Shown here one piece after another: positions 1-64,000 of a DNA stretch of 64,000 nucleotides. Position 1 is the first letter of the stretch; each line of letters starts with the position of its first letter. The notes beneath the pieces are model-generated. The model saw only the letters and a program-made list of their open reading frames with translations. It was not told where the DNA came from and did no database searches. Both the position numbers and the translations under genes were made by a program. This DNA is from Undaria pinnatifida (taxonomy: Eukaryota > Sar > Phaeophyceae > Laminariales > Alariaceae): positions 8,543,473 through 8,607,472 of the forward strand of contig JABAKD010000005.1 of assembly GCA_012845835.1 (NCBI GenBank). The letters are read 5' to 3'.

Positions 1-503
1 GCACGGTGTTCAGGCACGCGAAACGTCGGTCTACAAGCAAGTGTCATCTGCCTAAAGTAGTGTTGGTTTTAACCATCGGAGTGCAGCACCATCTCACAGT
101 CCCGGACATTGGCATCAGCGATGCTTGACATCAGAAAGTGACACATGAAGATCCTCTGAGGCAGCGAAATCTGCGCGTTCGACGAGGTTTGGATACGGTG
201 TCATTCACCATCGCAAGTGTGGCATGTCACAGTCCCTCACGTGGGGCATAATTTCAATATTTCAATCAGTGTCATATGTATGGAAGATTGACTGTTTGAG
301 ACGGCATGCTGTGTCCATCCTCTGGAGCGGCGAAAGATAGGTTAACATACTTCGCGAATGTTAGATTCATACTTCGCGAATGTTAGATTCGTCACTGTGA
401 ATGTTAGATTCGATTGGGTCATTGCTCCACGTCAGTCATTGCTCCACGTCAGTGAAACAGCCCGGCAAAATAGCATACCGCACCGCCCCCCGCACATACA
501 AAA
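1..503. other. Unassigned sequence with short direct repeats
   Basis: No supported gene. Two small tandem duplications stand out: a unit of about 21 bp around TTCGCGAATGTTAGATTC (from about 349, with a third partial copy at about 397), and CATTGCTCCACGTCAGT repeated near 419 and 436, just left of the hairpin. Confidence 0.6.
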
Positions 504-912
504 AAAAACGCTCGATCATGAAGGGACGTCTTTCTCTCTCTAAACTGTCCAAGGCTTCACCGAACAAGCGCAAGTCCGATCAGTCAAGGACGAACGCAAG
601 CTCGGTGAAGCCTCGGGCGATCATTGAGCCAGGAAACCCCGACTGGCCTTGCCCGTCTCCGTCTTGCGAAGGACACATCAAGGTCGTTAAAAAACGAGCC
701 GAACTCACCCAGGCCGTTCTTTTTTTTAACGACCTTGATGTGTCCTTCGCAAGACGGAGACGGGCAAGGCCAGTCGGGGTTTCCTGGCTCAATGATCGCC
801 CGAGGCTTCACCGAGCTTGCGTTCGTCCTTGACTGATCGGACTTGCGCTTGTTCGGTGAAGCCTTGGACAGTTCAGAGAGAGAAAGACGTCCCTTCATGA
901 TCGAGCGTTTTT
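504..912. repeat. Long near-perfect inverted repeat (hairpin)
   Basis: Arms at 504-694 and about 722-912 are reverse complements over about 190 bp with only one or two mismatches, and are separated by a loop of about 26 bp. Both arms encode the same open segment starting MKGRLSLS, with KASPNKRKSDQ and NPDWPCPSPSCEGH in the middle. It therefore looks like a captured N-terminal exon copied in inverted orientation. Transcribed across, it would fold into long dsRNA. I do not recognise the protein and its parent is not in this window. A foldback transposon or MITE is the alternative. Confidence 0.92.
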
Positions 913-1590
913 CTACGTATCGCCAGCACAGCAGAACAGCCTGTAATCGGCCCTGCACAGAGCAGCAAAAGTGTTGCCGAGAATCATGTTCGACTTTTGC
1001 ATATTGCGTCATAACGTCACCAACAACTAATTTGGATTTTTTCGAAGTACCGTGACACTCAAACCTGTGACCGACCGTCGTCTATTAATAGACGCAATAC
1101 ATACAGTTTTGTCTACAATATCCTTAGGTGTGACTGACGTGACCAAAAACAGCCGTCTCTTTGCTGACACTTCAACAACGCCGATGTGTGTGTTTTATTA
1201 AACTGTTTTTTTCCACCCATCGACATCAAGCACACCTACTGTCAGTGTGATTCGTCATCCCAGAGAGAGACAGATGCTCTCTAGTCGCAAACTTCGAGAC
1301 AGATACACACATCGCACGTACTACCGCAAGATACCAGGGACATTCGGTATACTCATGAATGTGGCGTCCGGGTTGTTTTCCTGGGGTATGGCGGCGTGGC
1401 TCTTGGCCTTTTTAAGTTACCATTTTGCACCCGCAATCAATTATGGACCTCCGTCCGATTCACTTATTTCTTTCTACTCTTCTTTTGCTGAGCGAAGCGC
1501 CTTGTGTTGTTGTAATCCCTCCTGCCCTGATACAATCTCGATCCCACTTACTCGTCGTGTACAATACAAGACACGTACAGGCAAGTAATG
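913..1590. other. Unassigned intergenic sequence
   Basis: No gene or repeat is recognised between the hairpin and the left end of the first hAT element. The small open frames here show no protein-like composition. Confidence 0.5.
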
Positions 1591-1639
1591 CACACCTCGG
1601 ACAGATCAGCTCACCGGAGCTCGAGCTAGCTCTTTTTGG

Positions 1640-2335
1640 AGCTAGCTCACCGGTGAGCTACGTGAGCTACATGAGCTGCACATGTTTTCCCCGGCTTGAG
1701 CTATAGGCGGTAGCTCATCTTCACAAGTTTCGAAGGCTTGAGCTATAGGCGATAGCTATAGGCGATAGCTCATCTGCCCGTGTTTCCAAAGCTTGGGCTA
1801 TAGGAGCTACATGAGCTAGCTCATCTGCCCCCGAGATGAGCTATAGGAGCTACATGAGCTACACATGTTTCCCCCGGCTTGAGCTATAGGCGGTAGCTCA
1901 TCTGCACATGTTTCGAAGGCTTGAGCTATAGGCGATAGCTCATCTGCCCGTGTTTCCAAAGCTTGGGCTATAGGAGCTACATGAGCTAGCTCATCTGCCC
2001 CCGAGATGAGCTTTAGGAGCTACATGAGCTTCACATGTTTCCCCCGGCTTGAGCTATAGGCGGTGGCTCATCTGCACATGTTTCGAAGGCTTGAGCTATA
2101 GGCGATAGCTCATCTGCACATGTTTCCAAAGCTTGAGCTATAGGCGATAGCTCATCTGCACATGTTTTCAAAGCTTGAGCTATAGGCGATAGCTCATCTG
2201 CACATGTTTTCAAGGCTTGAGCTATAACCGATAGCTCATCTGCACATTTTTCGAAGGCTTGAGCTATAGGCGATAGCTCATCTGCACACGTTTTCAAGGC
2301 TTGAGCTATAGGGGATAGATGAGCTAGCTCACGAG
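1640..2335. repeat. Left subterminal tandem array of hAT-A
   Basis: Roughly fifteen units of 40-50 bp in head-to-tail order, with the palindromic core GAGCTATAGGCGATAGCTC and a less conserved link CATCTGCACATGTTTTCAAA. Several units carry a variant with GGAGCTACATGAGCTAGCTC. In a DNA transposon such arrays are candidate transposase binding sites. Confidence 0.85.
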
Positions 2336-2589
2336 CTGTATAAGTGACCAATACAAGTACGCATAATAGAACGACATCAACACAAACAGCCATATACTTT
2401 TACTTTTTGTACGTACCAACGTACAGCAGTACCAGGGGTGTGATATTGTATGAGATCGGATCTGGTTGTTCTGAATATAATATAACTAACGAATAGGTCG
2501 ACACACAGCAAAACTTGCTGTCAGCTGTCACCACACAAGAAGCGCTCGCACACAACACAACACCGACACCATACAGCAACACCCCTAGC

Positions 2590-3590
2590 ATGCCCACGAC
2601 CCGGGGCAGCAGCTCTAGCGGCGCTTCGGCCGTAGACCAGGCTGGCGGCGTGCAGCAAGCGGACCCATCGATGGATGTGGGCCCCACCAACAACGCCATC
2701 GATGTGCATGAAGAAAACGATCAAACCGCGGCTGAAAACAAGGTGCGTGGTTCGGAGGGTGTGATTTTGTCCCCCTAGACCATGATGCTGATGTTCGAGC
2801 TGCATCATCCAATCTGTATCTGTATGCCTCTCTGGAGTAGTAGTAGTGCAGTTGAAGGGTAAGGGTCGGTACAAGTATGTGGCGAGCTGTAGCTGTACGG
2901 GGTTTAATTACTCGAGCAGGTGTTTGTGTTTGTATACCGTACTCGCACGAGTACAGCAGGAACGATGACAGTACCAGTAATTGTTTGTTGTTTGTTGTTG
3001 ATGCTATTATGCTTCTCTCATAATACAGATACGTTGTGCATGATGTGTGTACGAGACGCCTCGCTTGTTCCGCACTCTAACGCGTGCTGTGCATCTTCTC
3101 ACGCTGTGCTCACCAAAAGGAGGCGAAGGAGACAGCCATGCGTGACACACCAACACCAATTGGGTTTAGGCGGTGTCCCGTACCCGGCAAGACAGCGACC
3201 CGCTCTATCGTGTACAAACATGGCACGTGGCTCGCGTACTGCTGTTTGTGCCAGCGTCTTCTGCCGTCCTCGAGAGGGGCTTCAGCACGGCTGGGCGTCT
3301 GATCACCGGGTCCCGGAGCAGCCTCTCCGCGGTCTACGCGGAGATGGTGCTGTTCCTAAACGGAAACCAAGACCACATTCCTATTGAAGTGCCGGCCCTA
3401 TCAGCTGAGCAGGCGCTTTAGGCGGTACCTCGGAGGCTTTCTAACCCTACGGCGGAGGAGGTTGCCCTTTCTGCGGGCGAAGAGAAGGACGACGACGCCT
3501 GCGACGAGTACGAAGGGGAAAGCTCAAGCTTTAAGCTTCACCTAGACGCCTTGGGGATAAACGGGGGCAGCGGCGGATTTTCTGTGTTTT
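2590..3590 (+). pseudogene. hAT transposase remnant with C-terminal dimerisation domain
   Basis: A likely first exon, 2590-2742, starts MPTTRGSSSSGAS and ends AENK at an AAG/GTGCGT donor. The downstream part from about 3173 reads DPLYRV, then WHVARVLLFVPASSAVLERG, FSTAG and SRSSLS..MVLFLNGN. This is the conserved C-terminal hAT dimerisation motif (family pattern: LAR..L.IPASSAPSERVFSTAG). An in-frame TAG at 3419 ends it, yet the same frame stays open for some 85 codons beyond and keeps a coding look (acidic EEKDDDACDEYEGE), so the stop may be recent. The catalytic core (DDE region) is absent, removed by an internal deletion between about 2750 and 3170. The motif call is firm; the first-exon call is weaker. 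Confidence 0.75.
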
Positions 3591-4084
3591 GTGATGAGAG
3601 TTCATTTGTTGTCTGCTTGTTTCTTTGGCGATGTAGATGGTTATGGTTTCTTGTTTCTGTCTCTCTTGTCTCTTCTTATTTTTGCACCTTGCAAGCCGTG
3701 TTTAAGGAACGGTAACGGTGTGTTCGGGATTCAGATTATACTGTGATTCAATATAGCCTTATTAATGGGTGGTGGGTGGGTGGGTGGGCGGGTTGGTTTA
3801 CGCTGGCGTTGCAGCGCACCACTAGTAGTAGCCATATTAATTGTGTTCATGTAGTTTTTATGAGTAAAGTATAAGTGTAAGTATGCGAATAAATGCTAAT
3901 AATAACATCAATATAATACAAATATTGGTAAGTCTTGATGCTGTCCTGTCGCTCGTACCGTCGTTGCAAGTTCATATGCATGGTAAGCTGTACAACCCAT
4001 ATTATTCCTATACATTCGCTCGTGTCCCGGAGGGTGGGCTTTTTCAGCTACTCATCTTACATGCATGTGTTGCCGAGAAAGAGC

Positions 4085-4750
4085 TACGATGAGCTGCGTA
4101 CATGAGCTATGATAACATTCTCCGGGGGTGAGCTATAGGCGATAGCTCATCTGCACATGTTTTCAAAGCTTGAGCTATAGGCGGTAGCTCATCTGCACAT
4201 GTTTTGAAGGCTTGAGCTATAGGCGGTAGCTCATCAGCACTTGTTTTGAAGGCTTGGGCTATAGGCGATAGCTCATCTGCACATGTTTCGAAGGCTTGAG
4301 CTATAGTCGGTAGCTCATCTGCCCATGTTTTGAAGGCTTGAGCTATAGGCGATAGCTCATCTGCACAGATTTGCCCAGGCTGAGCTATAGGCTATAGCTC
4401 ATGTGCACACATTTGCCCAGGCTGAGCTTTAGGAGCTACATGAGCTAGCTCATCCGTCCCCGGGATGAGCTATAGGAGCTACGTGAGCTGCACATGTTTT
4501 CCCCGGCTTGAGCTATGGGCGGTAGCTCATCTGCACATGTTTCGAAGGCTTGAGCTTTAGGCGATAGCTCATCTGCCCGTTTTTCCAAAGCTTGAGCTAT
4601 AGGAGCTACATGAGCTAGTTCATCTGCCCCCGAGATGAGCTATAGGAGCTACATGAGCTACACATGTTTGCCCCGGCTTGAGCTATAGGCGGTAGCTCAT
4701 CTGCACATGTTTTCAGAGCTTGAGCTATACATGACAGATGAGCTAGCTCA
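4085..4750. repeat. Right subterminal tandem array of hAT-A
   Basis: The same unit as the left array, about thirteen copies, closing with an inverted-repeat end at 4740-4769. Because the core is palindromic, orientation is set only by the link sequence, which runs the same way as in the left array. Confidence 0.85.
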
Positions 4751-4769
4751 TGAGCTGTCCGGGGTGTTG

Positions 4770-5941
4770 AGTAATGGCAAGTATAAATAGAGAATATGCC
4801 CTCATGTCCTTCATGATACGGCGTGTCACCAATAATAATAGGCATGTTTAGGTAGATACAGGCAAATACAGATGAGTTCGTATAGGCAAGTACAAGTAGT
4901 TTTAGCTAAAAAATACCTCTTACCTGTAGCAACTATGAGTACACGTATACTTTAGCGTATGCATCCCCACCACGACTTGGGTGTAACCCTACACACAAAC
5001 TGTACTCGTGCTGTATCCGCCACGGCCGTGAAGATTCCGCGCCGAGCGCTGAAGCATTTGCTCGGTGCTTTTTTGTACTCAGCAACCTAGAGTTCATATA
5101 CTTGTGCCCCCCGGCAAAGCCTGACCTCCGCCGACTCCAACGGTTATTTTCGCCCAGGAGAATCTCCTCCGAGGATAAAAGACGCCCGTGACTGTGTGTG
5201 ATGCTGCACCACCTGTCTCTGCCTCGGGTGCTGTACGCGTACGTACGTTGATGAGGGTGGCCGGCCACCCATCGTAGTATTTTCCTAGCGCAACTTCACT
5301 GGAAATAGTTCAATTTTGAAAAATGTAAACGTGTCAAACGCCACACGGAGGAATCAGTTTTTGCGCAAACTACCACCGACATCAAAAGTGCTGGTTGTTG
5401 CAGTAGCCTGCTGAGTGTTATTGTTTTGCTGGAATTTTCCAGCTCGATTTTCATGTTCTTGTGCCGGGTAGGTTGTTTTTGTGCTGGCTGGTACGTACAG
5501 CGCAGCAGTGCAAGTATTAGATAGTGGACTGCTTCACTGCCGGACACTGCCTGTGAGTAGTCAGGCAGTAGTAGTGGATTGCTGTACTGCTGTGCGTATC
5601 GAACGCTAAGAAATTACGCCGGCTGCATGAAAGTCGCCGCCGTGGTGAACTTATTATATATGCCAGGTAGACCGAAACTTCACATACATCCCTATGCTTT
5701 CATTTCGATAAACCCGAATGCACAATAGCTCCATGAACTACCGTAACGGTGCGGGCACACGCACAGGGGTGAAACATCAGCATCCTTGCATCACCCTTCG
5801 TCCGAAGGGAGACCTAGTAAAACATTATCAATACAGTAGTAATAACGGTACCAACGATACGTATAATACCACAAATAGTTAACATTAACCCGCAATGAAA
5901 CGTAATAATAAAATATTTTCATGCACATCGAGTGTCAATTT
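4770..5941. other. Unassigned intergenic sequence
   Basis: No gene supported. Minus-strand open frames of 111 aa (4933-5268) and 83 aa (5296-5547) have no recognisable motif or splice-supported context. Confidence 0.4.
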
Positions 5942-7020
5942 CAGGGCTTTTCACGGGCCAGGTCACACGTCGCGGGTCGGGTCGGGTCCTGACACGACCC
6001 GACCCGCGAGAATTTCGACACGTCTTGGCCCGACCCGACCCGACCCGACCCGCGAGATTTTTAAACATTTTGACCCGACCCGACTCGACCCGAAAGATTT
6101 TGAAAACCTCCTGACCCGACCCGACCCGACCCACGGGATTTTGAAAGCCTGTTGACCCGACCCGCCACACTTCGAGTGATCCGTGAGATGCGGGCTTTAT
6201 GCAGGTCCGGTCGACTGAACCCGTGATATATCTCACGGATCAAAGTCGAAAAGTCATGAACATGTTTGGATACGTACCTTGGTCTGTTGGTTGGTCCTTG
6301 GTCCCGCGTACTTTTCCCAGGATGTCGTGCTCTCTGGCTTTTTTACCGGCATTGTTTGCAGCATTATTACGTGGTGTGCGCGCGAAAAAAGATAAAGAGA
6401 CCGCAACCCACGCATGGGCAATTAGCCACGCCCGTAGCGCTAGACCACCGGGTCGACCCGACGAGCGACCCGACGAGTGAGCTAGCTATCTATGCAGTCT
6501 CCGGCCCCGGCAAGCAACCTAGCTGAGGCGCGTCCGGCAGCAAGCCCACAACTGGGGCGGCGGATCTGCCAGCATGGGCTGCGATCCGCGAGGGTGGGTT
6601 GTCTGCTGCTGGTGCTTGCTGCTGCCAGTGCTGCTGCTGTGCTGCTGCTGCTGTGCTGCTGCTGTGCTGCTGCTGTGCTGCTGCTTCCACGACGACTGCT
6701 CTTGCTTTGGTCACAATTCGTACTGGTACGGTATTTCTCGAGCTAGTTAGCTACTGTATCTATGCAGTCTCCGGCCCCGGCAAGCATCCTAGCCGAGTCG
6801 TCTTCGGCAGCAAGCCCACAACTGGGGCGGTGGATCTGTCAGCAGCGGCTGCGATCCCCGAGGATCCGGGATCTGCTGCTGGTGCTTGCTGCTGCCAGTG
6901 CTACTGCTGCCAGTGCTGCTGCTGCTGCTGCCGCTGCTGCCGCTGCTGCTGCTGATGCTTCGACGACGACTGCCCTAGCCTTTTTAAGCTAGGTCACATT
7001 TCGTACTGGTATGATAAAAT
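5942..7020. mobile_element. Truncated hAT-type element, GACCCG family (hAT-B copy 1)
   Basis: It begins with the same terminus as the complete copy in EXO1 intron 2 (CAGGGCTTTTCACGG). Subterminal units of GACCCGACCCG plus GCGAGATTTTGAAA follow (5975-6175), then two tandem cassettes of about 260 bp (from about 6491 and 6758), each starting at TATCTATGCAGTCTCCGGCC and ending in CTG-repeat tracts. Similarity to the complete copy ends near 7020 and the right inverted end is missing. No transposase is seen. Confidence 0.82.
6600..6960 (+). repeat. (CTG)n trinucleotide tracts
   Basis: Two impure CTG/GCTGCTGTG runs at about 6605-6685 and 6875-6955, one in each tandem cassette of the truncated hAT element. 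The same tracts recur at about 32810-32855 and 33080-33125 in the complete copy, so they were carried by the element. Confidence 0.85.
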
Positions 7021-8250
7021 TCATACCGGGTATCCAAGGTGTAGGTATGCGTCGTACATGGGTTCTTGTACTGCCATTTGTCGTCTACTGGTATATTGTT
7101 GCACCCTGCAATGCAGTAAGCGTGTGTGGCCTGGCACTTTGAGTGGACTTGGATGGATGACAATATACCTGAATAATACGGCTTCAACTGACACGGGGAT
7201 TCGCGTAGTAATATCTTATGCCTGATACGAGAAGTTGTGACAACCTCTCTCGTCCCGATACTCCCATCGTATGTTATCATAGCGTCCCATCTAGTTTCTA
7301 CGTTATTTGTTTGTGTTATTTTACTCGTGGTGCTCTACTGCGCGCCGCACGAGTATTTACAGTTACAACACGACGTAACACCCGTGAGAGACCCCCAAAC
7401 GGGCACAACATGTCAATACCTCTGGTGCATCCCCATAAAGTCTGATATACTGAGAAGAACTTTAAAACGCACCTGTTTCGCGATCAAATACAGAGTTAAG
7501 CTTGGCCTATTTATCATACTTTTCGAATACAAACGACGCCAAATCACGCATTTTTTGCCTCCGGCGGGCCCTCCGGGTGCGCCTCGAGCGGGGCCCCTTC
7601 GACCGCGGGGTGGGGTGGGGGGGGGTAGCTCGTTTCGCTCCTTTGACTGTGGTCGACTCGTTGACGAACAAGTCGACCAAAGCCAGGTGGTTGGCTGGCT
7701 AGGTTCGCCAGCCAACTATTAACTAGGCGGGAACTCCAACTCACAGCCCTAGTGCTTACAGATAGACTATCGTAGGCTACCGGTCCATCATACTGTACCG
7801 ATATCATACGACCTGTATCATGCAGCCCCAGCATTGAAGGAAGTCTAAGCATTTAAAGGAAGCCAAATGCTCCGCGACCAAGTGACAACGTCATGAGGCG
7901 ACCGTGTGGCGCGCAGCTGGCTGCAAATAGCAAACCAAGAAGGGGAACCAGAAATAGTGTATTTCATACCTCACACCTGTAGGTTGTTGCGTTGTTGTAC
8001 ATGTCGTAACATGTCGGTTGGATATGTCAGCGCTGCAATCGTGCCACAAAGCACGAGCGGGTGGAAAATTCCAGAAATTCCGAGATGTCTTCTGACTTCT
8101 GATGCGGTGTACATTAACTCAGTGTTCTATTACAAAGTAGTCTGTTCTGCTATTTGACTGCTGTTGTCGGCGGTATTTTAGGTACTGCTGCACCGTACAC
8201 ACAACAACAGCAGTTGCGCAACGACACAGACGCATTGCAGCGAGATGTGG
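7021..8250. other. Unassigned intergenic sequence
   Basis: No supported gene. A C/G-rich stretch at about 7555-7625 ends in a short G run. The remaining open frames are short and overlap on both strands without a clear coding signal. Confidence 0.4.
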
Positions 8251-8266
8251 TCTACCAATAATTCAC

Positions 8267-8536
8267 CTTGAACTTCCGGATGTGGAAGAACCTGAGCCCC
8301 TTCTCAGCGACTATCACCGTGTCCCCCGGTTCCAGCCCAGCCGGATTCATTTGGTAGTCGTCCAACAAATTTTCGTTGATGTTCCCGTCCTTGTCAAACA
8401 CAATTTCCCCGAACTCGTCATAGATGACCTCCTCCTCCTGCTGCTCCCCCTCTGACATGAACAGAGCCCCCGATCTAGGGTTCTCTGTCAAGCGACAAGG
8501 AAGCACAAAACATTCAGGCACTGAGCTCGTCATCAT
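8267..8536 (-). CDS. Small acidic protein or first exon, unrecognised
   Basis: The ORF opens MMTSSVPECF and continues with an acidic stretch (EEEVIYDEFGEIVFDKDG) and a compact segment PGDTVIVAEKGLRFFHIRKF. It meets an AAG/GTGAAT donor at 8267; without splicing it would end six codons later. If the ATG at 8536 is the start, it is a first exon of about 90 codons. An acceptor at 8485 (TTGACAG) is an alternative, making it an internal exon. A TATATAAA-like sequence lies about 170 bp upstream (near 8710, minus strand), fitting a first exon. I found no continuing exon downstream and do not recognise the family. Confidence 0.45.
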
Positions 8537-8539
8537 AGT

Positions 8540-9878
8540 TTTTTAGTAGAAGTAGGATCTGGCTGCCATACAAGTATAGATCTCAAAAGGAATTTACCAC
8601 CTGCACCTTCCTGCAGTTGAGTTCGACGCAGCTAGCTTGTAGTCGCAGCAAACACTACTAATATTTAATGACACGAAGACTGGACGCCAGGTGTATAGTA
8701 CGTAATTTTTTATATACTCAAGCACAGATAATGCAGGTGGCAGTCATGGGAAAGCTGAGTTTTCGTGTGTCAACAGCCCGCGCATTTTGAAAAGGGCACT
8801 CACTTGGTACTGGCGCAACTCCCCTGCAAGCGACGGGTAGACGCTTGCTAATTGGCACCAGAGATGGTCGCGCGATGGTGACGAACGCTTGAGCATGTCT
8901 GGAGATGAAGAGCAGGACGGTCCTATGAGGAAGGGAGGACGAGCAGGCGTGGGTACACACGTAGAGGCGATTAGTCATGTGACACATCACTGTGATACAA
9001 CCCAATATCTCTACCCCGTACATGTGAAAACAATTTTGAAATCCCTTACCCCGCAAGGGAAGTTGGCAGTATCCACCTTCGACTCATGGTGAGGCCTGAT
9101 ACCACCGTTGGCTTTGCGCTTTGCGCACAGCAGCAGTTCTCGTACCCGGCGTTCACAAGGAGGGGGTTTCATGTGCATTTCTTGCATGTTTATTTTTACC
9201 ATACATGGTGTTTAATTTTATTTTGCCGTTTCAACCGATTCAACGTATCCGTCCGCAGCTGCAAAAAATGCCGTTTCGACGTTTCGACTTCAAGCAAGCG
9301 CCACCCCAAGAAAAGGGAAACAGGAAACCAGGAGAGCAAGAAAAAACCAGGCCATTAGGTCTCATCAAGCACAACAAGCTTCAGGCTCCCGAGCTCCAAG
9401 CTCCACTGTCGACTCTAATAGCGAGAAGCAATCGATAGGAATAGCCAATGCAACAAAAAAAATAAAAATAAAAAAACGAGTTACAAAAACGAATCAAGGA
9501 TCATGATCTTCTCGTACGAGAAGACTTGTGACACGCTGCCACGACGTCGGCTCGCATCGTATGGGATGTTGGTCCATGCCTTATCGGAAGAATTTGGGAG
9601 GTCTACCGGGTCCTTTTTGGTGGGAGGTGGCACGACCAGGGGTATAGGAGTACAAATGGCAGTATTAGAGTACTACGTTAGACTATATATTCATTCAGTG
9701 GTAGACTATAATAATAGTGTGGTTCGTAAAAGGGGGGAAGATGCTACAGAGAGAGGGGGCAAGACGAGGGGGAGAGAGGTGGAGCTGGTACACAGGGCAA
9801 GCAAGACGGCAGGGAGACTTTCCTTTCAATACATACAACCGATAGCGGCATCGAGCAGCAACAACAACACCGCACGAC
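8540..9878. other. Unassigned sequence left of the LTR element
   Basis: A plus-strand open frame of 131 aa (9503-9898) runs into the LTR boundary and has no motif I can name. Nothing else is supported. Confidence 0.4.
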
Positions 9879-10378
9879 TGTCACGAATCGTGTCCTAGGC
9901 AGTGAGGTCTGGAGTCAGGGCGAGACAGACGAGGATATATATCTATCAAGGCGAAGCAGACGAGGATATCTAGCCTACTAGCATCGCCGGGTCCCTATGT
10001 GGGCTATGTCTGAAACACGCCTCAGATATTCATGATGACTGACCTCCGAAGGACCGATACGACCGAGTGCAGAAGGCGCTTGTACGTTCCTCGGAGAAAG
10101 AGAGCAAGTCCTCTGTGCAGATGCTCATCAAGATATGAAGTCTCCCAAGAAAGTAGTAGTTAGTGTGTAAATGGTAACAACTTGATTGCTTATTCGAAGG
10201 GTTTATGAACGTGAACCCAAGGAATTGATTGATTGTTGATTGATTGATTGGTTGGTTGATTGTGTCCAGGTGGGGCAGCCACACCCGACTTAGGGAGGGG
10301 ACGTAAATATCGCGGCCCTTACTATCAAGAAAACGCCTCTGTCATAGTAACTCTTGAAATTGTCACGGAACCGTAACA
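9879..10378 (-). repeat. LTR (3' end of the minus-strand element)
   Basis: 500 bp, TG...CA, starting TGTCACGAATCGTG on the plus strand and ending ACGGAACCGTAACA. It matches 15597-16079 nearly throughout. Confidence 0.9.
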
Positions 10379-10381
10379 TCC

Positions 10382-10753
10382 TGTTATAAGGCTTAGTTTG
10401 GGTAAGCTATTGGTTAACCAGTTGCAAGTGGTCAAACGGACTAATACCCCACTAAGTCCTTAACAAATGGCGTCGTCGACAGACCATGGGTTTTTGGGTC
10501 GTGGGTTCGATCCCCACATCCACCATAATAAACTTTTTCAGATTTCCCCGTGGCGAACTTGAAAAATACTCTTCCTGGTACCCCAGGGAATGAGACGGCT
10601 TGGATATATTGACAGGTCCGCCCGTATATCCGGCCGACCTGCTATCCCGCCGTCTCAGGGGGGGAGAGTGTTATAAGGCTTAGTTTGGGTAAGCTATTGG
10701 TTAACCAGTTGCAAGTGGTCAAACGGACTAATACCCCACTAATTACCTTAACA
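10382..10753 (+). mobile_element. Miniature LTR element (TRIM-like) nested in the larger one
   Basis: Two direct repeats of about 84 bp (10382-10465 and 10669-10753) start TGTTATAAGG and end TTAACA. They are flanked by a 4-bp target duplication ATCC (10378-10381 and 10754-10757). A purine tract (GGGGGGGAGAG) lies just before the right repeat, setting plus-strand orientation. The 203-bp interior has no coding capacity but includes a tRNA B-box-like stretch (GGGTTCGATCCCC at about 10504). It inserted beside the larger element's LTR and purine tract, so it is younger. Confidence 0.85.
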
Positions 10754-11243
10754 ATCCCCCTAGCATAATGCGATGACAAGCGCAATATGCTATAATAATT
10801 ATTATAGCAATCCTGTGACTGTATAGCCAAGAGTAAAGAGCCGCAAAGCTCTTTACAGAAATAGTGACCTCGAGGATAGGCTAACAACCCGAAAAAACAG
10901 GGGCCATAAGAGGGAAATCCTTGATAAAAACCCTCCCCCCTGCCTTTTCACTGCGTATTTGATCGCCTGACCACCATTCAATGGCTAAAAGTCCGTATGT
11001 GAACGAAATTGACGTGCATGAAAGCAGCACACAACTCCATCCACGGGACTGACCCGTCTACTCCTTTTTGAGTCTGCCCACATACAATATAATCCTCCAC
11101 CAAAATGCAACGTCGGTAGCTCAACGTCATACCGCAAAAAGAAGAGAAGCACGATGGGCAAAGAAATCCCAAATATTTGGCAAAAGCGGAACTCCGATGC
11201 CAGGTATCAAAGCACAAAAAGAAAGCATCTGACACAATAAACC

Positions 11244-11522
11244 GCAAACAAAATATACGGCCGAAGGTCGAGGATAATAAGTATGTAGCCCTCACCAAAC
11301 AACCACTTAATAGTCCATTTAAATTCGACTCATACCCAATAAGCAAACACGACGCCGTCACTTCTCAAGACTGTACCAACACGCAAACAAAATAAACGGC
11401 TGAAGGCCGAGGATAAGTATGTATGTAGCCCTCACCAAACAACCACTTAATAGTCCATTTAAATTCAACTTATACCCAAATAGTAAACACGACCCCGTCA
11501 CTTCTCAAGAGACTGTACCAAC
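11244..11522. repeat. Tandem duplication inside the LTR element
   Basis: Two units of about 139 bp (11244-11382 and 11383-11522), both starting GCAAACAAAATA and containing TATGTAGCCCTCACCAAACA. Non-coding. Confidence 0.85.
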
Positions 11523-12309
11523 AGCCTATCCGACTCTTCACGAAGCAGTGCCGATCCTAGGAACAGGGCATACCCCCCACGAGCTGTGAAATAGAATCAA
11601 CGCAGATGCCCAGAAGAAACCCATACAACGAGCAAAAAACCCGATGAAATCCCATTGGTAGCTCCCAAACAAAGCCATTACAATCGTAGAAAGATTGTAG
11701 CAACAATTGAGCCTCTAAAGTAAGAACTGAGTCGAAAAAGGCAAAAAGCAAAACGAAACAACATGGCCAACAACAACCAACACAAAAACAAAACATAGCA
11801 GCCAACACGGCCATCGAAATAAGAAAACGAAACAAAACAAAACAGCCAAACCCAACACAAAAAAATCGAAGAACTCAGACTGGCAAGCCAAGACCGGCCA
11901 AGAAGACACCTTACTATGACCAAACACGTGAACATACGTCTCGCACACCAGAGTCATTTCCTAGATACAGATACCCACACATAGCATTCACCCCTCTATC
12001 GCAAGATAGCATCATAACATTTTTCGACCGAACTACCCCACTCCAAATCGAACAACTGCCACCAACTGGATGCACCATTCTTCCCCCAACAACTTCTCAA
12101 CAGGACTCGTGGTCAAAGTGTAGCAGAACATCTAATACGAGAAGCAGAAACAGGGTAAGAAACTCTTCGCCTTGTCGGCGGACCCAGTTATGGTCGCTCT
12201 AGCGCAGTCGCCAGTAGCCGGTGTTGTAGTCCGGCACGTGACTCTTGCAGTCTGAACAAGTAACCCAGGTCCTTACACATGGCGCAGACACCTATTCGGC
12301 GGACAGAGA

Positions 12310-12600
12310 CGAGGCGTCGCGACGGGAAGGAGGCACGAGCAAGGGCTCGGAGCGAAGGAAAGGCGTAACAGCGCACGGGCAAGGATTCGGAGCGGAGGAA
12401 CGGTGGAACAGCGCACGGGTCAGACTTCAGAGCGAGCGATCGGTGCACGGGCAAGGCTTCGGAACGAAGGAGCATCGCGCGGGCAAAGCTTCGGGGCGAG
12501 GGAACAGCGCGCGGACAGGGGTGCGGAACGGGAGAGTGCGCACAAGTCCGGGTTCGACGCGAGGGGACGGCGCGCGGGGAAGGGAACGGCGCGCTGGAAA
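12310..12600. repeat. Degenerate GC-rich repeats of about 45 bp
   Basis: Imperfect units around GGGCAAGGCTTCGGAGCGA and GGAACAGCGCGCGG. Open frames across it on both strands (for example 144 aa plus, 105 aa minus) arise from the repeat composition and are not taken as genes. Confidence 0.6.
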
Positions 12601-14059
12601 GGCTGGTCTAGATGGACGTCCTTCCATCGCCTTCGCGTTAGAGATGCAGGCTTGGTACCCGTCGTTTGATGTCGGGTGATTCCGTGCCGTGGCAGGCTTC
12701 TGACGAAGGCGGCACCTCCCCCCCTTCGCGAGTTGAAAATTCATGGAAAGAAAGGAACAGAGGAACCATTGTAACGATTGTGGGCACGGACGTTAACGGG
12801 ACGGCGGTAAATAATGATGAACCCACGAAGCCGAACAGGGGCCGGGTTGCCGTCTCCTTTAGAATTGGAGACGGTAACAAAGGTCCCAACAATAAGTGCG
12901 GAGCCATCTTTAAAAGGCATTCCACCTCCTGCCAAACAAACATATCATATCGAACAGAAGCAACACAAGCATGAAAAAAAAAAAACGACAGCGAACGACA
13001 GCTAGCTGAGGAATATAGCGCAGTATGTGAGTCTTTGTACAAACAAAGGAGCGCAAAAGTATGTGCGCAGTCATGCTATATTCTGCTTAATTGAGATGGA
13101 CATGCGAAACAAAACAACCAGCAGTAGAGACAGGCGGAGGCGGTCAGACAGCAACAACACCAGAAAACAGCGGCCTAGCAGCAGAATACATTGCTTGAGA
13201 GATGAGTGCAAACGGCAGGGAGTTGACAAATACAGCGGAACATGCGAGCCTTTCATTATATACGAAGGAACGAAACTATGCGTGCGCACATGATATCCGG
13301 TTCAATAAAAAAAGAATAAGATAATACATCATCAAGCGGCTCTATCCGTGTCGTTGCCTCATCCTAGAGAGAGCCAACTATGTGGTCATTGCTTGCTGTG
13401 TCTGACGACAGCGATGTCCACACCGCAATCATCGCCTGCATCCAAAACAGAACTCAAAATAATGGGGAAAATGAACAAAAAAAAGGGGTGGAAAAACAGG
13501 AGGGCGGTTCAGCAACGACTGCACACAGAAACGATGTCGTGGTAGCCACAACCGCAACAAAAACCCGACAAAGCAGCAGTAACAACAGTGGAACCCTTCC
13601 CGGCAAAATGAAATGACAGATGAAGGTAGGCATGCATAGCGTACGTAACAAATTGACGAGCATTTTTTTATTGATCAACAGCGACCACCTCCAGCTTGAT
13701 CACGAGCAAACGTGGAGTTTGTTGGGTTTGATCACGGGCAAACGTGCGTGATCATGGGCAAACGTGTTTGCTCGGGAGCAAACATCGCCGGTTTGATCAC
13801 GAACGAAGTAGAGCAAAAACAGGGAAACATCAAAATTAGCGGGAGAGCAAGTGAAAACATCACAAGAAAACCGTGCTCAGCATCCAGCCATGTGTACCCG
13901 GTACACTAATGAATCCACAAGCGATAACAGAGAGCATATCGAGCAAAACAACAATGATAACAGACTGCAGTAAGCTCAGTGTATCACAGCGCCAACAATT
14001 AGATTAAACTAAATTAAATTAAATTAATTGAGTGACACAGCTCCTAAAGTGGGAAGACG

Positions 14060-14530
14060 AGGAGCATGTGTGTTAGCACATACAGCAGTAGTAGTATAGC
14101 ATTGTTGCGCGGGAAGGCGCAGACCCAAAGGAGACTGGTTGCTGTCCCCCTCAACATAGGAGGCAACAACACGGCTCGACCAGGCGCAGACCCTCCCATT
14201 GTAGGCTATATAACAGCAACGGGAAGTGGGGCATGTGAACATACAGTAGTAGTATAGAATTATGGCGCGGGAAGGCACAGACCCAGAGGAGACTGGTTGC
14301 TGTCCCCCTCAACCTAGGATACAACAACACGGCTCGACCAGGCGCAGACCCTCCCATTGTATAGGCTATATAACAGCAATGGGACGAGGGGCATGTGAAC
14401 GTACAGCAGTGGTAGTATGTATAGCGTTACGGCGCGGGAAGGCGCAGACCCAGAGGAGACTGGTTGCCGTCTCCCTCAACATAGGAGACAACAACACGGC
14501 TCGACCAGGCGCAGACCCTCCCATTGTGCC
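14060..14530. repeat. Tandem repeats of about 160 bp, nearly three copies
   Basis: Units contain GCGCGGGAAGGCGCAGACCC, CAACACGGCTCGACCAGGCG and CTCCCATTGTA. They lie inside the LTR element. The reading frames over them are repeat shadows. Confidence 0.85.
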
Positions 14531-15566
14531 GTTGTGGCCGGGGAACAAATCTCAAGTACGTCAGGCGTGGGTTCAATGGTTTCAAAAGTCGAGAGTCTTC
14601 CCTCTTATCAACACAGACACATACATTACTGCTGTCCAATTTCTCAGCGCAAGGTACTGCTGTTGTTGTGAGTGTAAAAATTCATACATATATAGGACAC
14701 CGTACTACCTTGGGCCTCTCTTGCTGTAGGCAGTGCTCACGGGGCACCCCAAGCAGTGGAGGATCGAGCAACGCAAGCAACAACGCGCGGCAACAGCAAC
14801 GGCAGCAACGGCAGAGACACACGCGCGGAATAAAGGCTTGGGAGTTTCCGCAGCCAGTACACCCGTGGCGCGCACTCAAACTACTATCCCGCATCACTTC
14901 GGACTTATGCTTCTTGCTTCTCTTTTCTCATTTTTCAGCTGGCTGCCGGAAAGTGCAAGGAAGGGCGGTGGCCTAACCGGGTGTACTGCTGTTTAACTCC
15001 CACCTGCGCCATCCGACAATGCCAGAGAGGGCAAGCGGAACTGGAGGGAGCCATAGTGAGAGCAACGAGACAGCCACACTCCAGGGTAGCCCGCTCCCCT
15101 GGGTGTGCCGTTGACCACAAGATCAGTGGAAACCATATGGGATCAACAAGCAAAAAGGTTTAAAAAAACAATACTCAAGTGAAAAAAAATGAAAAAAAAA
15201 CAAAAAAAGGCTAGCAAAGAAGATCTTGCACGCGAAGCTATTGGGTATCGACGCGGGACGCGTGCAAGGGCGGCTCCGTGCCCACCTAACTTCTGCTGGA
15301 CAGGCTGGGCTCCCAGGAGCGCGCGCTAAAAGTCACGCGCACGCGCTCTGAAAAAAAGAGGGACAAAATGAGTGATGCGCTCGGAGCACAAGAGATAACA
15401 GCAGCAGAAGAAGCAGCAAACAGAACAACAGCGAGAAACCCAAAACCAGAGGGAGATACACTGGGTGATCCGCCGCGAGGGCAAGCGCGTATCTGGGATG
15501 GACACCATGTCACGAATTGTGTCCTAGGCAGTAAGGTCTGGAGTCAGGGCGAGTGGAAATGTGGAA

Positions 15567-15596
15567 ACCCGAGTTCGATTCTCGGATTGGACACCA
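15567..15596 (-). promoter_or_regulatory. tRNA-type primer-binding site of the LTR element
   Basis: On the plus strand this reads as a tRNA 3' end: a T-arm with stem CCGAG/CTCGG and loop TTCGATT, seven acceptor bases, a discriminator A and CCA, abutting the LTR. Read on the minus strand it is the complement of a tRNA 3' end immediately after the 5' LTR, as expected for a primer-binding site. The isoacceptor is not assigned. Confidence 0.75.
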
Positions 15597-16079
15597 TGTC
15601 ACGAATCGTGTCCTAGGCAGTAAGGTCTGGAGTCAGGGCGAGACAGACGAGGATATCTATCAAGGCGAAGCAGACGAGGATATCTAGCCTACTAGCATCG
15701 CAGGGTCCCCATGTGGGCTATGTCTGAAACACGCCTCAGATATTCATGATGACTGACCTCCGAAGGACCGATACGACCAAGTTCAGAAGGCGCTTGTACG
15801 TTCCTCGGAGAAAGAGAGCAAGTCCTCTGTGCAGGTGCTCAAGATATGAAGTCTCCCAAGAAAGTAGTGTGTAAATGGTAACTTGATTGCTTATTCGAAG
15901 GGTTTATGAACGTGAACCCAAGGAATTGATTGATTGTTGATTGATTGGTTGGTTGGTTGATTGTGTCCAGGTGGGGCAGCCACACCCGACTTAGGGAGGG
16001 GACGTAAATATCGCGGCCCCTACTATTAAGAAAACGCCTCTGTCATAGTAACTCTTGAAATTGTCACGGAACCGTAACA
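15597..16079 (-). repeat. LTR (5' end of the minus-strand element)
   Basis: 483 bp partner of 9879-10378. The first 50 bp or so are also present as a partial extra copy at about 15508-15554, each preceded by GGACACCA. Confidence 0.9.
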
Positions 16080-16154
16080 CGACCTTATGCGCATTGAAAC
16101 GAAGGCGCACTCGTAGCACTGACGAATTATCAATTTTTATGAGCAGCACAGATA

Positions 16155-16416
16155 GGATTTTCAGTGGATTCTTCGTTGAGGGCTTATTAACAAGGATAAC
16201 TGCTGTGACAGTCGTTGTTCGATACCACCTTCGTGGTGAGTGAGGTATGTTATGTTTGTACAAGGGCTCCGCATGGGTGCCGGCATGATTTTCAGCGGAT
16301 TCTTCGTGGAGGGCTTATGAATAGTATAACTGCTGTGAAAGTCGTTGTTCGATACCACCTACGTGGTGAGTGAGATATGTTATGTTTGTACAAGGGCTCC
16401 GCATGGGTGCCGGCAT
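16155..16416. repeat. Tandem duplication of about 130 bp
   Basis: Both units run from GATTTTCAG(T/C)GGATTCTTCGT to TGTACAAGGGCTCCGCATGG. The end of the unit is the same sequence as the terminus of the TIR element that begins at 16391, so the duplication includes one element end. Confidence 0.85.
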
Positions 16417-17229
16417 TCGCCGGCACCCACCATGCTCGGGTAGGGCGGGGCAGCACTTCGACTTGTTCGATTCAGTATTCAATAGAGAGTAAAAAACGTT
16501 ACTACACAATACAATGTACATATAGTCTACGCGTGTAGAATGTAAAGTAATGCCAAGAAGAGATCGATAATATAGTCTAACAGCAGCAGTGGACTACTTA
16601 CTTCTTCTGCCGTTTCTTGCGTGAATCCGATTCCGAGCTTCATGATAACTTTTCGATCGGAATCCGAGCCCACGCAGACTGACCGTCTAGTCTGGCCACG
16701 AAGAGACGTTTCGAGTGCGTTTCTTGATGTTTTGACTCAACCAAGCACCCAGAGCCAGCAGCAAGGGGGTGGCCATGTATGCTGCATGTTCTCTACGTAG
16801 TCACTGAGAGGCGCGCACGGAGCCGGCTTCTGCTACACCATCCATAATAGCATCTATAGATCCGATGCTCGCAGACCGACTGTCTATGTGTGTATATAGT
16901 CTGACCGTGGAGAGACTTGCTGAGGGTATATGCTAGGCGTGGAACATGGTGTCGCTGCCTTTGTCAGTCAAGTCCTCGAATGCTACTTTATTATTATATA
17001 TAATGCTGCTACTTGTTTCTATCTGGTAGATAGATAGAGTATATTATTAGTATTAAATATTACGCGATGATAGCACTTTAAGGTATATGGAACTCTTGGC
17101 ACTACCTTAAATACTGTACGCGTGAGCTATACGTTTACGTATGAAGTAGATTTTATTACTCTATATCGAATATGGAATCGAACAATTCGAGGTGCTACCA
17201 TGCCCTGGCCGAAGCATGCGGAGCCCTTG
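16391..17229. mobile_element. TIR element without coding sequence (element A)
   Basis: The ends are inverted: CAAGGGCTCCGCATG at left and its exact complement at 17215-17229. Looser inverted similarity continues for about 90 bp (through the GTTCGATTC..ATTC..ATAGAG region). The left end includes a small palindrome GGTGCCGGC/GCCGGCACC. No open frame of note. A diverged partial copy lies inverted at about 52320-52919. I could not settle a target duplication, so the superfamily is open. Confidence 0.7.
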
Positions 17230-18296
17230 CAATAATATATTATAAAATTGAACTAGAAGACTACTAGCACAATTGTCAACTCGAGCATTATAATCAACCG
17301 CGGAAAAAAGTCTGAAATGAGGCCAAAACAGCATCAGTGCGTATTTGACTCACGTAATGGTCGAATAAATCATGGAATACTATTGTTATAATCACCTCTT
17401 TACTTTCTTTGTCGCTCATCATGCGATAACGAAAAAAAATGCTGAAAATCCCGTTTTCATTCGCTTATTGGGTAAAAACATAATAAGCTCGCTATATTTT
17501 CGCGGGTTTTCTTGCATACTACTCGAGTAGGGCAAAAATTCGCCATGCGACCGCAATTCGTACAAAACGCTCGGCCTCAGGATGAACTTGTTATTATACA
17601 GTTGGTACCCAGAGCGTCAAAGATAAAGCCATTCGCGACATAAGAGCTGTAAAATCGCCATGTCCCGGCATACTAACAGCCATATATTACCCACAACGGA
17701 TAAGAGCAATGATTGCCTGCTTCGTGCGGCTTGTCACAGGGTGATCTTGAATCGGAATACGCCACTGTACTGCTGTAATTAAAATTATTTGCTTATTGGT
17801 GTAGCTTGTCTGAAAAGCTGTTGAACATTTGTTCTCCATTTTGCATCAAGTTTTTTTTCCATCCCAGTTATTATCTTCGCACTATGGACTAGTCTCCTCT
17901 CGACATCCCTCCCTCCCAACAGTAGTAGTATAACTCAGATCAGGGGTCACATAGCGGGGGGCCTTCTGTCCCCTCCCCACTGCTGCGGTGCATGCCTTAA
18001 AATTTGTCGCGAGAAGAATTCAGCAATTGTTCCCTCGTCGATTCGCGTCGAATTGTACCTACCCACGCTCGCTGCTAGAGGCGTTCTCAGCAGTTAGTTG
18101 GTCCCATTTTTGTAGTTTTCCGCAAATAAAGTAAAAAATCTCACAACAGTGGTAATTGAACACTCAAGGACCAACGCTAGTAGTATTCGAAGGTAACCAC
18201 TAGATAAACCACCGGGGCGACCGCCTCTATATAATCCACTAGAGATAATCAATCAGCAATCAGCACAGCAAGGAGCACGTCAAGTAGGAGGCAACA
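17230..18296. other. AT-rich non-coding sequence
   Basis: About 1.1 kb with no open frame of 60 codons on either strand and no repeat I recognise. Confidence 0.6.
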
Positions 18297-18844
18297 TAAA
18301 TTTATTTGTCAGTCACGTACCAACACGGCCGCTTTCATTATTTTCCAGTTGACCGCGGCAAACGACCAAAACAGCAACGGAGACTTACACCCCACTGCAG
18401 CAACAACAAAGCACGCCCTCCACACCGCCTATACTTCTCCATAGAGTCTTCTAGGGGAAAAGAACCATCCGCCGATGCGATACCGGGACGAATGCATGCC
18501 ACTGGTTCCTTATGTGAATACCGTCTATTATACTGCTACGACGACCTTCGCGTGGCGCAGCTTAACAGAAACGATTTTTGCCCTTGTGTTTAATGCTGAA
18601 TAGTTATTCCCTGTTTTTGGTACACCCTCCCCATCCATGCTATAAGTCAGACATAAAGCGTGTGTGAAATAGAGCATCAGTCAGTGTGTCGTGTGTGCTC
18701 TTACTCGTACCTATATTACTTGTACGAGAGTACAAACTGCTATGTCGATGTGCCCGAACTACCACCCTCGAGGACGGGGACGCAGCCACTCGTATAATGC
18801 CGCTGTGTGGCTTTTTCTGGCTCCGCAGTAATCGTAATCACTAC

Positions 18845-20523
18845 CAGTCGTGTTGGGTCGGGTACTCTACCCGAGTACCCGCGGGTATTTACCCGGGTAT
18901 TTACTCTACCCAGCTCGAGGGTAGGTTTGGTACTACTCTCATACCCGTGTACCCAAAACCCGGGTAAGTTTTGTACGACTCTCGGTACCCTACCCAAATC
19001 CCGGGTAGGTTGGGTACTACTCTCCGTACCCTACCCAAAGTCGCGGGTAGGTTTGGTACTACTCTCGGTACTCTACCCAAACTACCCGTAGGTATTCGGG
19101 TATCTACCCGGTACCCGCGGGTAGGTTTTGTATTACTCGCGCACCCGTACGCAAATCCCGGGTAAGTTTGGTACTACTCTCGTCGCCCTACCCAAATTCC
19201 GGGTAAGTTAGGTACTTCTCTCGGTGCCCAACCCAAAATCGCGGGTAAGTTGAGTACTTCTCTCGGTACTCTACTCTACCCCACCTCGGGTATATACCCG
19301 GGTATCTACCTGACGTATGGCATCTACCCGACGTGGGGTAGATACCCTGGCATCTACCCGAGACCTGGGTATCTACCCGGTACCCGGCAAAATGGAGTAC
19401 TGGTGACGTCATATTGCGTGCGCGGGGCGTTTCTGCGGGCCTTTTTCCGCGACCTGCGATTGAGTACGCGGGTATACTTTCTGCTCTACCCACTACTCAG
19501 AATTCCCGAGTAGCGCGACTAGGAGAGGTGGGGCAGTCATGAAACCACGCAGATTCTGGTAGTTCAGCTGCATCTACCTATGATGCAGGTGCATCCTCCT
19601 CACGAGATGCGGCAGGACAACAGGCAGAGGTGATCGAAGTGGAGACGGAGGAAAGAGGGGCCTCGAATAAAGCTATATAAGGCTGTGTGTGTCGTCGAGC
19701 CCGCTAGGATCTTCGACGTGAGGACTGGAGCGGAGTTCGCCGTGCCCCAGGCTGTGATCAACGCCATTGAGTCGTTCAAGGTACCGGCTGATTTTCAGCA
19801 GGACGGGGGCCCGTGAAAACTCCTTCATGTACAGCCTGGGAAACTATGTGAAGCTGAAGCCAACTTATCTCAACAAGGATGGCAGCAAGAAAACGACAGC
19901 CGAATTATACTGCCAAGCCAGCGCCGCGTGCCGAAGAAGCAAAAAATGATACCGTGCGCAGATGGAACGCCGTTGCGGGGATCTAGCCCGGAACGGGGGA
20001 AGGGGTACCGAAAACCTCGAAGACCATATTGATTTATGTACATTTCGTACCTTGGTAAAGAATACGCGAGGACAGGCAGAGCACCCGACTACTCGTAGGC
20101 AATACCCGCGTACCCGAGGGCGGGTACTCTACGGGAGTACCCGAGATTAGGTTGGGTACTACTCTCGTACCCGTACCTAGATCGCCAGTAGGTTGTGTAC
20201 GACTCTCGGTACCCTACCCAAATCCCGGGTAGGTTGGGTACTACTCTCGTTTCCGTACCCAAAATCGCGGGTAGGTTTGGTACTGCTCTCTATACTCTAC
20301 CCGGATTACCCGGAGGTACTAGGGTATCTACCCGATTTACCCGGAGGTACTAGGGTATCTACCCGGTACCCGCGGGTAGGTTTGGTACTACTCTCGTACC
20401 CGCAGCCAGATCCCACGTAAGTATTGTACTACTCTCGTAACCGTACCCTGATCCCGGGTAGGTTGAGTACTATACTCTCGGTACCCTACCCAAACTACCC
20501 GTACCCTACCCAACACGACCTTG
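18845..20523. mobile_element. hAT-type element with GGGTAC-rich arrays (hAT-C)
   Basis: Ends CAGTCGTGTTGGG at left and CAAGGTCGTGTTGGG (complement of the right end) are flanked by an exact 8-bp duplication ATCACTAC (18837-18844 and 20524-20531) that fits the hAT target pattern nTnnnnAn. The homologous site at about 51325-51340 carries a single uninterrupted ATCACTAC. Most of the 1.68 kb is degenerate tandem sequence built on TACCCGGGTA/GGTACTACTCTC (18860-19510 and 20090-20515). The middle (about 19510-20080) is unique and holds only a small remnant frame. Confidence 0.92.
19770..20080 (+). pseudogene. Possible transposase fragment inside hAT-C
   Basis: A frame ending in a stop at about 19949 includes GNYVKLKPTYLNKDGSKK and YCQASAACRRSKK. 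A second frame just downstream has TENLEDHI near 20000. The cysteine pair followed by an N-L-x-x-H pattern is reminiscent of the BED-type zinc finger at the N-terminus of hAT transposases, but spacing and frame are not preserved. I regard it as tentative. Confidence 0.3.
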
Positions 20524-20760
20524 ATCACTACCTCTTCGTTTTAGTCATGCGTGCGCTTTTGCCACGTCTATATACATGTACGTACGTGTACCTACCGAGA
20601 TTCAATAAATAAAAGCGCTACTATGATACCTACCGCGGTACCATGGGGATTTTTTTACAGTAAATATTATTTGTTGTGGGACAAAATATGACGCCAATTT
20701 GGAAATGTCTTGCCAAGTTTTATTTTATCAACCTCTTCATACATCAAGATCCGAAGAAGG

Positions 20761-22030
20761 ACAACTGGAGAGTACCGTTCAAAATACAAAATTTTGCGCA
20801 CTTCGCGCTTGTCTCGCTCAGCATCCATCCGCGTTCACGTCGAGGTGAGGAACGGATAAGGTAGGGCGAGGGGCGTTGGAGCCACCCCCCGAAGACGGCG
20901 CTCAAACGAAGCGATTTGACCGAGAAATTCCAGCCTCGAGAATCCCATACTGAGGCCGAGACAAAAAAAACTACTGACCAAATCCCTGTTCCCCCCCAAA
21001 ACAGAATCATCATATATACGCTAGGGCATGTTTTAATGAGCACCACTAACAAGAGCAACAGATATGGACGCGACATCGACAGGACCACAACATCTTCGAC
21101 GACAGTGGGGAGAAAACAGAGCGTATACGTATACGTATAATCGTACACTAAATAATAGCAATGTGAAAAAGAAGTACAGACAGTTATGTTAACACTGCGG
21201 TAGACCACACTACCAACCTATTACGCAGGGTATTTCGTGCCTCCGTCGTTTGCATGATCGCCTGACAACCTCTACCAAACGAAGTAGCATATGCCTAACA
21301 AAGTAAAGTCACCCTCGCGTTCAATAGTAGTGGTGACATCGCATGCCCATGTCACCTCGCTTGGTGTATTTATTTATAAGATGTATCTCTGTCTTGGATT
21401 TGGCGACCTCAGAGCCCCACATCGGCACGGCAAAAATCATAGGCGTAAAATCGTATATGTGAGACAATAATAATGTGAAAAGGAGATACAGAGAGGTATG
21501 CTAAAATTGCGGTAAACCGCACTACCAACTTATTACGTAAGGTATTCCGTACATACCGTCTGCATGATCGCCTCCCAACCTATGCCGAGCGAAGTATGAC
21601 TAACGAAGTAACGCAATTGAGCGCGTGTACACTAAGCGTTCCTTTCAAAACAATAACGATTCGCATATCTCCTTGTCGTTCTGAATGGCGGTGACAGTGC
21701 ATGACCATCACCTCGCCTGTTGTATTTGGCAATATGCATCTCTTTCTTATAATTAGCGATGTCAGAAAATAATGGTATCTACATGATTGTACCTATCGGT
21801 TGAAATATTCTATTATTCGATCCATGTACAATAACAAATTATGAAGCTTTTAGCACGTTGTTTACTACACCTAAGAACTGGGTTGCATACTACATGTAAC
21901 ATCAAACCTTCTAGAAAAATGAACATTACCAGGCGGGTGATATACAGGGGTGTCTTCTTGCTGCAACCGTCAGATTCGTCCCCTTCAAGGGTTTAGAGTT
22001 TCCGCGCACATATTGAAATGCTCGCCCCCC
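20761..22030. repeat. Intergenic sequence with a duplication of about 300 bp
   Basis: Sequence near 21145-21430 (AATGTGAAAAAGAAGTACAGA...) recurs, diverged, at about 21465-21770 (AATGTGAAAAGGAGATACAGA...). No gene supported; a 154-aa minus-strand frame at 20744-21208 lacks motifs and has no splice support. Confidence 0.6.
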
Positions 22031-23260
22031 CGCCCCCCGCCCCCCCGATCCCTTTTGTTTAAACGCACCACCTGAAATCAAAATCTGCCAGAGTAGTAAA
22101 CACTACCAGCCAGGTGATATCATCTCATTATCCATCTAGCCATCCATGCCGTAGCTCCAACTCTTCCCCCCCCCCCCCTTTGTTCCCCGCCCAGTTCGTT
22201 CAAACGCCCCACTTACAATCGAAATCGGCCAGAGTAATAAACACTAATAAGCCATTGATATCACGTCATTATCTTTCTAGCCATCCATGACGTAGCTTTC
22301 ATTCATCCCCCCTCCCCCCCTCCAACGCCCCCTCCTTCCCCACACCCCGCGCGATCGCCTAGACCCAGCACCGCGCGTATAGTAGGCCCCTACATATATG
22401 ATTAATACGCGCGATCGGAGGATCACACACAATGTTGCGAACATCAGTGTCGACCAAATCCTTGATTTTAATATTATATGTGACCTAAACCTCTTAAAAA
22501 CCCTCCCCCCCCCCCCCCCCGCATTTTTTTTTTTTTCTTTTTTTTTTCCCTCGCTTCCTCTTGCTTAAACGCCCCACCTACTATCGAAATCCGCCAGAGT
22601 AATAAACACTTCCACGCCCTGGATACCGCCTCATTATCGTTTCAGAGCCGTCCATGCCGCTGCTGCAATTCCCACCCACCCCCGTCCCCAACGCCCCCTC
22701 CTTCCCCACCACCCGCACCATCGCCTAGACCTAGCACCACGCGTATAGCAAACCCCTACGTCTATGCGACCTAAAGCACTCCCCCCCCGCCCCCGCCCCC
22801 CCCCGCCACATTCCCCCCCCTCCCCCACAAGAAATATTTATAGTTTCCACGCACAAATTGACCTGCCCCACCCGTCCCCCCCCCCCCCTCCCCCCCTCCC
22901 GCCCCCCTTTTGATCAAAATCAGGCCCCCACGTCCTTCAAAACTCCGCCCTCCCCTCACCGGATATTCGACTCGCAGGATTCACTTGATAAACTGATGCA
23001 TTTCCTTCCACAGCTGTCAGATTTTGTCCCCCTCAGAAACGGGTTTTATAGTTTCCGCGCACAGACTGCCTAACATCACCCTGTTGACCCTGATAGCTAC
23101 ACTGTAGTTGCAAGGGGAGTCGCCGACCTATATCCTTAATGAGGACACACAACCCCTAATACGCGCGATCGGAGTATCACACACAGCTTGCAAAGATGAG
23201 TTTCGACAAAATATTCGATCTCACAGCTGGAGTGTATTTTAATTTTTATAATATACATAT
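22030..23260. repeat. C-tract-rich dispersed repeat (element C/D)
   Basis: Three diverged units contain ATC(A/G)AAATC(T/G)GCCAGAGTA and GCCATCCATG(C/A)CGTAGCT, separated by runs of up to about 20 C. The right part (about 22970-23260) reads GACCTATATCCTTAATGAGG and CACACAGCTTGCAAAGATGA. The whole block is present in reverse orientation at about 52990-54110, where the C runs become G runs. Confidence 0.82.
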
Positions 23261-23270
23261 GTATCTGGTG

Positions 23271-23420
23271 TACAAGCTACACTGGTTCCAAGTGGAGTCG
23301 CCGACCTATATCCTTAATGAGGACACACACCCTGATATCGAAGTGTCACACAGCTTGCAAAAATGAGTTTCGACGAAATCTTCGATCTCACAGGAGTGTA
23401 TTTTTTTTTTATAATATATA
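23271..23420. repeat. Second tandem copy of the D end
   Basis: Repeats about 150 bp of the sequence at 23095-23260 (GGAGTCGCCGACCTATATCC to ATATATGTATCTG) with small changes. Related single copies occur near 46000-46090, 53010-53160 (inverted), 58030-58200 and 60545-60640. Confidence 0.8.
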
Positions 23421-23689
23421 TATGTATCTGATGCAGAACGGATTGGTTTTGGGGTGCTTGTTATGTGCCGCATTGCACAGGAGGGGCACTTTAGGCGGGA
23501 GGGATATTTCAGCGACTCAGGGCCGCTCACACGAGTGGCTACCCTGCTGTAGCGTTGCAAGCCAATCCTATTATTTAAATACATTTTTTGTACTGCCATT
23601 TATTCACAAGCGAGGCCACATCGAGTTGTTTGTTACGAGTTGCTCGGAAAGCAACACAGGGGTACCCATCCCCCTCCCTCTCTTCACTT

Positions 23690-24038
23690 TACTGCCGCGG
23701 CCTTGATCCTTGCGTCGTTGATGGGGAGCGGGACCGGAGCAGTCCCAGCATGCCTAATGACTACCCCGAACTCGGGGAATGTCCCCTCAATAATAATGGG
23801 GGGGGGCGTTCCAACCGGAGACCTCATAAAAAAATTTCGCCAATTTGGCGTCGTTGTGATACCGACGAGATGCACGGAAGCGATTTCCCTTAAGTCCACC
23901 GCCGGGTCATACATGGGAGGTCTTGTCCCTGAGTTAAAAGTTGCTGTTAACAGGGACCCACGCACCCTCCGGAAAAACTCGGAAAGCTACCTAAAAAATG
24001 TCTCCTTTGGAGATGACAGCAGTCACTCGCGGAAACCG
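23690..24038. other. Unrecognised coding-like segment, strand uncertain
   Basis: Both strands are open. The minus frame (23965-23684) reads FNSGTRPPMYDPAVDL, then VGTPPPIIIEG and APVPLPINDARIKAAAVK before a stop. The plus frame (23640-24038) includes VPSIIMGGGVPTGDL and ends at an AAACC/GTAAGT donor-like site. Either could be an exon or a mobile-element fragment; it lies just beyond the EXO1 stop codon. I cannot choose the strand from sequence alone. Confidence 0.3.
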
Positions 24039-24176
24039 TAAGTTCTATCGGCATTGTAACCTTTTTGTACACCAAAGGCCGTCGTGGCCGCCAACGTCGC
24101 CAAGACGATGACTACCAACCAGGACAAAAAACTAAAACCCCTGTAATATAATAGACAAAAAAAAACGCACCTCGCG

Positions 24177-27100
24177 CTATCGCATGAGCTGGGCATCCCA
24201 AAACTCTGTCCCGCGTGCGCGCTTAGCCAAAGGCTGCGACGCCCCCCCCCTGCCCCTTTGCCTATTCCACGACGAGTCTCCCGGCGCACCCAACAGTCGC
24301 AAAAGTGGCGACTCTGCACCTCCCGCAGTTGGCATGCTCGAAGGCACTGTCCAACGCCGCGATAAAACCCCAGACGGACGAGCTTCGTTCCCAATGTTGT
24401 CTACTCCTACACGTCGGACTGGCAAGGCCGCCAGGTCCTGCTTAGTGGACGGAGTTGTCGAGACAGGACGCGCTGGTAGGGTCAGGCAGTGGGGTGGTCT
24501 GCTAAATAGCGACATCCCTTTCGACTCGATAGCGGCATCGCCATTCCCTGAATGGAAAGGCGCACCCGCGTCACTTGCTGGCGGCAAGGCGCTCGGCTGA
24601 ACCATCCAACGTTGTGCACCCTCCTCCGTTCGAGAGGTCCGGTTCTCCTCTAACGCCGAGGTAGTACTATCCACTGCCTCCGTGTCCTCACGCTCGGTCT
24701 CATGCTGCTGCCTCGTGTTTGCCGGTCCACGCCAACCAAGTGCTAAGGGCGGGCCCAGCATTCCATCTCCTGGTGCGCTGGAGCGCCTTCGTCTTCGCTG
24801 GAGTGTTTCGAGTCCTGGACTAACCTGCTCGGATGCCGTTTTCAAAGGGAAGGCGGTCAAAAGCTATATATTCCACTATTCATACAATCCTGAGCACCGC
24901 TGTACGCTGGTGTCCTTTCAGAGAGACGCCAGAACAACCACGGTAAGAAAATTGAACTGCTTGACGTTTAACCGCTTTAGAACTGCACATACCTGGCACG
25001 TTTTGGAGGACGAAAACATTTTGCTGGTGGAAAAGGACAGTGTAATGCACTTTGCAGGAGGAAAAGGGTTAAAAAAAACGGATCGGACGACCACAGGGGG
25101 GAAGGAACCGCGAGCAACAGAGTGCCTGTCTAGATCCAAGCGACCAAACGCCTTGTCACCTGTGTACTATGGAAGTTCTGCGCGGAAGGAGGGACAAACT
25201 TGGCGCGGTTGGCATCCGGGGGACCCGTGAGAGCCAATGCCCCCACAAGCTGTCGCGTGTCCACCTACAAAGGAACAAACAGCAAGGGCGTGCAAACAGC
25301 AAGGGCGTGGAACAAAAGTGCTGCAACAAGCAACAACACAACCGCTCACTTTTGTTTATCAGCTGGCGAACCACCCGTGGTATTACGGCTGAGATTGGCG
25401 TTCGTCAGTGGCAACCTGAATACTCCATAGCACGTACCTCAATAAAGCTGCTAGCGTTCGCATCATTTTCTAGGTCTTCGGACTGGGGAGCGCATGCCCC
25501 CGACGGCACATCCGCGTCTGGAGGGTTAGAGCCCATCGTACCAAGGAGGAGCCCGCGGGGTCGATCATCTTCGACGTTTGTTTCTGTTTCGCAACGCCTC
25601 CGAATCTGTCGCGGGTCTGCCAGTTCCTTCTCCCCACAAGTTTCTGCCCACACTGATTCCTGCTCGCGCGCATCCGGTTCTCTCCATCCCACGTCTGGAA
25701 TCTGACGATCCACGGCGGTGCTCTGATTCTTAAATCCTGCAGAATCCGCTGTGGTAAGACCTTCTTGCCGACCTTGATTACTCCAATCCAGCGCCAGACC
25801 CCTCCTCCCTTCCTCCTTCGTGCTGGGAGACAACGGCGCGTTTTGTCCCGTCGCGTGGAGCAATGTAGTCTCTTCGGGAGCTTCCCTCGGCCACGAGTAC
25901 CGGGGGGGCATTATGGTAACAGGCGAGAATGCTCCGCCGAGACTAGCGCAGTCAGAGTTTGGTCTACACGTCAAGCCCAGCCCAGGAGCTTGAGTTTCGC
26001 CCAGTCTAGCACCCTTTGAATCAACGCCAAAGGAAAAGTTCGAAGACTGCTCCGCCTCTGAGTGCACCCCGACCAGATTACAAAGTTCGTGCGTGGACGG
26101 CGCTTTCTCGAGAAAATTCCCGTGCCACCCGCCTGAAAAACGAGATGGATTCATGAACGGATCGTGCATGTTCTGCATTCCCCACACGTTTCGTGTGTCG
26201 ACTGCCGCTGTTCCCCTCCCCATCCTTGCTCGAGAGTTGTCTCCGGACGCCGAAAACGGCATCTCCGCAAGCGCAGACTTATTCGCGCTAAAGGGTCGGT
26301 CAATAAAAGTTCCAGCCAAGGTAGGCGGTACCGCCGACATGCGTGCCTCGGATCCGCAGCTCCAAGGATCAGCTTCTCCCTGCACTTCGTCGCGTCTGCT
26401 CCAGACGGCAGGTTGGGGCGGCGGAACATGCTGCGCACGCTCGTTCGGACTCAGCTCGTTGATGCCGCCTCCCTCAGTTATAGTCGTCTTGACACCGCCC
26501 CCCCCAGTTACAGCCGACTTGCGCGAAGGGGCGGAAGCATCTCGCGGGAGATTGTTTGCCGGCACGGATGAGGCGGGCGAGGGATGTCCAGACTTTGCAG
26601 GCTCGACTCGCTCATAAGGCTGGTGGTCGTTGGGCTTCAAACGACCAGACGTGACACCTGTGAATGCTCAGACGGCCCGTCACAAACACGGAAGAAGTGA
26701 TAAAAAGGTCTTGGTAAACCAGAAAGCTTGTAGAAACATGGTCGTGATAGGCCTTGGTGCACCAGGGGTTTGTAGAGATATGTCAAGTGACTACGATGAA
26801 TGCTAGGGTAAGGGTGCACCAAATATTTCTGAGGCTCCTCACTTGAGGAGGTCATGCACACCCTAACCACCCTGACCCTTCCATAAGAAAGGCAAGTGCA
26901 ATCCCATTCAACAATCCCATGGCCTAGACATACAACGAATGATGCTAATAATGCCATTAAAAAAGTGGTATTCCAACAAAAGCCATCGGGGTAGTCCCTC
27001 AGTTGAGGGGTCCGCCAGTCACAACTAATTGAGCCGAAAGGTGCTACCGCTGTCGTGGCACGCGTACGTCACGAACCCGTACAATCAAGTTACAGCACGA

Positions 27101-30100
27101 GCTATTGTGCACGGCTTTCGCAGACAAGACCAAGCGCGATCAACTATTTATCAGCACACGGTTTTCAGGGCCCCGAGGAGGCAACAATAAGACATGTTTT
27201 TTCCGAGAGAGTGACCGAGCACGAAAACGAGCACACAACCTCTACAGAAGCAAACCGACTAACATCCACCATGAAAGTATCTGACAAAACGGGTGTTCCC
27301 ACTACCTTCGCAGACAAGAGGCGGTAGATGGCAACCCAGAAAAGCAAGATCTCCCATCTCCTTCGCCGTGTCTCCGAGTGGCATGAGGTGTTTTGTCTCC
27401 TGCGAAACGAATGCAGGAGCACGGCTTTCGTATATGACACAAGGTAGCCCTCATATCGAGCGCCTATAGCACCAATAAACGGGGGGGGTGTAGAACCGAC
27501 GCTTGGGCTGCATGGTTTTAAGGGATGGCCGGTGCCCAACTTCGACATAAATCAAATTACAAAGAAAAAACGCCAAAGAGGGAAAAATGCCTTTTGCTCG
27601 ATAAATGTAAAATTCACGTACGGCCAGCACGGAGCTGAGCCTTGTTCGAGCGCATATGAAAACAGTTGCATCGACACTGCAGCAGCACATGGAACCTTGC
27701 TTGCTTCGATCATCAACACCGGACGCCACCGCATGGCAAGTCGAGGCCCGCAGTTTATTGCTAAAAAGGAGTGCAGCCAGCATCGGCCTTTCACGAAGAC
27801 GTCACAACGCGCATGCTGCCTCAGCTATACGGTCGATCCACACACTGAAAACTTTTCTTGTTTCCCCAATGTGTGCAGTATGTATAGACAAAAGCATCCT
27901 GCGGATCACCACGTGGCAGAATCAGGTGTTCCACGAGGCTGAAAATAGCTCCGCTTGTAGTAGTATTGCATTAATGCGTCAAGCGAAGGAATAAGCGAGA
28001 ACCCTTACACCGCGTGCTATGTTTAGATTATGCACTCTACCTCAGCCTTCGGGTCGTAGATGATGTGATGACGAAATGTTAACCTTGCTCTTTTGTACTG
28101 TGCCCAGTATCCTTCCGGGACGATAAACTTGGAAGAGTTCACCGCGCGAATGATCTGTCCATGACCAAACAAGGGGTGGCGACAACACAAACACAGTGTC
28201 GAACAAGAGGTGGCAAGGACATAAACGCAGTGAAAACATCCTCAGCCACATATGCTTAGCGTTGATGTGGTCGCTGTTTCGAAATATCGCTTATTTTCGA
28301 ACACCGCAGCACCCTGTCAAAACTACAAACCAGACGCGGCACCTTAGCCACAAGCCCAACATGCTGCGCTGGTCCTAACCCCCGTTGGTGTGGGGCACAC
28401 GGGGTGAGTGGTCCAATTAAACTTTTTATGACCTGCGCTTCCACTAGGTTCAATTCATCGTCCACAGCACGCCTCACATGGTGCCAGGGAGCCACGCGGC
28501 AGACACGCTATTACCTTCAGCCGTGATCAGCTGAAAAACCACCGTTCGCCCAACCAAAACAACGGCGCAGGCAACAATCTAACCATCCCGGGATTGCCGC
28601 GCTCTCTCACGGAGAGCTTCCGTTGTAGCTGACCCCGTTAGAACTCCACCCGCGTTTGGGGACAAACTTCTCGGAATTACCATGGGCTAAATTTCGAAGT
28701 GACCCATGTACTGTATTCACAAGCTCGGCGCCACCTCCAGCGCCCAGTGTCTACACGCGGCGGTCGCGCATATGAGGGTTGACATCACACTCAACGTTTG
28801 GCCTACCCTCGCTTGCAAATGCAAGCATAGGAAATCGCAGGGTGACGCGAACGCATGGGATTCCGCTCCCTTTAGTAATAGCGGGGCTTACCTTGTCAAG
28901 GCTCCGATGTTTGCTGACGAGTTTGTGCGCGGTTGCGATGCCCAGTCCTTTCACGGCAGCGGTGATGTAGTCACATCCCACCAATAGACAAAGATCCAGA
29001 AACTGTGGAGCAGAATCATGCCGACGGGAGGACATCTCTTCACGAACGGGACGTTGGGTACAATGACGGTGTCTGATACCAGGTAACATGCTTCGGTTAG
29101 CGTGGAAACACACATGTTTTCCGCCTAACCATCTTATGTAACTGCTATGTTTCAAACGAGCAACTGCCGTGACGCTTCGAACAGGTCGCGGCAGCTAGCC
29201 CGGTCGCTTCCTGGGTCCGTTCGTGGTTGCAAGGGGGCATAGCAGGGGTGATAATCGTCTCTGCAAGCTGCATGCGCACGAGAGCGAGCTAACATTTGAG
29301 CACGAATACGCCAGCTTACGCATCTACCGAGCACGTGGCCAGTCGTGGGCGAAAATAGATCCTGATGATACGATTCAAAGGAGAGTCATTCCTTCAAAGC
29401 CATATTACACTTTGCTCTCCCAGTCTCCGAAGCTCTCAACGAAGCGTCTTCACGACTTCGGCTGAAAGCGTAACCGCTAACAATAACTTTTAACATCATA
29501 CTAAGTACCAGCATGCCCAGCAAAGCACGCGTACTCTCAAACGAAGATGTGAAGGGGTTTTCGCTCACCATGCCATTCTTCCAGTTGCACAGGGACAATG
29601 GCGTGTTGGCCGCGAGATTCCTTAGTTGGATCTCCTGCCCAAGGCCCTCGTTATCCATCTTGAACAACACCTAACACGCGCCGCCATAGAGAAAATTGAC
29701 CGCTCAGAAAACTGCGGGCACAAAAAGTCTTCCCCCGGCATCAAAGTTCATAAACTTGAATGGCACGACCGGTATTACAAGCACAACCATCTTCTGACTT
29801 GATCCATCCACTCTCGACAGAACACGACATCTACAGCAGATGCTTTGGAGTGAGTAGCACAACATCGGTAAGGGGGTTAAGTTCCTGAAGTATATATATA
29901 TATAAATTACAGGTTCACTGCGTGAGAGCAAATAATATGGAATCGATTGTTTTACACCTCAATGCAAGCGCGAACGTCAATAATCGCACCATTCCGCTGT
30001 AACTTGAGTATCGTGTAACCCCCTGCAAGCCGGTAGGATGGTATATAGGCGGGGGAGTGACTAAACCGGGCTCAATTACACAAGCAAAGCAAATATTCTC

Positions 30101-33100
30101 AGCACGGATGAGGCCTTGCACGTCATATCGGAAGAACATATCTCGTGAGTGTTTCGATCAATCCAGGAATTCCGCAAACACGAGACGTATGCCGAGTATT
30201 CCTCACGTGACAAATGGCGCAGGGCTGGTCAAGCTCACGGATAGCAATGTAGGTAGCATCATTGAGCTGTACGTGCCAGTCTGCGCAGCGAGGTGGACTA
30301 GAAAAATTATACCTGGTACCTGGTGTAACATACAGCGAGCAACGAGCCCTTGTTTTCCACGTGAGGCAACGCGGCATAAGTGCTTTCAATTAGCATGAAA
30401 GCCATGGGTTAGCACGATCATCCCGCTGCTCACCTACGCCATGTTAGACAACACCATTTTACTCTCCCCCCCTCCGTCTCTTTTAGGCACTGCTATTATC
30501 AAACCTTCACGCAATATGATAAGATGTCGCAACAAAATAACCGATAACGAATTCACGGGAACGGCGCTCATCGGAAAACGGCGCCTTGTGGAGCACAATG
30601 CATTGAACGGCCAACTTTTACTTACCATCGGGCAGTGTCATCGCCATTACCTTCTTGCATCCATAAGGAAGGCAGTCTGAGTCCTCCGTTATCACGACGT
30701 CCACCGCACCGGATCGGCTCAGATACGCCAACTGCGCGTCTGCTTCGTAAGGTGCCACAATGAGCTTCACCCTCGCACACCGGAGCGCCTGCGCACGTAC
30801 GCCAAAAGCGGGGGGGTGCCAACATCGGCGGCAGAAACTCGGTTGTATGCTCAAACCGAAGAAAAACCCTGATTGTGTACTTGTACCAGGATTGCACTGC
30901 AGGCACTGTCGTGTGGAGCGCCTTGAATGCAACATTGCACGAGGATATCGCAAAGAGAGACGAGCGCCAGATGTTCCGGGCTAGTTTACACGATTCGCCA
31001 CAGAGAAACATGTCCCTGATCTGAAGCAACCCAATTTATGCAGGTAAGTGCAAGGAATTATTGTCTAGCACTGAGAGCGTCTGCAGGTGTGAACGGGCGG
31101 TACACCAAGTTTCGCTTGATAGCTGAACATCAGTCGCCTACCAAAGAGTGATCCACGGTCGAGAATTGTCACCTTGATAAGCTTGAAGGCCATTTCGTGC
31201 GTGACTGCAACAGCCTTTGAAAAGTGCTGAGCTGCTGCGCCCGCTTCCCCCGCCGCCAGTGCCGCATTACCCTTGCTTCTCGCTGAATCTCGGTTCCTGC
31301 AACATCATTGTTCAGCCGGGGATGGTAGCAAACCATGACGTCAAACCGCAGCCAACATATTTTGGAAACCGCGTGTGGGTTGAGTGAAACGTTGCGGCTG
31401 TGAAACCTCCGCGACGCTCACAGCGCCTTCACCTTGGATGGCAGCTACGCGTTGCTCGTAAATCTCCATCACACAAACGCATGGTACCACTCAGCGCTAG
31501 GAACAGCAATCCGGCAAGGGAGGGCATACTCGCCGACGAGTTTTCGACCTCTGTCGGCATCACAACCCACCGTCTTCGCTCCATGTGCTTGCTTCCTTTC
31601 ATCGGGAGGCTAGCTCCATCGAACACCATGATCGGCTCGACCTGATGACCTCGTAGGAGATTGACCCGCTTCATGCAGAAAGTGACGTACCTGGATCAAA
31701 CGGAGTCGAGAGACAGCGGAGGTGACATCCACGCGGGTCGGATAATGCCCCCGGGAGGTATAAAATAGTGTACTACGCAAAACTCGCCAAGACGTTGAGA
31801 ACGTATCTGGCATGAGCGCTCCTTTCGCCGCGACGTGATCATTTCAGCTACAGCGAGAAGTTCACTGGACCCTTTGAAACTAGTGAAAAATCGCACTACA
31901 CTATTAATACCAATCACCTGTGCATTGCCATCATGAGGTTATATGAATACGTAGCTGGAGTAGCGTGTTACCGTGCGCTCGTTCTAATACGGTAGTACAG
32001 TAGCATAATAGTACCGGTACGGACTAGTACTTGGTATGCACCATGCGCTTGTGCTTGTTCGTCCTATACTGCCAGGTGTTATACAGCAGGGCTTTTCACG
32101 GATCGGGTCAAATCTCGCGGGTCGGGTCGGGTCGGGTCAGCTGACCCGACCCGACCCATGAGAATTTCGAGACGTCTTTGACCCGACCCGACCCGACCCG
32201 CAAGAATTTCGAGGCGTCTTGACCCAGCCCGACCCGACCCGCGAGATTTAAAAAACCTCTTGACCCGACCCGACCCGACCCGCGAGATTTTGAAAAGCTC
32301 TTGACCCGACCCGACCCGACCCGCGAGATTTTGAAATCCTCCTGACCCGACCCGACCCGACCCGCCACAATCCGGGTGACCCGCGAGATGCGGGTTTCAT
32401 GCGGGTCAGGTCGACTTGACCCGTGACATTTCTTGCGGATCAAAGTCGAAAAGTCACGGGTCACAGCATGTATACGTCGGTCGGTTGGTTGGTCCTTGGT
32501 CCCTCGCACTTCTCCCAGGATGTCGTGTTCTACGGTTCTTTCTACCGGTATTGTTTGCAACAGCATTTTTCGGTGTGCGCGCGAAAAATGAGAAAGAAAC
32601 CGCAACCCACACGCATGACCAATTAGCCACGCCCGCAGCGAGATAACCGGGTCCACCCGACGAGCGACCCGACGAGCGAGCCAGTTACCTATGCAGTCTC
32701 CGGCCCCGGCAAGCAGCCTAGCTGAGCCGCCTCCGGCAGCAAGCCCACAACTGGGGCGGTGGATCTGTCAGCAGGGGCTGCGATCCGCGAGGATGCGTTG
32801 TCTGCTGCTGGTGTTTGCTGCTGCTGTGCTGCTGCTGCTGCTGTGCTGATGCTGCTGCTTCGACGACGACTGCTCTTGCTTTTTTACGTTTGGTCACATT
32901 TCGTACTGGTATGATAATTCTCGAGCTAGCTGCTACTAATACTTCTACTGTTGTATCTATCTTCTATCTATGCAGTCTCCAGCCCCGGCAAGCAGCCTAG
33001 TTGAGTCGCCTCCGGCAGCAAGCCCACAACTGGGGCGGTGGATCTGTCAGCAGGGGCTGCGATCCGCGAGAATCAGGGGTCTGCTGCTGCTGCTTGCGGC

Positions 33101-34739
33101 TGCCGGTGCTGCTGCTGCTGCTGCTTCGACGACGACTGTGCCCTTGCCTCTTTACGTTTGGTCACATTTCGTACTGGCATAACCGTATTATTACTACTAC
33201 TGTTACGGCTCCAGCCGGCACGGGATTTGTGTCACACTGTATGCCTTGGTACAAGTAGCTAGGGGCACTGCCTGGTGATTGTTATACACGCTGTGATGAC
33301 ATATGATCGGAGCATCCGCACGAGAGAGGCAGGAAGCGGTAAGTTTTGTATGATTCACGGATCCGCGGGGCGCCTGCACGGCAACGGCTCGCAGCTGTAA
33401 GTTTGAAAAAGGCGGCTCCGCGGGCCAGATCCGCGGGTTTGACCCGCGGGTCAGCCGAAAACAACTCGCGGGTCATGATGGCTTGACCCGCGAGTGACCC
33501 GTATCTCGCGGGTCATGACCCGACCCGACCCGCGATATTTTGAAAATCTCTTGACCCGACCCGACCCGACCCGCGATATTTTGAAACCTCTTGACCAGAC
33601 CCGACCCGACCTGCGAGATTTTGAAGCCTATTGACCCGACCCGACCCGACCCGACCCGACCCGACCCGACCCGCAAGATTTTAACAACCTCTTGACCCGA
33701 CCCGATCTGACCCGTGAGATTTTGAAATGTTTATGACCCGACCCGACCCGACCCGCGATATTTCGAAACCCCCTTGACCAGACCCGCGGGTCGGGTCATG
33801 ACCCGTGAAAAGCCCTGTTATACAGTACATTCGTTCGGGGAACTGGCGATCAATGTGGGACCCGTGCAACTTTTTGTTTTGGGTTCCATTCGGTAGCGTT
33901 TCCATGGACGGGCTGGATGATAAAGATGAGCTAAATACGATAAGCTTGCTCACCCCGTACAGGTATCAATCAATCTATTAGCCAAGTCCAATGCACTGCT
34001 GGGTCATCGCATCGAAATGTCGAAACACCTTGACGAAGACAATGATGTACCTGGTATATACGTACAGAGTACAGAACACAGAATAGTACAGTACTTGTGC
34101 CATACTCGTACCAGGTATATAGAAAGGATTGCATCAATAGTACGCGACTGCCTGTGGCTCCTTGCACCTGTCGAGGAACAAGCCGAACCACACTCTATCT
34201 TTAGCGTGGATTGGGGTTCGCCTGGCCCCGCGAGATGCTACAATACCTGGTACCCTGGTATACAAGACCCCCGCATCTGCGGAACTCAACAAACTACTCA
34301 CTTGTCAGTATCTACACCGGTGCAAAGCTCCGTCCCGCAGCTGAAAGCTCCGCGATGAAGCCTTGCGGATAGAAGCGTGACGGAAAAGCAAAGACGCAAG
34401 CAGTTGATCTTCGTTTATACAGTGTCAGTGTGAGATATCGAACCGGTCGCCCCGGTGGCGTATCAGGTTATCCTCGAGCCTTGTATAGGTCAGTTACGTT
34501 GAGTTCGAGCCCCGCCGAGTGCGTACTCGTACAAATTCGTTGGGACTTTGTCTTGTGCACAAATTGACTTGCGGAAAGCGCGAGAGCGTGAGTTAGTAAC
34601 ACTCGATGAAATATCGACGAGCAGTGGGGCTGCTGAACCCCATGCGCGATAAAAATGGAAGGCAAGAACCGGGGGGGAGAAGGGACGACACCTGTGACCA
34701 CGGCTTGTCCAGAAGCTGGAAAGTAAAAGTGTAAGGATG

Positions 34740-34770
<31 letters not shown>

Positions 34771-35278
34771 GGGGTAATACAGCAGAAAGAAGCTACAGAT
34801 ACCGGGTATACGTCAGGATGCCCTCATGATGCAAACACGAAACCTTGCAGCTACAAAAGCGTGCGAATATTATACTGGCGACGCACGTATGATGTGGCCC
34901 CGAACCAACAAGAATTACAGAATTACGAGTTGCGAGGTGCTTCCCCGTCGTTGGTTCATGGTTATGGTTCCTGCGCTGGCGGTTGGCTATTTCGATATTT
35001 CGCCGTCTTGCCATCAATGAACTGCTGTACGCTAGCAGTGCGTACGTACAGGTATGCCGCAAGTCCGATGCGTAAACCGTTGGGACACATGCTCGAAGCA
35101 TACTGCTGTCGGGCATGAGCAAGGCAGGAGAACGTCCATATTCAGGGTTTAGGATAGAGGACGCGCGTCAAGCTCACCAGCAGTACGCATCGACCCCAAC
35201 CGTGAGGCCCCGGTATTGGCTGATGTGAATCGGGTATGTCACGCTCTTGAGGGCAGCCAGCAATCCTGGGACGCCCAT
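24177..35278 (-). CDS. EXO1: Exonuclease 1 (EXO1), Rad2/XPG-family 5'-3' nuclease, 11 exons
   Basis: Exons, coding order: 35278-35178, 34361-34302, 31690-31571, 31296-31173, 30788-30651, 29670-29569, 29002-28892, 28154-28041, 27399-27306, 26657-25438, 24863-24177. All junctions are GT-AG and phases agree. The product is about 956 aa, or 943 if the last exon starts at 24824. The start ATG opens [14 protein letters not shown] with A at -3. Catalytic acids fall at human EXO1 positions: D30 (GVDAYCW), D78 (VFDG), E150/D152 ([12 protein letters not shown]), D171/D173 (ITEDSD), then D226 (VGCDY) followed by the helix-hairpin-helix [12 protein letters not shown]. Residues 253-340 keep the [11 protein letters not shown] and DLAFLG segments of EXO1. 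The last two exons (about 630 aa) are low-complexity with no domain I recognise, as is common for EXO1 tails. By family it resects DNA 5'-3' in mismatch repair and recombination in the nucleus. Intron 2 is enlarged to 2.6 kb by a hAT element. The acceptor of exon 2 (AAG) and the start of exon 11 are the least certain points. Confidence 0.93.
32087..33817. mobile_element. Complete GACCCG-family hAT-type element in EXO1 intron 2 (hAT-B)
   Basis: Perfect ends CAGGGCTTTTCACGG and complement are flanked by an exact 8-bp duplication TTATACAG (32079-32086 and 33818-33825), matching hAT pattern nTnnnnAn. Next to each end lie arrays of GACCCGACCCGACCCG(C)GAGATTTTGAAA units in inverted orientation relative to each other (32105-32420 and 33470-33800). 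The middle has two cassettes (from about 32690 and 32969) starting TATGCAGTCTCC with CTG tracts. No transposase frame; non-autonomous. It accounts for two thirds of the 2611-bp intron. Confidence 0.95.
34446..34769 (+). mobile_element. tRNA-related SINE with poly-A tail
   Basis: The head contains an A-box-like TGGCGTATCAGG (about 34456) and a B-box-like GAGTTCGAGCCCC (about 34501), spaced as in tRNA genes. A body of about 190 bp follows, ending in 29 consecutive A (34741-34769). A related body without the tail is at about 40305-40440 in dihydroorotase intron 6. It sits in EXO1 intron 1 in the opposite direction, so the EXO1 transcript carries it as a U29 run. No target duplication was found. 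Confidence 0.6.
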
Positions 35279-35770
35279 GATGCGACGCCGAGAAGTGCAC
35301 GCCCTTCTTCAGCCAGCGGGGCAAGACAGACGAAACAACGAGGTTGAGGGACCCCGACTTCTTCTCTATATACACAATTGCTTCACAAGAGGCAACCACT
35401 AAACTGCGGTGTGCTGGAAGACTGTGACCGTCGTGTTCATCGTAGCATCGAAGTCCTACGCGTAAGTCCTTTTCCTTTTGTCGCAGATCAGCAGATCAGA
35501 CCATAATGGTTCGCTTTTGAAATAATGGGTTTACATAGACTTGAATGGCGTAAAGGTTCTGTAGGTTGGAACCCACGAGTGGTTCTTGTTTTTTGGTTCG
35601 CGTCCACGACGACTCCGCCACACCTACCGCGCCGACAGACACTCGTACACCATCCCACCATTGCTTCTCTCGGTCGAGCTCTTGCATCTTGCGCCTGCCC
35701 CGGCCGTCGCCTGTTGTTGCAGCACTGCTGTTCCTTCTCTGCACCGAACAGCGCAGAGGTTCCAAGAAAA
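35279..35770. promoter_or_regulatory. Shared divergent upstream region of EXO1 and dihydroorotase
   Basis: The EXO1 start codon (35278, minus) and the dihydroorotase start (35771, plus) face away from each other across 492 bp, or only 246 bp if the upstream ATG at 35525 is used. Both promoters and 5' leaders must lie here unless a non-coding first exon is further out. I see no convincing TATA box. A bidirectional promoter is an inference from the spacing. Confidence 0.5.
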
Positions 35771-38700
35771 ATGACAAGCAGGGTAGAAATGATTACGATC
35801 CCTTCGGCAGACGATTTTCATCACCACTTTCGCGATGGGGAGGTGTTGAAGGACACGGTGCAACATGCGTGCAGGATGTTTCGACGAGCGGTGAGATACA
35901 TACACCACGTAACGTGCAGCTACAGCAGTGTACACTGCTACTGTCAAGAGCTCGGCTTGCCGTCTATTACGCCAGGTCTTTGATAGTCACACATCGAGTG
36001 CTACTACCTGTGCTTTTATATTTTCAACTCTGTCGTTCAAACCCGTTGTTGCAGATCGCGATGCCCAACCTCAAGCCGCCTGTGACGACAACGGACGAGG
36101 CATTGGACTACCGCCAAGTGAGTATCTGGTACGCAATACGCATGCGGCGGCCCTCGTAGCATGTACTCGCGCGATCTCTATGTATCATCGTTGTAGGGCA
36201 GACGTACTGCTGTACCGTGCTCATACTCTACAAGTACGTGCCTGCAGTACACCAGGTACATGCAGTATGTCTCGGTGCCCACGGCGCCTCGGTCGACCCA
36301 CAGGAGGGGTCATCACACCCGCAGAGGCGAAGCCGCTTTCTTTGCATTGTATAAACGCACATTGAGAGCTTATACTTGTATGTCTTTGCAAAATATGCTT
36401 CTTTTTTTTTTGGCTTGGTGTTCTCCGGCGATCGAGGGCTTTTTCTCGCGCTTTCGGCTGCGGGGCAAGCTGGTGCCCATCGGTACACTGCGACGCATGT
36501 CTGGATCCCGGCCGAGCTCCGTGGCAGGGCTCTGAGCATTCAACGTCGCTTAAGCTGGCTCAATTTTTCAAGCGGTTGCGTTTCGCCTCGCTGCTCAAGC
36601 CAAGCAGGTGCATTTAAAACCCCACATTTGTTTTAAATAGCCCGCTCCCTTATCGCTTTTTGATGTTCAAAATTCGCTCCGCTTTCCCGTCTGCCGTACA
36701 TCGTCAGTCCAATTGTTTTTCCCTCTTTGTTGTCTGCTAGGACGCAGCAACAGCAGCACTCCTTTGTGACAGCCACGGACGGTGCTTGTGTGTGTATGCG
36801 TGTGCGATTCTGTATAAGTGGGTGGGGTGTGTGCTGTCATCGGCGCACAAAACGATCACGAAGAGCGGTGTTTTTTTTTGTTTACAGCAGCAGCTCAGTC
36901 TAGTAGCCACAAAAGCAGCATACAGCAGTACATGAGCAGCAGTTCAACGGCAACCACACTCGAAGCTGTCGCCTTTGTGCCAGTAGTCACGGTGTATGTG
37001 CGTGTGGCTGCTGCCCAACAGCAGGACGAACCACGACAACATGAACACGTCCAACGCAACAGTCGAACAGCCATCATCGGACTTAACACGAGGTATACGA
37101 AGCATACAGCAGCAGCAAAATCAGTACTGTAGCTCGAACCTGCACCTTTCATTGGAACGCCTGTGTTTCCCCTTTTTGACTTTCGACGCCCCCGATATAT
37201 TAGGTGGACCCCGTCCCGAAGGATCACCTTGTATATACGCATCTTATGCATCATAAGTAGTGTTCGAATATCATGTACGAGGTATAGTAGTAAAGACTAG
37301 AGGCGGATGATCAAACGGGCCACCTCTTTTTCTGGTGGACGACTACGTCGCGCCACCGAGCAGACAGGCTGATAAAATATCACGTGCCCTCACCTACTTT
37401 GCTGTACGTTCTGCAGCGCATCCTTGCATGCGTGCCAGACGGAGTGGACTTCACTCCCTTGATGACACTGTACATGACGGACAAGTCCTCGTGAGTACCT
37501 ATACCCACCTACCGGTATGCCCACCTACCGGTATACCCACCTACCGGTATCAAGTAGCACCCTTTACACTGGCCATGTCTTTTGGCCCACAGCCGTCATG
37601 TGTTGGCCGCAATCGCTTACTAAACGTATGCAAACCGCATCAGCTACGCAAACCACGCTTTGGGCTTCCGTACGCAAGCTTGACAAGAGCGCGAAGATAG
37701 AAGCATCGCGCGAACCGCCGGTTTACTTATGATATGTGGTGGCATCGTTTGTGCGTCATGGTCGTTGTCTGGGCTGCAGTCTTGATGTTGTGTACAGTGT
37801 GTACCATTGTCCATGCTGTCGTTGCGCTGTATCGACTGTTGCAACAGTATTTTGTAGTATGTAGAAAGTGCAGCACAACGTTGAATGTCGCTTGGGCGAC
37901 ACTGATTCGTGGAGGCGGAGATGCAAGAGCTGACAGGCAGGGTTGTCGGCCACAATGTGTTCATGGCCAGCAGTCCAGAACCCCTCTCTTTTTGTCCAAT
38001 GCCTCCATCCATTGCGCGGCGCACGACACGTATGGTTGATTTTTTGTCCATGACAGGCCGGAAGAGATACGGAAGGCCAAAACTAGCGGTCACGTTTATG
38101 CCGTTAAACTCTACCCGGCAGGTGAGACTACTGCGGTTCCTCGTGCTCGCTGTTTTTGCAGTTGAGCGCATCGGCTTGTCGCAGATGGCCCCTCTAATCC
38201 CAAGCGTGTGTTGTGTCACGCATTTGAAGCGTATCTTCACTACTGTTCGTTCGAACGCCCGGTGCAGCTGCACATAACCTCACCACGACACCACCGTGGG
38301 TCCAATACAATATTTTTTCTTGTGGCATTTGTTCACGGTGGTTCACAGTTTCTACCTTCAGCTACCCCCCATGTTCGATCACTATCGGTTCTATATTTTT
38401 CGTGTCAAGTGTGGAAGCAGCATCATATTCTGTATGAATAGGGCTTGTACGCGTTCACCATATGTGCAGCAGTAGTGATTGGAAGGGCGTCGGTATATTG
38501 TACCGGTGATGTGAACATGATTCGAGGAACCCAAGTATCTGGCGATTTAAGGCGCAGCAAGCACCTGGCAGAGAATATCTGTTTGCAGACACGTTGGTTA
38601 AGGGCCGGCGCTTGCCACACTGTGACTACATGTATTTATATTTGTCATCTTTTTTTCATTTTGTTGTAAAATATATGTTTTCCGCAGCAGCTATACAATT

Positions 38701-41700
38701 TTCAGTATAGTACAGACCTATGAAGTACTCCTTAGGGAAACAGCGCAGCTCCTGAATCAAACCTGCTGCACCTTCGCAGTCGGTCTTTGAAGAAAGCTTA
38801 CGTTCAGCTCAATTTTGATTGAACTACCAGCATATCACAGAAACGCACGCCTTGTGTGTTTGCATCCCGTAAAGGTATGCCTGTATGTTGGTCATTCTGC
38901 AGCCCGTAACCCGTACAACTACATTGCGGCGCTCGTGCCGTAAGGAACACGCTCCGTTAGAGGCTGGGATCGGTCGGTATGCCATTGGTTGACATTGTCG
39001 CCGAAGTTCAATGCTAAACAACATCGTTGGCGCGAGAACTCGTACGTTTCTCACGTTGAACAATTGACGGCAGAGTGATATTATAGCGTTTGTCCAGCGT
39101 TTGAAGCATTTTTTGGGATGAGGGATGCAACGGAGTTGACTCTCGTACTATGATACTAACATGAAAAATATTGCCGTGAATGTAAGCTTTCGTCAAAGAT
39201 CGACTGCGAAGGGGGGGCAGGTTTGTTTCAGAAGGTGTGCTGCTTTGCGTAAGGCGTGTTTCGTGCCGCTATAATACATGTACTAGAAATAGTATAGTCT
39301 CTGCTGAAAAGACAAACTTAAGCATTGTGTTACTCGAGTAATCAACAAAAGACAAACAGAAAATGTCCGGAGCGCCCACTTGACCAACGGAGGGGCAGTT
39401 TTTGCTTGCCGTGCACGCTACAGGGGCTACCACAAACTCGGACTCGGGCGTGACGGACTTGGCCAAAGTAGCCCCTGCCATGGAGGTGGGTAACATCACG
39501 GTCTCGACGCGAGCTTCTTGTGCTCGTGTGGTCGAGGTATTTACTTTTATGAGCAGTAAATGCGAGCTGGCCGTCGCTGTTATAAAATACTGAGTGGAAT
39601 GTGTTGGCAAGTTCGACCGCTAAATGTGTTATGTCAACCTTTTTGGACCTACCATAACAATTCCACACAAATTCCTTTTTTTTTGTTCCCAAAACGTTGG
39701 CGCAGTTCTAAATGGGTTAACGTTTTAGACATGTTTGCTTGCGCGCGGTGTGGGTGGTCTATTTCTCAAAGCATGCGCGATCGCCCGGATTGCCTCGAGA
39801 CGAAACGTTTTTTCATGCGCAAGCCGCTGCACAGTTGGCAGAACGAAAGCCCTGACGGAAGTTTGCGGTCTCCGTGGATGGTGATATTTTCAGGCGATGG
39901 CGGAGGTGGGGATGCCGTTGCTGATCCACGGGGAAGTGACTACGCCAGGGGTGGACATCTTCGACAAAGAAGCTAGGTTCATCGAAGAAGTGATCAAGGT
40001 GAATATTCCTACCAAATGGCCCTGATTCATGGGTGAGGGGATCCTTATTAGACTGCATGTATCATGTATCATACCTCGTAGATGCCTGATACGACTCGCC
40101 GGTCTTCTGCTGCGGTTGCGTTGTGCGAGCGACGGATTTGCGAACACATACTGTCAAAAACCATGGCGTTGCCGAACTGATAGATTGCTTCGTGTGCTTT
40201 CGCTTCGGTTCGGCGTTGGTGTCTGCAAATTTGACATTTGAAACTATTAATATATTAACAGTTGCCGTAGATGATATTGCCAGAGGATGAGTTGGAAATG
40301 CTAGATGAACATCGACGAGCAATGGGAATGCTGAAGCTCATGCTCGATACAAACATAAGAACCAAGGCATGAACCAGGGGGAAGACAGGAAGACACCTGT
40401 GACCGAACGCGACTTGTCCAGAAAGTCGCCGAGCGTAAACGCCGTGGGCTTTTGAGCTCTAATTACTGGGCTCGTTAGGTTCATCACTCACTGCATCGCT
40501 CACCGTGCTTTATTTGTCCAGCCGCTCGTGGAGAAAATGCCGAAGTTGAAAATCGTGATGGAGCACATAACTACCTCGGAGGCTGTGGCTTTCGTGACGG
40601 CTGCCCCACCCAACGTGGCGGCCACTATAACCCCACAGCACCTGCTCTACAACCGCAACGCGATTTTCCAGGTAAGTGACTAGATGTGTATCCCCAACAA
40701 CAGCGAAGCTGGAATAGAGCCTGGGATATGAATTCCGTGAACGCCGATAGAAGGTTCGTGCGCCACAGTTGAACCAATGAAAAGCAGTTTATTTCTTGTA
40801 ATTTTTTCAATTTTGTGGAATAAAGGAGGAATTGCTACGTACTGTAGACTGTTAACCATGCAGGCAAGGTCTAGTTTAAAAACATTATTAGTAGCCGTCC
40901 GTCGCTGCTTGAATTCGTCGTAATCGCCGTCACGTTTGACTCACCGTTTTGTTATGTCAACTTGCTGTGTGTTTTTGATTATCGTCCGCACATAACAGGG
41001 GGGTATTCGTCCGCATATGTACTGTCTCCCCGTGCTCAAGCGCGAGACGCACCGACTAGACCTGGTTAAGGCTGCTACCAGTGGGAACCCGAAGTTCTTT
41101 CTTGGCACGGACACGGCGCCACATGCACAGGAAGCCAAGATTTCTGCTTGCGGTGAGACCAGCATAACCCTGCTGTAGTACCCCCGACTGGGCAACCGGT
41201 GTGGAGCGTTTCACGCGGTAAGCTTCCCGCTATGCCCCGTTAGTATTATGCGCTCCTGATGATGATCCCAAATAGGCGTCGCAGATACGCTGATGAATTG
41301 TTGCGCATTTCGAGGCGGAACGAAAATCCGAAACGTTTTGCATTTCGGTCGCATCGTGACGCGCAGGCTGTGCCGGGATCTTTACGGGCCATGCTGCCCT
41401 TGAGCTTTACTGCGAGGTGTTCGAGAAAGAAGGAGCGTTAGACAGGTCCGTGGCGCAAGGTTGGTGTCTACTGAGTTGTAGACAGTTGATCATGCCGGGT
41501 TACATGTATGTGCGTTGTGTGTGAGTCACGTATTTGCAGATGTGTATCATATGTATAATACATTATACATGAATATCGACCTAAATTTGTCGAACTCACA
41601 GCTGACGTATTTGTAACAATTTTATAGTATATGAGAACGAGCGCGAATAACGTCGTGCGCACGAAACACATACCAGATATGTTTTCGCCGTTTCCTGCCG

Positions 41701-42666
41701 TTTCGTGAAGTAAATCCGTCAAAAATGCGTCATCTCTTGCACCGGCGCGCATTTTTTGTTTGTTTGTTTCCGTACCTCGTGATTTTCGCCTGTGCTTGCA
41801 ACAAATACACACCCCGAGCCAAGGGCACATCCGATTCGACCGGGACCGAGCACCCCGCATTCTCTGTATCAGCAAAGCCCGCTGCCCTCGCGCGGGTGGC
41901 TTGCAGATGCCGGTCGTGCTCGTTCAAAGACTTTTTGGGCATGGTGAAAAAAATGCCACAAATCAAGATATAGACGTAGAGAGACTAGAATGATTCATTT
42001 GTAGCATCTCGAGCAACCTTTCTTTTGCTGGCACTCCTCGACGACCGCGCCTCGGCGAGTCGCGAAACCGCAGACATCTGTCCCCATGCGTGCTTTCCTC
42101 GCGTTTACCCTGTGCTGCTAGTGGTTGATGGTGGCAGCTCGCTTTTCTGTTGAGTATTAGTTGTTGTGTGTCTGCATCGTTTTCGTTCGTTCTTGTGTGC
42201 TTTGTTGAGTTCGTTGCGTCTTCCGCACATTTTTATTCCAATGTACGTACGTTGATAACTGGGCTTTGGGTAGTGGCCGCTTTGCTGCTGTTTACTGCTG
42301 CAACGAACGTTTCTGGGATTTGCTGGAATGTGGTGTTTGGCTACATTACCAAAATATCGCAGCAGTTACTCCAGTGAATAGGATCAGACAGACAGGTTTG
42401 AGGCGTAGCTCATTGACTGCCTGAGAATTACGTAACTAAGTAAACTTGTTCTCGCTTTTGCCGACAGGCTGGCTGCTTTTTGCGGCCACTATGGTGCGGA
42501 CTTTTACGGCCTGCCTCGCAATGACGGCGTGCATACCCTCGCCAAGGAGAAATGGACGGTCCCAGCTTCTTACACGTTCGGCCAAACGCAGGTAGTGCCA
42601 CTTCGGGCTGGAGAGGAGGTCGCGTGGCAGATGACTGGAGAGGGCAGGCGCCCCCGAGTAGCGTAG
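35771..42666 (+). CDS. Dihydroorotase, free-standing PyrC/URA4 type, 10 exons
   Basis: Exons: 35771-35890, 36055-36117, 37417-37490, 38057-38121, 39424-39485, 39894-39998, 40522-40671, 40999-41152, 41367-41445, 42468-42666. All junctions are GT-AG, phases agree, and the product is 356 aa, the usual length. It converts carbamoyl aspartate and dihydroorotate in pyrimidine synthesis. Zinc and substrate residues match E. coli PyrC numbering plus one: H17/H19 ([10 protein letters not shown]), N45 (AMPNLKPPV), carboxylated lysine K103 ([13 protein letters not shown]), H140 (LLIHGEV), H178 (MEHIT), D251 and H255 (LGTDTAPH). The end reads [12 protein letters not shown] before TAG at 42664. The frame is open upstream to an ATG at 35525 (82 extra arginine-rich residues with few acids), which could be an organelle-targeting leader; the shorter start is chosen because homology begins there. 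It is divergent from EXO1. A CAG/GTAGTG inside the last exon could be misread as a donor, but the reading continues through it. Confidence 0.94.
36370..36610 (+). repeat. Repeat shared with 57350-57560
   Basis: In dihydroorotase intron 2. The stretch around CTTTCGGCTGCGGGGCAAGC and CCGGCCGAGCTCC(G/C)TGGCA matches, in reverse complement, 57350-57560. Both copies can be read as HVW(I/A)PAEL..G in one frame, so a mobile-element origin is likely; the family is unknown. Confidence 0.6.
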
Positions 42667-43185
42667 TGCGGCCTAGTTCGCGTGCGCGTGTGGAAGAGCT
42701 GTTGCGAACAAGGCGACGACAAGGCTGGGATGTAGATCGCGCGATCTACACGGTTGTTCGCTGTTATTAGTGAGTCCTCGCTCTTGCTCTGGTAGAGTAT
42801 CCAATATATACCGGTACTTGCCATTTTTTTAAAATCGTAACTTTTAGTTTCCAGCGCAACTTACGTTCTTTTTTCACTCAACGACCGGTAGTGCCTCTTC
42901 GAGCTGGAGAGGAGGTCGCGTGACATATGACTGGAGAGGGCAGGCGCCCCCGAGTAGCGTGGTGAGGTCTAGTTCGAGTGCGCGTGTGGAAGAGCTGTTG
43001 CGAACACGGCGACGACAAGGCTGGGATGTAGATCGCGCGATCTACACGGTTGTTCGCTGCTATTAGTGAGTCCTCGCTCTCGCTCTGTTTGGTGGAGTAT
43101 CCAATATGTATCGGTACTTGCCATTTTTTTTAAATCGCAATTTTAGTTTCCAGCGCAACTTACGTTCTTTTTTCACTCAACGACC
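42591..43185 (+). repeat. Tandem duplication of the dihydroorotase 3' end
   Basis: Unit 1 (42591-42886) holds the last 25 codons, the stop and downstream sequence of the dihydroorotase gene. Unit 2 (42887-43185) repeats it with scattered substitutions and small length changes. In unit 2 the conserved tryptophan codon of GEEVAW is TGA, so it would end early. Unit 1 joins the upstream exon without a break, so it is taken as the real gene end and unit 2 as a non-coding relic or 3'-UTR material. Confidence 0.9.
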
Positions 43186-45210
43186 TTCTGGGCGAGCCGT
43201 GGTCACAGGTGTCAACCCCCCCCGCCAGGTACATGCCTTCATTTTGCTCGTACATGTGGTGCGCCATTCCGGGCCCTTGGCTTTATGGCCCGCCGCAGGC
43301 GAAAAAAACTGAGAGGGGCGCGTCGAATTTTGAATGCCTGGACTGCGAAATTGTGCCTTGAGCGTGCGTGTCTATTCATGGGATTTCGCCTTCAAAATGC
43401 CTGAGACTTACCTGAACCCTTTTGAGAGCCCCAAGGCTCGTCCGATACCACTTGCAAGCAGTTTTTCTTCAAGGGGTAAGGACCTGAATCTATGCGTTTG
43501 GGAAATCCGGACTAGCGGCGTTTTTCTGGAATGCCTGAATGGGCTGTGTTCCTGTCCATGCCTGGCGAAATATCGGCGAGTATCGACCCTTAATTTTATC
43601 GAAGTCACGGCCGACGTATTGTATGCACTGTAGTTGCGCCTATCTTGCTCATCCTTCGTCAGGCACGGACAGCCACGCGCAAATGCTCTTTCCGGGCCTC
43701 GAAAATTCCGCCACATTTAGTCCGAAAGTTCCAAAAATCAGGAGAAAGGGGACATATTTTAGGGACACTCTGATATAGCCGCGTGCCACAGGCCTGCGTG
43801 GAAGAATGCTTGAACACCTTTTTCTGAAACAGGCGTACACGACCCACGAGTTTCGTGCCTGCCTTGCCCATGTTTTATAAACTACTGTAAAGCAGTGGTT
43901 CAAACATTCTTTTGCAAGGGCCTACCTGAGAGACAACCATTGAGAATTCGTTGTCGTTCGCCTCCCGGCAGCACCTAGGTCCTGCTGCCCACCCATCCAC
44001 GCCCCTGTTCTCCTGATAATGCCCGTGAAATCGCCCCACCCCGATCTAAAGGAACATGAACAATTAATTCCCGGGTATTTCCTGCTTCTTCCGTATACCG
44101 TTTCAGAGCCACAGCCATCACCTGTGTTGACACTTTCACTACACAGTGTGCCCCTGACCGGGTTTCCCCCGTTTATTGCCCTAACTTGATCGTGGCGGGA
44201 AACATGCCCACTTGTGTCATCTTCTAAAGTGAGACATCTACCGGCGAGAAACTGCTGTTCTACCGTGGGTACTGGGCAGAGCTGTATGTCCACCTCGTTC
44301 TACGGTATGGTCAGAATACGATCTGCCCCGTGCCACTAAGTCTGCCCACTACGAGTTGAACACGAGCTCGCTGTGCGGTTGTGATTCGGAAGGCGTAAAA
44401 CGCGCTAAATGAGCGTGCGGGTGATCTTTTCGTGCCGAAAAAGCCACTTTGAAAAAGCGATAATCCTGCTGTGGGGCTAGGTTGGGTCTACGCCCGTGTC
44501 TTGGTTCCATCATCTGAGATTATTCCTACTGCAGCACGGACAATCCTGGCAATCAATAACCCGACCCTAGGAAGATGTATCCTAACTAGGTTCTAAGGGT
44601 CCTCCAGAGAGCTGCCGAGGGCGGCCGCCGAAGGCACCGACACTTTTAGTAAGCGAATATATTACACTTTTGAAGCAGTACACTCAAACAGCAGGGCGAC
44701 GTATATAGCCCTGCTCTACAGTGATGATGGTGCTGCAGATTCGACGTTATTGTTGATGATACCGCGATTGTTCACAGCACATACTAGGTACCCTACAACT
44801 TACTACAACTGCTGCTTGTCTTTTACACCGGCAGCAGACGAAGAACGACAATGGAATCGGTGACCGCTGCGTTACTGCGGCGATAAATCAAGAAGGGCAA
44901 TGAAATCGATAACCGCCGTGCCTTTGAATTGGCGACCACCAATTTGTTGCTGGCGATCGGCCGAAAAACAACTAGTTGACTTCACGCCGGCCGCTGGGGT
45001 TACGCTTCATAAAACAAACACGCCAATTCCATCACGCCAAGTCACCTCAACCAGGACGTCACCCATTTACAACCCATGGGACAGCAGCACGTAAATAAAA
45101 TGCAGGCCAACCACTGTATTATGCTGTATTATAAGTGTTTTTATTGTTCTAGGTGTGAAAACGGGGTGCCCACAAGACCGCACCTCCATGTCACGTGGCC
45201 AACAACTCTA
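43186..45210. other. Unassigned sequence downstream of dihydroorotase
   Basis: Open frames of 99 aa (43334-43633, plus) and 123 aa (43922-44293, minus) have no recognisable motif. A phrase resembling TCGACCC..AATT..TCGAA.TCACGGC near 43575 recurs at about 41565 and 54668, so part of this region is dispersed repeat. Confidence 0.4.
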
Positions 45211-45545
45211 CAGGCCGGTTCAAGTTAAACGGCGGAAATTTTCTCCCCCACGAATGCCGCTCGAAATCTAGTCGAAAAGGTGAGTATTTGGTACCATACT
45301 GACCCCCATGACCAGTGGAAGAGGGTGACAGGGTCAGTTTTTCGCCCAAAAAAATGGGCCAAGGTGGTCCTATTTTGTTTTTTAACCTTAGCTGACGAAA
45401 AATCACAAAAAAAAAAACGACAGGTGAGGTCTTCGCAACGGCACATAGAAGATGTGTGCAAAATTCAAAATTCCACGGTCTGATTCGAAAAACGGCAGAC
45501 ATTCGCCGGGAAATAAATTTCCGTCGTTTAACTTGAACCGGCCTG
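45211..45545. mobile_element. MITE with perfect 21-bp inverted ends
   Basis: The left end CAGGCCGGTTCAAGTTAAAC and its complement at 45525-45545 enclose 335 bp. Inverted similarity extends to about 45 bp (AAATTT and CGAATG). The CAG start is hAT-like, but the flanks give no clear 8-bp duplication. No coding capacity beyond repeat-derived frames. Confidence 0.85.
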
Positions 45546-45626
45546 TACCCTTACAATGAATGCCGCCCGGACTTGATCCCATTTGGCAACCTGCCCCCAC
45601 TTATATTTAGCGGTGCAAAAATGTAG

Positions 45627-45896
45627 TCAGCTCCCCCCAGAAGCCGCCGGAAGCCGAGAGCGCGAGGCGCGAACCGTCATAGCGCGTGGATTGCACTCAA
45701 GTGCTGGAGTCCATGGCCTGTAAATTATCGCATCCCCCAACCAGGCCGTGCCTCCAAACGAAGAAGCCGCGCCTCTGAGTAACGTACAGATGCCCTGACA
45801 CTGGTCCACAGTTTCACCCGAGCGAACCTCGCTCTGACCGTGGCCGTCAGGAAAAAACTGCCGCCTCCGCAAATTCGCAAATGCCTTGAAAGACAA
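45627..45896 (-). CDS. Unrecognised small ORF
   Basis: A 90-codon frame with protein-like composition (FPDGHGQSEVRSGETVDQC, then GGTAWLGDAIIYRPWTP). No family recognised and no splice partner found. It may be an exon, a mobile-element fragment or chance. Confidence 0.2.
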   Translation of the reverse strand: MSFKAFANLRRRQFFPDGHGQSEVRSGETVDQCQGICTLLRGAASSFGGTAWLGDAIIYRPWTPALECNPRAMTVRASRSRLPAASGGS

Positions 45897-45989
45897 TACC
45901 TCCCTGAAATTCGCTCGTTGTTTTCAGCAGATGCCTGCCAGGTACTACCGTAGGATGCCTGCCAGGTACTACCGTAGCAGGGGAGTCAC

Positions 45990-46560
45990 CGGTCTGTTTC
46001 CTTCATGATGAGGAACATACACACCCCGTAGCATGCGCGACAAGGGTATCACACACAGCTTGCAGATATGAATTTTTGACCAAACTGTCGCTCTTATTTT
46101 TTTTTCCCTGTTTCACGGGTGTGATTAGCAGGGTATACACGCTTCCCCTACGGGACGTGGTTGGTGGCTTGAAATACCGGGGAGGTCGCAGGTTGAAAAG
46201 AAGGACAAAACTCTTGCAAAAACTAGAGACAAAACAGTTAGCCACCGCGCAAGTGACCCGGCAAGTAACACCGACCAGCCCAAACGAGATAATGAACCAG
46301 CTTGTACTCTGGCATACCCTTTTACCCGGGTATACGACGAACGCGATCATGGAGGGTCAACCGCTAGGAACACAGACACGGCACTCGCTTCAGTGGTACC
46401 TGCGTACCTCAGAGTACTCACCCTACCAAGCACGCCCTTCCAACGCTTACAAGTAGTCAGATGCTGCGGCGACAAGACTCCCGTCGTTGCAGGCCTCCAG
46501 GCAGAACGTTCGTTGTGTTCGGTACTACACGCTTGAAGGGTGCTTGGCATCTAGCAGGTG
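45990..46560. other. D-family repeat copy and unassigned ORF
   Basis: 46000-46090 is a diverged copy of the D repeat (TCACACACAGCTTGCAGATATGA). A plus frame at 46076-46456 (126 aa; RTKLLQKLETKQLATAQVTR) runs out of it. I see no motif and do not claim a gene. Confidence 0.4.
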
Positions 46561-46751
46561 CAGTGGTGGTTTCCCTGTAGTGCCGGCATGTGCCACCCAA
46601 CAATACCGGTATTATACCGGACACCGGCACTATTGGATACACCACCGATACTATACTGGTATATGCTACAGTAGTATAGTGGGTTCCAGTCGTGCCAAGC
46701 GACTTCGCCGGCAACATACCGGCAATCGGCACTATAGGGGGACGACTACTG
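46561..46751. mobile_element. Short MITE, CAGT..CCCT..TAGTGCCG ends
   Basis: The ends CAGTGGTGGTTTCCCTGTAG and, complemented from the right, CAGTAGTCGTCCCCCTATAG are followed by TGCCGG in both. Internal GCCGGCACTA words repeat. It is related to 48582-48764. Confidence 0.7.
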
Positions 46752-47349
46752 TATGTACATGTCGGCTATGGCGGCAAGAAAGAGGGTGCTCTTTCTTACC
46801 GTCACAGCCTATACAGTACAGGCTCACACCTAATACGAAACAGGGTAACAAGATAGGCGGGCTTATATTGACGGGAATATAAGAAATTCGACAGCCGTGC
46901 TACTGAAGTTAGTGCAGTGTAGGACGCACCCTTTGTGAACTGAAAAAACCAGCCCGGGTCAGTATTTCTGTTCGTTGATAGGTTTCTATGCTGTAGCTTG
47001 GCATTGCCGTGCTGACGAACGAAGCAAACGCTATCTCTGCCCGCCGAGCGCCACGTGTTTGGGAGTGTCTGGAAACAAATGCGTCCATAGTGGGATGATG
47101 GAGATCAATCTCTGCAGACTGCCGCGTTTTTTTTTCCCCGTCCCGTAGTCCATCTCAAACTCGCTTTCGCTTGAACTCGACGGGCCCCTTATCAGAATAC
47201 TCCCAACCTGCAGGAATGTTGATTGGACGAAAAACAATAAAAAAGTGAAAAAAAAAAAGTTGTGGTTGTCATACGTGGTCCTGTTTTGTGGCCTGCATTT
47301 TCAGCTGATCCGTGATGCTTTGTGATGAGACACTCACTCCCGCTGTACA
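46752..47349. other. Unassigned sequence
   Basis: Weak similarity between 46780-46960 and 59205-59355 (AAGATAGGCGGGCTTATATT-like). No gene supported. Confidence 0.4.
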
Positions 47350-47483
47350 TTTTCAAATGGCACAAATGCTAATATGCTGATAATGAGTGTGGGTTTGCAA
47401 TGAAAACTTTGAGGGGTTTTCAAATGGCACAAATGCTAATATGCTGATAATGAGTGTGGGTTTGCAATGAAAACTTTGAGGGG
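47350..47483. repeat. Exact tandem duplication, 67-bp unit
   Basis: TTTTCAAATGGCACAAATGC to AAAACTTTGAGGGG occurs twice back to back without a visible mismatch, implying a recent event. Confidence 0.92.
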
Positions 47484-48580
47484 ATAGGCTCTTGTCGGAT
47501 CTTGATCCAGGTTTGATCTGGGTGTACGCCGAGGAACATGCAAATGAGCTCGCGGAAATTATTTTCCCGTTAAATTTAAGGCTGGCAACCCGGGCGCGCA
47601 CACGCAAAAGAAAAAATCGGGCAGACGGCGACATGTTGCAGCAGAAAATGGCGTCGAGAGCGCTGAACCTGTTGTCGCAGGTGCAGCGTTTTTGCGCCAG
47701 CTTGTTTTCAAGAATTTGACGACGAAGTTTCTGAACATCTGCCAGTGGCAGCATATCCTCGCCAAAGACTTTCTGCAAGATCGACGACGATACTTCGAGC
47801 AATTTCAAGAATTCGAAGACGAGATTTCTGAACCTCTGCCAATGGCAGCATTCCCGCGCAAACACCTAGTATTAACTAATTTGTCTCATCCTCCCGCCAA
47901 CTTCCAACGAATCACCACGTCAAACCTTTCCGATTCTGAAGCCTGCCCCCCCCTCTCCCCTGCGCGCCAGTAAAAACCCCAACAGCGTATTGAAGGAATG
48001 GCAGCAATAGCATCCACGGAGAATTCAGGTGTTCAACAACCAGAGAACCCCAGAGAGTACACATGTTACACCCTGGCAGCCCCGACAAACACGCATGCAG
48101 GTGTGCAGGGTAGCCATACAGTACCCGATAGCACTTAACCCTTTTAGAGCTGCATCGGCGTTTTTCGAGACACACTACATATGTGGGATATTTATGCCGT
48201 GATGAAATGGAAACGAAACCGGCAGCTTGGAATAATTCACACATCGGACAAATTACGATGTAGACCATCTATCAATAGCTTCAATATGTTTCGTTATGAT
48301 ATGCTGTGCACAATCTGCGTTGTACATGCCCAACAGAAAAAAAGTGCATTAATAGCATTAATAGTTGAATAAAATAATAAAAAAATCATCCGGCTTTCAC
48401 CCGGCAATATGATCTATAGGTCATGCACATCATGTAGACTAGGATCAATCTGCCCTGAGACAGACTATCTGTCCTGAGAAACAGATAAGAGACAGATCAT
48501 CTATAAATAAATACGGATCTGATCTGCTCGACGTGTGGAATGTTTGACTCTGGCACGAAGTAAAAAACAAAAGCTTCAAT
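47484..48580. other. Unassigned sequence with protein-like frames
   Basis: The frame at 47492-47719 (plus) contains HANELAEIIFPLNLRLATRA. A word of about 55 bp (TTTCTGAACCTCTGCCAATG-like) occurs twice, near 47727 and 47829. No family recognised; host exon or repeat cannot be told apart. Confidence 0.3.
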
Positions 48581-48581
48581 T

Positions 48582-48764
48582 CAGCATGGCGGTCCCTTCA
48601 TAGTGCCGGTACGAGCCAGTCGGAAATGCCAGCATTATAGCAGCAACCGGCACTACTCCGCACACGGTAACAAGTTGTTGTTTCCATCTGTGCCAAGAGA
48701 TTTCACAGGCACTATATCGCGCAACCGGCACTACTCGACCCGCACAATAGAGGGACCCCTACTG
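48582..48764. mobile_element. Short MITE related to 46561-46751
   Basis: The ends CAGCATGGCGGTCCCTTCAT and complemented right end CAGTAGGGGTCCCTCTATTG are inverted, with internal ACCGGCACTACTC words. No coding frame. Confidence 0.65.
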
Positions 48765-48934
48765 TACCAACAGTGTATTTTCGGAAGCACACCAATCTTG
48801 ATTCGGGCGCGTTGCGCCCTGTCTCTTATCATGTCGACAAAAAAACGACTCTTATTAATAGGAAACACTGCGATGTCTCTGCCACTCCGCGCTCAGTCTA
48901 TAAAATACAATCGTGTCCAAATATAAAAAATAGT

Positions 48935-48995
48935 GTAGGACACATACGCGTCCAGCTTCCTTGCCTGCTGGTCCCTCTTAACATACGACAAGCCG
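48935..48995 (-). pseudogene. Partial second copy of the SH2 exon end
   Basis: On the minus strand this reads SYVKRDQQARKL, nearly the same as YVKGDQQARKL at the end of the SH2 exon 250 bp upstream. The rest of the SH2 fold is missing, so it looks like a partial duplication. Confidence 0.55.
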
Positions 48996-49223
48996 CGCTC
49001 GGGTTGTGCTTTGGGGTAGCCTTGGGTTGGGGATGTGGTTGAGGTTGGATTGGATTGTGGTTTTTGTCAATTTATCTCGAATACGTCAGCTGTAAGTTCG
49101 ACCAGTTAAGTGGTCGATGCTCATCTTTGCAACCTGCATGGTGCTTCGGCCGCGCGTTTGGTTTGTAAAAAGTAAGCACCTACAAAATACGAAACAGTTA
49201 TAAAATAAAAACTGTGCGCACAC

Positions 49224-49405
49224 GTGAGCTTCCTTGCCTGCTGGTCCCCCTTGACGTACATCACGGCCAATGACCCCGGGATGCTGCTCAATCGCACCAG
49301 GAAGGTTCCTTCTGGCCTCCCCTGAAGCAGCGCCTGTCCGTCATTTCTAGTGGTAGTTAGCCCGCACATCACGGGGTATTTTTGGAAGCCCCAGTACCCG
49401 GTGCG
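49224..49405 (-). CDS. SH2-domain exon of an unidentified protein
   Basis: A good acceptor (pyrimidine-rich, ending TTTGTCACAG) opens an exon in phase 0: RTGYWGFQKYPVMCGLTTTR, then GQALLQGRPEGTFLVRLSS, then IPGSLAVMYVKGDQQARKL. This is the N-terminal half of an SH2 domain. GTFLVR is the signature strand with the phosphotyrosine-binding arginine, followed by the S-P-G turn and the next strand. The exon end is uncertain: GT at 49223 is possible, as is a GC donor after DQQ. Other exons of the gene were not found, and a partial copy lies just downstream. By family it would bind phosphotyrosine peptides. Confidence 0.62.
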
Positions 49406-49689
49406 CTGTGACAAAGCAGACAAAAGTAAGCCCCGCCAAACAGTAGGGACGCCGCAGAACGGTATGATATTACCATATTATCATGCCACCGGTTTGATAT
49501 TATCATACGGTATTGCCATATTATCATGCCAACATAGAATACATACTTTCATCTTTTAGCTGAAAAATGCTCGCTTCGTGCATCCCTGGCTTCTCATGAC
49601 CTCCCACTTGGACACCGCCTCCTTTCATTACTTGCGGAACGGTCCAGCTTTTCTTTGATTTCTTCCTTCACGTTTTTTTTTCGTACTGA

Positions 49690-50690
49690 TAGTTGCACGA
49701 AGCTCCATCATACCAGGTCCCAGCTGATGATCTCAGCTTGGCTCATCATCAGTTCAGCTCCACCCAGCATGGCAGCGCCGTGCAGCGCCGCTCCCTGACA
49801 TACCTTGTCGTGCCCTGCCGCGCGGTGTGGTACTGTACGATGCTGTGCGGTGTTGCACGGTGCTGTGCCGTGCTGTGCCGTGCTGTACCGTGCTTAGTGT
49901 TTTGCTATACTTACTCTTTCGTGCATGTAGTATCATCATACCAGGTCCCAGATGAGCTCGGCTTGGCTCAGCAGGGCGCAACGCCGTGCGGTGCCGTGCG
50001 ATGCCATGCCCTGCCGTGCAGTGGGGTACTGTGCGGTGCTGTGCCGTGCCGTGCTGCTTTGCTGTACATACTCTTTCGTACATGCCAGGTATCATTCTTC
50101 CTAGGTCCAGCTTTTTTTCTGTGATTGCTTCCTTCACCTTTTTTAAGTTGCACGAAGTATGATCATACCAGGTCCCAGTTGCCCTCAGCTTGGCTCATTA
50201 GCTCAGCTCAGCTTAGCAGCGCAGCGCGGTGCGGTGCCGTGCGGTGCTGTGACCTGCCGTGCGGTGCTGTGACCTGCCGGGCGGTGCAATACTGCTGTGC
50301 GGTGCTTTGCCGTGCTACGTGCTTTGCTGTATACTTACTCTTTCGTATATGCGCCCATCACGCAGCATCATACCACATACCGGTACTGCTACAAAACCAG
50401 ACCAGGTTTGTACACAGTACATTGTTGAATCACATTAAATGCACCCCCAGCTCAGCTCAGCCCAGCCATGTATAGCTCAGCAGCGCAGCACAGCGCCGTG
50501 CGGTGCCATGCGGTGCCGTGCCTTGCCCTGAGGTGAGGTGCTGTGTCATGCTGCGTTGTGCTTTCGTTCGAACATACAGCAGTACCAAGTATGGTGCGAA
50601 GTACCAGGTACGAGGTACCGGTATGTACGTGCTGTGTACTCGTCTTTATGCTTTCTTCACTTGATCGTCCTCTCTCGGTCCCCATGCCCC
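49690..50690. repeat. Tandem units of about 230 bp rich in GTGCCGTGCGGTGC
   Basis: Each of about four units has CATACCAGGTCCCAG(C/T)TG, CTCAGCTTGGCTCA, a run of GTGC(C/G)GTGC words and CTTACTCTTTCGT(G/A)(C/T)ATG. Long frames on both strands (143 aa plus, 127 aa minus) are produced by the repeat and are not genes. Confidence 0.8.
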
Positions 50691-51099
50691 CCCCCCCCCC
50701 CGCAAATTACACCCGTACTGCCGATCAGAACGTGACATCGCCAACAAGCACACAGCACAGTGCACAGCACAACAGGGTAACTAGATCATCGCAAGCAGCT
50801 CTTCGGCATTATCAATTCGCTATTTACACCAAATCATGGGCTTCTTTCAGCCCCCTTTACATGTTTTGGTTGCATTCTTTCTTGCGCGAGCGAAGCGAGC
50901 GGCGTCAGCCGCCCGCGGAGCGGAGCCCTTGTAACATTATCACCATACATGTATAACAATATACAAGGTTCCCTTCCGGGATGCAGGTAACGTGAAACCC
51001 GGAGGCGTCGCAAGGCGAAAAGGGAGACACCGGTAACACACGCATACATGTTTTTCCACCTATAATGGTGTTACGCGTACTCACATAGATAGCCCCACT
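50690..51099. other. Unassigned sequence with a C run
   Basis: A run of 16 C starts near 50686. GCGGAGCCCTTGT at about 50922 resembles the terminus of element A. No gene supported. Confidence 0.4.
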
Positions 51100-51877
51100 G
51101 CTCGAATCTTGACGTATGGAGAGGTTGATAAAATAAAACTTGGCAAGACATTATTTCCAGATTGGCGTCATATTTTGTCCCAAAACAAAAAGTATCTACT
51201 GTTAAAAAATCACCATGGTACCGCGGTAGGTATCATAGTAGTGCATTTAATTATTGGATTTCGGTAGGTACGTACGTACATGGATAGACAGATGTGGCAA
51301 AAGCGCACGCATGACTAAAACGAAGAGGTAGTGATTACGATTACTGCGCCAGGAAAAGCCACACAGGAGCATTACGAGTCTGCGTTCCCGGCCTCGAGGG
51401 GGTAGTTCGGGCACATCGACATAGTTTATACTCGTGCAAGTAATATAGGTACGAGTAAGAGCACACACACTGATTGATGCTCTATTACACACATGTTTTT
51501 CGCCTGACTTATAGCATGGATGGAGAAGGTGTACAAAAAAACAGGGAATAACTTTTCGACGTAAAAAACGGGGAAAAATCGTTCTTGTCGTTAAGCTGCG
51601 CCACGCGAAAGGTCGTAGTAAGTAGTAGACGCGAAGGTCGTAGTAAGTAGTAGACGGAATCTACGCAAGAAACCAGTGGCATGCATTCGTCCCGGTATCG
51701 CATCGGCGGGTGGTTATTTTCCCCTAGAAGATCCCATGGACAAGTACTTGTATAGACGGTGTGGAAGGCGTGTTTTGTTGTTGCTGTGGTGCCACTGTCT
51801 CCGTTGCTGTTTTGGTCGTTTGCCGCGGTCAACTCGAAAAGCGGTCGTGTTGGTACGTAACTGACAAATAATTCTGC
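51100..51877. repeat. Inverted, uninterrupted copy of element B
   Basis: Reverse-complement partner of 18297-18844 plus 20524-20760. The junction that carries hAT-C in the other copy is intact here (ATCACTACCTCTTCG in complement), so this is the empty site. It also has its own short tandem duplication (AAGGTCGTAGTAAGTAGTAG twice, near 51610-51655). Confidence 0.85.
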
Positions 51878-52300
51878 GCTGGCGGTGACGACCCGAGAGA
51901 ACTCGGTTTCATTCCCCGGTCTGTCTAACTGTTAGAGATATAGAATGACCTCTGGACCCGGAATGGGACCCTATCATCCCTGGGTGGAGCTGGCTCTATA
52001 ATATACGACCCCCAGCCAATCAGAGATCGGCCGGTAGGTGGGGTTGGGGATTATTTCCACACTGTGCGGGAAGGTATCAATCCTCGTGATATCGGTGTTC
52101 GTTCCCGGGTTGTCGGCGTTGTATATGTAGGTGTGGATGGATGATGATCCTGGGGTGGGACCCTATCGTCCCCAGATGACGATTACTTCATGTACGATTC
52201 CCGGCCAATGAGCGACCAGCGATCAGACAAAAAGGCCATACCAGGTAATATATGTTTCTTGTGTTTTCATCTAAAACTCGACCCTGAAATTCGTAACTGC
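51878..52300. repeat. Two diverged units with GGGACCCTATC
   Basis: About 51950-52050 and 52135-52215 share GGGACCCTATC(A/G)TCCC and CC(A/G)GCCAAT(C/G)AG(A/C)GA words. No coding function seen. Confidence 0.5.
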
Positions 52301-52319
52301 CAAATTCTTAGTGCAGTGC

Positions 52320-52919
52320 TATCGCTTACTACTAGTACTCCATCTACCAGATAGCAACAAGTAGCAGCATTATAATAGCATTCGAGGAATTAAATGGCGA
52401 AGGAACGACAGTGTTTCACGCCTGGGATACCGTCAGCAAGTCTCTCCACGATCAAACTATACACACACAGACAGTCGGTCTGCAAGCCTCGGATCTAGAC
52501 ACTATCATGCACGGTGTAGCAGAAGCTGGCTCAGTGCGCGCCCCTCAGTGGCTACGTAGAGGACATGCAACATACATGGCCACCCCCTTGCTGGCCCTGG
52601 ATGCTTGGTTGAGTCAAAACATCAAGACACGCACTTGAAACATCTCTTCGCGGCTAGACTAGACGGTTAGTCTGCGTGGGCTCGGATTTATCAGATCGAA
52701 ATATTGTGAAGCTCGGAATCGGAATCACGCAAGAAACGGCAGAAGTAAATAGTCCACAACTAGTTTATATCGGTATCTTGGCATTACTTTACATTCTACA
52801 CGTGTAGACGATGCGTTGTGCGGTAACGGTTTTTATTCTCTATTGAGTATTGAATCGAACAAGTCGAAGTGCTGCCCTGCCCTACCCGGAGCATGGGTGG
52901 CACCCATGCGGAGCCCTTG
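52320..52919. repeat. Inverted partial copy of element A
   Basis: Reverse complement of much of 16391-17040, ending at the terminus GCGGAGCCCTTG. The other end is not identifiable. The open frame at 52411-52638 is shared repeat sequence. Confidence 0.78.
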
Positions 52920-52989
52920 TATTTTACAAAACTATTCTAACGACATCGGCTGTGAGTTAGACGAATTTAGGGTCGACTATCATATGTGC

Positions 52990-54110
52990 AAGCTGCGTAC
53001 TATATTATAAAAATTAAAATACACTCCAGCTGTGAGATCGAAGATTTCGTCGAAACTCATCTTTGCAAGCTGTGTGTGATACTCCGATCGCGCGCATTAC
53101 GAGTTGTGTGTCCTCATTAAGGATATAGGTCGGCGACTCCCCTTACAACTACAGTGTAGCTATCAGGGTCAACAGGATGATTTTAGTCAGTCTGTGCGCG
53201 GAAACTATAAAACCCGTTTCTGAGGGGGACAAAATCTGACAGCTGTGAAGGGAAAGGGGGGCCTGGTTTTGATCAAAAGCGAGCGGGTTTGGAGGGGGGC
53301 GGGGGGGGGGGGGGAAAGGGGCAATTTGTGCATGTAAGCTATAAATCCTTTCGAGGGGATAAATCTGACGGTTTTGGCACCAGTATATTATTGGGGGCGG
53401 GGGGGGGGGGGGTTGGGGCGGGGGGGGGGGGGGGCAGCTCAATATGTGCCTGGAAACTATACATTATTTTGAGGGGATAAATGTGACATTTTTGGAAATA
53501 ATACATCAGTTTATCATGTATATCCTGGGGTAAGTCGTACAATCAGTGAGTAAAGAGAGGGTGGAGTGTTCGAGGGGGTGGGGTTGGGATGGGTTGGGGG
53601 GGGAGGGGGGGGGGGGGGGGGCGGGGGGTGGGGGCGAGGGGGGGGGGGGAAAGGGCTTTAGGTGAGGGGTTTGTTATACGTGTGGTGCTAGGTCTAGGCG
53701 AAGGTGCGGGTGATGGGGAAGAAGGGGGCGTTCGGGGCGGGGGGGGGGGGGGGGGGGGGGGGGGGGAACACAGCGGCATGGATGGCTCTCGAAAGATAAT
53801 GAGGTGATATCCTGTGCGTGAAGTGTTTGTTAATGTGGCGGATTTCGATATTTGGTGGGGCGTTTGAGTAAGGGAGAGCAAGAGGGGGGGGGGGGGGAGA
53901 TTTTTTAGGAGGTTTAGGTCACAAATAATATTCAAATACACTTCGGCTGTGAGATCAAATATATGTATCAGCTTGTTATACGCGTGGTGCTAGGTCTAGG
54001 CGATCGTGCAGGTGGTCGGGAAAGAGGGGGCGTTGGAGGGGGGGGGGAGGGGGGGGGAGGGGGGGGGGGGGGGGGGGGGGGGAAACACAGCGGCATGGAT
54101 GGACTATATA
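52990..54110. repeat. Inverted copy of element C/D with long G runs
   Basis: Reverse complement of about 22030-23260: D end at 52995-53165, then units separated by G runs, the longest about 26 (near 53740-53766) and about 22 (54060-54082). Glycine-rich frames here are artefacts of the G runs. Confidence 0.82.
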
Positions 54111-54119
54111 TATCGCCCG

Positions 54120-55250
54120 TCTTTAGGAAGTTTCAAAAATCAAAACTTAATATAACATGGCATTGTATTATGTTACCTAACATGTAAAACCAATCAACGT
54201 TCCAATAAACAACTGAACACTTTGATGTACCAATTTTTAGGATGGTGGTAATCAACTTTAATTCTCGAATGCTATATTGATTAATATTAACATATAAGAT
54301 CACTACTACTGTCTTCATACTCCTGATGTATACCAAAACCCGCCATTATAGTGGAGAAAAACAAAAAACAAAATAACAAGACCATCCTCAGGTGGAGAAC
54401 ATTTACCTACGCATTTAACCACAAGTACCAACAACCCTGACCAAGCCATCCACCCGCAAACCATCCACCATACATATGATAGAGCAGTATAGTGGGAACT
54501 ACAGTAATGATTTTACAAAATGGATACTTCGTATGATGTTGGATCTAACTCAAAATTCCCCACCTAGAGTAATTATACCAACACCAACCATTGTAATGGA
54601 GAAAAAAAAATAATAGGACCTCACCCACATAGTATACTACAAGTACCAACAACGCAGCTTGCATGAGTATCGACCCTGAATTCGTTGAACTCACAGCTGA
54701 CGTCCTTGAAAATATTTTTATAAAAAAATGCCCCCATTCAGTGATGCTTTATTTGGTAGTAGGGTACCGATTTGGTCTACCTTATCAAGGCAGTAACAAG
54801 GTACTTGTGTACTTTAGATGGCGAATGTTGAGCAAAACATCTGTGTCTTATTGCACTTTCTACTATACTGCTGTCGCATATACATAGCGGATGGTTTGTG
54901 GGTGGATGGCTTATCAGGGTTATTGGTACTTGTGGTATAATAAAAGGGTAAGTTTTCTCACAATAATAGTGGGTTTTGGCATACTTCGGGAGTAGGTACG
55001 ATCGTAGTGAATTTTGAACAACATGCAACACATCTATTTCTTACGGTATTTTCTACTTACGAACTATGCTGCTCCAGTACGAATATACATGGCTACTCGT
55101 AACGGTTTGTGGGTGAATGGTTTTATCATGCTTGTTGGTACTAGTGGTATAATACGTCGGTAAGTTTTATCGCCTGATGAAAGTGGTGTTCTGCTGTTCT
55201 ATTTTTGTTACATGCAGCATTTCATTTATTTTTTCCACCATCACGGAGGT
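54120..55250. repeat. AT-rich region with inverted repeats
   Basis: About 54340-54475 (CCCGCCATTATAGTGGAGA ... AACCATCCACC) is inverted relative to about 54883-54978 (GGATGGTTTGTGGGTGGATG ... ATAGTGGGTTTTGG). A second, weaker pair is 54565-54660 versus 55090-55165. This looks like a nested foldback or MITE pair; no coding sequence. Confidence 0.6.
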
Positions 55251-55800
55251 TTTGGCACACTTATCATGCCAACGGTATGATGTCACTATACTATCATGCC
55301 AACGGTGTGAGAATACCATATATCATGCCCAATACAATCCGAGTCTTGCAGTCCGTATCCGCTCGACAATAACAGACGGTAGCAGTACAAGCCAGTTGGT
55401 GCATACCTGGTTCTACCTTCCGATCGCACTGCAGCTATCGAACAGCTCACAGGCGTCTTCGTAAAGACGTACACACGGATTTTGTTCTTTTGCACAGGTG
55501 GGGCAATTACACTCATCAGCATGTCAAACGCGTGAAGTGAGAGCGCAGCCCGATTTGATGTCATAGTAGAGGACATTCAAATGCTAAACGTAACATTACA
55601 GCGCAAAAGCTAAATGTAAGATAACAAAACAAACGACAAAGGAAACACAACAGCAGTACAAATGACAAATCTAACAAAACTCATTAAAGCCAGCACAACA
55701 GAGTACATAGCTAACAAAAAAAAAGAAGCTAACATTCTAGTACAAACCTCAAAGCTAGCATGACACAACAAGCGCTAAAGGAAACACTACGATCAAATGC
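55251..55800. other. Unassigned sequence
   Basis: TATCATGCCAACGGT words at 55265-55325 also occur at 49460-49530. Nothing else supported. Confidence 0.4.
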
Positions 55801-55820
55801 TACCAGTCTGGTCCGAAATA

Positions 55821-56006
55821 AAGCCTGATTTGGGAAAACCGAAATATAAGCCGGATTTGGGAAAACCGAAATATAAGCCGGATTTGGGAAAACCGAAATA
55901 TAAGCCGGATTTGGGAAAACCGAAATATAAGCCTGCTTTGGGAAAACCGAACTGTAAGCCTGATTTGGGAAAACCGAAATATATGCCTGATTTGAAAAAA
56001 CTCTAA
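55821..56006 (+). repeat. 27-bp minisatellite with a nine-residue open repeat
   Basis: Six full units and one degenerate unit of AAGCCTGATTTGGGAAAACC plus GAAATAT. Because 27 is a multiple of three, the plus frame (55797-56006) reads KPDLGKPKY repeated, ending at TAA. No splice or promoter evidence makes it a gene. Confidence 0.92.
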
Positions 56007-56040
56007 AATCAAGTAAAACAGGCGAACTAAAGGAAGGAAA

Positions 56041-56470
56041 CCATTCAGGAGGATTTTTATTGGGGGGGGGAGGGGGGGGGACTCAGTTCGTGCATGGCCG
56101 TAGTGGTATGACCATAGTGGTATGACCCTCGCATCCCTACTACGCCAAGACGGAGCACGTCGGGTTTTCACCAACCAGGCAGACATTTGCTTGCACCAAG
56201 CGCTAAGCGCCGTGAGGTGTTTGGCGGGTCGCAAGAAGGGTGAACTGCATCCTTCCAAGAACCGTTCGTAGGACCTCGGCACTTCGCGCCTACTTTCTTG
56301 CTTATGGATGACAGCGCCAATGAGTTACTTTCTTTTCTGGTGTGGCCACTCCAGAGACAGCAATGGGTATCACAATGTAACTGCCTCGTGGTTGCCTCAC
56401 CATATTCGCATTACGTGATGCGATCATTCCCCTTGTGCGGGGTTAGGGTTCTCCACCCCGCACAATATGA
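56041..56470. repeat. Poly-G-headed dispersed repeat (family G), copy 1
   Basis: A G run, then ACTCAGTTCGTGCATGGCCG, GACCCTCGCATCCCTACTA, GGAGCACGTCGGGTTTTC, CAAGCGC.AAGCGCCGTGAGG and a tail through GACAGCGCCAATGAGTTACT. Nearly the whole 400 bp matches 63530-63885. Confidence 0.88.
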
Positions 56471-56639
56471 TCCAACTAGATAACCATCATGGTGACCGCC
56501 GAAAAAAGAGAAGATAAACGGTACCCTGGTTGTCTAACTCACGTAGTGATTGGCATGTGTTACAGCGTCGTTGCCAACCAACGCCAACCCCAATATACAT
56601 ACAATGTTTTACAGCGACGGTGCCAACCGAGGCCAACTA

Positions 56640-56780
56640 TTGTATATATATATTTTTCAAGGGGCATTTTTATTGACGGGGGTGTACTCAATTTGTGCAT
56701 GGCCGTAGTCGTATGACCATAGACCCTCGCATCCCTACTATGCCCGTACGGAGCACGTCGGGTTTTCACGCACTAGGATT
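56640..56780. repeat. Family G, partial copy
   Basis: Contains TGTGCATGGCCGTAGTCGTA and GGAGCACGTCGGGTTTTCAC; the 3' two thirds are missing. Confidence 0.8.
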
Positions 56781-57589
56781 GAAATCCCGGGGGTGTCGCA
56801 AGTTGAAAAGAGGGAACACAGACGACAGATCGTTACATTGACTGCAGTATGAGTCTACCTACTATGCGGGGACCGACGATGTGTGTTTGATTTCGCTTTG
56901 GACGCGAAAAAGTGGTCGTGGTTGGATCCCGCTGAGAACAGTACACATGCATGGACACAAACGTTCCTTGTGACGGTCACCAAGTGAACAGCAGCTTGAA
57001 ATGCGACCGCTGCTGTTGTACCGCGCTATTGTTGGTGTACCGCGAATGTTGGACTGATGGGTATACTGCTGCTGTATATGTGGTTGCGTGGGTGCTTTTG
57101 AAAAAAGATGAAACGTATACCTCGTGCCTAGTACCTGGCACGCAATGTGGGTTGCAATCGTCCAGAGGCTGTTCCTTTTACGATGACACACATGCAAACT
57201 CACGCGCACACAAAATCACCGTTCGTGGCTTTCACAAAGCGAAGACCTTGATGTGCTAGTGCTGGCTATGTGATACATGTACAGTACAAGACAGCAGACC
57301 GACAAAAGTTGTTTGTTTTTTGTGACTTTTCATAGATCCTGCGCGACTCGGCTAAGCGGAACGCAATACCGTGAAAAAAGAGCCAGCTCCGCGACTTTGA
57401 ACGTCCACAGCACATGCCAGGGAGCTCGGCCGGGGCCCAAACGTGCGCCGTACATGCTGACGGGCCTCCTGCGTGCCCCGCAGCCAGAAATGCGAGAAAA
57501 GACCGACGGGCGCCGGAGAAAGCGTGCAAATGTAAAAAAACACTTAATGCCGTACCTACTAATATAGCGAATATCTTCATCACACACAC

Positions 57590-57800
57590 CTTGAGCAGCT
57601 GAGTCGCGGCCTTGAACCATGGCCAAAAGCTGCCCAAGAAGCTCTGCTGAGTCACGATAACGCCAGGGACGCTCTCGGGAGGAGGGTATGGATTCCAGAC
57701 CTCTCTCCTGCTTCCAAGAGTCTCGAACTCGTTGTTCTGGTGGTACAGCGCACATCAGACGCCCAACAGAGAGCAATCCGATTAGCCCTTTCCCAAGTCG
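57590..57800 (-). CDS. Unrecognised exon, probably joined to 58345-58634
   Basis: Follows a TTTGCAG acceptor in phase 0, matching the phase-0 end of the exon at 58345. It opens RLGKGLIGLLSVGRLMCAV and ends at an AAG/GTGTGT donor. A different frame in the second half (VWNPYPPPESVPGVIVTQQ, GSFWPWFKAATQLLK) looks even more protein-like, so a missed intron or frame change is possible. No family recognised. Confidence 0.35.
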
Positions 57801-58029
57801 CTGCAAAGGCATCTCCCGAATCCCGAGAGTAATAAATTGCACAACCCCGAATTAATTAGTTATGCATAAGTTAGTTCCTATAGTACTGGCATTAGTTATC
57901 ATCTCCTATACAATGTTTTTGCTGTTGCTTTAACTTCGGGCGCAGCTGGCGCGACATGTGGGGTCGGAATCTAAAATCGAAAAGTGTATGCGCCCTAAAG
58001 CTGACCTAGGCACTAGCTATCATGGTACT

Positions 58030-58200
58030 AAGGGGAGCCATCGACCTACATCCTTGACGAGGACTAATGCGGACTAGCGAGGACATATCATACACACCCC
58101 GGGGCACGCTTGATCGTTTTAATAGTAGTATCACTTCTCAGTATCACACAGCTTGCAAAGGCGAGTTTCGACAATTTCCTCGATCTCACAGCTGAAAAAG
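58030..58200. repeat. D-family repeat copy
   Basis: GGGAGCCATCGACCTACATCC, TATCACACAGCTTGCAAAGG and ATCTCACAGCTGAA match the D repeats at 23.1 and 53.1 kb. Confidence 0.75.
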
Positions 58201-58344
58201 TTATGTTTACTTTTGTAGCAATAACCCGGACGAAGCTACCGCGTGGTTGGGGGCAGACAGCTTACAGCACAGACTTTGGGCATGATGCCGTCACGTGACT
58301 CAGCAGAAACCGTGGGAATCTGCGCTGAACAGCGTTACACCTAC

Positions 58345-58634
58345 CTGGATCGGCCTATCGCGTCCTTCTTTTCCCAGCACCTCCACAAAGTACACTGCCA
58401 GGCTCTGGCACAGGGCTTCCCACGGGATGGTCTGAGATATAGCTCCCACCAGGCCCATGTGCTTTTCTAGGGCCTGCTTCCACCAGTACTCCCCATTGGA
58501 ACGAGCCCCATCCTGTCCAGCAACGATTGCCACCGCGGTTTCGCGACGCGCAGACGTTGCTGGAGAGTAAGAAGGACGCCTTTGCCGCGCCTGGCGTCCA
58601 CCCCACGCCCCGTTGATCACAAAGTCTTCGGGGC
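58345..58634 (-). CDS. Unrecognised host-like exon
   Basis: The exon starts near 58634 after a pyrimidine-rich tract (DFVINGAWGG) and ends at a CAG/GTAGGT donor at 58345. Its best part reads SNGEYWWKQALEKHMGLVGA then ISQTIPWEALCQSLAVYFV. The composition is clearly protein-like but I do not know the family. The pyrimidine tract upstream is itself the C-run of a family G-like repeat, so the gene may be interrupted by it. Confidence 0.45.
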
Positions 58635-58639
58635 GGGGC

Positions 58640-59340
58640 GGAAGGGGGGCGAAATGGGAGGGAGGGGGGGGGGGGAAGAGAAGGGGGGGGTACTCATTTG
58701 TTCATGGCCATAGTCATTTGACGATTGACCACGCATCCCTTTCGAGACGGAGCACCCTTCTTACTCCTAGTAGAGACACCTCCAATTTAGGACTCATTAC
58801 GTTTTTTCCATGTATGGCATTGAAAAAAACATGTTTGTTCTTTGTGAGGGACTTATCCACACATGCCGGACAGGAAGACTCAAGGAGGATCACGAGGTGC
58901 GCTATTACGGCAGACCAAGAGCAATTGGAAGCAAGGCACGCGCGAAGTACAGGCTTGCATACAAAATTGCAGCACAACGCGAAACAAAATTGCGACATGT
59001 CAATGTTTCACGATCGGCACAAACAGGTGCACACCTTGTAACACGTACAGCAACCGACGTTTTCGTCGGCCCCACGTACTATTGTATTTTTTAGTGGAAC
59101 ACGGGGTACACTACTCTACAGTACAAGTATTTAACGGTTCGTACACGTCCTACCGCGTACAAAAACAGCCGTCAATGCCGGCCGCAGGTGAATCTCAATA
59201 ACACACGAGGCACACTACAGTACAGGACATCAAACAACAAGCAGGACGATCAGAAAGGCGGGCTGAGGTTTACACGGAGAACAAGAAATCCGGGAGTCAT
59301 CATGCTGACGTTAGTGTAGAACGCCCTTCTCCAATAAGAA
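58640..59340. other. G-run repeat start and unassigned sequence
   Basis: 58625-58790 is a diverged family G head (G runs, TACTCATTTGTTCATGGCCA). The plus frame at 58863-59201 has no motif. Confidence 0.4.
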
Positions 59341-59524
59341 ATCTAGCCTGAGCCAGCTTTCCAGTTTCTTACTACGCGTCGCGTACTGCAATATACCAGG
59401 CACAGCAAAAGTAGCAATAGTAGCGTCGTGCTCGCACCGCTCTGTGTCTGCGGCCCCTCATGCAGTTGTCTCATGAAGTCCTGCTCTTGCGCCCCATACC
59501 TGGTGCGCATCGAGGGGACAAAGA

Positions 59525-59660
59525 GGGGGGGCGGGGAGTACACATTATCATGCATGGCCGTAGTCCTTCGGCCATAGACCCTCGCATCCTACAATGACCC
59601 AACGGGACACATCGGGTTTCAACCGGATCGTGCAATGCCGAAACAGCAAGGGGGGGGGGG
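59525..59660. repeat. Family G, partial copy
   Basis: G run, CATGCATGGCCGTAGTCCTT, GACCCTCGCATCC and ACACATCGGGTTTCAACC. Confidence 0.75.
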
Positions 59661-59879
59661 ATCTGTTGTCGACCGACACAGGGCGTCTTAGGCGCTCTTA
59701 CTATTTTTTTATCGCGAGCGCTAATCATTCCACTCTGGACGGAAAAGTAGGGGTCGAGAGTATAAATATGAACTAGTGGTACGCTGAACTAAGCCAGAGC
59801 AGGCCGGTATAGCGGGAAAAAAAATAAGTTACTGTAGTGCCAAAAAAATTAACAGGGGCACCACCCACAGGCGACAGCG

Positions 59880-59945
59880 CCCACCCACGTATGATAACCG
59901 ACCCACCCACCCACCCACCCACCCACTCACCCACCCACCCACCCA
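59880..59945. repeat. (CCCA)n microsatellite
   Basis: About 60 bp of CCCACCCA-type repeats interrupted by CCCACTCA and CACCGACG. Confidence 0.9.
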
Positions 59946-60174
59946 CCGACGAACGCTTCCACCCACTAACCAACCCACCCATGTTTGCTACAGCTGTAGC
60001 CACCATGTGCTACAGCAGTACAGCAGTACGTAAAGCAGAAAAAAAATGCGTTGGTTCATACTCGTGCTGGGATTTCGACCTTTTTATGATTCTCAGCCAT
60101 GCCCGGGAGGGCACCTTCCCACCCCCCCCGCCCACCGAGTTGGAGAATATCCCCCACCAAAATAAACGCTACTG

Positions 60175-60365
60175 AGGATCTGAATATCTGGGGGAGACAA
60201 GAAAGTTTTGCGTACGCAAAATCTAATTCTAAACTGGCACGGGTGTGGGTCCAGGCTTTGGGAGAAGGAACAACTCGAAGAAAGAGTCGTCTCTCCGGAG
60301 CATTGATTTCTTCAGCGTACCAATTGCTAAAAAATCAGCCGCGACAGGCAGGAGGCCTCATCTAA
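60175..60365 (+). CDS. Unrecognised terminal-exon-like ORF
   Basis: A frame of about 62 codons (DLNIWGRQESFAYAKSNSKL, ALGEGTTRRKSRLSGALISS) runs to TAA at about 60363. A TACTGAG acceptor-like sequence precedes it. Composition is protein-like, but no family or partner exon is identified. Confidence 0.25.
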
Positions 60366-60544
60366 TCCAATCGTTACTCAATTTGAAGACTTGCGAAGGA
60401 GCAGAATAACACTACAGCAAAACGCATGTCTTAGGGACAACCTTTGTTGGATCAAATATGAGCGGACGACTCCACCGGGAAGGGGATCGCCACCTCTCCG
60501 AGCAGTGCACAGTTCTAACAGCACGAGGTCATAAACTCCGTAGC

Positions 60545-60640
60545 ACGCGCCATCGAAGAATAACACGCAGCAAAGATCAGTCTCGACGAAATTCTCCCTC
60601 TCACAGCCGAGGCGTCTTTTAAAGTTTTACTGAAAAAAAA
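60545..60640. repeat. D-family repeat fragment
   Basis: AAAGATCAGTCTCGACGAAA and CTCACAGCCGAGG resemble the D repeat tail; it lies directly downstream of the exon pair. Confidence 0.55.
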
Positions 60641-60769
60641 AACAAGCTTGCAGACGGGAGGATGTAGCGCGATTCTTGCCAACGGCCACACGATGCTCGC
60701 AGCGCCGAAAACGAAGACCTCTATACAATAGGTACCGGCCAATACGTAACGAGAACGCCATGCCCTTAC

Positions 60770-61075
60770 CGTTGCAGTTGTAAGGTGATTTCGTGCTGGC
60801 AGTCGTCTTCGTGGATCAGCAGATGTCTGTCCTTCAGCATTCCGCTAGCAGCAATAATTGCGCCCGGGTGACCGTCTGCAAAGCAGCGACCACCAGACGT
60901 GTCGGCAGCGGTGAACGCAGTCAGCCCCGTGTCTTGCTCACCGGTTGACGCCACCATGACATTTTTTTCAGCAACCGAATTTTCGACGAGACCATCATTC
61001 CATCGGCGGGTACCGCCTATTTTTGTCCAAGACTTCTTCCTCGCGTCAGGAACTCTATAACCAAAAACACTAAAC
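60770..61075 (-). CDS. Unrecognised host-like exon (second of a pair)
   Basis: Acceptor ATCAG at 61077-61076 and donor CG/GTAAGG at 60770, 306 bp. It reads FSVFGYRVPDARKKSWTKIG, then AFTAADTSGGRCFADGHPGA and LIHEDDCQHEITLQLQR. Its phase (one base in, two out) fits the donor of the exon ending at 61620. No family recognised. Confidence 0.5.
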
Positions 61076-61619
61076 CTGATTTCGGGACAAAAGTGCACGC
61101 TAAGCCCGATGAATAATCCTACGTATGGTCTACAATTATAATAATCCTATGTACAGGCTCCAACGATCTTGGGCAGCGTGGTCATTACCGGTGGTTCACT
61201 ATTACGGAGTCCATTGGCAACGGGATGAAAGCACACACACAAAAAAGAAAGCATCGTCACCTTCAGGCGAGCTCTCCTACACTACGGCTGTGTTCGATTG
61301 AGGCTCTGTACAGTATACCTCGTAAGACCAGCCAACAAAACGCCAACTGCCTCCGGAAAAAGCACAAAATAATGGAACCGAGTCGAGTGTATAAACTTGA
61401 GTCAAACGCTAATACGCAAAGGTGGGTACATTTTTGCCCCCTTTTTTGTTTGATAATTCATCCTGCTAATAGCGGATATCCGTGTGTAGTAGTTCAACAA
61501 ACCCCGACGGTCAGAAACGTCTTGGTCACAAAGCGCTGCTCGTATCGCAGCACGCATCAAGGTCTTACGTTCCGGCACAAAGAACGAACAAAGACCGCAT
61601 GGCACGAAAGACAACACAC

Positions 61620-61750
61620 CTCAGCCGAATGCCCAAGCCGGTATTCCCGTCGACAGAGAGAGTGCAAAAGTTGAGCGATGCATCTATGGAAGCATTTCGG
61701 CGAGACCATTCCAAGGCGATTTCGTTGTAGGTGCCCCCCACGTTTCGGAG
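61620..61750 (-). CDS. Unrecognised host-like exon (first of a pair)
   Basis: It reads GTYNEIALEWSRRNASIDAS then LNFCTLSVDGNTGLGIRL, ending at a CTGAG/GTGTGT donor at 61620 that completes an arginine codon with the next exon. The 5' boundary is unclear because a run of 12 C (plus strand, 61758-61769) precedes it. Unknown family; the alternating hydrophobic pattern (LNFCTLSVDG..GIRLRFSVFGY) suggests beta strands. Confidence 0.45.
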
Positions 61751-61958
61751 GACACGCCCCCCCCCCCCTTTTGGAGTAAACGGCGTCGGAAATTGATCCC
61801 GGGGCGGGTGTCGTCGTGTTATCAACGCGTGATATACGGTGGACGCGCCCGAGCATCTTCATGGGGCTACCACGCTCTTGCAAGTGGAAGAAACACGGCC
61901 GCCACAGCCACGCGTGCTACCACATGAGTCTAGTATTTAGCCCTTTTCGGCCAAGCTA

Positions 61959-62142
61959 CAGCACTATAGGGGTCGCCCAGTAAGGCGGTGGTGTGGTAGA
62001 GCAATACGACCGCCTTTTAGGGGATACCCGCCTTATTCATTCGACGTTATGAGTGCAATCCCCCGGTCGCGCCAAGCGATTTTGACCGCCTTATATCGAA
62101 ATGCCGCCTTACTCAGACCGCCTTATTGGGGAAACCCTGCTG
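61959..62142. mobile_element. MITE flanked by TA
   Basis: The left end CAGCACTATAGGGGTCGCCC and right end GAAACCCTGCTG are imperfect inverses (both continue into TAAGGCGG / CCGCCTTA), flanked by TA on each side (61957-61958, 62143-62144). Internal CCGCCTTA words occur repeatedly. TA flanks suggest a Tc1/mariner-type origin, but the CAG start is shared with the 46.6 and 48.6 kb MITEs. Confidence 0.6.
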
Positions 62143-62424
62143 TATTTTTAATTGACGAGGCTCCTCAATTAGACCCTTTAGAACAACTACTGCAGGCTAA
62201 CAAACCACCCGATGGCGTTGTGATATCGATATCATTTGCGTGTTTTCAATGTTCTTCGGTGTATACTTGCAATATCGTAATAGGAGGTATCTAGTAGCTA
62301 TTATTAATAGCAGGTGAAGAAATCTCTCATCGGGTTGCACATTCGGTTTATGTCAAGTCAGTACAGAGCTACACAAGTGAAGAAAAGCCCCAGAAACATA
62401 ATATGCACCCCTCCCCCTTTACCG

Positions 62425-62590
62425 CAAGCAATGCCTGCCTGGTTGGTGAAAACCCGACGTGCTCCGTCCCGGCATAATAGGGATGCCAGGGTCTATGGTC
62501 ATACGACTACGGCCATGCACAAACTGAATACCCCCCCCCCCCCCCCCCAACCGCTGCAAGCATCCAGCAGAGCATGGGGGGAACTGCAAC
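62425..62590. repeat. Family G, inverted partial copy
   Basis: Reverse orientation: CCTGGTTGGTGAAAACCCGA, CGTGCTCCGTCCCG, then GGCCATGCACAAACTG and a C run of about 18. Confidence 0.82.
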
Positions 62591-62874
62591 GGTGAATGAA
62601 GGCCTACAGCTGGTGATTTTATCAAGCCAAGCATAAAAAAAAGCCATCTCGCCCAAAAGGGGGGGGGGGGAGGGGTGCTGCTACATAACCTCGGATCCGA
62701 CTTCCAAAAAGGGAGGGAGCCAGAATAAAAGCACCAAGACATGCATGTACAGGCGAAAAGGGGGGGGGTCTGGAAAAGAAGTGCGAAGGTGATTATTAGG
62801 TGGTAAGAAAAAATAATAATGAAACGCCCGCTCACTCAGCAAGGTCATAGAGAACAAGTACGAAGACCTTAGAT

Positions 62875-63125
62875 TGGGGGGGGGGGTAATCATTGTATCA
62901 TAACAAGTACGAAGATCATAGATTGGGGGGGGGGTAATCATCGTATCATGAATGGCCGTGGTCAATAGGACCATAGACCCTCGCATCCGTACAATGTCGA
63001 AACGAGGTAGCTTGGGTGTTCACCTACCACGCAGAAAATGCATGCACCAAGCTCGAAGAGCCGTGAGGTGTTCGGCGAGCCGCATGAAAGTTGACCTGCA
63101 TCCTACTAAGAACCGCTTGTGAGGC
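62875..63125. repeat. Family G, copy with duplicated head
   Basis: GAACAAGTACGAAGACC(T/A)TAGATTGGGG plus ATCATTGTATCAT occurs twice in tandem (62852-62901 and 62902-62949) before the usual GAATGGCCGTGGTC...ACCAAGCTCGAAGAGCCGTG body. Confidence 0.8.
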
Positions 63126-63404
63126 TGATAGATGGATGGAAAAAGAAAACAAGAACGTTCGCTCACCCAGCAAGGTCATGATGGCCCCCCCCGCAAACAA
63201 CCACATACACCCCGCGTCTGGGTGTCCGCTGACGAGCATCCCCCCCCGTAGCTCCTCCATCGTTACCTTTGTGAAGGTCAGCCCAAAACAACGGATGTGA
63301 CATATATTAGGTATAAGATATTTTGGAGACAGATCCAAGCAAACACATCGCAAATGAGTCCAGGAAAACAATCATATGCTTCCAAGTACACATGTAAGGA
63401 ACAT

Positions 63405-63500
63405 GGGGTGTCCTCATTCCACGCACAGCCGTAGTCGTAGGACCATAGGCTTGCATCCCTATATTGCCGGAAAGGAGCAGGTCGGGCAGATGCAGCCAAA
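63405..63500. repeat. Family G, partial copy
   Basis: CACGCACAGCCGTAGTCGTA, TTGCATCCCTATATTGCCGG and AAGGAGCAGGTCGGG. Confidence 0.7.
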
Positions 63501-63527
63501 ATCAACGGAAAATCAAGGAAAACGAAG

Positions 63528-63895
63528 AATGGGGGGGGGGGTTACTCAGTTCGTGCATGGCCGTAGTCGTATGACCATAGACCCTCGCATCCCTACTATG
63601 TCGGGACGGAGCACGTCGGGTTTTCGCCAACCAGGCAGACATTGCCTGCACCAAGCGCGAAGCGCCGTGAGGTGTTCGGCGGGTCGCATGAAGGGTGAAG
63701 TGCATCCTTCCAAGAACCGCTTGCAAAACGGACTTCGGCACCTTGTGCCTACTTTCTTGCTTATGAATGACAGCGCCAATGAGTTACTTTGTTTTCTGGT
63801 GTGGCCACTCCAAAGACAGCAATGGGTATTACTATGCAACTGCCTCGTGGGTGCCTTACCATATTCACACTACGTGAATGGGGGGGGTACTTAAT
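63528..63895. repeat. Family G, near full copy
   Basis: Matches 56041-56450 closely, from the G run through TGTGGCCACTCCAAAGACAG and the TTACCATATTCACACTACGT tail. Confidence 0.88.
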
Positions 63896-64000
63896 TAATT
63901 GTTTTTTTCGTCGACACGATATGACCGCACTCCATGTGCACAAAGAGGCAGATACACGAGACGTATGACAAAAACTCTTCGAATTTTCAAGAGGAGAAAA

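Follow-up and report, generated by a model that had tools for sequence, protein, structure and literature searches.

To our knowledge, the recognition of long, repeat-rich hAT ends has been described in structural detail for Hermes alone. The BED domains of the Hermes transposase bind subterminal repeats, one pair of which forms a quasi-palindrome, and the outermost sites are strictly phased; the right-end repeats make no BED contact, and about 70% of the activity is left after mutation of the putative inner left-end sites (PMC10368747). The Ac transposase binds subterminal hexamers, and the accessible portion of the same source describes some Ds1 elements that move without the Ac hexamers (PMC3260210).

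Here, we compare with these systems three elements, A, C, and B, located in a window of 64,000 nucleotides of Undaria pinnatifida DNA, the whole stretch that was analyzed (Table 1). A preliminary description had recognized them by short CA(G)-type ends, target duplications of 7-8 bp, and arrays of short repeats. Our analysis confirmed all three, together with their limits, with inverted ends and target duplications of 7, 8, and 8 bp, respectively.

Table 1. Features of elements A, B, and C and of the empty site in the window
Feature	Position	Strand	Description
Element A (hAT)	1591..4769	.	3179 bp; inverted ends CACACCTCGGACAG / CAACACCCCGGACAG
A target duplication, left copy	1584..1590	.	AGTAATG
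A target duplication, right copy	4770..4776	.	AGTAATG
A left array	1654..2331	+	period 42-43 bp, higher-order 170 bp; unit holds dyad TGAGCTATAGGCGATAGCTCA
A remnant of hAT transposase C-terminal dimerisation domain	3170..3418	+	PF05699, E 1.3e-7
A right array	4129..4752	+	A left-array unit, orientation as in left array
Second B copy	5942..7017 (right limit about)	.	left end and array; right end not found
Element C	18845..20523	.	1679 bp; ends CAGTCGTGTTGGGT / CAAGGTCGTGTTGGGT; transposase not found
C target duplication, left copy	18837..18844	.	ATCACTAC
C target duplication, right copy	20524..20531	.	ATCACTAC
C left array	18919..19274	+	period 41-42 bp (GGGTAGGTTTGGTACTACTCTCG...)
C right array	20121..20513	+	C left-array unit and orientation
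Element B	32087..33817	.	1731 bp; ends CAGGGCTTTTCACGG; transposase not found
B target duplication, left copy	32079..32086	.	TTATACAG
B target duplication, right copy	33818..33825	.	TTATACAG
B left array	32143..32389	+	period 41 bp: (GACCC)n plus spacer GCGAGATTTTGAAAACCTCTT
B right array	33517..33786	+	period 40-41 bp; B left-array unit and orientation
Empty site	51102..51871	-	uninterrupted paralogue of C target repeat, single ATCACTAC

Ends, target duplications, and coding remnants

The two copies of the target duplication match at 7/7 positions in A and at 8/8 positions in both C and B. In B, the first 15 bases are identical between the two ends (15/15); the ends of C align in inverted orientation with a 2-base gap and those of A with one mismatch and a gap of 1 base. 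Of 100,000 CA..TG position pairs drawn at random from the window, 1 attains end similarity of the same grade as B, 4 as C, and 8 as A. Among 2,000,000 random position pairs, 108 have an 8-bp match and none also has 10/14 ungapped inverted matches, a test that supports B only, since A and C have 5/14 ungapped matches. Similarly, B ranked first of 82 candidates in a systematic scan for exact 8-bp repeats and ungapped ends, with A and C absent among the 25 matches listed, and a 90-base alignment of the ends did not recover the A end match. A rival 8-bp duplication for A, GGCAAGTA, shifted outward by 3 bases at the left side and by 6 at the right, was discarded because it leaves no inverted ends. 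The 7-bp duplication of A compares with the 8 bp usual for hAT elements, and hAT lineages with 5-, 6-, and 7-bp duplications are published (PMC12730594, as far as its available text goes).

The empty paralogous site, which holds one copy of the duplication and carries no array, proves that C is a genuine insertion into a repeat. The second copy of B, also reported previously, is real. Its array is about one unit shorter than that of B and shows pentamer differences, so that repeat number does vary between copies. In self-comparison, the two B copies share the end and the array inside it, and their outer flanks have no match.

The proposed hAT identity is certain for A on protein evidence and probable for B and C, judged by their ends and 8-bp duplications. 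A has 27 interior frames of at least 45 residues, 11 of which were searched against Pfam; one matched, to PF05699, with 31.7 bits (cut-off, 21.4) over profile positions 34 to 83 of 84. This remnant has in-frame stops on either side, and its best PDB sequence match is Hermes (E 3e-4). In the interiors of B and C, a Pfam match above the cut-off was found in 0/20 and 0/10 frames of at least 45 residues, respectively.

Copies were also sought elsewhere. Exact-pattern scans of viral contigs, in which each unit (A, B, and C) and the B end were represented by one pattern, gave no matches, and a search of phage records found none. Nineteen bases of the B unit, searched in genome contigs, gave three single matches in bacterial contigs (about two estimated by chance), which were rejected; the 261 to 351 bases read around each contain no array. 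The A remnant, compared as protein with viral contigs, gave 51 pattern matches, one of which was confirmed. It was likewise rejected, being a 19-residue match antisense to a 703-residue frame that is presumably a phage terminase.

Tandem arrays in the three elements

The top autocorrelation lags include 42 for A, 41 for B, and 41 for C. Motifs in A are spaced by 42, 43, or 84 bp in 25/26 intervals (the remaining one is 13), those in C by 41 to 43 bp or double that in 7/9 intervals (the others are 115 and 147), and those in B by 40 to 41 bp in 5/6 intervals (the other is 101). Sliding autocorrelation reached at least 0.40 at 107 places, 47 of which peak at 40 to 43 bp; each of these overlaps one of the three elements or the second B copy, and by this method no 40- to 43-bp period was found elsewhere in the window. 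Outside the elements, Tandem Repeats Finder assigns a period of 40 to a single array of 2 copies (12333-12435). The main 41- to 42-bp unit, common to all three elements, had been overlooked by the preliminary description.

Comparison of the left array of each element with its right array gives matches in plus orientation, the best plus- and minus-strand scores being 522 and 36 bits for A, 279 and none for C, and 185 and none for B. Short matches in reverse orientation number 20 in A, all weak and most of them at the palindromic core, 3 in B, and 1 each in the second B copy and C. The core arrays make up 41% of A, 45% of C, and 30% of B, and wider spans reach 985 of 1679 bp in C, 1465 of 3179 bp in A, and 712 of 1731 bp in B. 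The earlier statement that arrays cover up to most of the element therefore fits C alone, since only C exceeds half even with the wider spans, A and B staying below.

The self-complementarity of the units exceeds that of single-base shuffles in A (p 0.015) and C (p 0.022), and weakly in B (p 0.097). These p-values are the three lowest among 16 units, 13 of them controls (control 20296 is located inside C), and the raw score of control 13729 exceeds that of B. When conservation of the dyad is compared with that of the rest of the unit, it ranks 4th of 42 shifts in A, 39th of 41 in B, and 28th of 41 in C. Because only A shows higher conservation at the dyad, we do not claim the dyad as a rule, and its interpretation as a general binding core was dropped.

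Proposed explanation and its alternatives

We favor, with moderate confidence, the reading that the three elements are old, decayed cut-and-paste transposons of hAT type, all non-autonomous, whose arrays represent putative multiplied transposase-binding sites. On both sides, just inward of the short inverted ends and before the interior, each element carries a head-to-tail array of a family-specific 41- to 42-bp unit. By analogy with hAT elements with known subterminal repeats, the arrays would most likely bind the family's own transposase, whose BED finger would engage the subterminal repeats while its catalytic part recognizes the tip, and they may help it to find and load the element ends. 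Unequal exchange or template slippage could add or remove whole units, as might occur when an excision gap is copied from a sister copy. Furthermore, the left and right arrays form a pair of direct repeats, so that repair between them may delete the intervening DNA; direct arrays at both ends would thus invite internal deletion and help explain the origin of non-autonomous copies.

A quite possible, if somewhat doubtful, alternative is neutral growth: the arrays would be ordinary minisatellites, made by slippage or unequal exchange and hitch-hiking in hAT elements, and the 41- to 42-bp step a coincidence or a general size preference. The indel-to-substitution ratio in the arrays is 0.12 for A, 0.15 for B, and 0.24 for C; for seven other repeat pairs it is 0.21 with the aligner used for the arrays and 0.11 with MAFFT, so that the control value depends on the aligner, and the unit pairs are non-independent. 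As the array ratio is not clearly below that of the seven repeat pairs, the test gave no support for selection on spacing, which agrees with neutral growth. Plain slippage at the pentamer level in B, with a run of 8.2 copies of GACCC at 33633-33673, and the 170-bp higher-order period of A, which resembles unequal exchange, point the same way. Of the growth by slippage or selection proposed previously, slippage fits the B pentamers and selection is not demonstrated. Moreover, only three families are available here, and the inner repeats of Hermes matter little, in the available part of the report (PMC10368747). Neutral growth accounts less well for the arrays at both ends of all three elements, for the lack of any other 40- to 43-bp array by sliding autocorrelation (though Tandem Repeats Finder reports the 40-bp period noted above), and for the function of outer subterminal repeats in other hAT elements, as seen in the accessible literature.

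It is unlikely, in our judgment, that B and C come from a different superfamily that makes 8-bp duplications, either KDZ/Zisupton or a P-like one, in which case not all three elements would be hAT. Against such an origin stand the CAGGG end of B, which we take to be of the classical hAT type, and the array architecture in common with A, bearer of the hAT domain. In its favor, a transposase remnant was found in neither element; no interior frame of either element (30 in all) has a KDZ transposase match above the Pfam cut-off, an absence that says little for non-autonomous elements. In the portions of the sources available, Zisupton makes 8-bp duplications and Kyakuja has 7-bp duplications and CA..TG ends without inverted repeats (PMC12730594), and the brown alga Ectocarpus has 6403 KDZ copies versus 128 hAT copies (PMC12477816).

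Descent of at least the B and C arrays from one ancestral array, by which the period would be inherited and not convergent, is more improbable still. The B and C units, aligned through their ACCCG words, are borderline similar (p 0.05-0.07), which is suggestive but not significant at 0.05. Comparisons of A with B, made with two unit variants (p 0.24 and 0.98), and with C (0.98-0.99) show nothing, and the ends differ among the three elements. A common origin of the units thus finds no support for A and borderline support for B and C; accordingly, the view that the repeat words are unrelated holds for A versus B and C and is less secure between B and C. Finally, independent satellites invaded by unrelated sequence are scarcely credible, being refuted for C and strongly disfavored for A and B: although the arrays resemble satellites with higher-order structure, they lie inside inverted ends on both sides, flanked by target duplications, the empty site of C lacks an array, and the two B copies share theirs inside the same end with unmatched outer flanks, all of which assigns the arrays to the elements, as originally described.

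An extension of the binding-site reading, a selected 41- to 42-bp ruler, is possible but unproven, and we hold it to be rather improbable. The hAT-type transposases of this genome would impose a step of about four helical turns, so that unrelated binding words would converge on one site per 41 to 42 bp, in one direction at both ends, for the in-phase loading of several rings or ring subunits. In the complex of Hermes with its left end, equivalent places in the octameric ring are taken by positions separated by about 44 bp (bp 47 corresponding to bp 3), which is the right order of size for such a ruler; the authors, in the text available, consider auxiliary transposases binding inside the ends unlikely, and this doubt about inner-repeat recruitment speaks against it (PMC10368747). 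The outcome of the indel test, the small sample of three families, the possible distant relationship of B and C, and the minor role of the Hermes inner repeats also count against the ruler. If unrelated hAT families did keep one site per 41 to 42 bp, the geometry of protein assembly would be imprinted in the DNA, a claim that is testable by period counts in whole genomes.

Comparison with known systems

Subterminal repeats are already known in other hAT elements, and the "distinct style" of evolution initially seen in this genome is too strong a term, since subterminal tandem repeats are published for Herves and Buster1. The likenesses that follow are those given in the available parts of the cited papers. 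The housefly element Hermes resembles our elements in its BED-bound subterminal repeats and provides the best PDB match of the A remnant, but its 4-bp words (17 and 14 per end) are asymmetric and do not form fixed-period tandem arrays. In Herves, a mosquito hAT element, the left end holds three imperfect tandem copies of a roughly 100-bp repeat, and both ends contain a repeated binding motif (PMC3143072); the unit is long, the copies are few, and the tandem array is present at one end only. The likeness of Buster1 and Buster2, hAT elements of invertebrates and bats, lies in short-word, family-specific subterminal tandem repeats (TGGGTCGCG and TGCGGCTC, respectively), for which the accessible text describes no 41-bp higher unit (PMC4298943). 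The GGGTCG word of B resembles the Buster1 word, a likeness of the word only.

By duplication length, A can be likened to hAT7 of rust fungi, a hAT with 7-bp duplications such as A appears to have (PMC12730594). Outside the hAT superfamily, Galileo and Foldback-like elements of the P superfamily carry tandem repeats in their end regions, two of the four being shown to contain extra transposase-binding sites (PMC3688188), but they are P-type with long inverted repeats, whereas the arrays of A, B, and C are direct and not inverted. In a search of largely open-access literature on hAT subterminal or tandem arrays, a shared 41- to 42-bp period was found in none of the matches listed. Compared with these systems, what is new here is the common 41- to 42-bp period and the head-to-tail arrays that keep one orientation at both ends of the element.

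Identity, ends and copies of the three elements

Element A retains a stop-free stretch (3170-3418) that hits Pfam's hAT dimerisation domain (PF05699, 31.7 bits versus a cut-off of 21.4; E = 1.3e-7), with the Hermes transposase as top PDB sequence match (E = 3e-4). This sequence evidence identifies A as a hAT element. It is probably not autonomous, since the domain remnant is bounded on either side by in-frame stops and 10 further interior frames gave nothing above the Pfam cut-off (11 of the 27 interior frames of at least 45 residues were searched in total). Another stop-free frame, running from an ATG at 2590 to 2742 and ending at AAG/GTGCGT, has no Pfam match above cut-off; it is plausibly the first exon of a lost transposase. 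Among rust fungi, hAT7 also makes 7-bp duplications, a precedent for that of A (PMC12730594). For B and C, 30 of 30 interior frames lack a Pfam family above cut-off. Judged by their ends and duplications alone they are probably hAT, but 8-bp duplications are also made by Zisupton elements, and Kyakuja combines 7-bp duplications and CA..TG ends with no inverted repeats (PMC12730594).

The preliminary description proposed three elements that combine short CA(G)-type ends and target duplications of 7-8 bp with arrays (blocks of short repeats just inside both ends), and all three are present at the coordinates it gave.

Coordinates and target duplications of the three elements
Element	Position	Target duplication
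A	1591-4769	AGTAATG (7 bp)
B	32087-33817	TTATACAG
C	18845-20523	ATCACTAC

The two ends of B are identical across 15 bases; inverted pairing of the ends needs one gap and one mismatch in A and a gap of 2 bases in C. Such similarity was equalled by 8 (A), 1 (B) and 4 (C) of 100,000 random CA..TG position pairs. An 8-bp match occurred in 108 of 2,000,000 random pairs, and in none of the 2,000,000 together with 10/14 ungapped inverted matches, a test passable by B alone, not by A or C.

That C is an insertion is proven by an uninterrupted relative of the repeat that holds it (18302-18844 plus 20532-20754). This relative, on the opposite strand at 51102-51871, is continuous over the C junction with a single ATCACTAC; the empty copy rules out the array of C as an independent satellite. 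The target is a dispersed repeat, its two copies being ~86% identical outside gaps.

B recurs in a second copy that begins at 5942; its similarity ends at ~7017, with no right end found. The two copies are 85% identical over the interior stretch compared, and repeat number does vary between copies, their left arrays differing by about one unit and some GACCC pentamers. Exact-pattern scans of other contigs found no copies of the elements outside the window. Inside B, a ~280-bp block with CTG runs is tandemly doubled in both copies (32686-33180 and 6486-7017); one reading frame is alike between the two blocks of the full copy and has no Pfam match above cut-off.

Period, orientation and relatedness of the arrays

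The share of each element occupied by core arrays is 41% (A), 45% (C) and 30% (B). Neither the period nor the orientation of these arrays featured in the preliminary description. By autocorrelation, their period is 42 bp in A (with a 170-bp higher-order period) and 41 bp in both B and C. The top lag is 41 or 42 in all arrays except C left, where 198 outscores 41 (0.48 versus 0.40), and B right, where 141 (0.46) and 182 (0.45) outscore 41 (0.43). Motif spacing is 42, 43 or 84 in 25 of 26 intervals in A (the remaining one is 13), 41-43 or double in 7 of 9 in C (the others are 115 and 147) and 40-41 in 5 of 6 in B (the sixth is 101); the second B copy has one motif match only, hence zero intervals. 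When autocorrelation was slid along the whole window, 107 windows reached at least 0.40, and the 47 peaking at 40-43 bp all overlap one of the elements A, B and C or the second B copy. Elsewhere in the window, peaks fall at different lags, e.g., 12, 20, 27, 32 and 67.

Outside the elements, TRF reported a period of 40 (2.2 copies) at 12333-12435, where autocorrelation gave 32; a degenerate array with a 32- to 40-bp period spans 12333-12602. Should this array belong to a further hAT element, it would be relevant to whether hAT-type transposases impose a 41-42 bp spacing on unrelated families.

In each of A, B and C, the arrays are direct while the ends are inverted. Left and right arrays matched best at 522 bits (A), 279 bits (C) and 185 bits (B) on the plus strand; on the minus strand A reached 36 bits, and B and C had no match. 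A unit scan gave the same direction and also returned short matches in reverse (A, 20; B, 3; C, 1). The proposal that the repeat words differ completely stands for A against B (two unit variants, p = 0.24 and p = 0.98) and against C (p = 0.98-0.99). B versus C is borderline (p = 0.05-0.07, via ACCCG words), so that, judging from the units, the independent families may number two, not three.

Other repeats also occur in the window. At 49790-50560 lie four GTGCC/GCGGT-type blocks (period 20 bp) with related spacers between them (ATCATACCAGGTCCCAG); they are possibly another repeat-bearing element. A repeat containing long runs of C or G is present as related copies in opposite orientation (22029-23255 and 53001-54081), which share 96% identity over one 255-bp stretch, and a ~500-bp direct duplication (9879-10378 and 15597-16079) is 95% identical by BLAST, or 98% outside gaps.

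Probable binding sites and possible selection on spacing

By analogy with other hAT systems, the arrays are most likely multiplied transposase-binding sites. The BED fingers of Hermes bind repeats in the subterminal DNA, including two that make up a quasi-palindrome, and exact phasing of the outer ones is emphasised by the authors (PMC10368747); the Ac transposase binds subterminal hexamers (PMC3260210); Herves carries three tandem repeats of 100 bp as well as a motif that recurs (PMC3143072); and Buster1/2 have tandem words specific to each family (PMC4298943). Against this stand the mobility of certain Ds1 elements without Ac hexamers (PMC3260210) and, in the Hermes study, the ~70% activity left after mutation of putative inner left-end sites, a right end with no BED contacts and the authors' view that auxiliary transposases binding inside the ends are unlikely (PMC10368747). 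The plainer reading, that A, B and C are decayed elements of hAT type whose site arrays vary, is probable.

B-DNA has 10.5 bp per turn, so a 41-42 bp step would equal four turns and would place the sites on one face. That this step is a selected ruler, imposed by the transposases on unrelated families, appears possible but unlikely to us, its basis being three families picked after being seen. Compared with seven further repeat pairs from the window, whose indel/substitution ratio was 0.21 by the aligner used for the arrays and 0.11 by MAFFT, the arrays are not clearly lower (0.12 in A, 0.15 in B and 0.24 in C) and thus lend no support to selection on spacing. Units of A and C exceed shuffles in self-complementarity and B does so more weakly, with the three lowest p values among 16 units (A, 0.015; C, 0.022; B, 0.097). 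The dyad is better conserved than the remainder of the unit in A only, and that of B ranks near the bottom in conservation, so dyads were rejected as a general answer to the direct orientation.

The matches listed from the open-access literature held no description of a common 41-42 bp period in hAT arrays. Subterminal repeats, tandem ones included, are a known hAT feature, and in the P-type element Galileo, tandem repeats contain binding sites (PMC3688188); what is new here is that families with differing words have a 41-42 bp period in common, in arrays that are direct and present at both ends.
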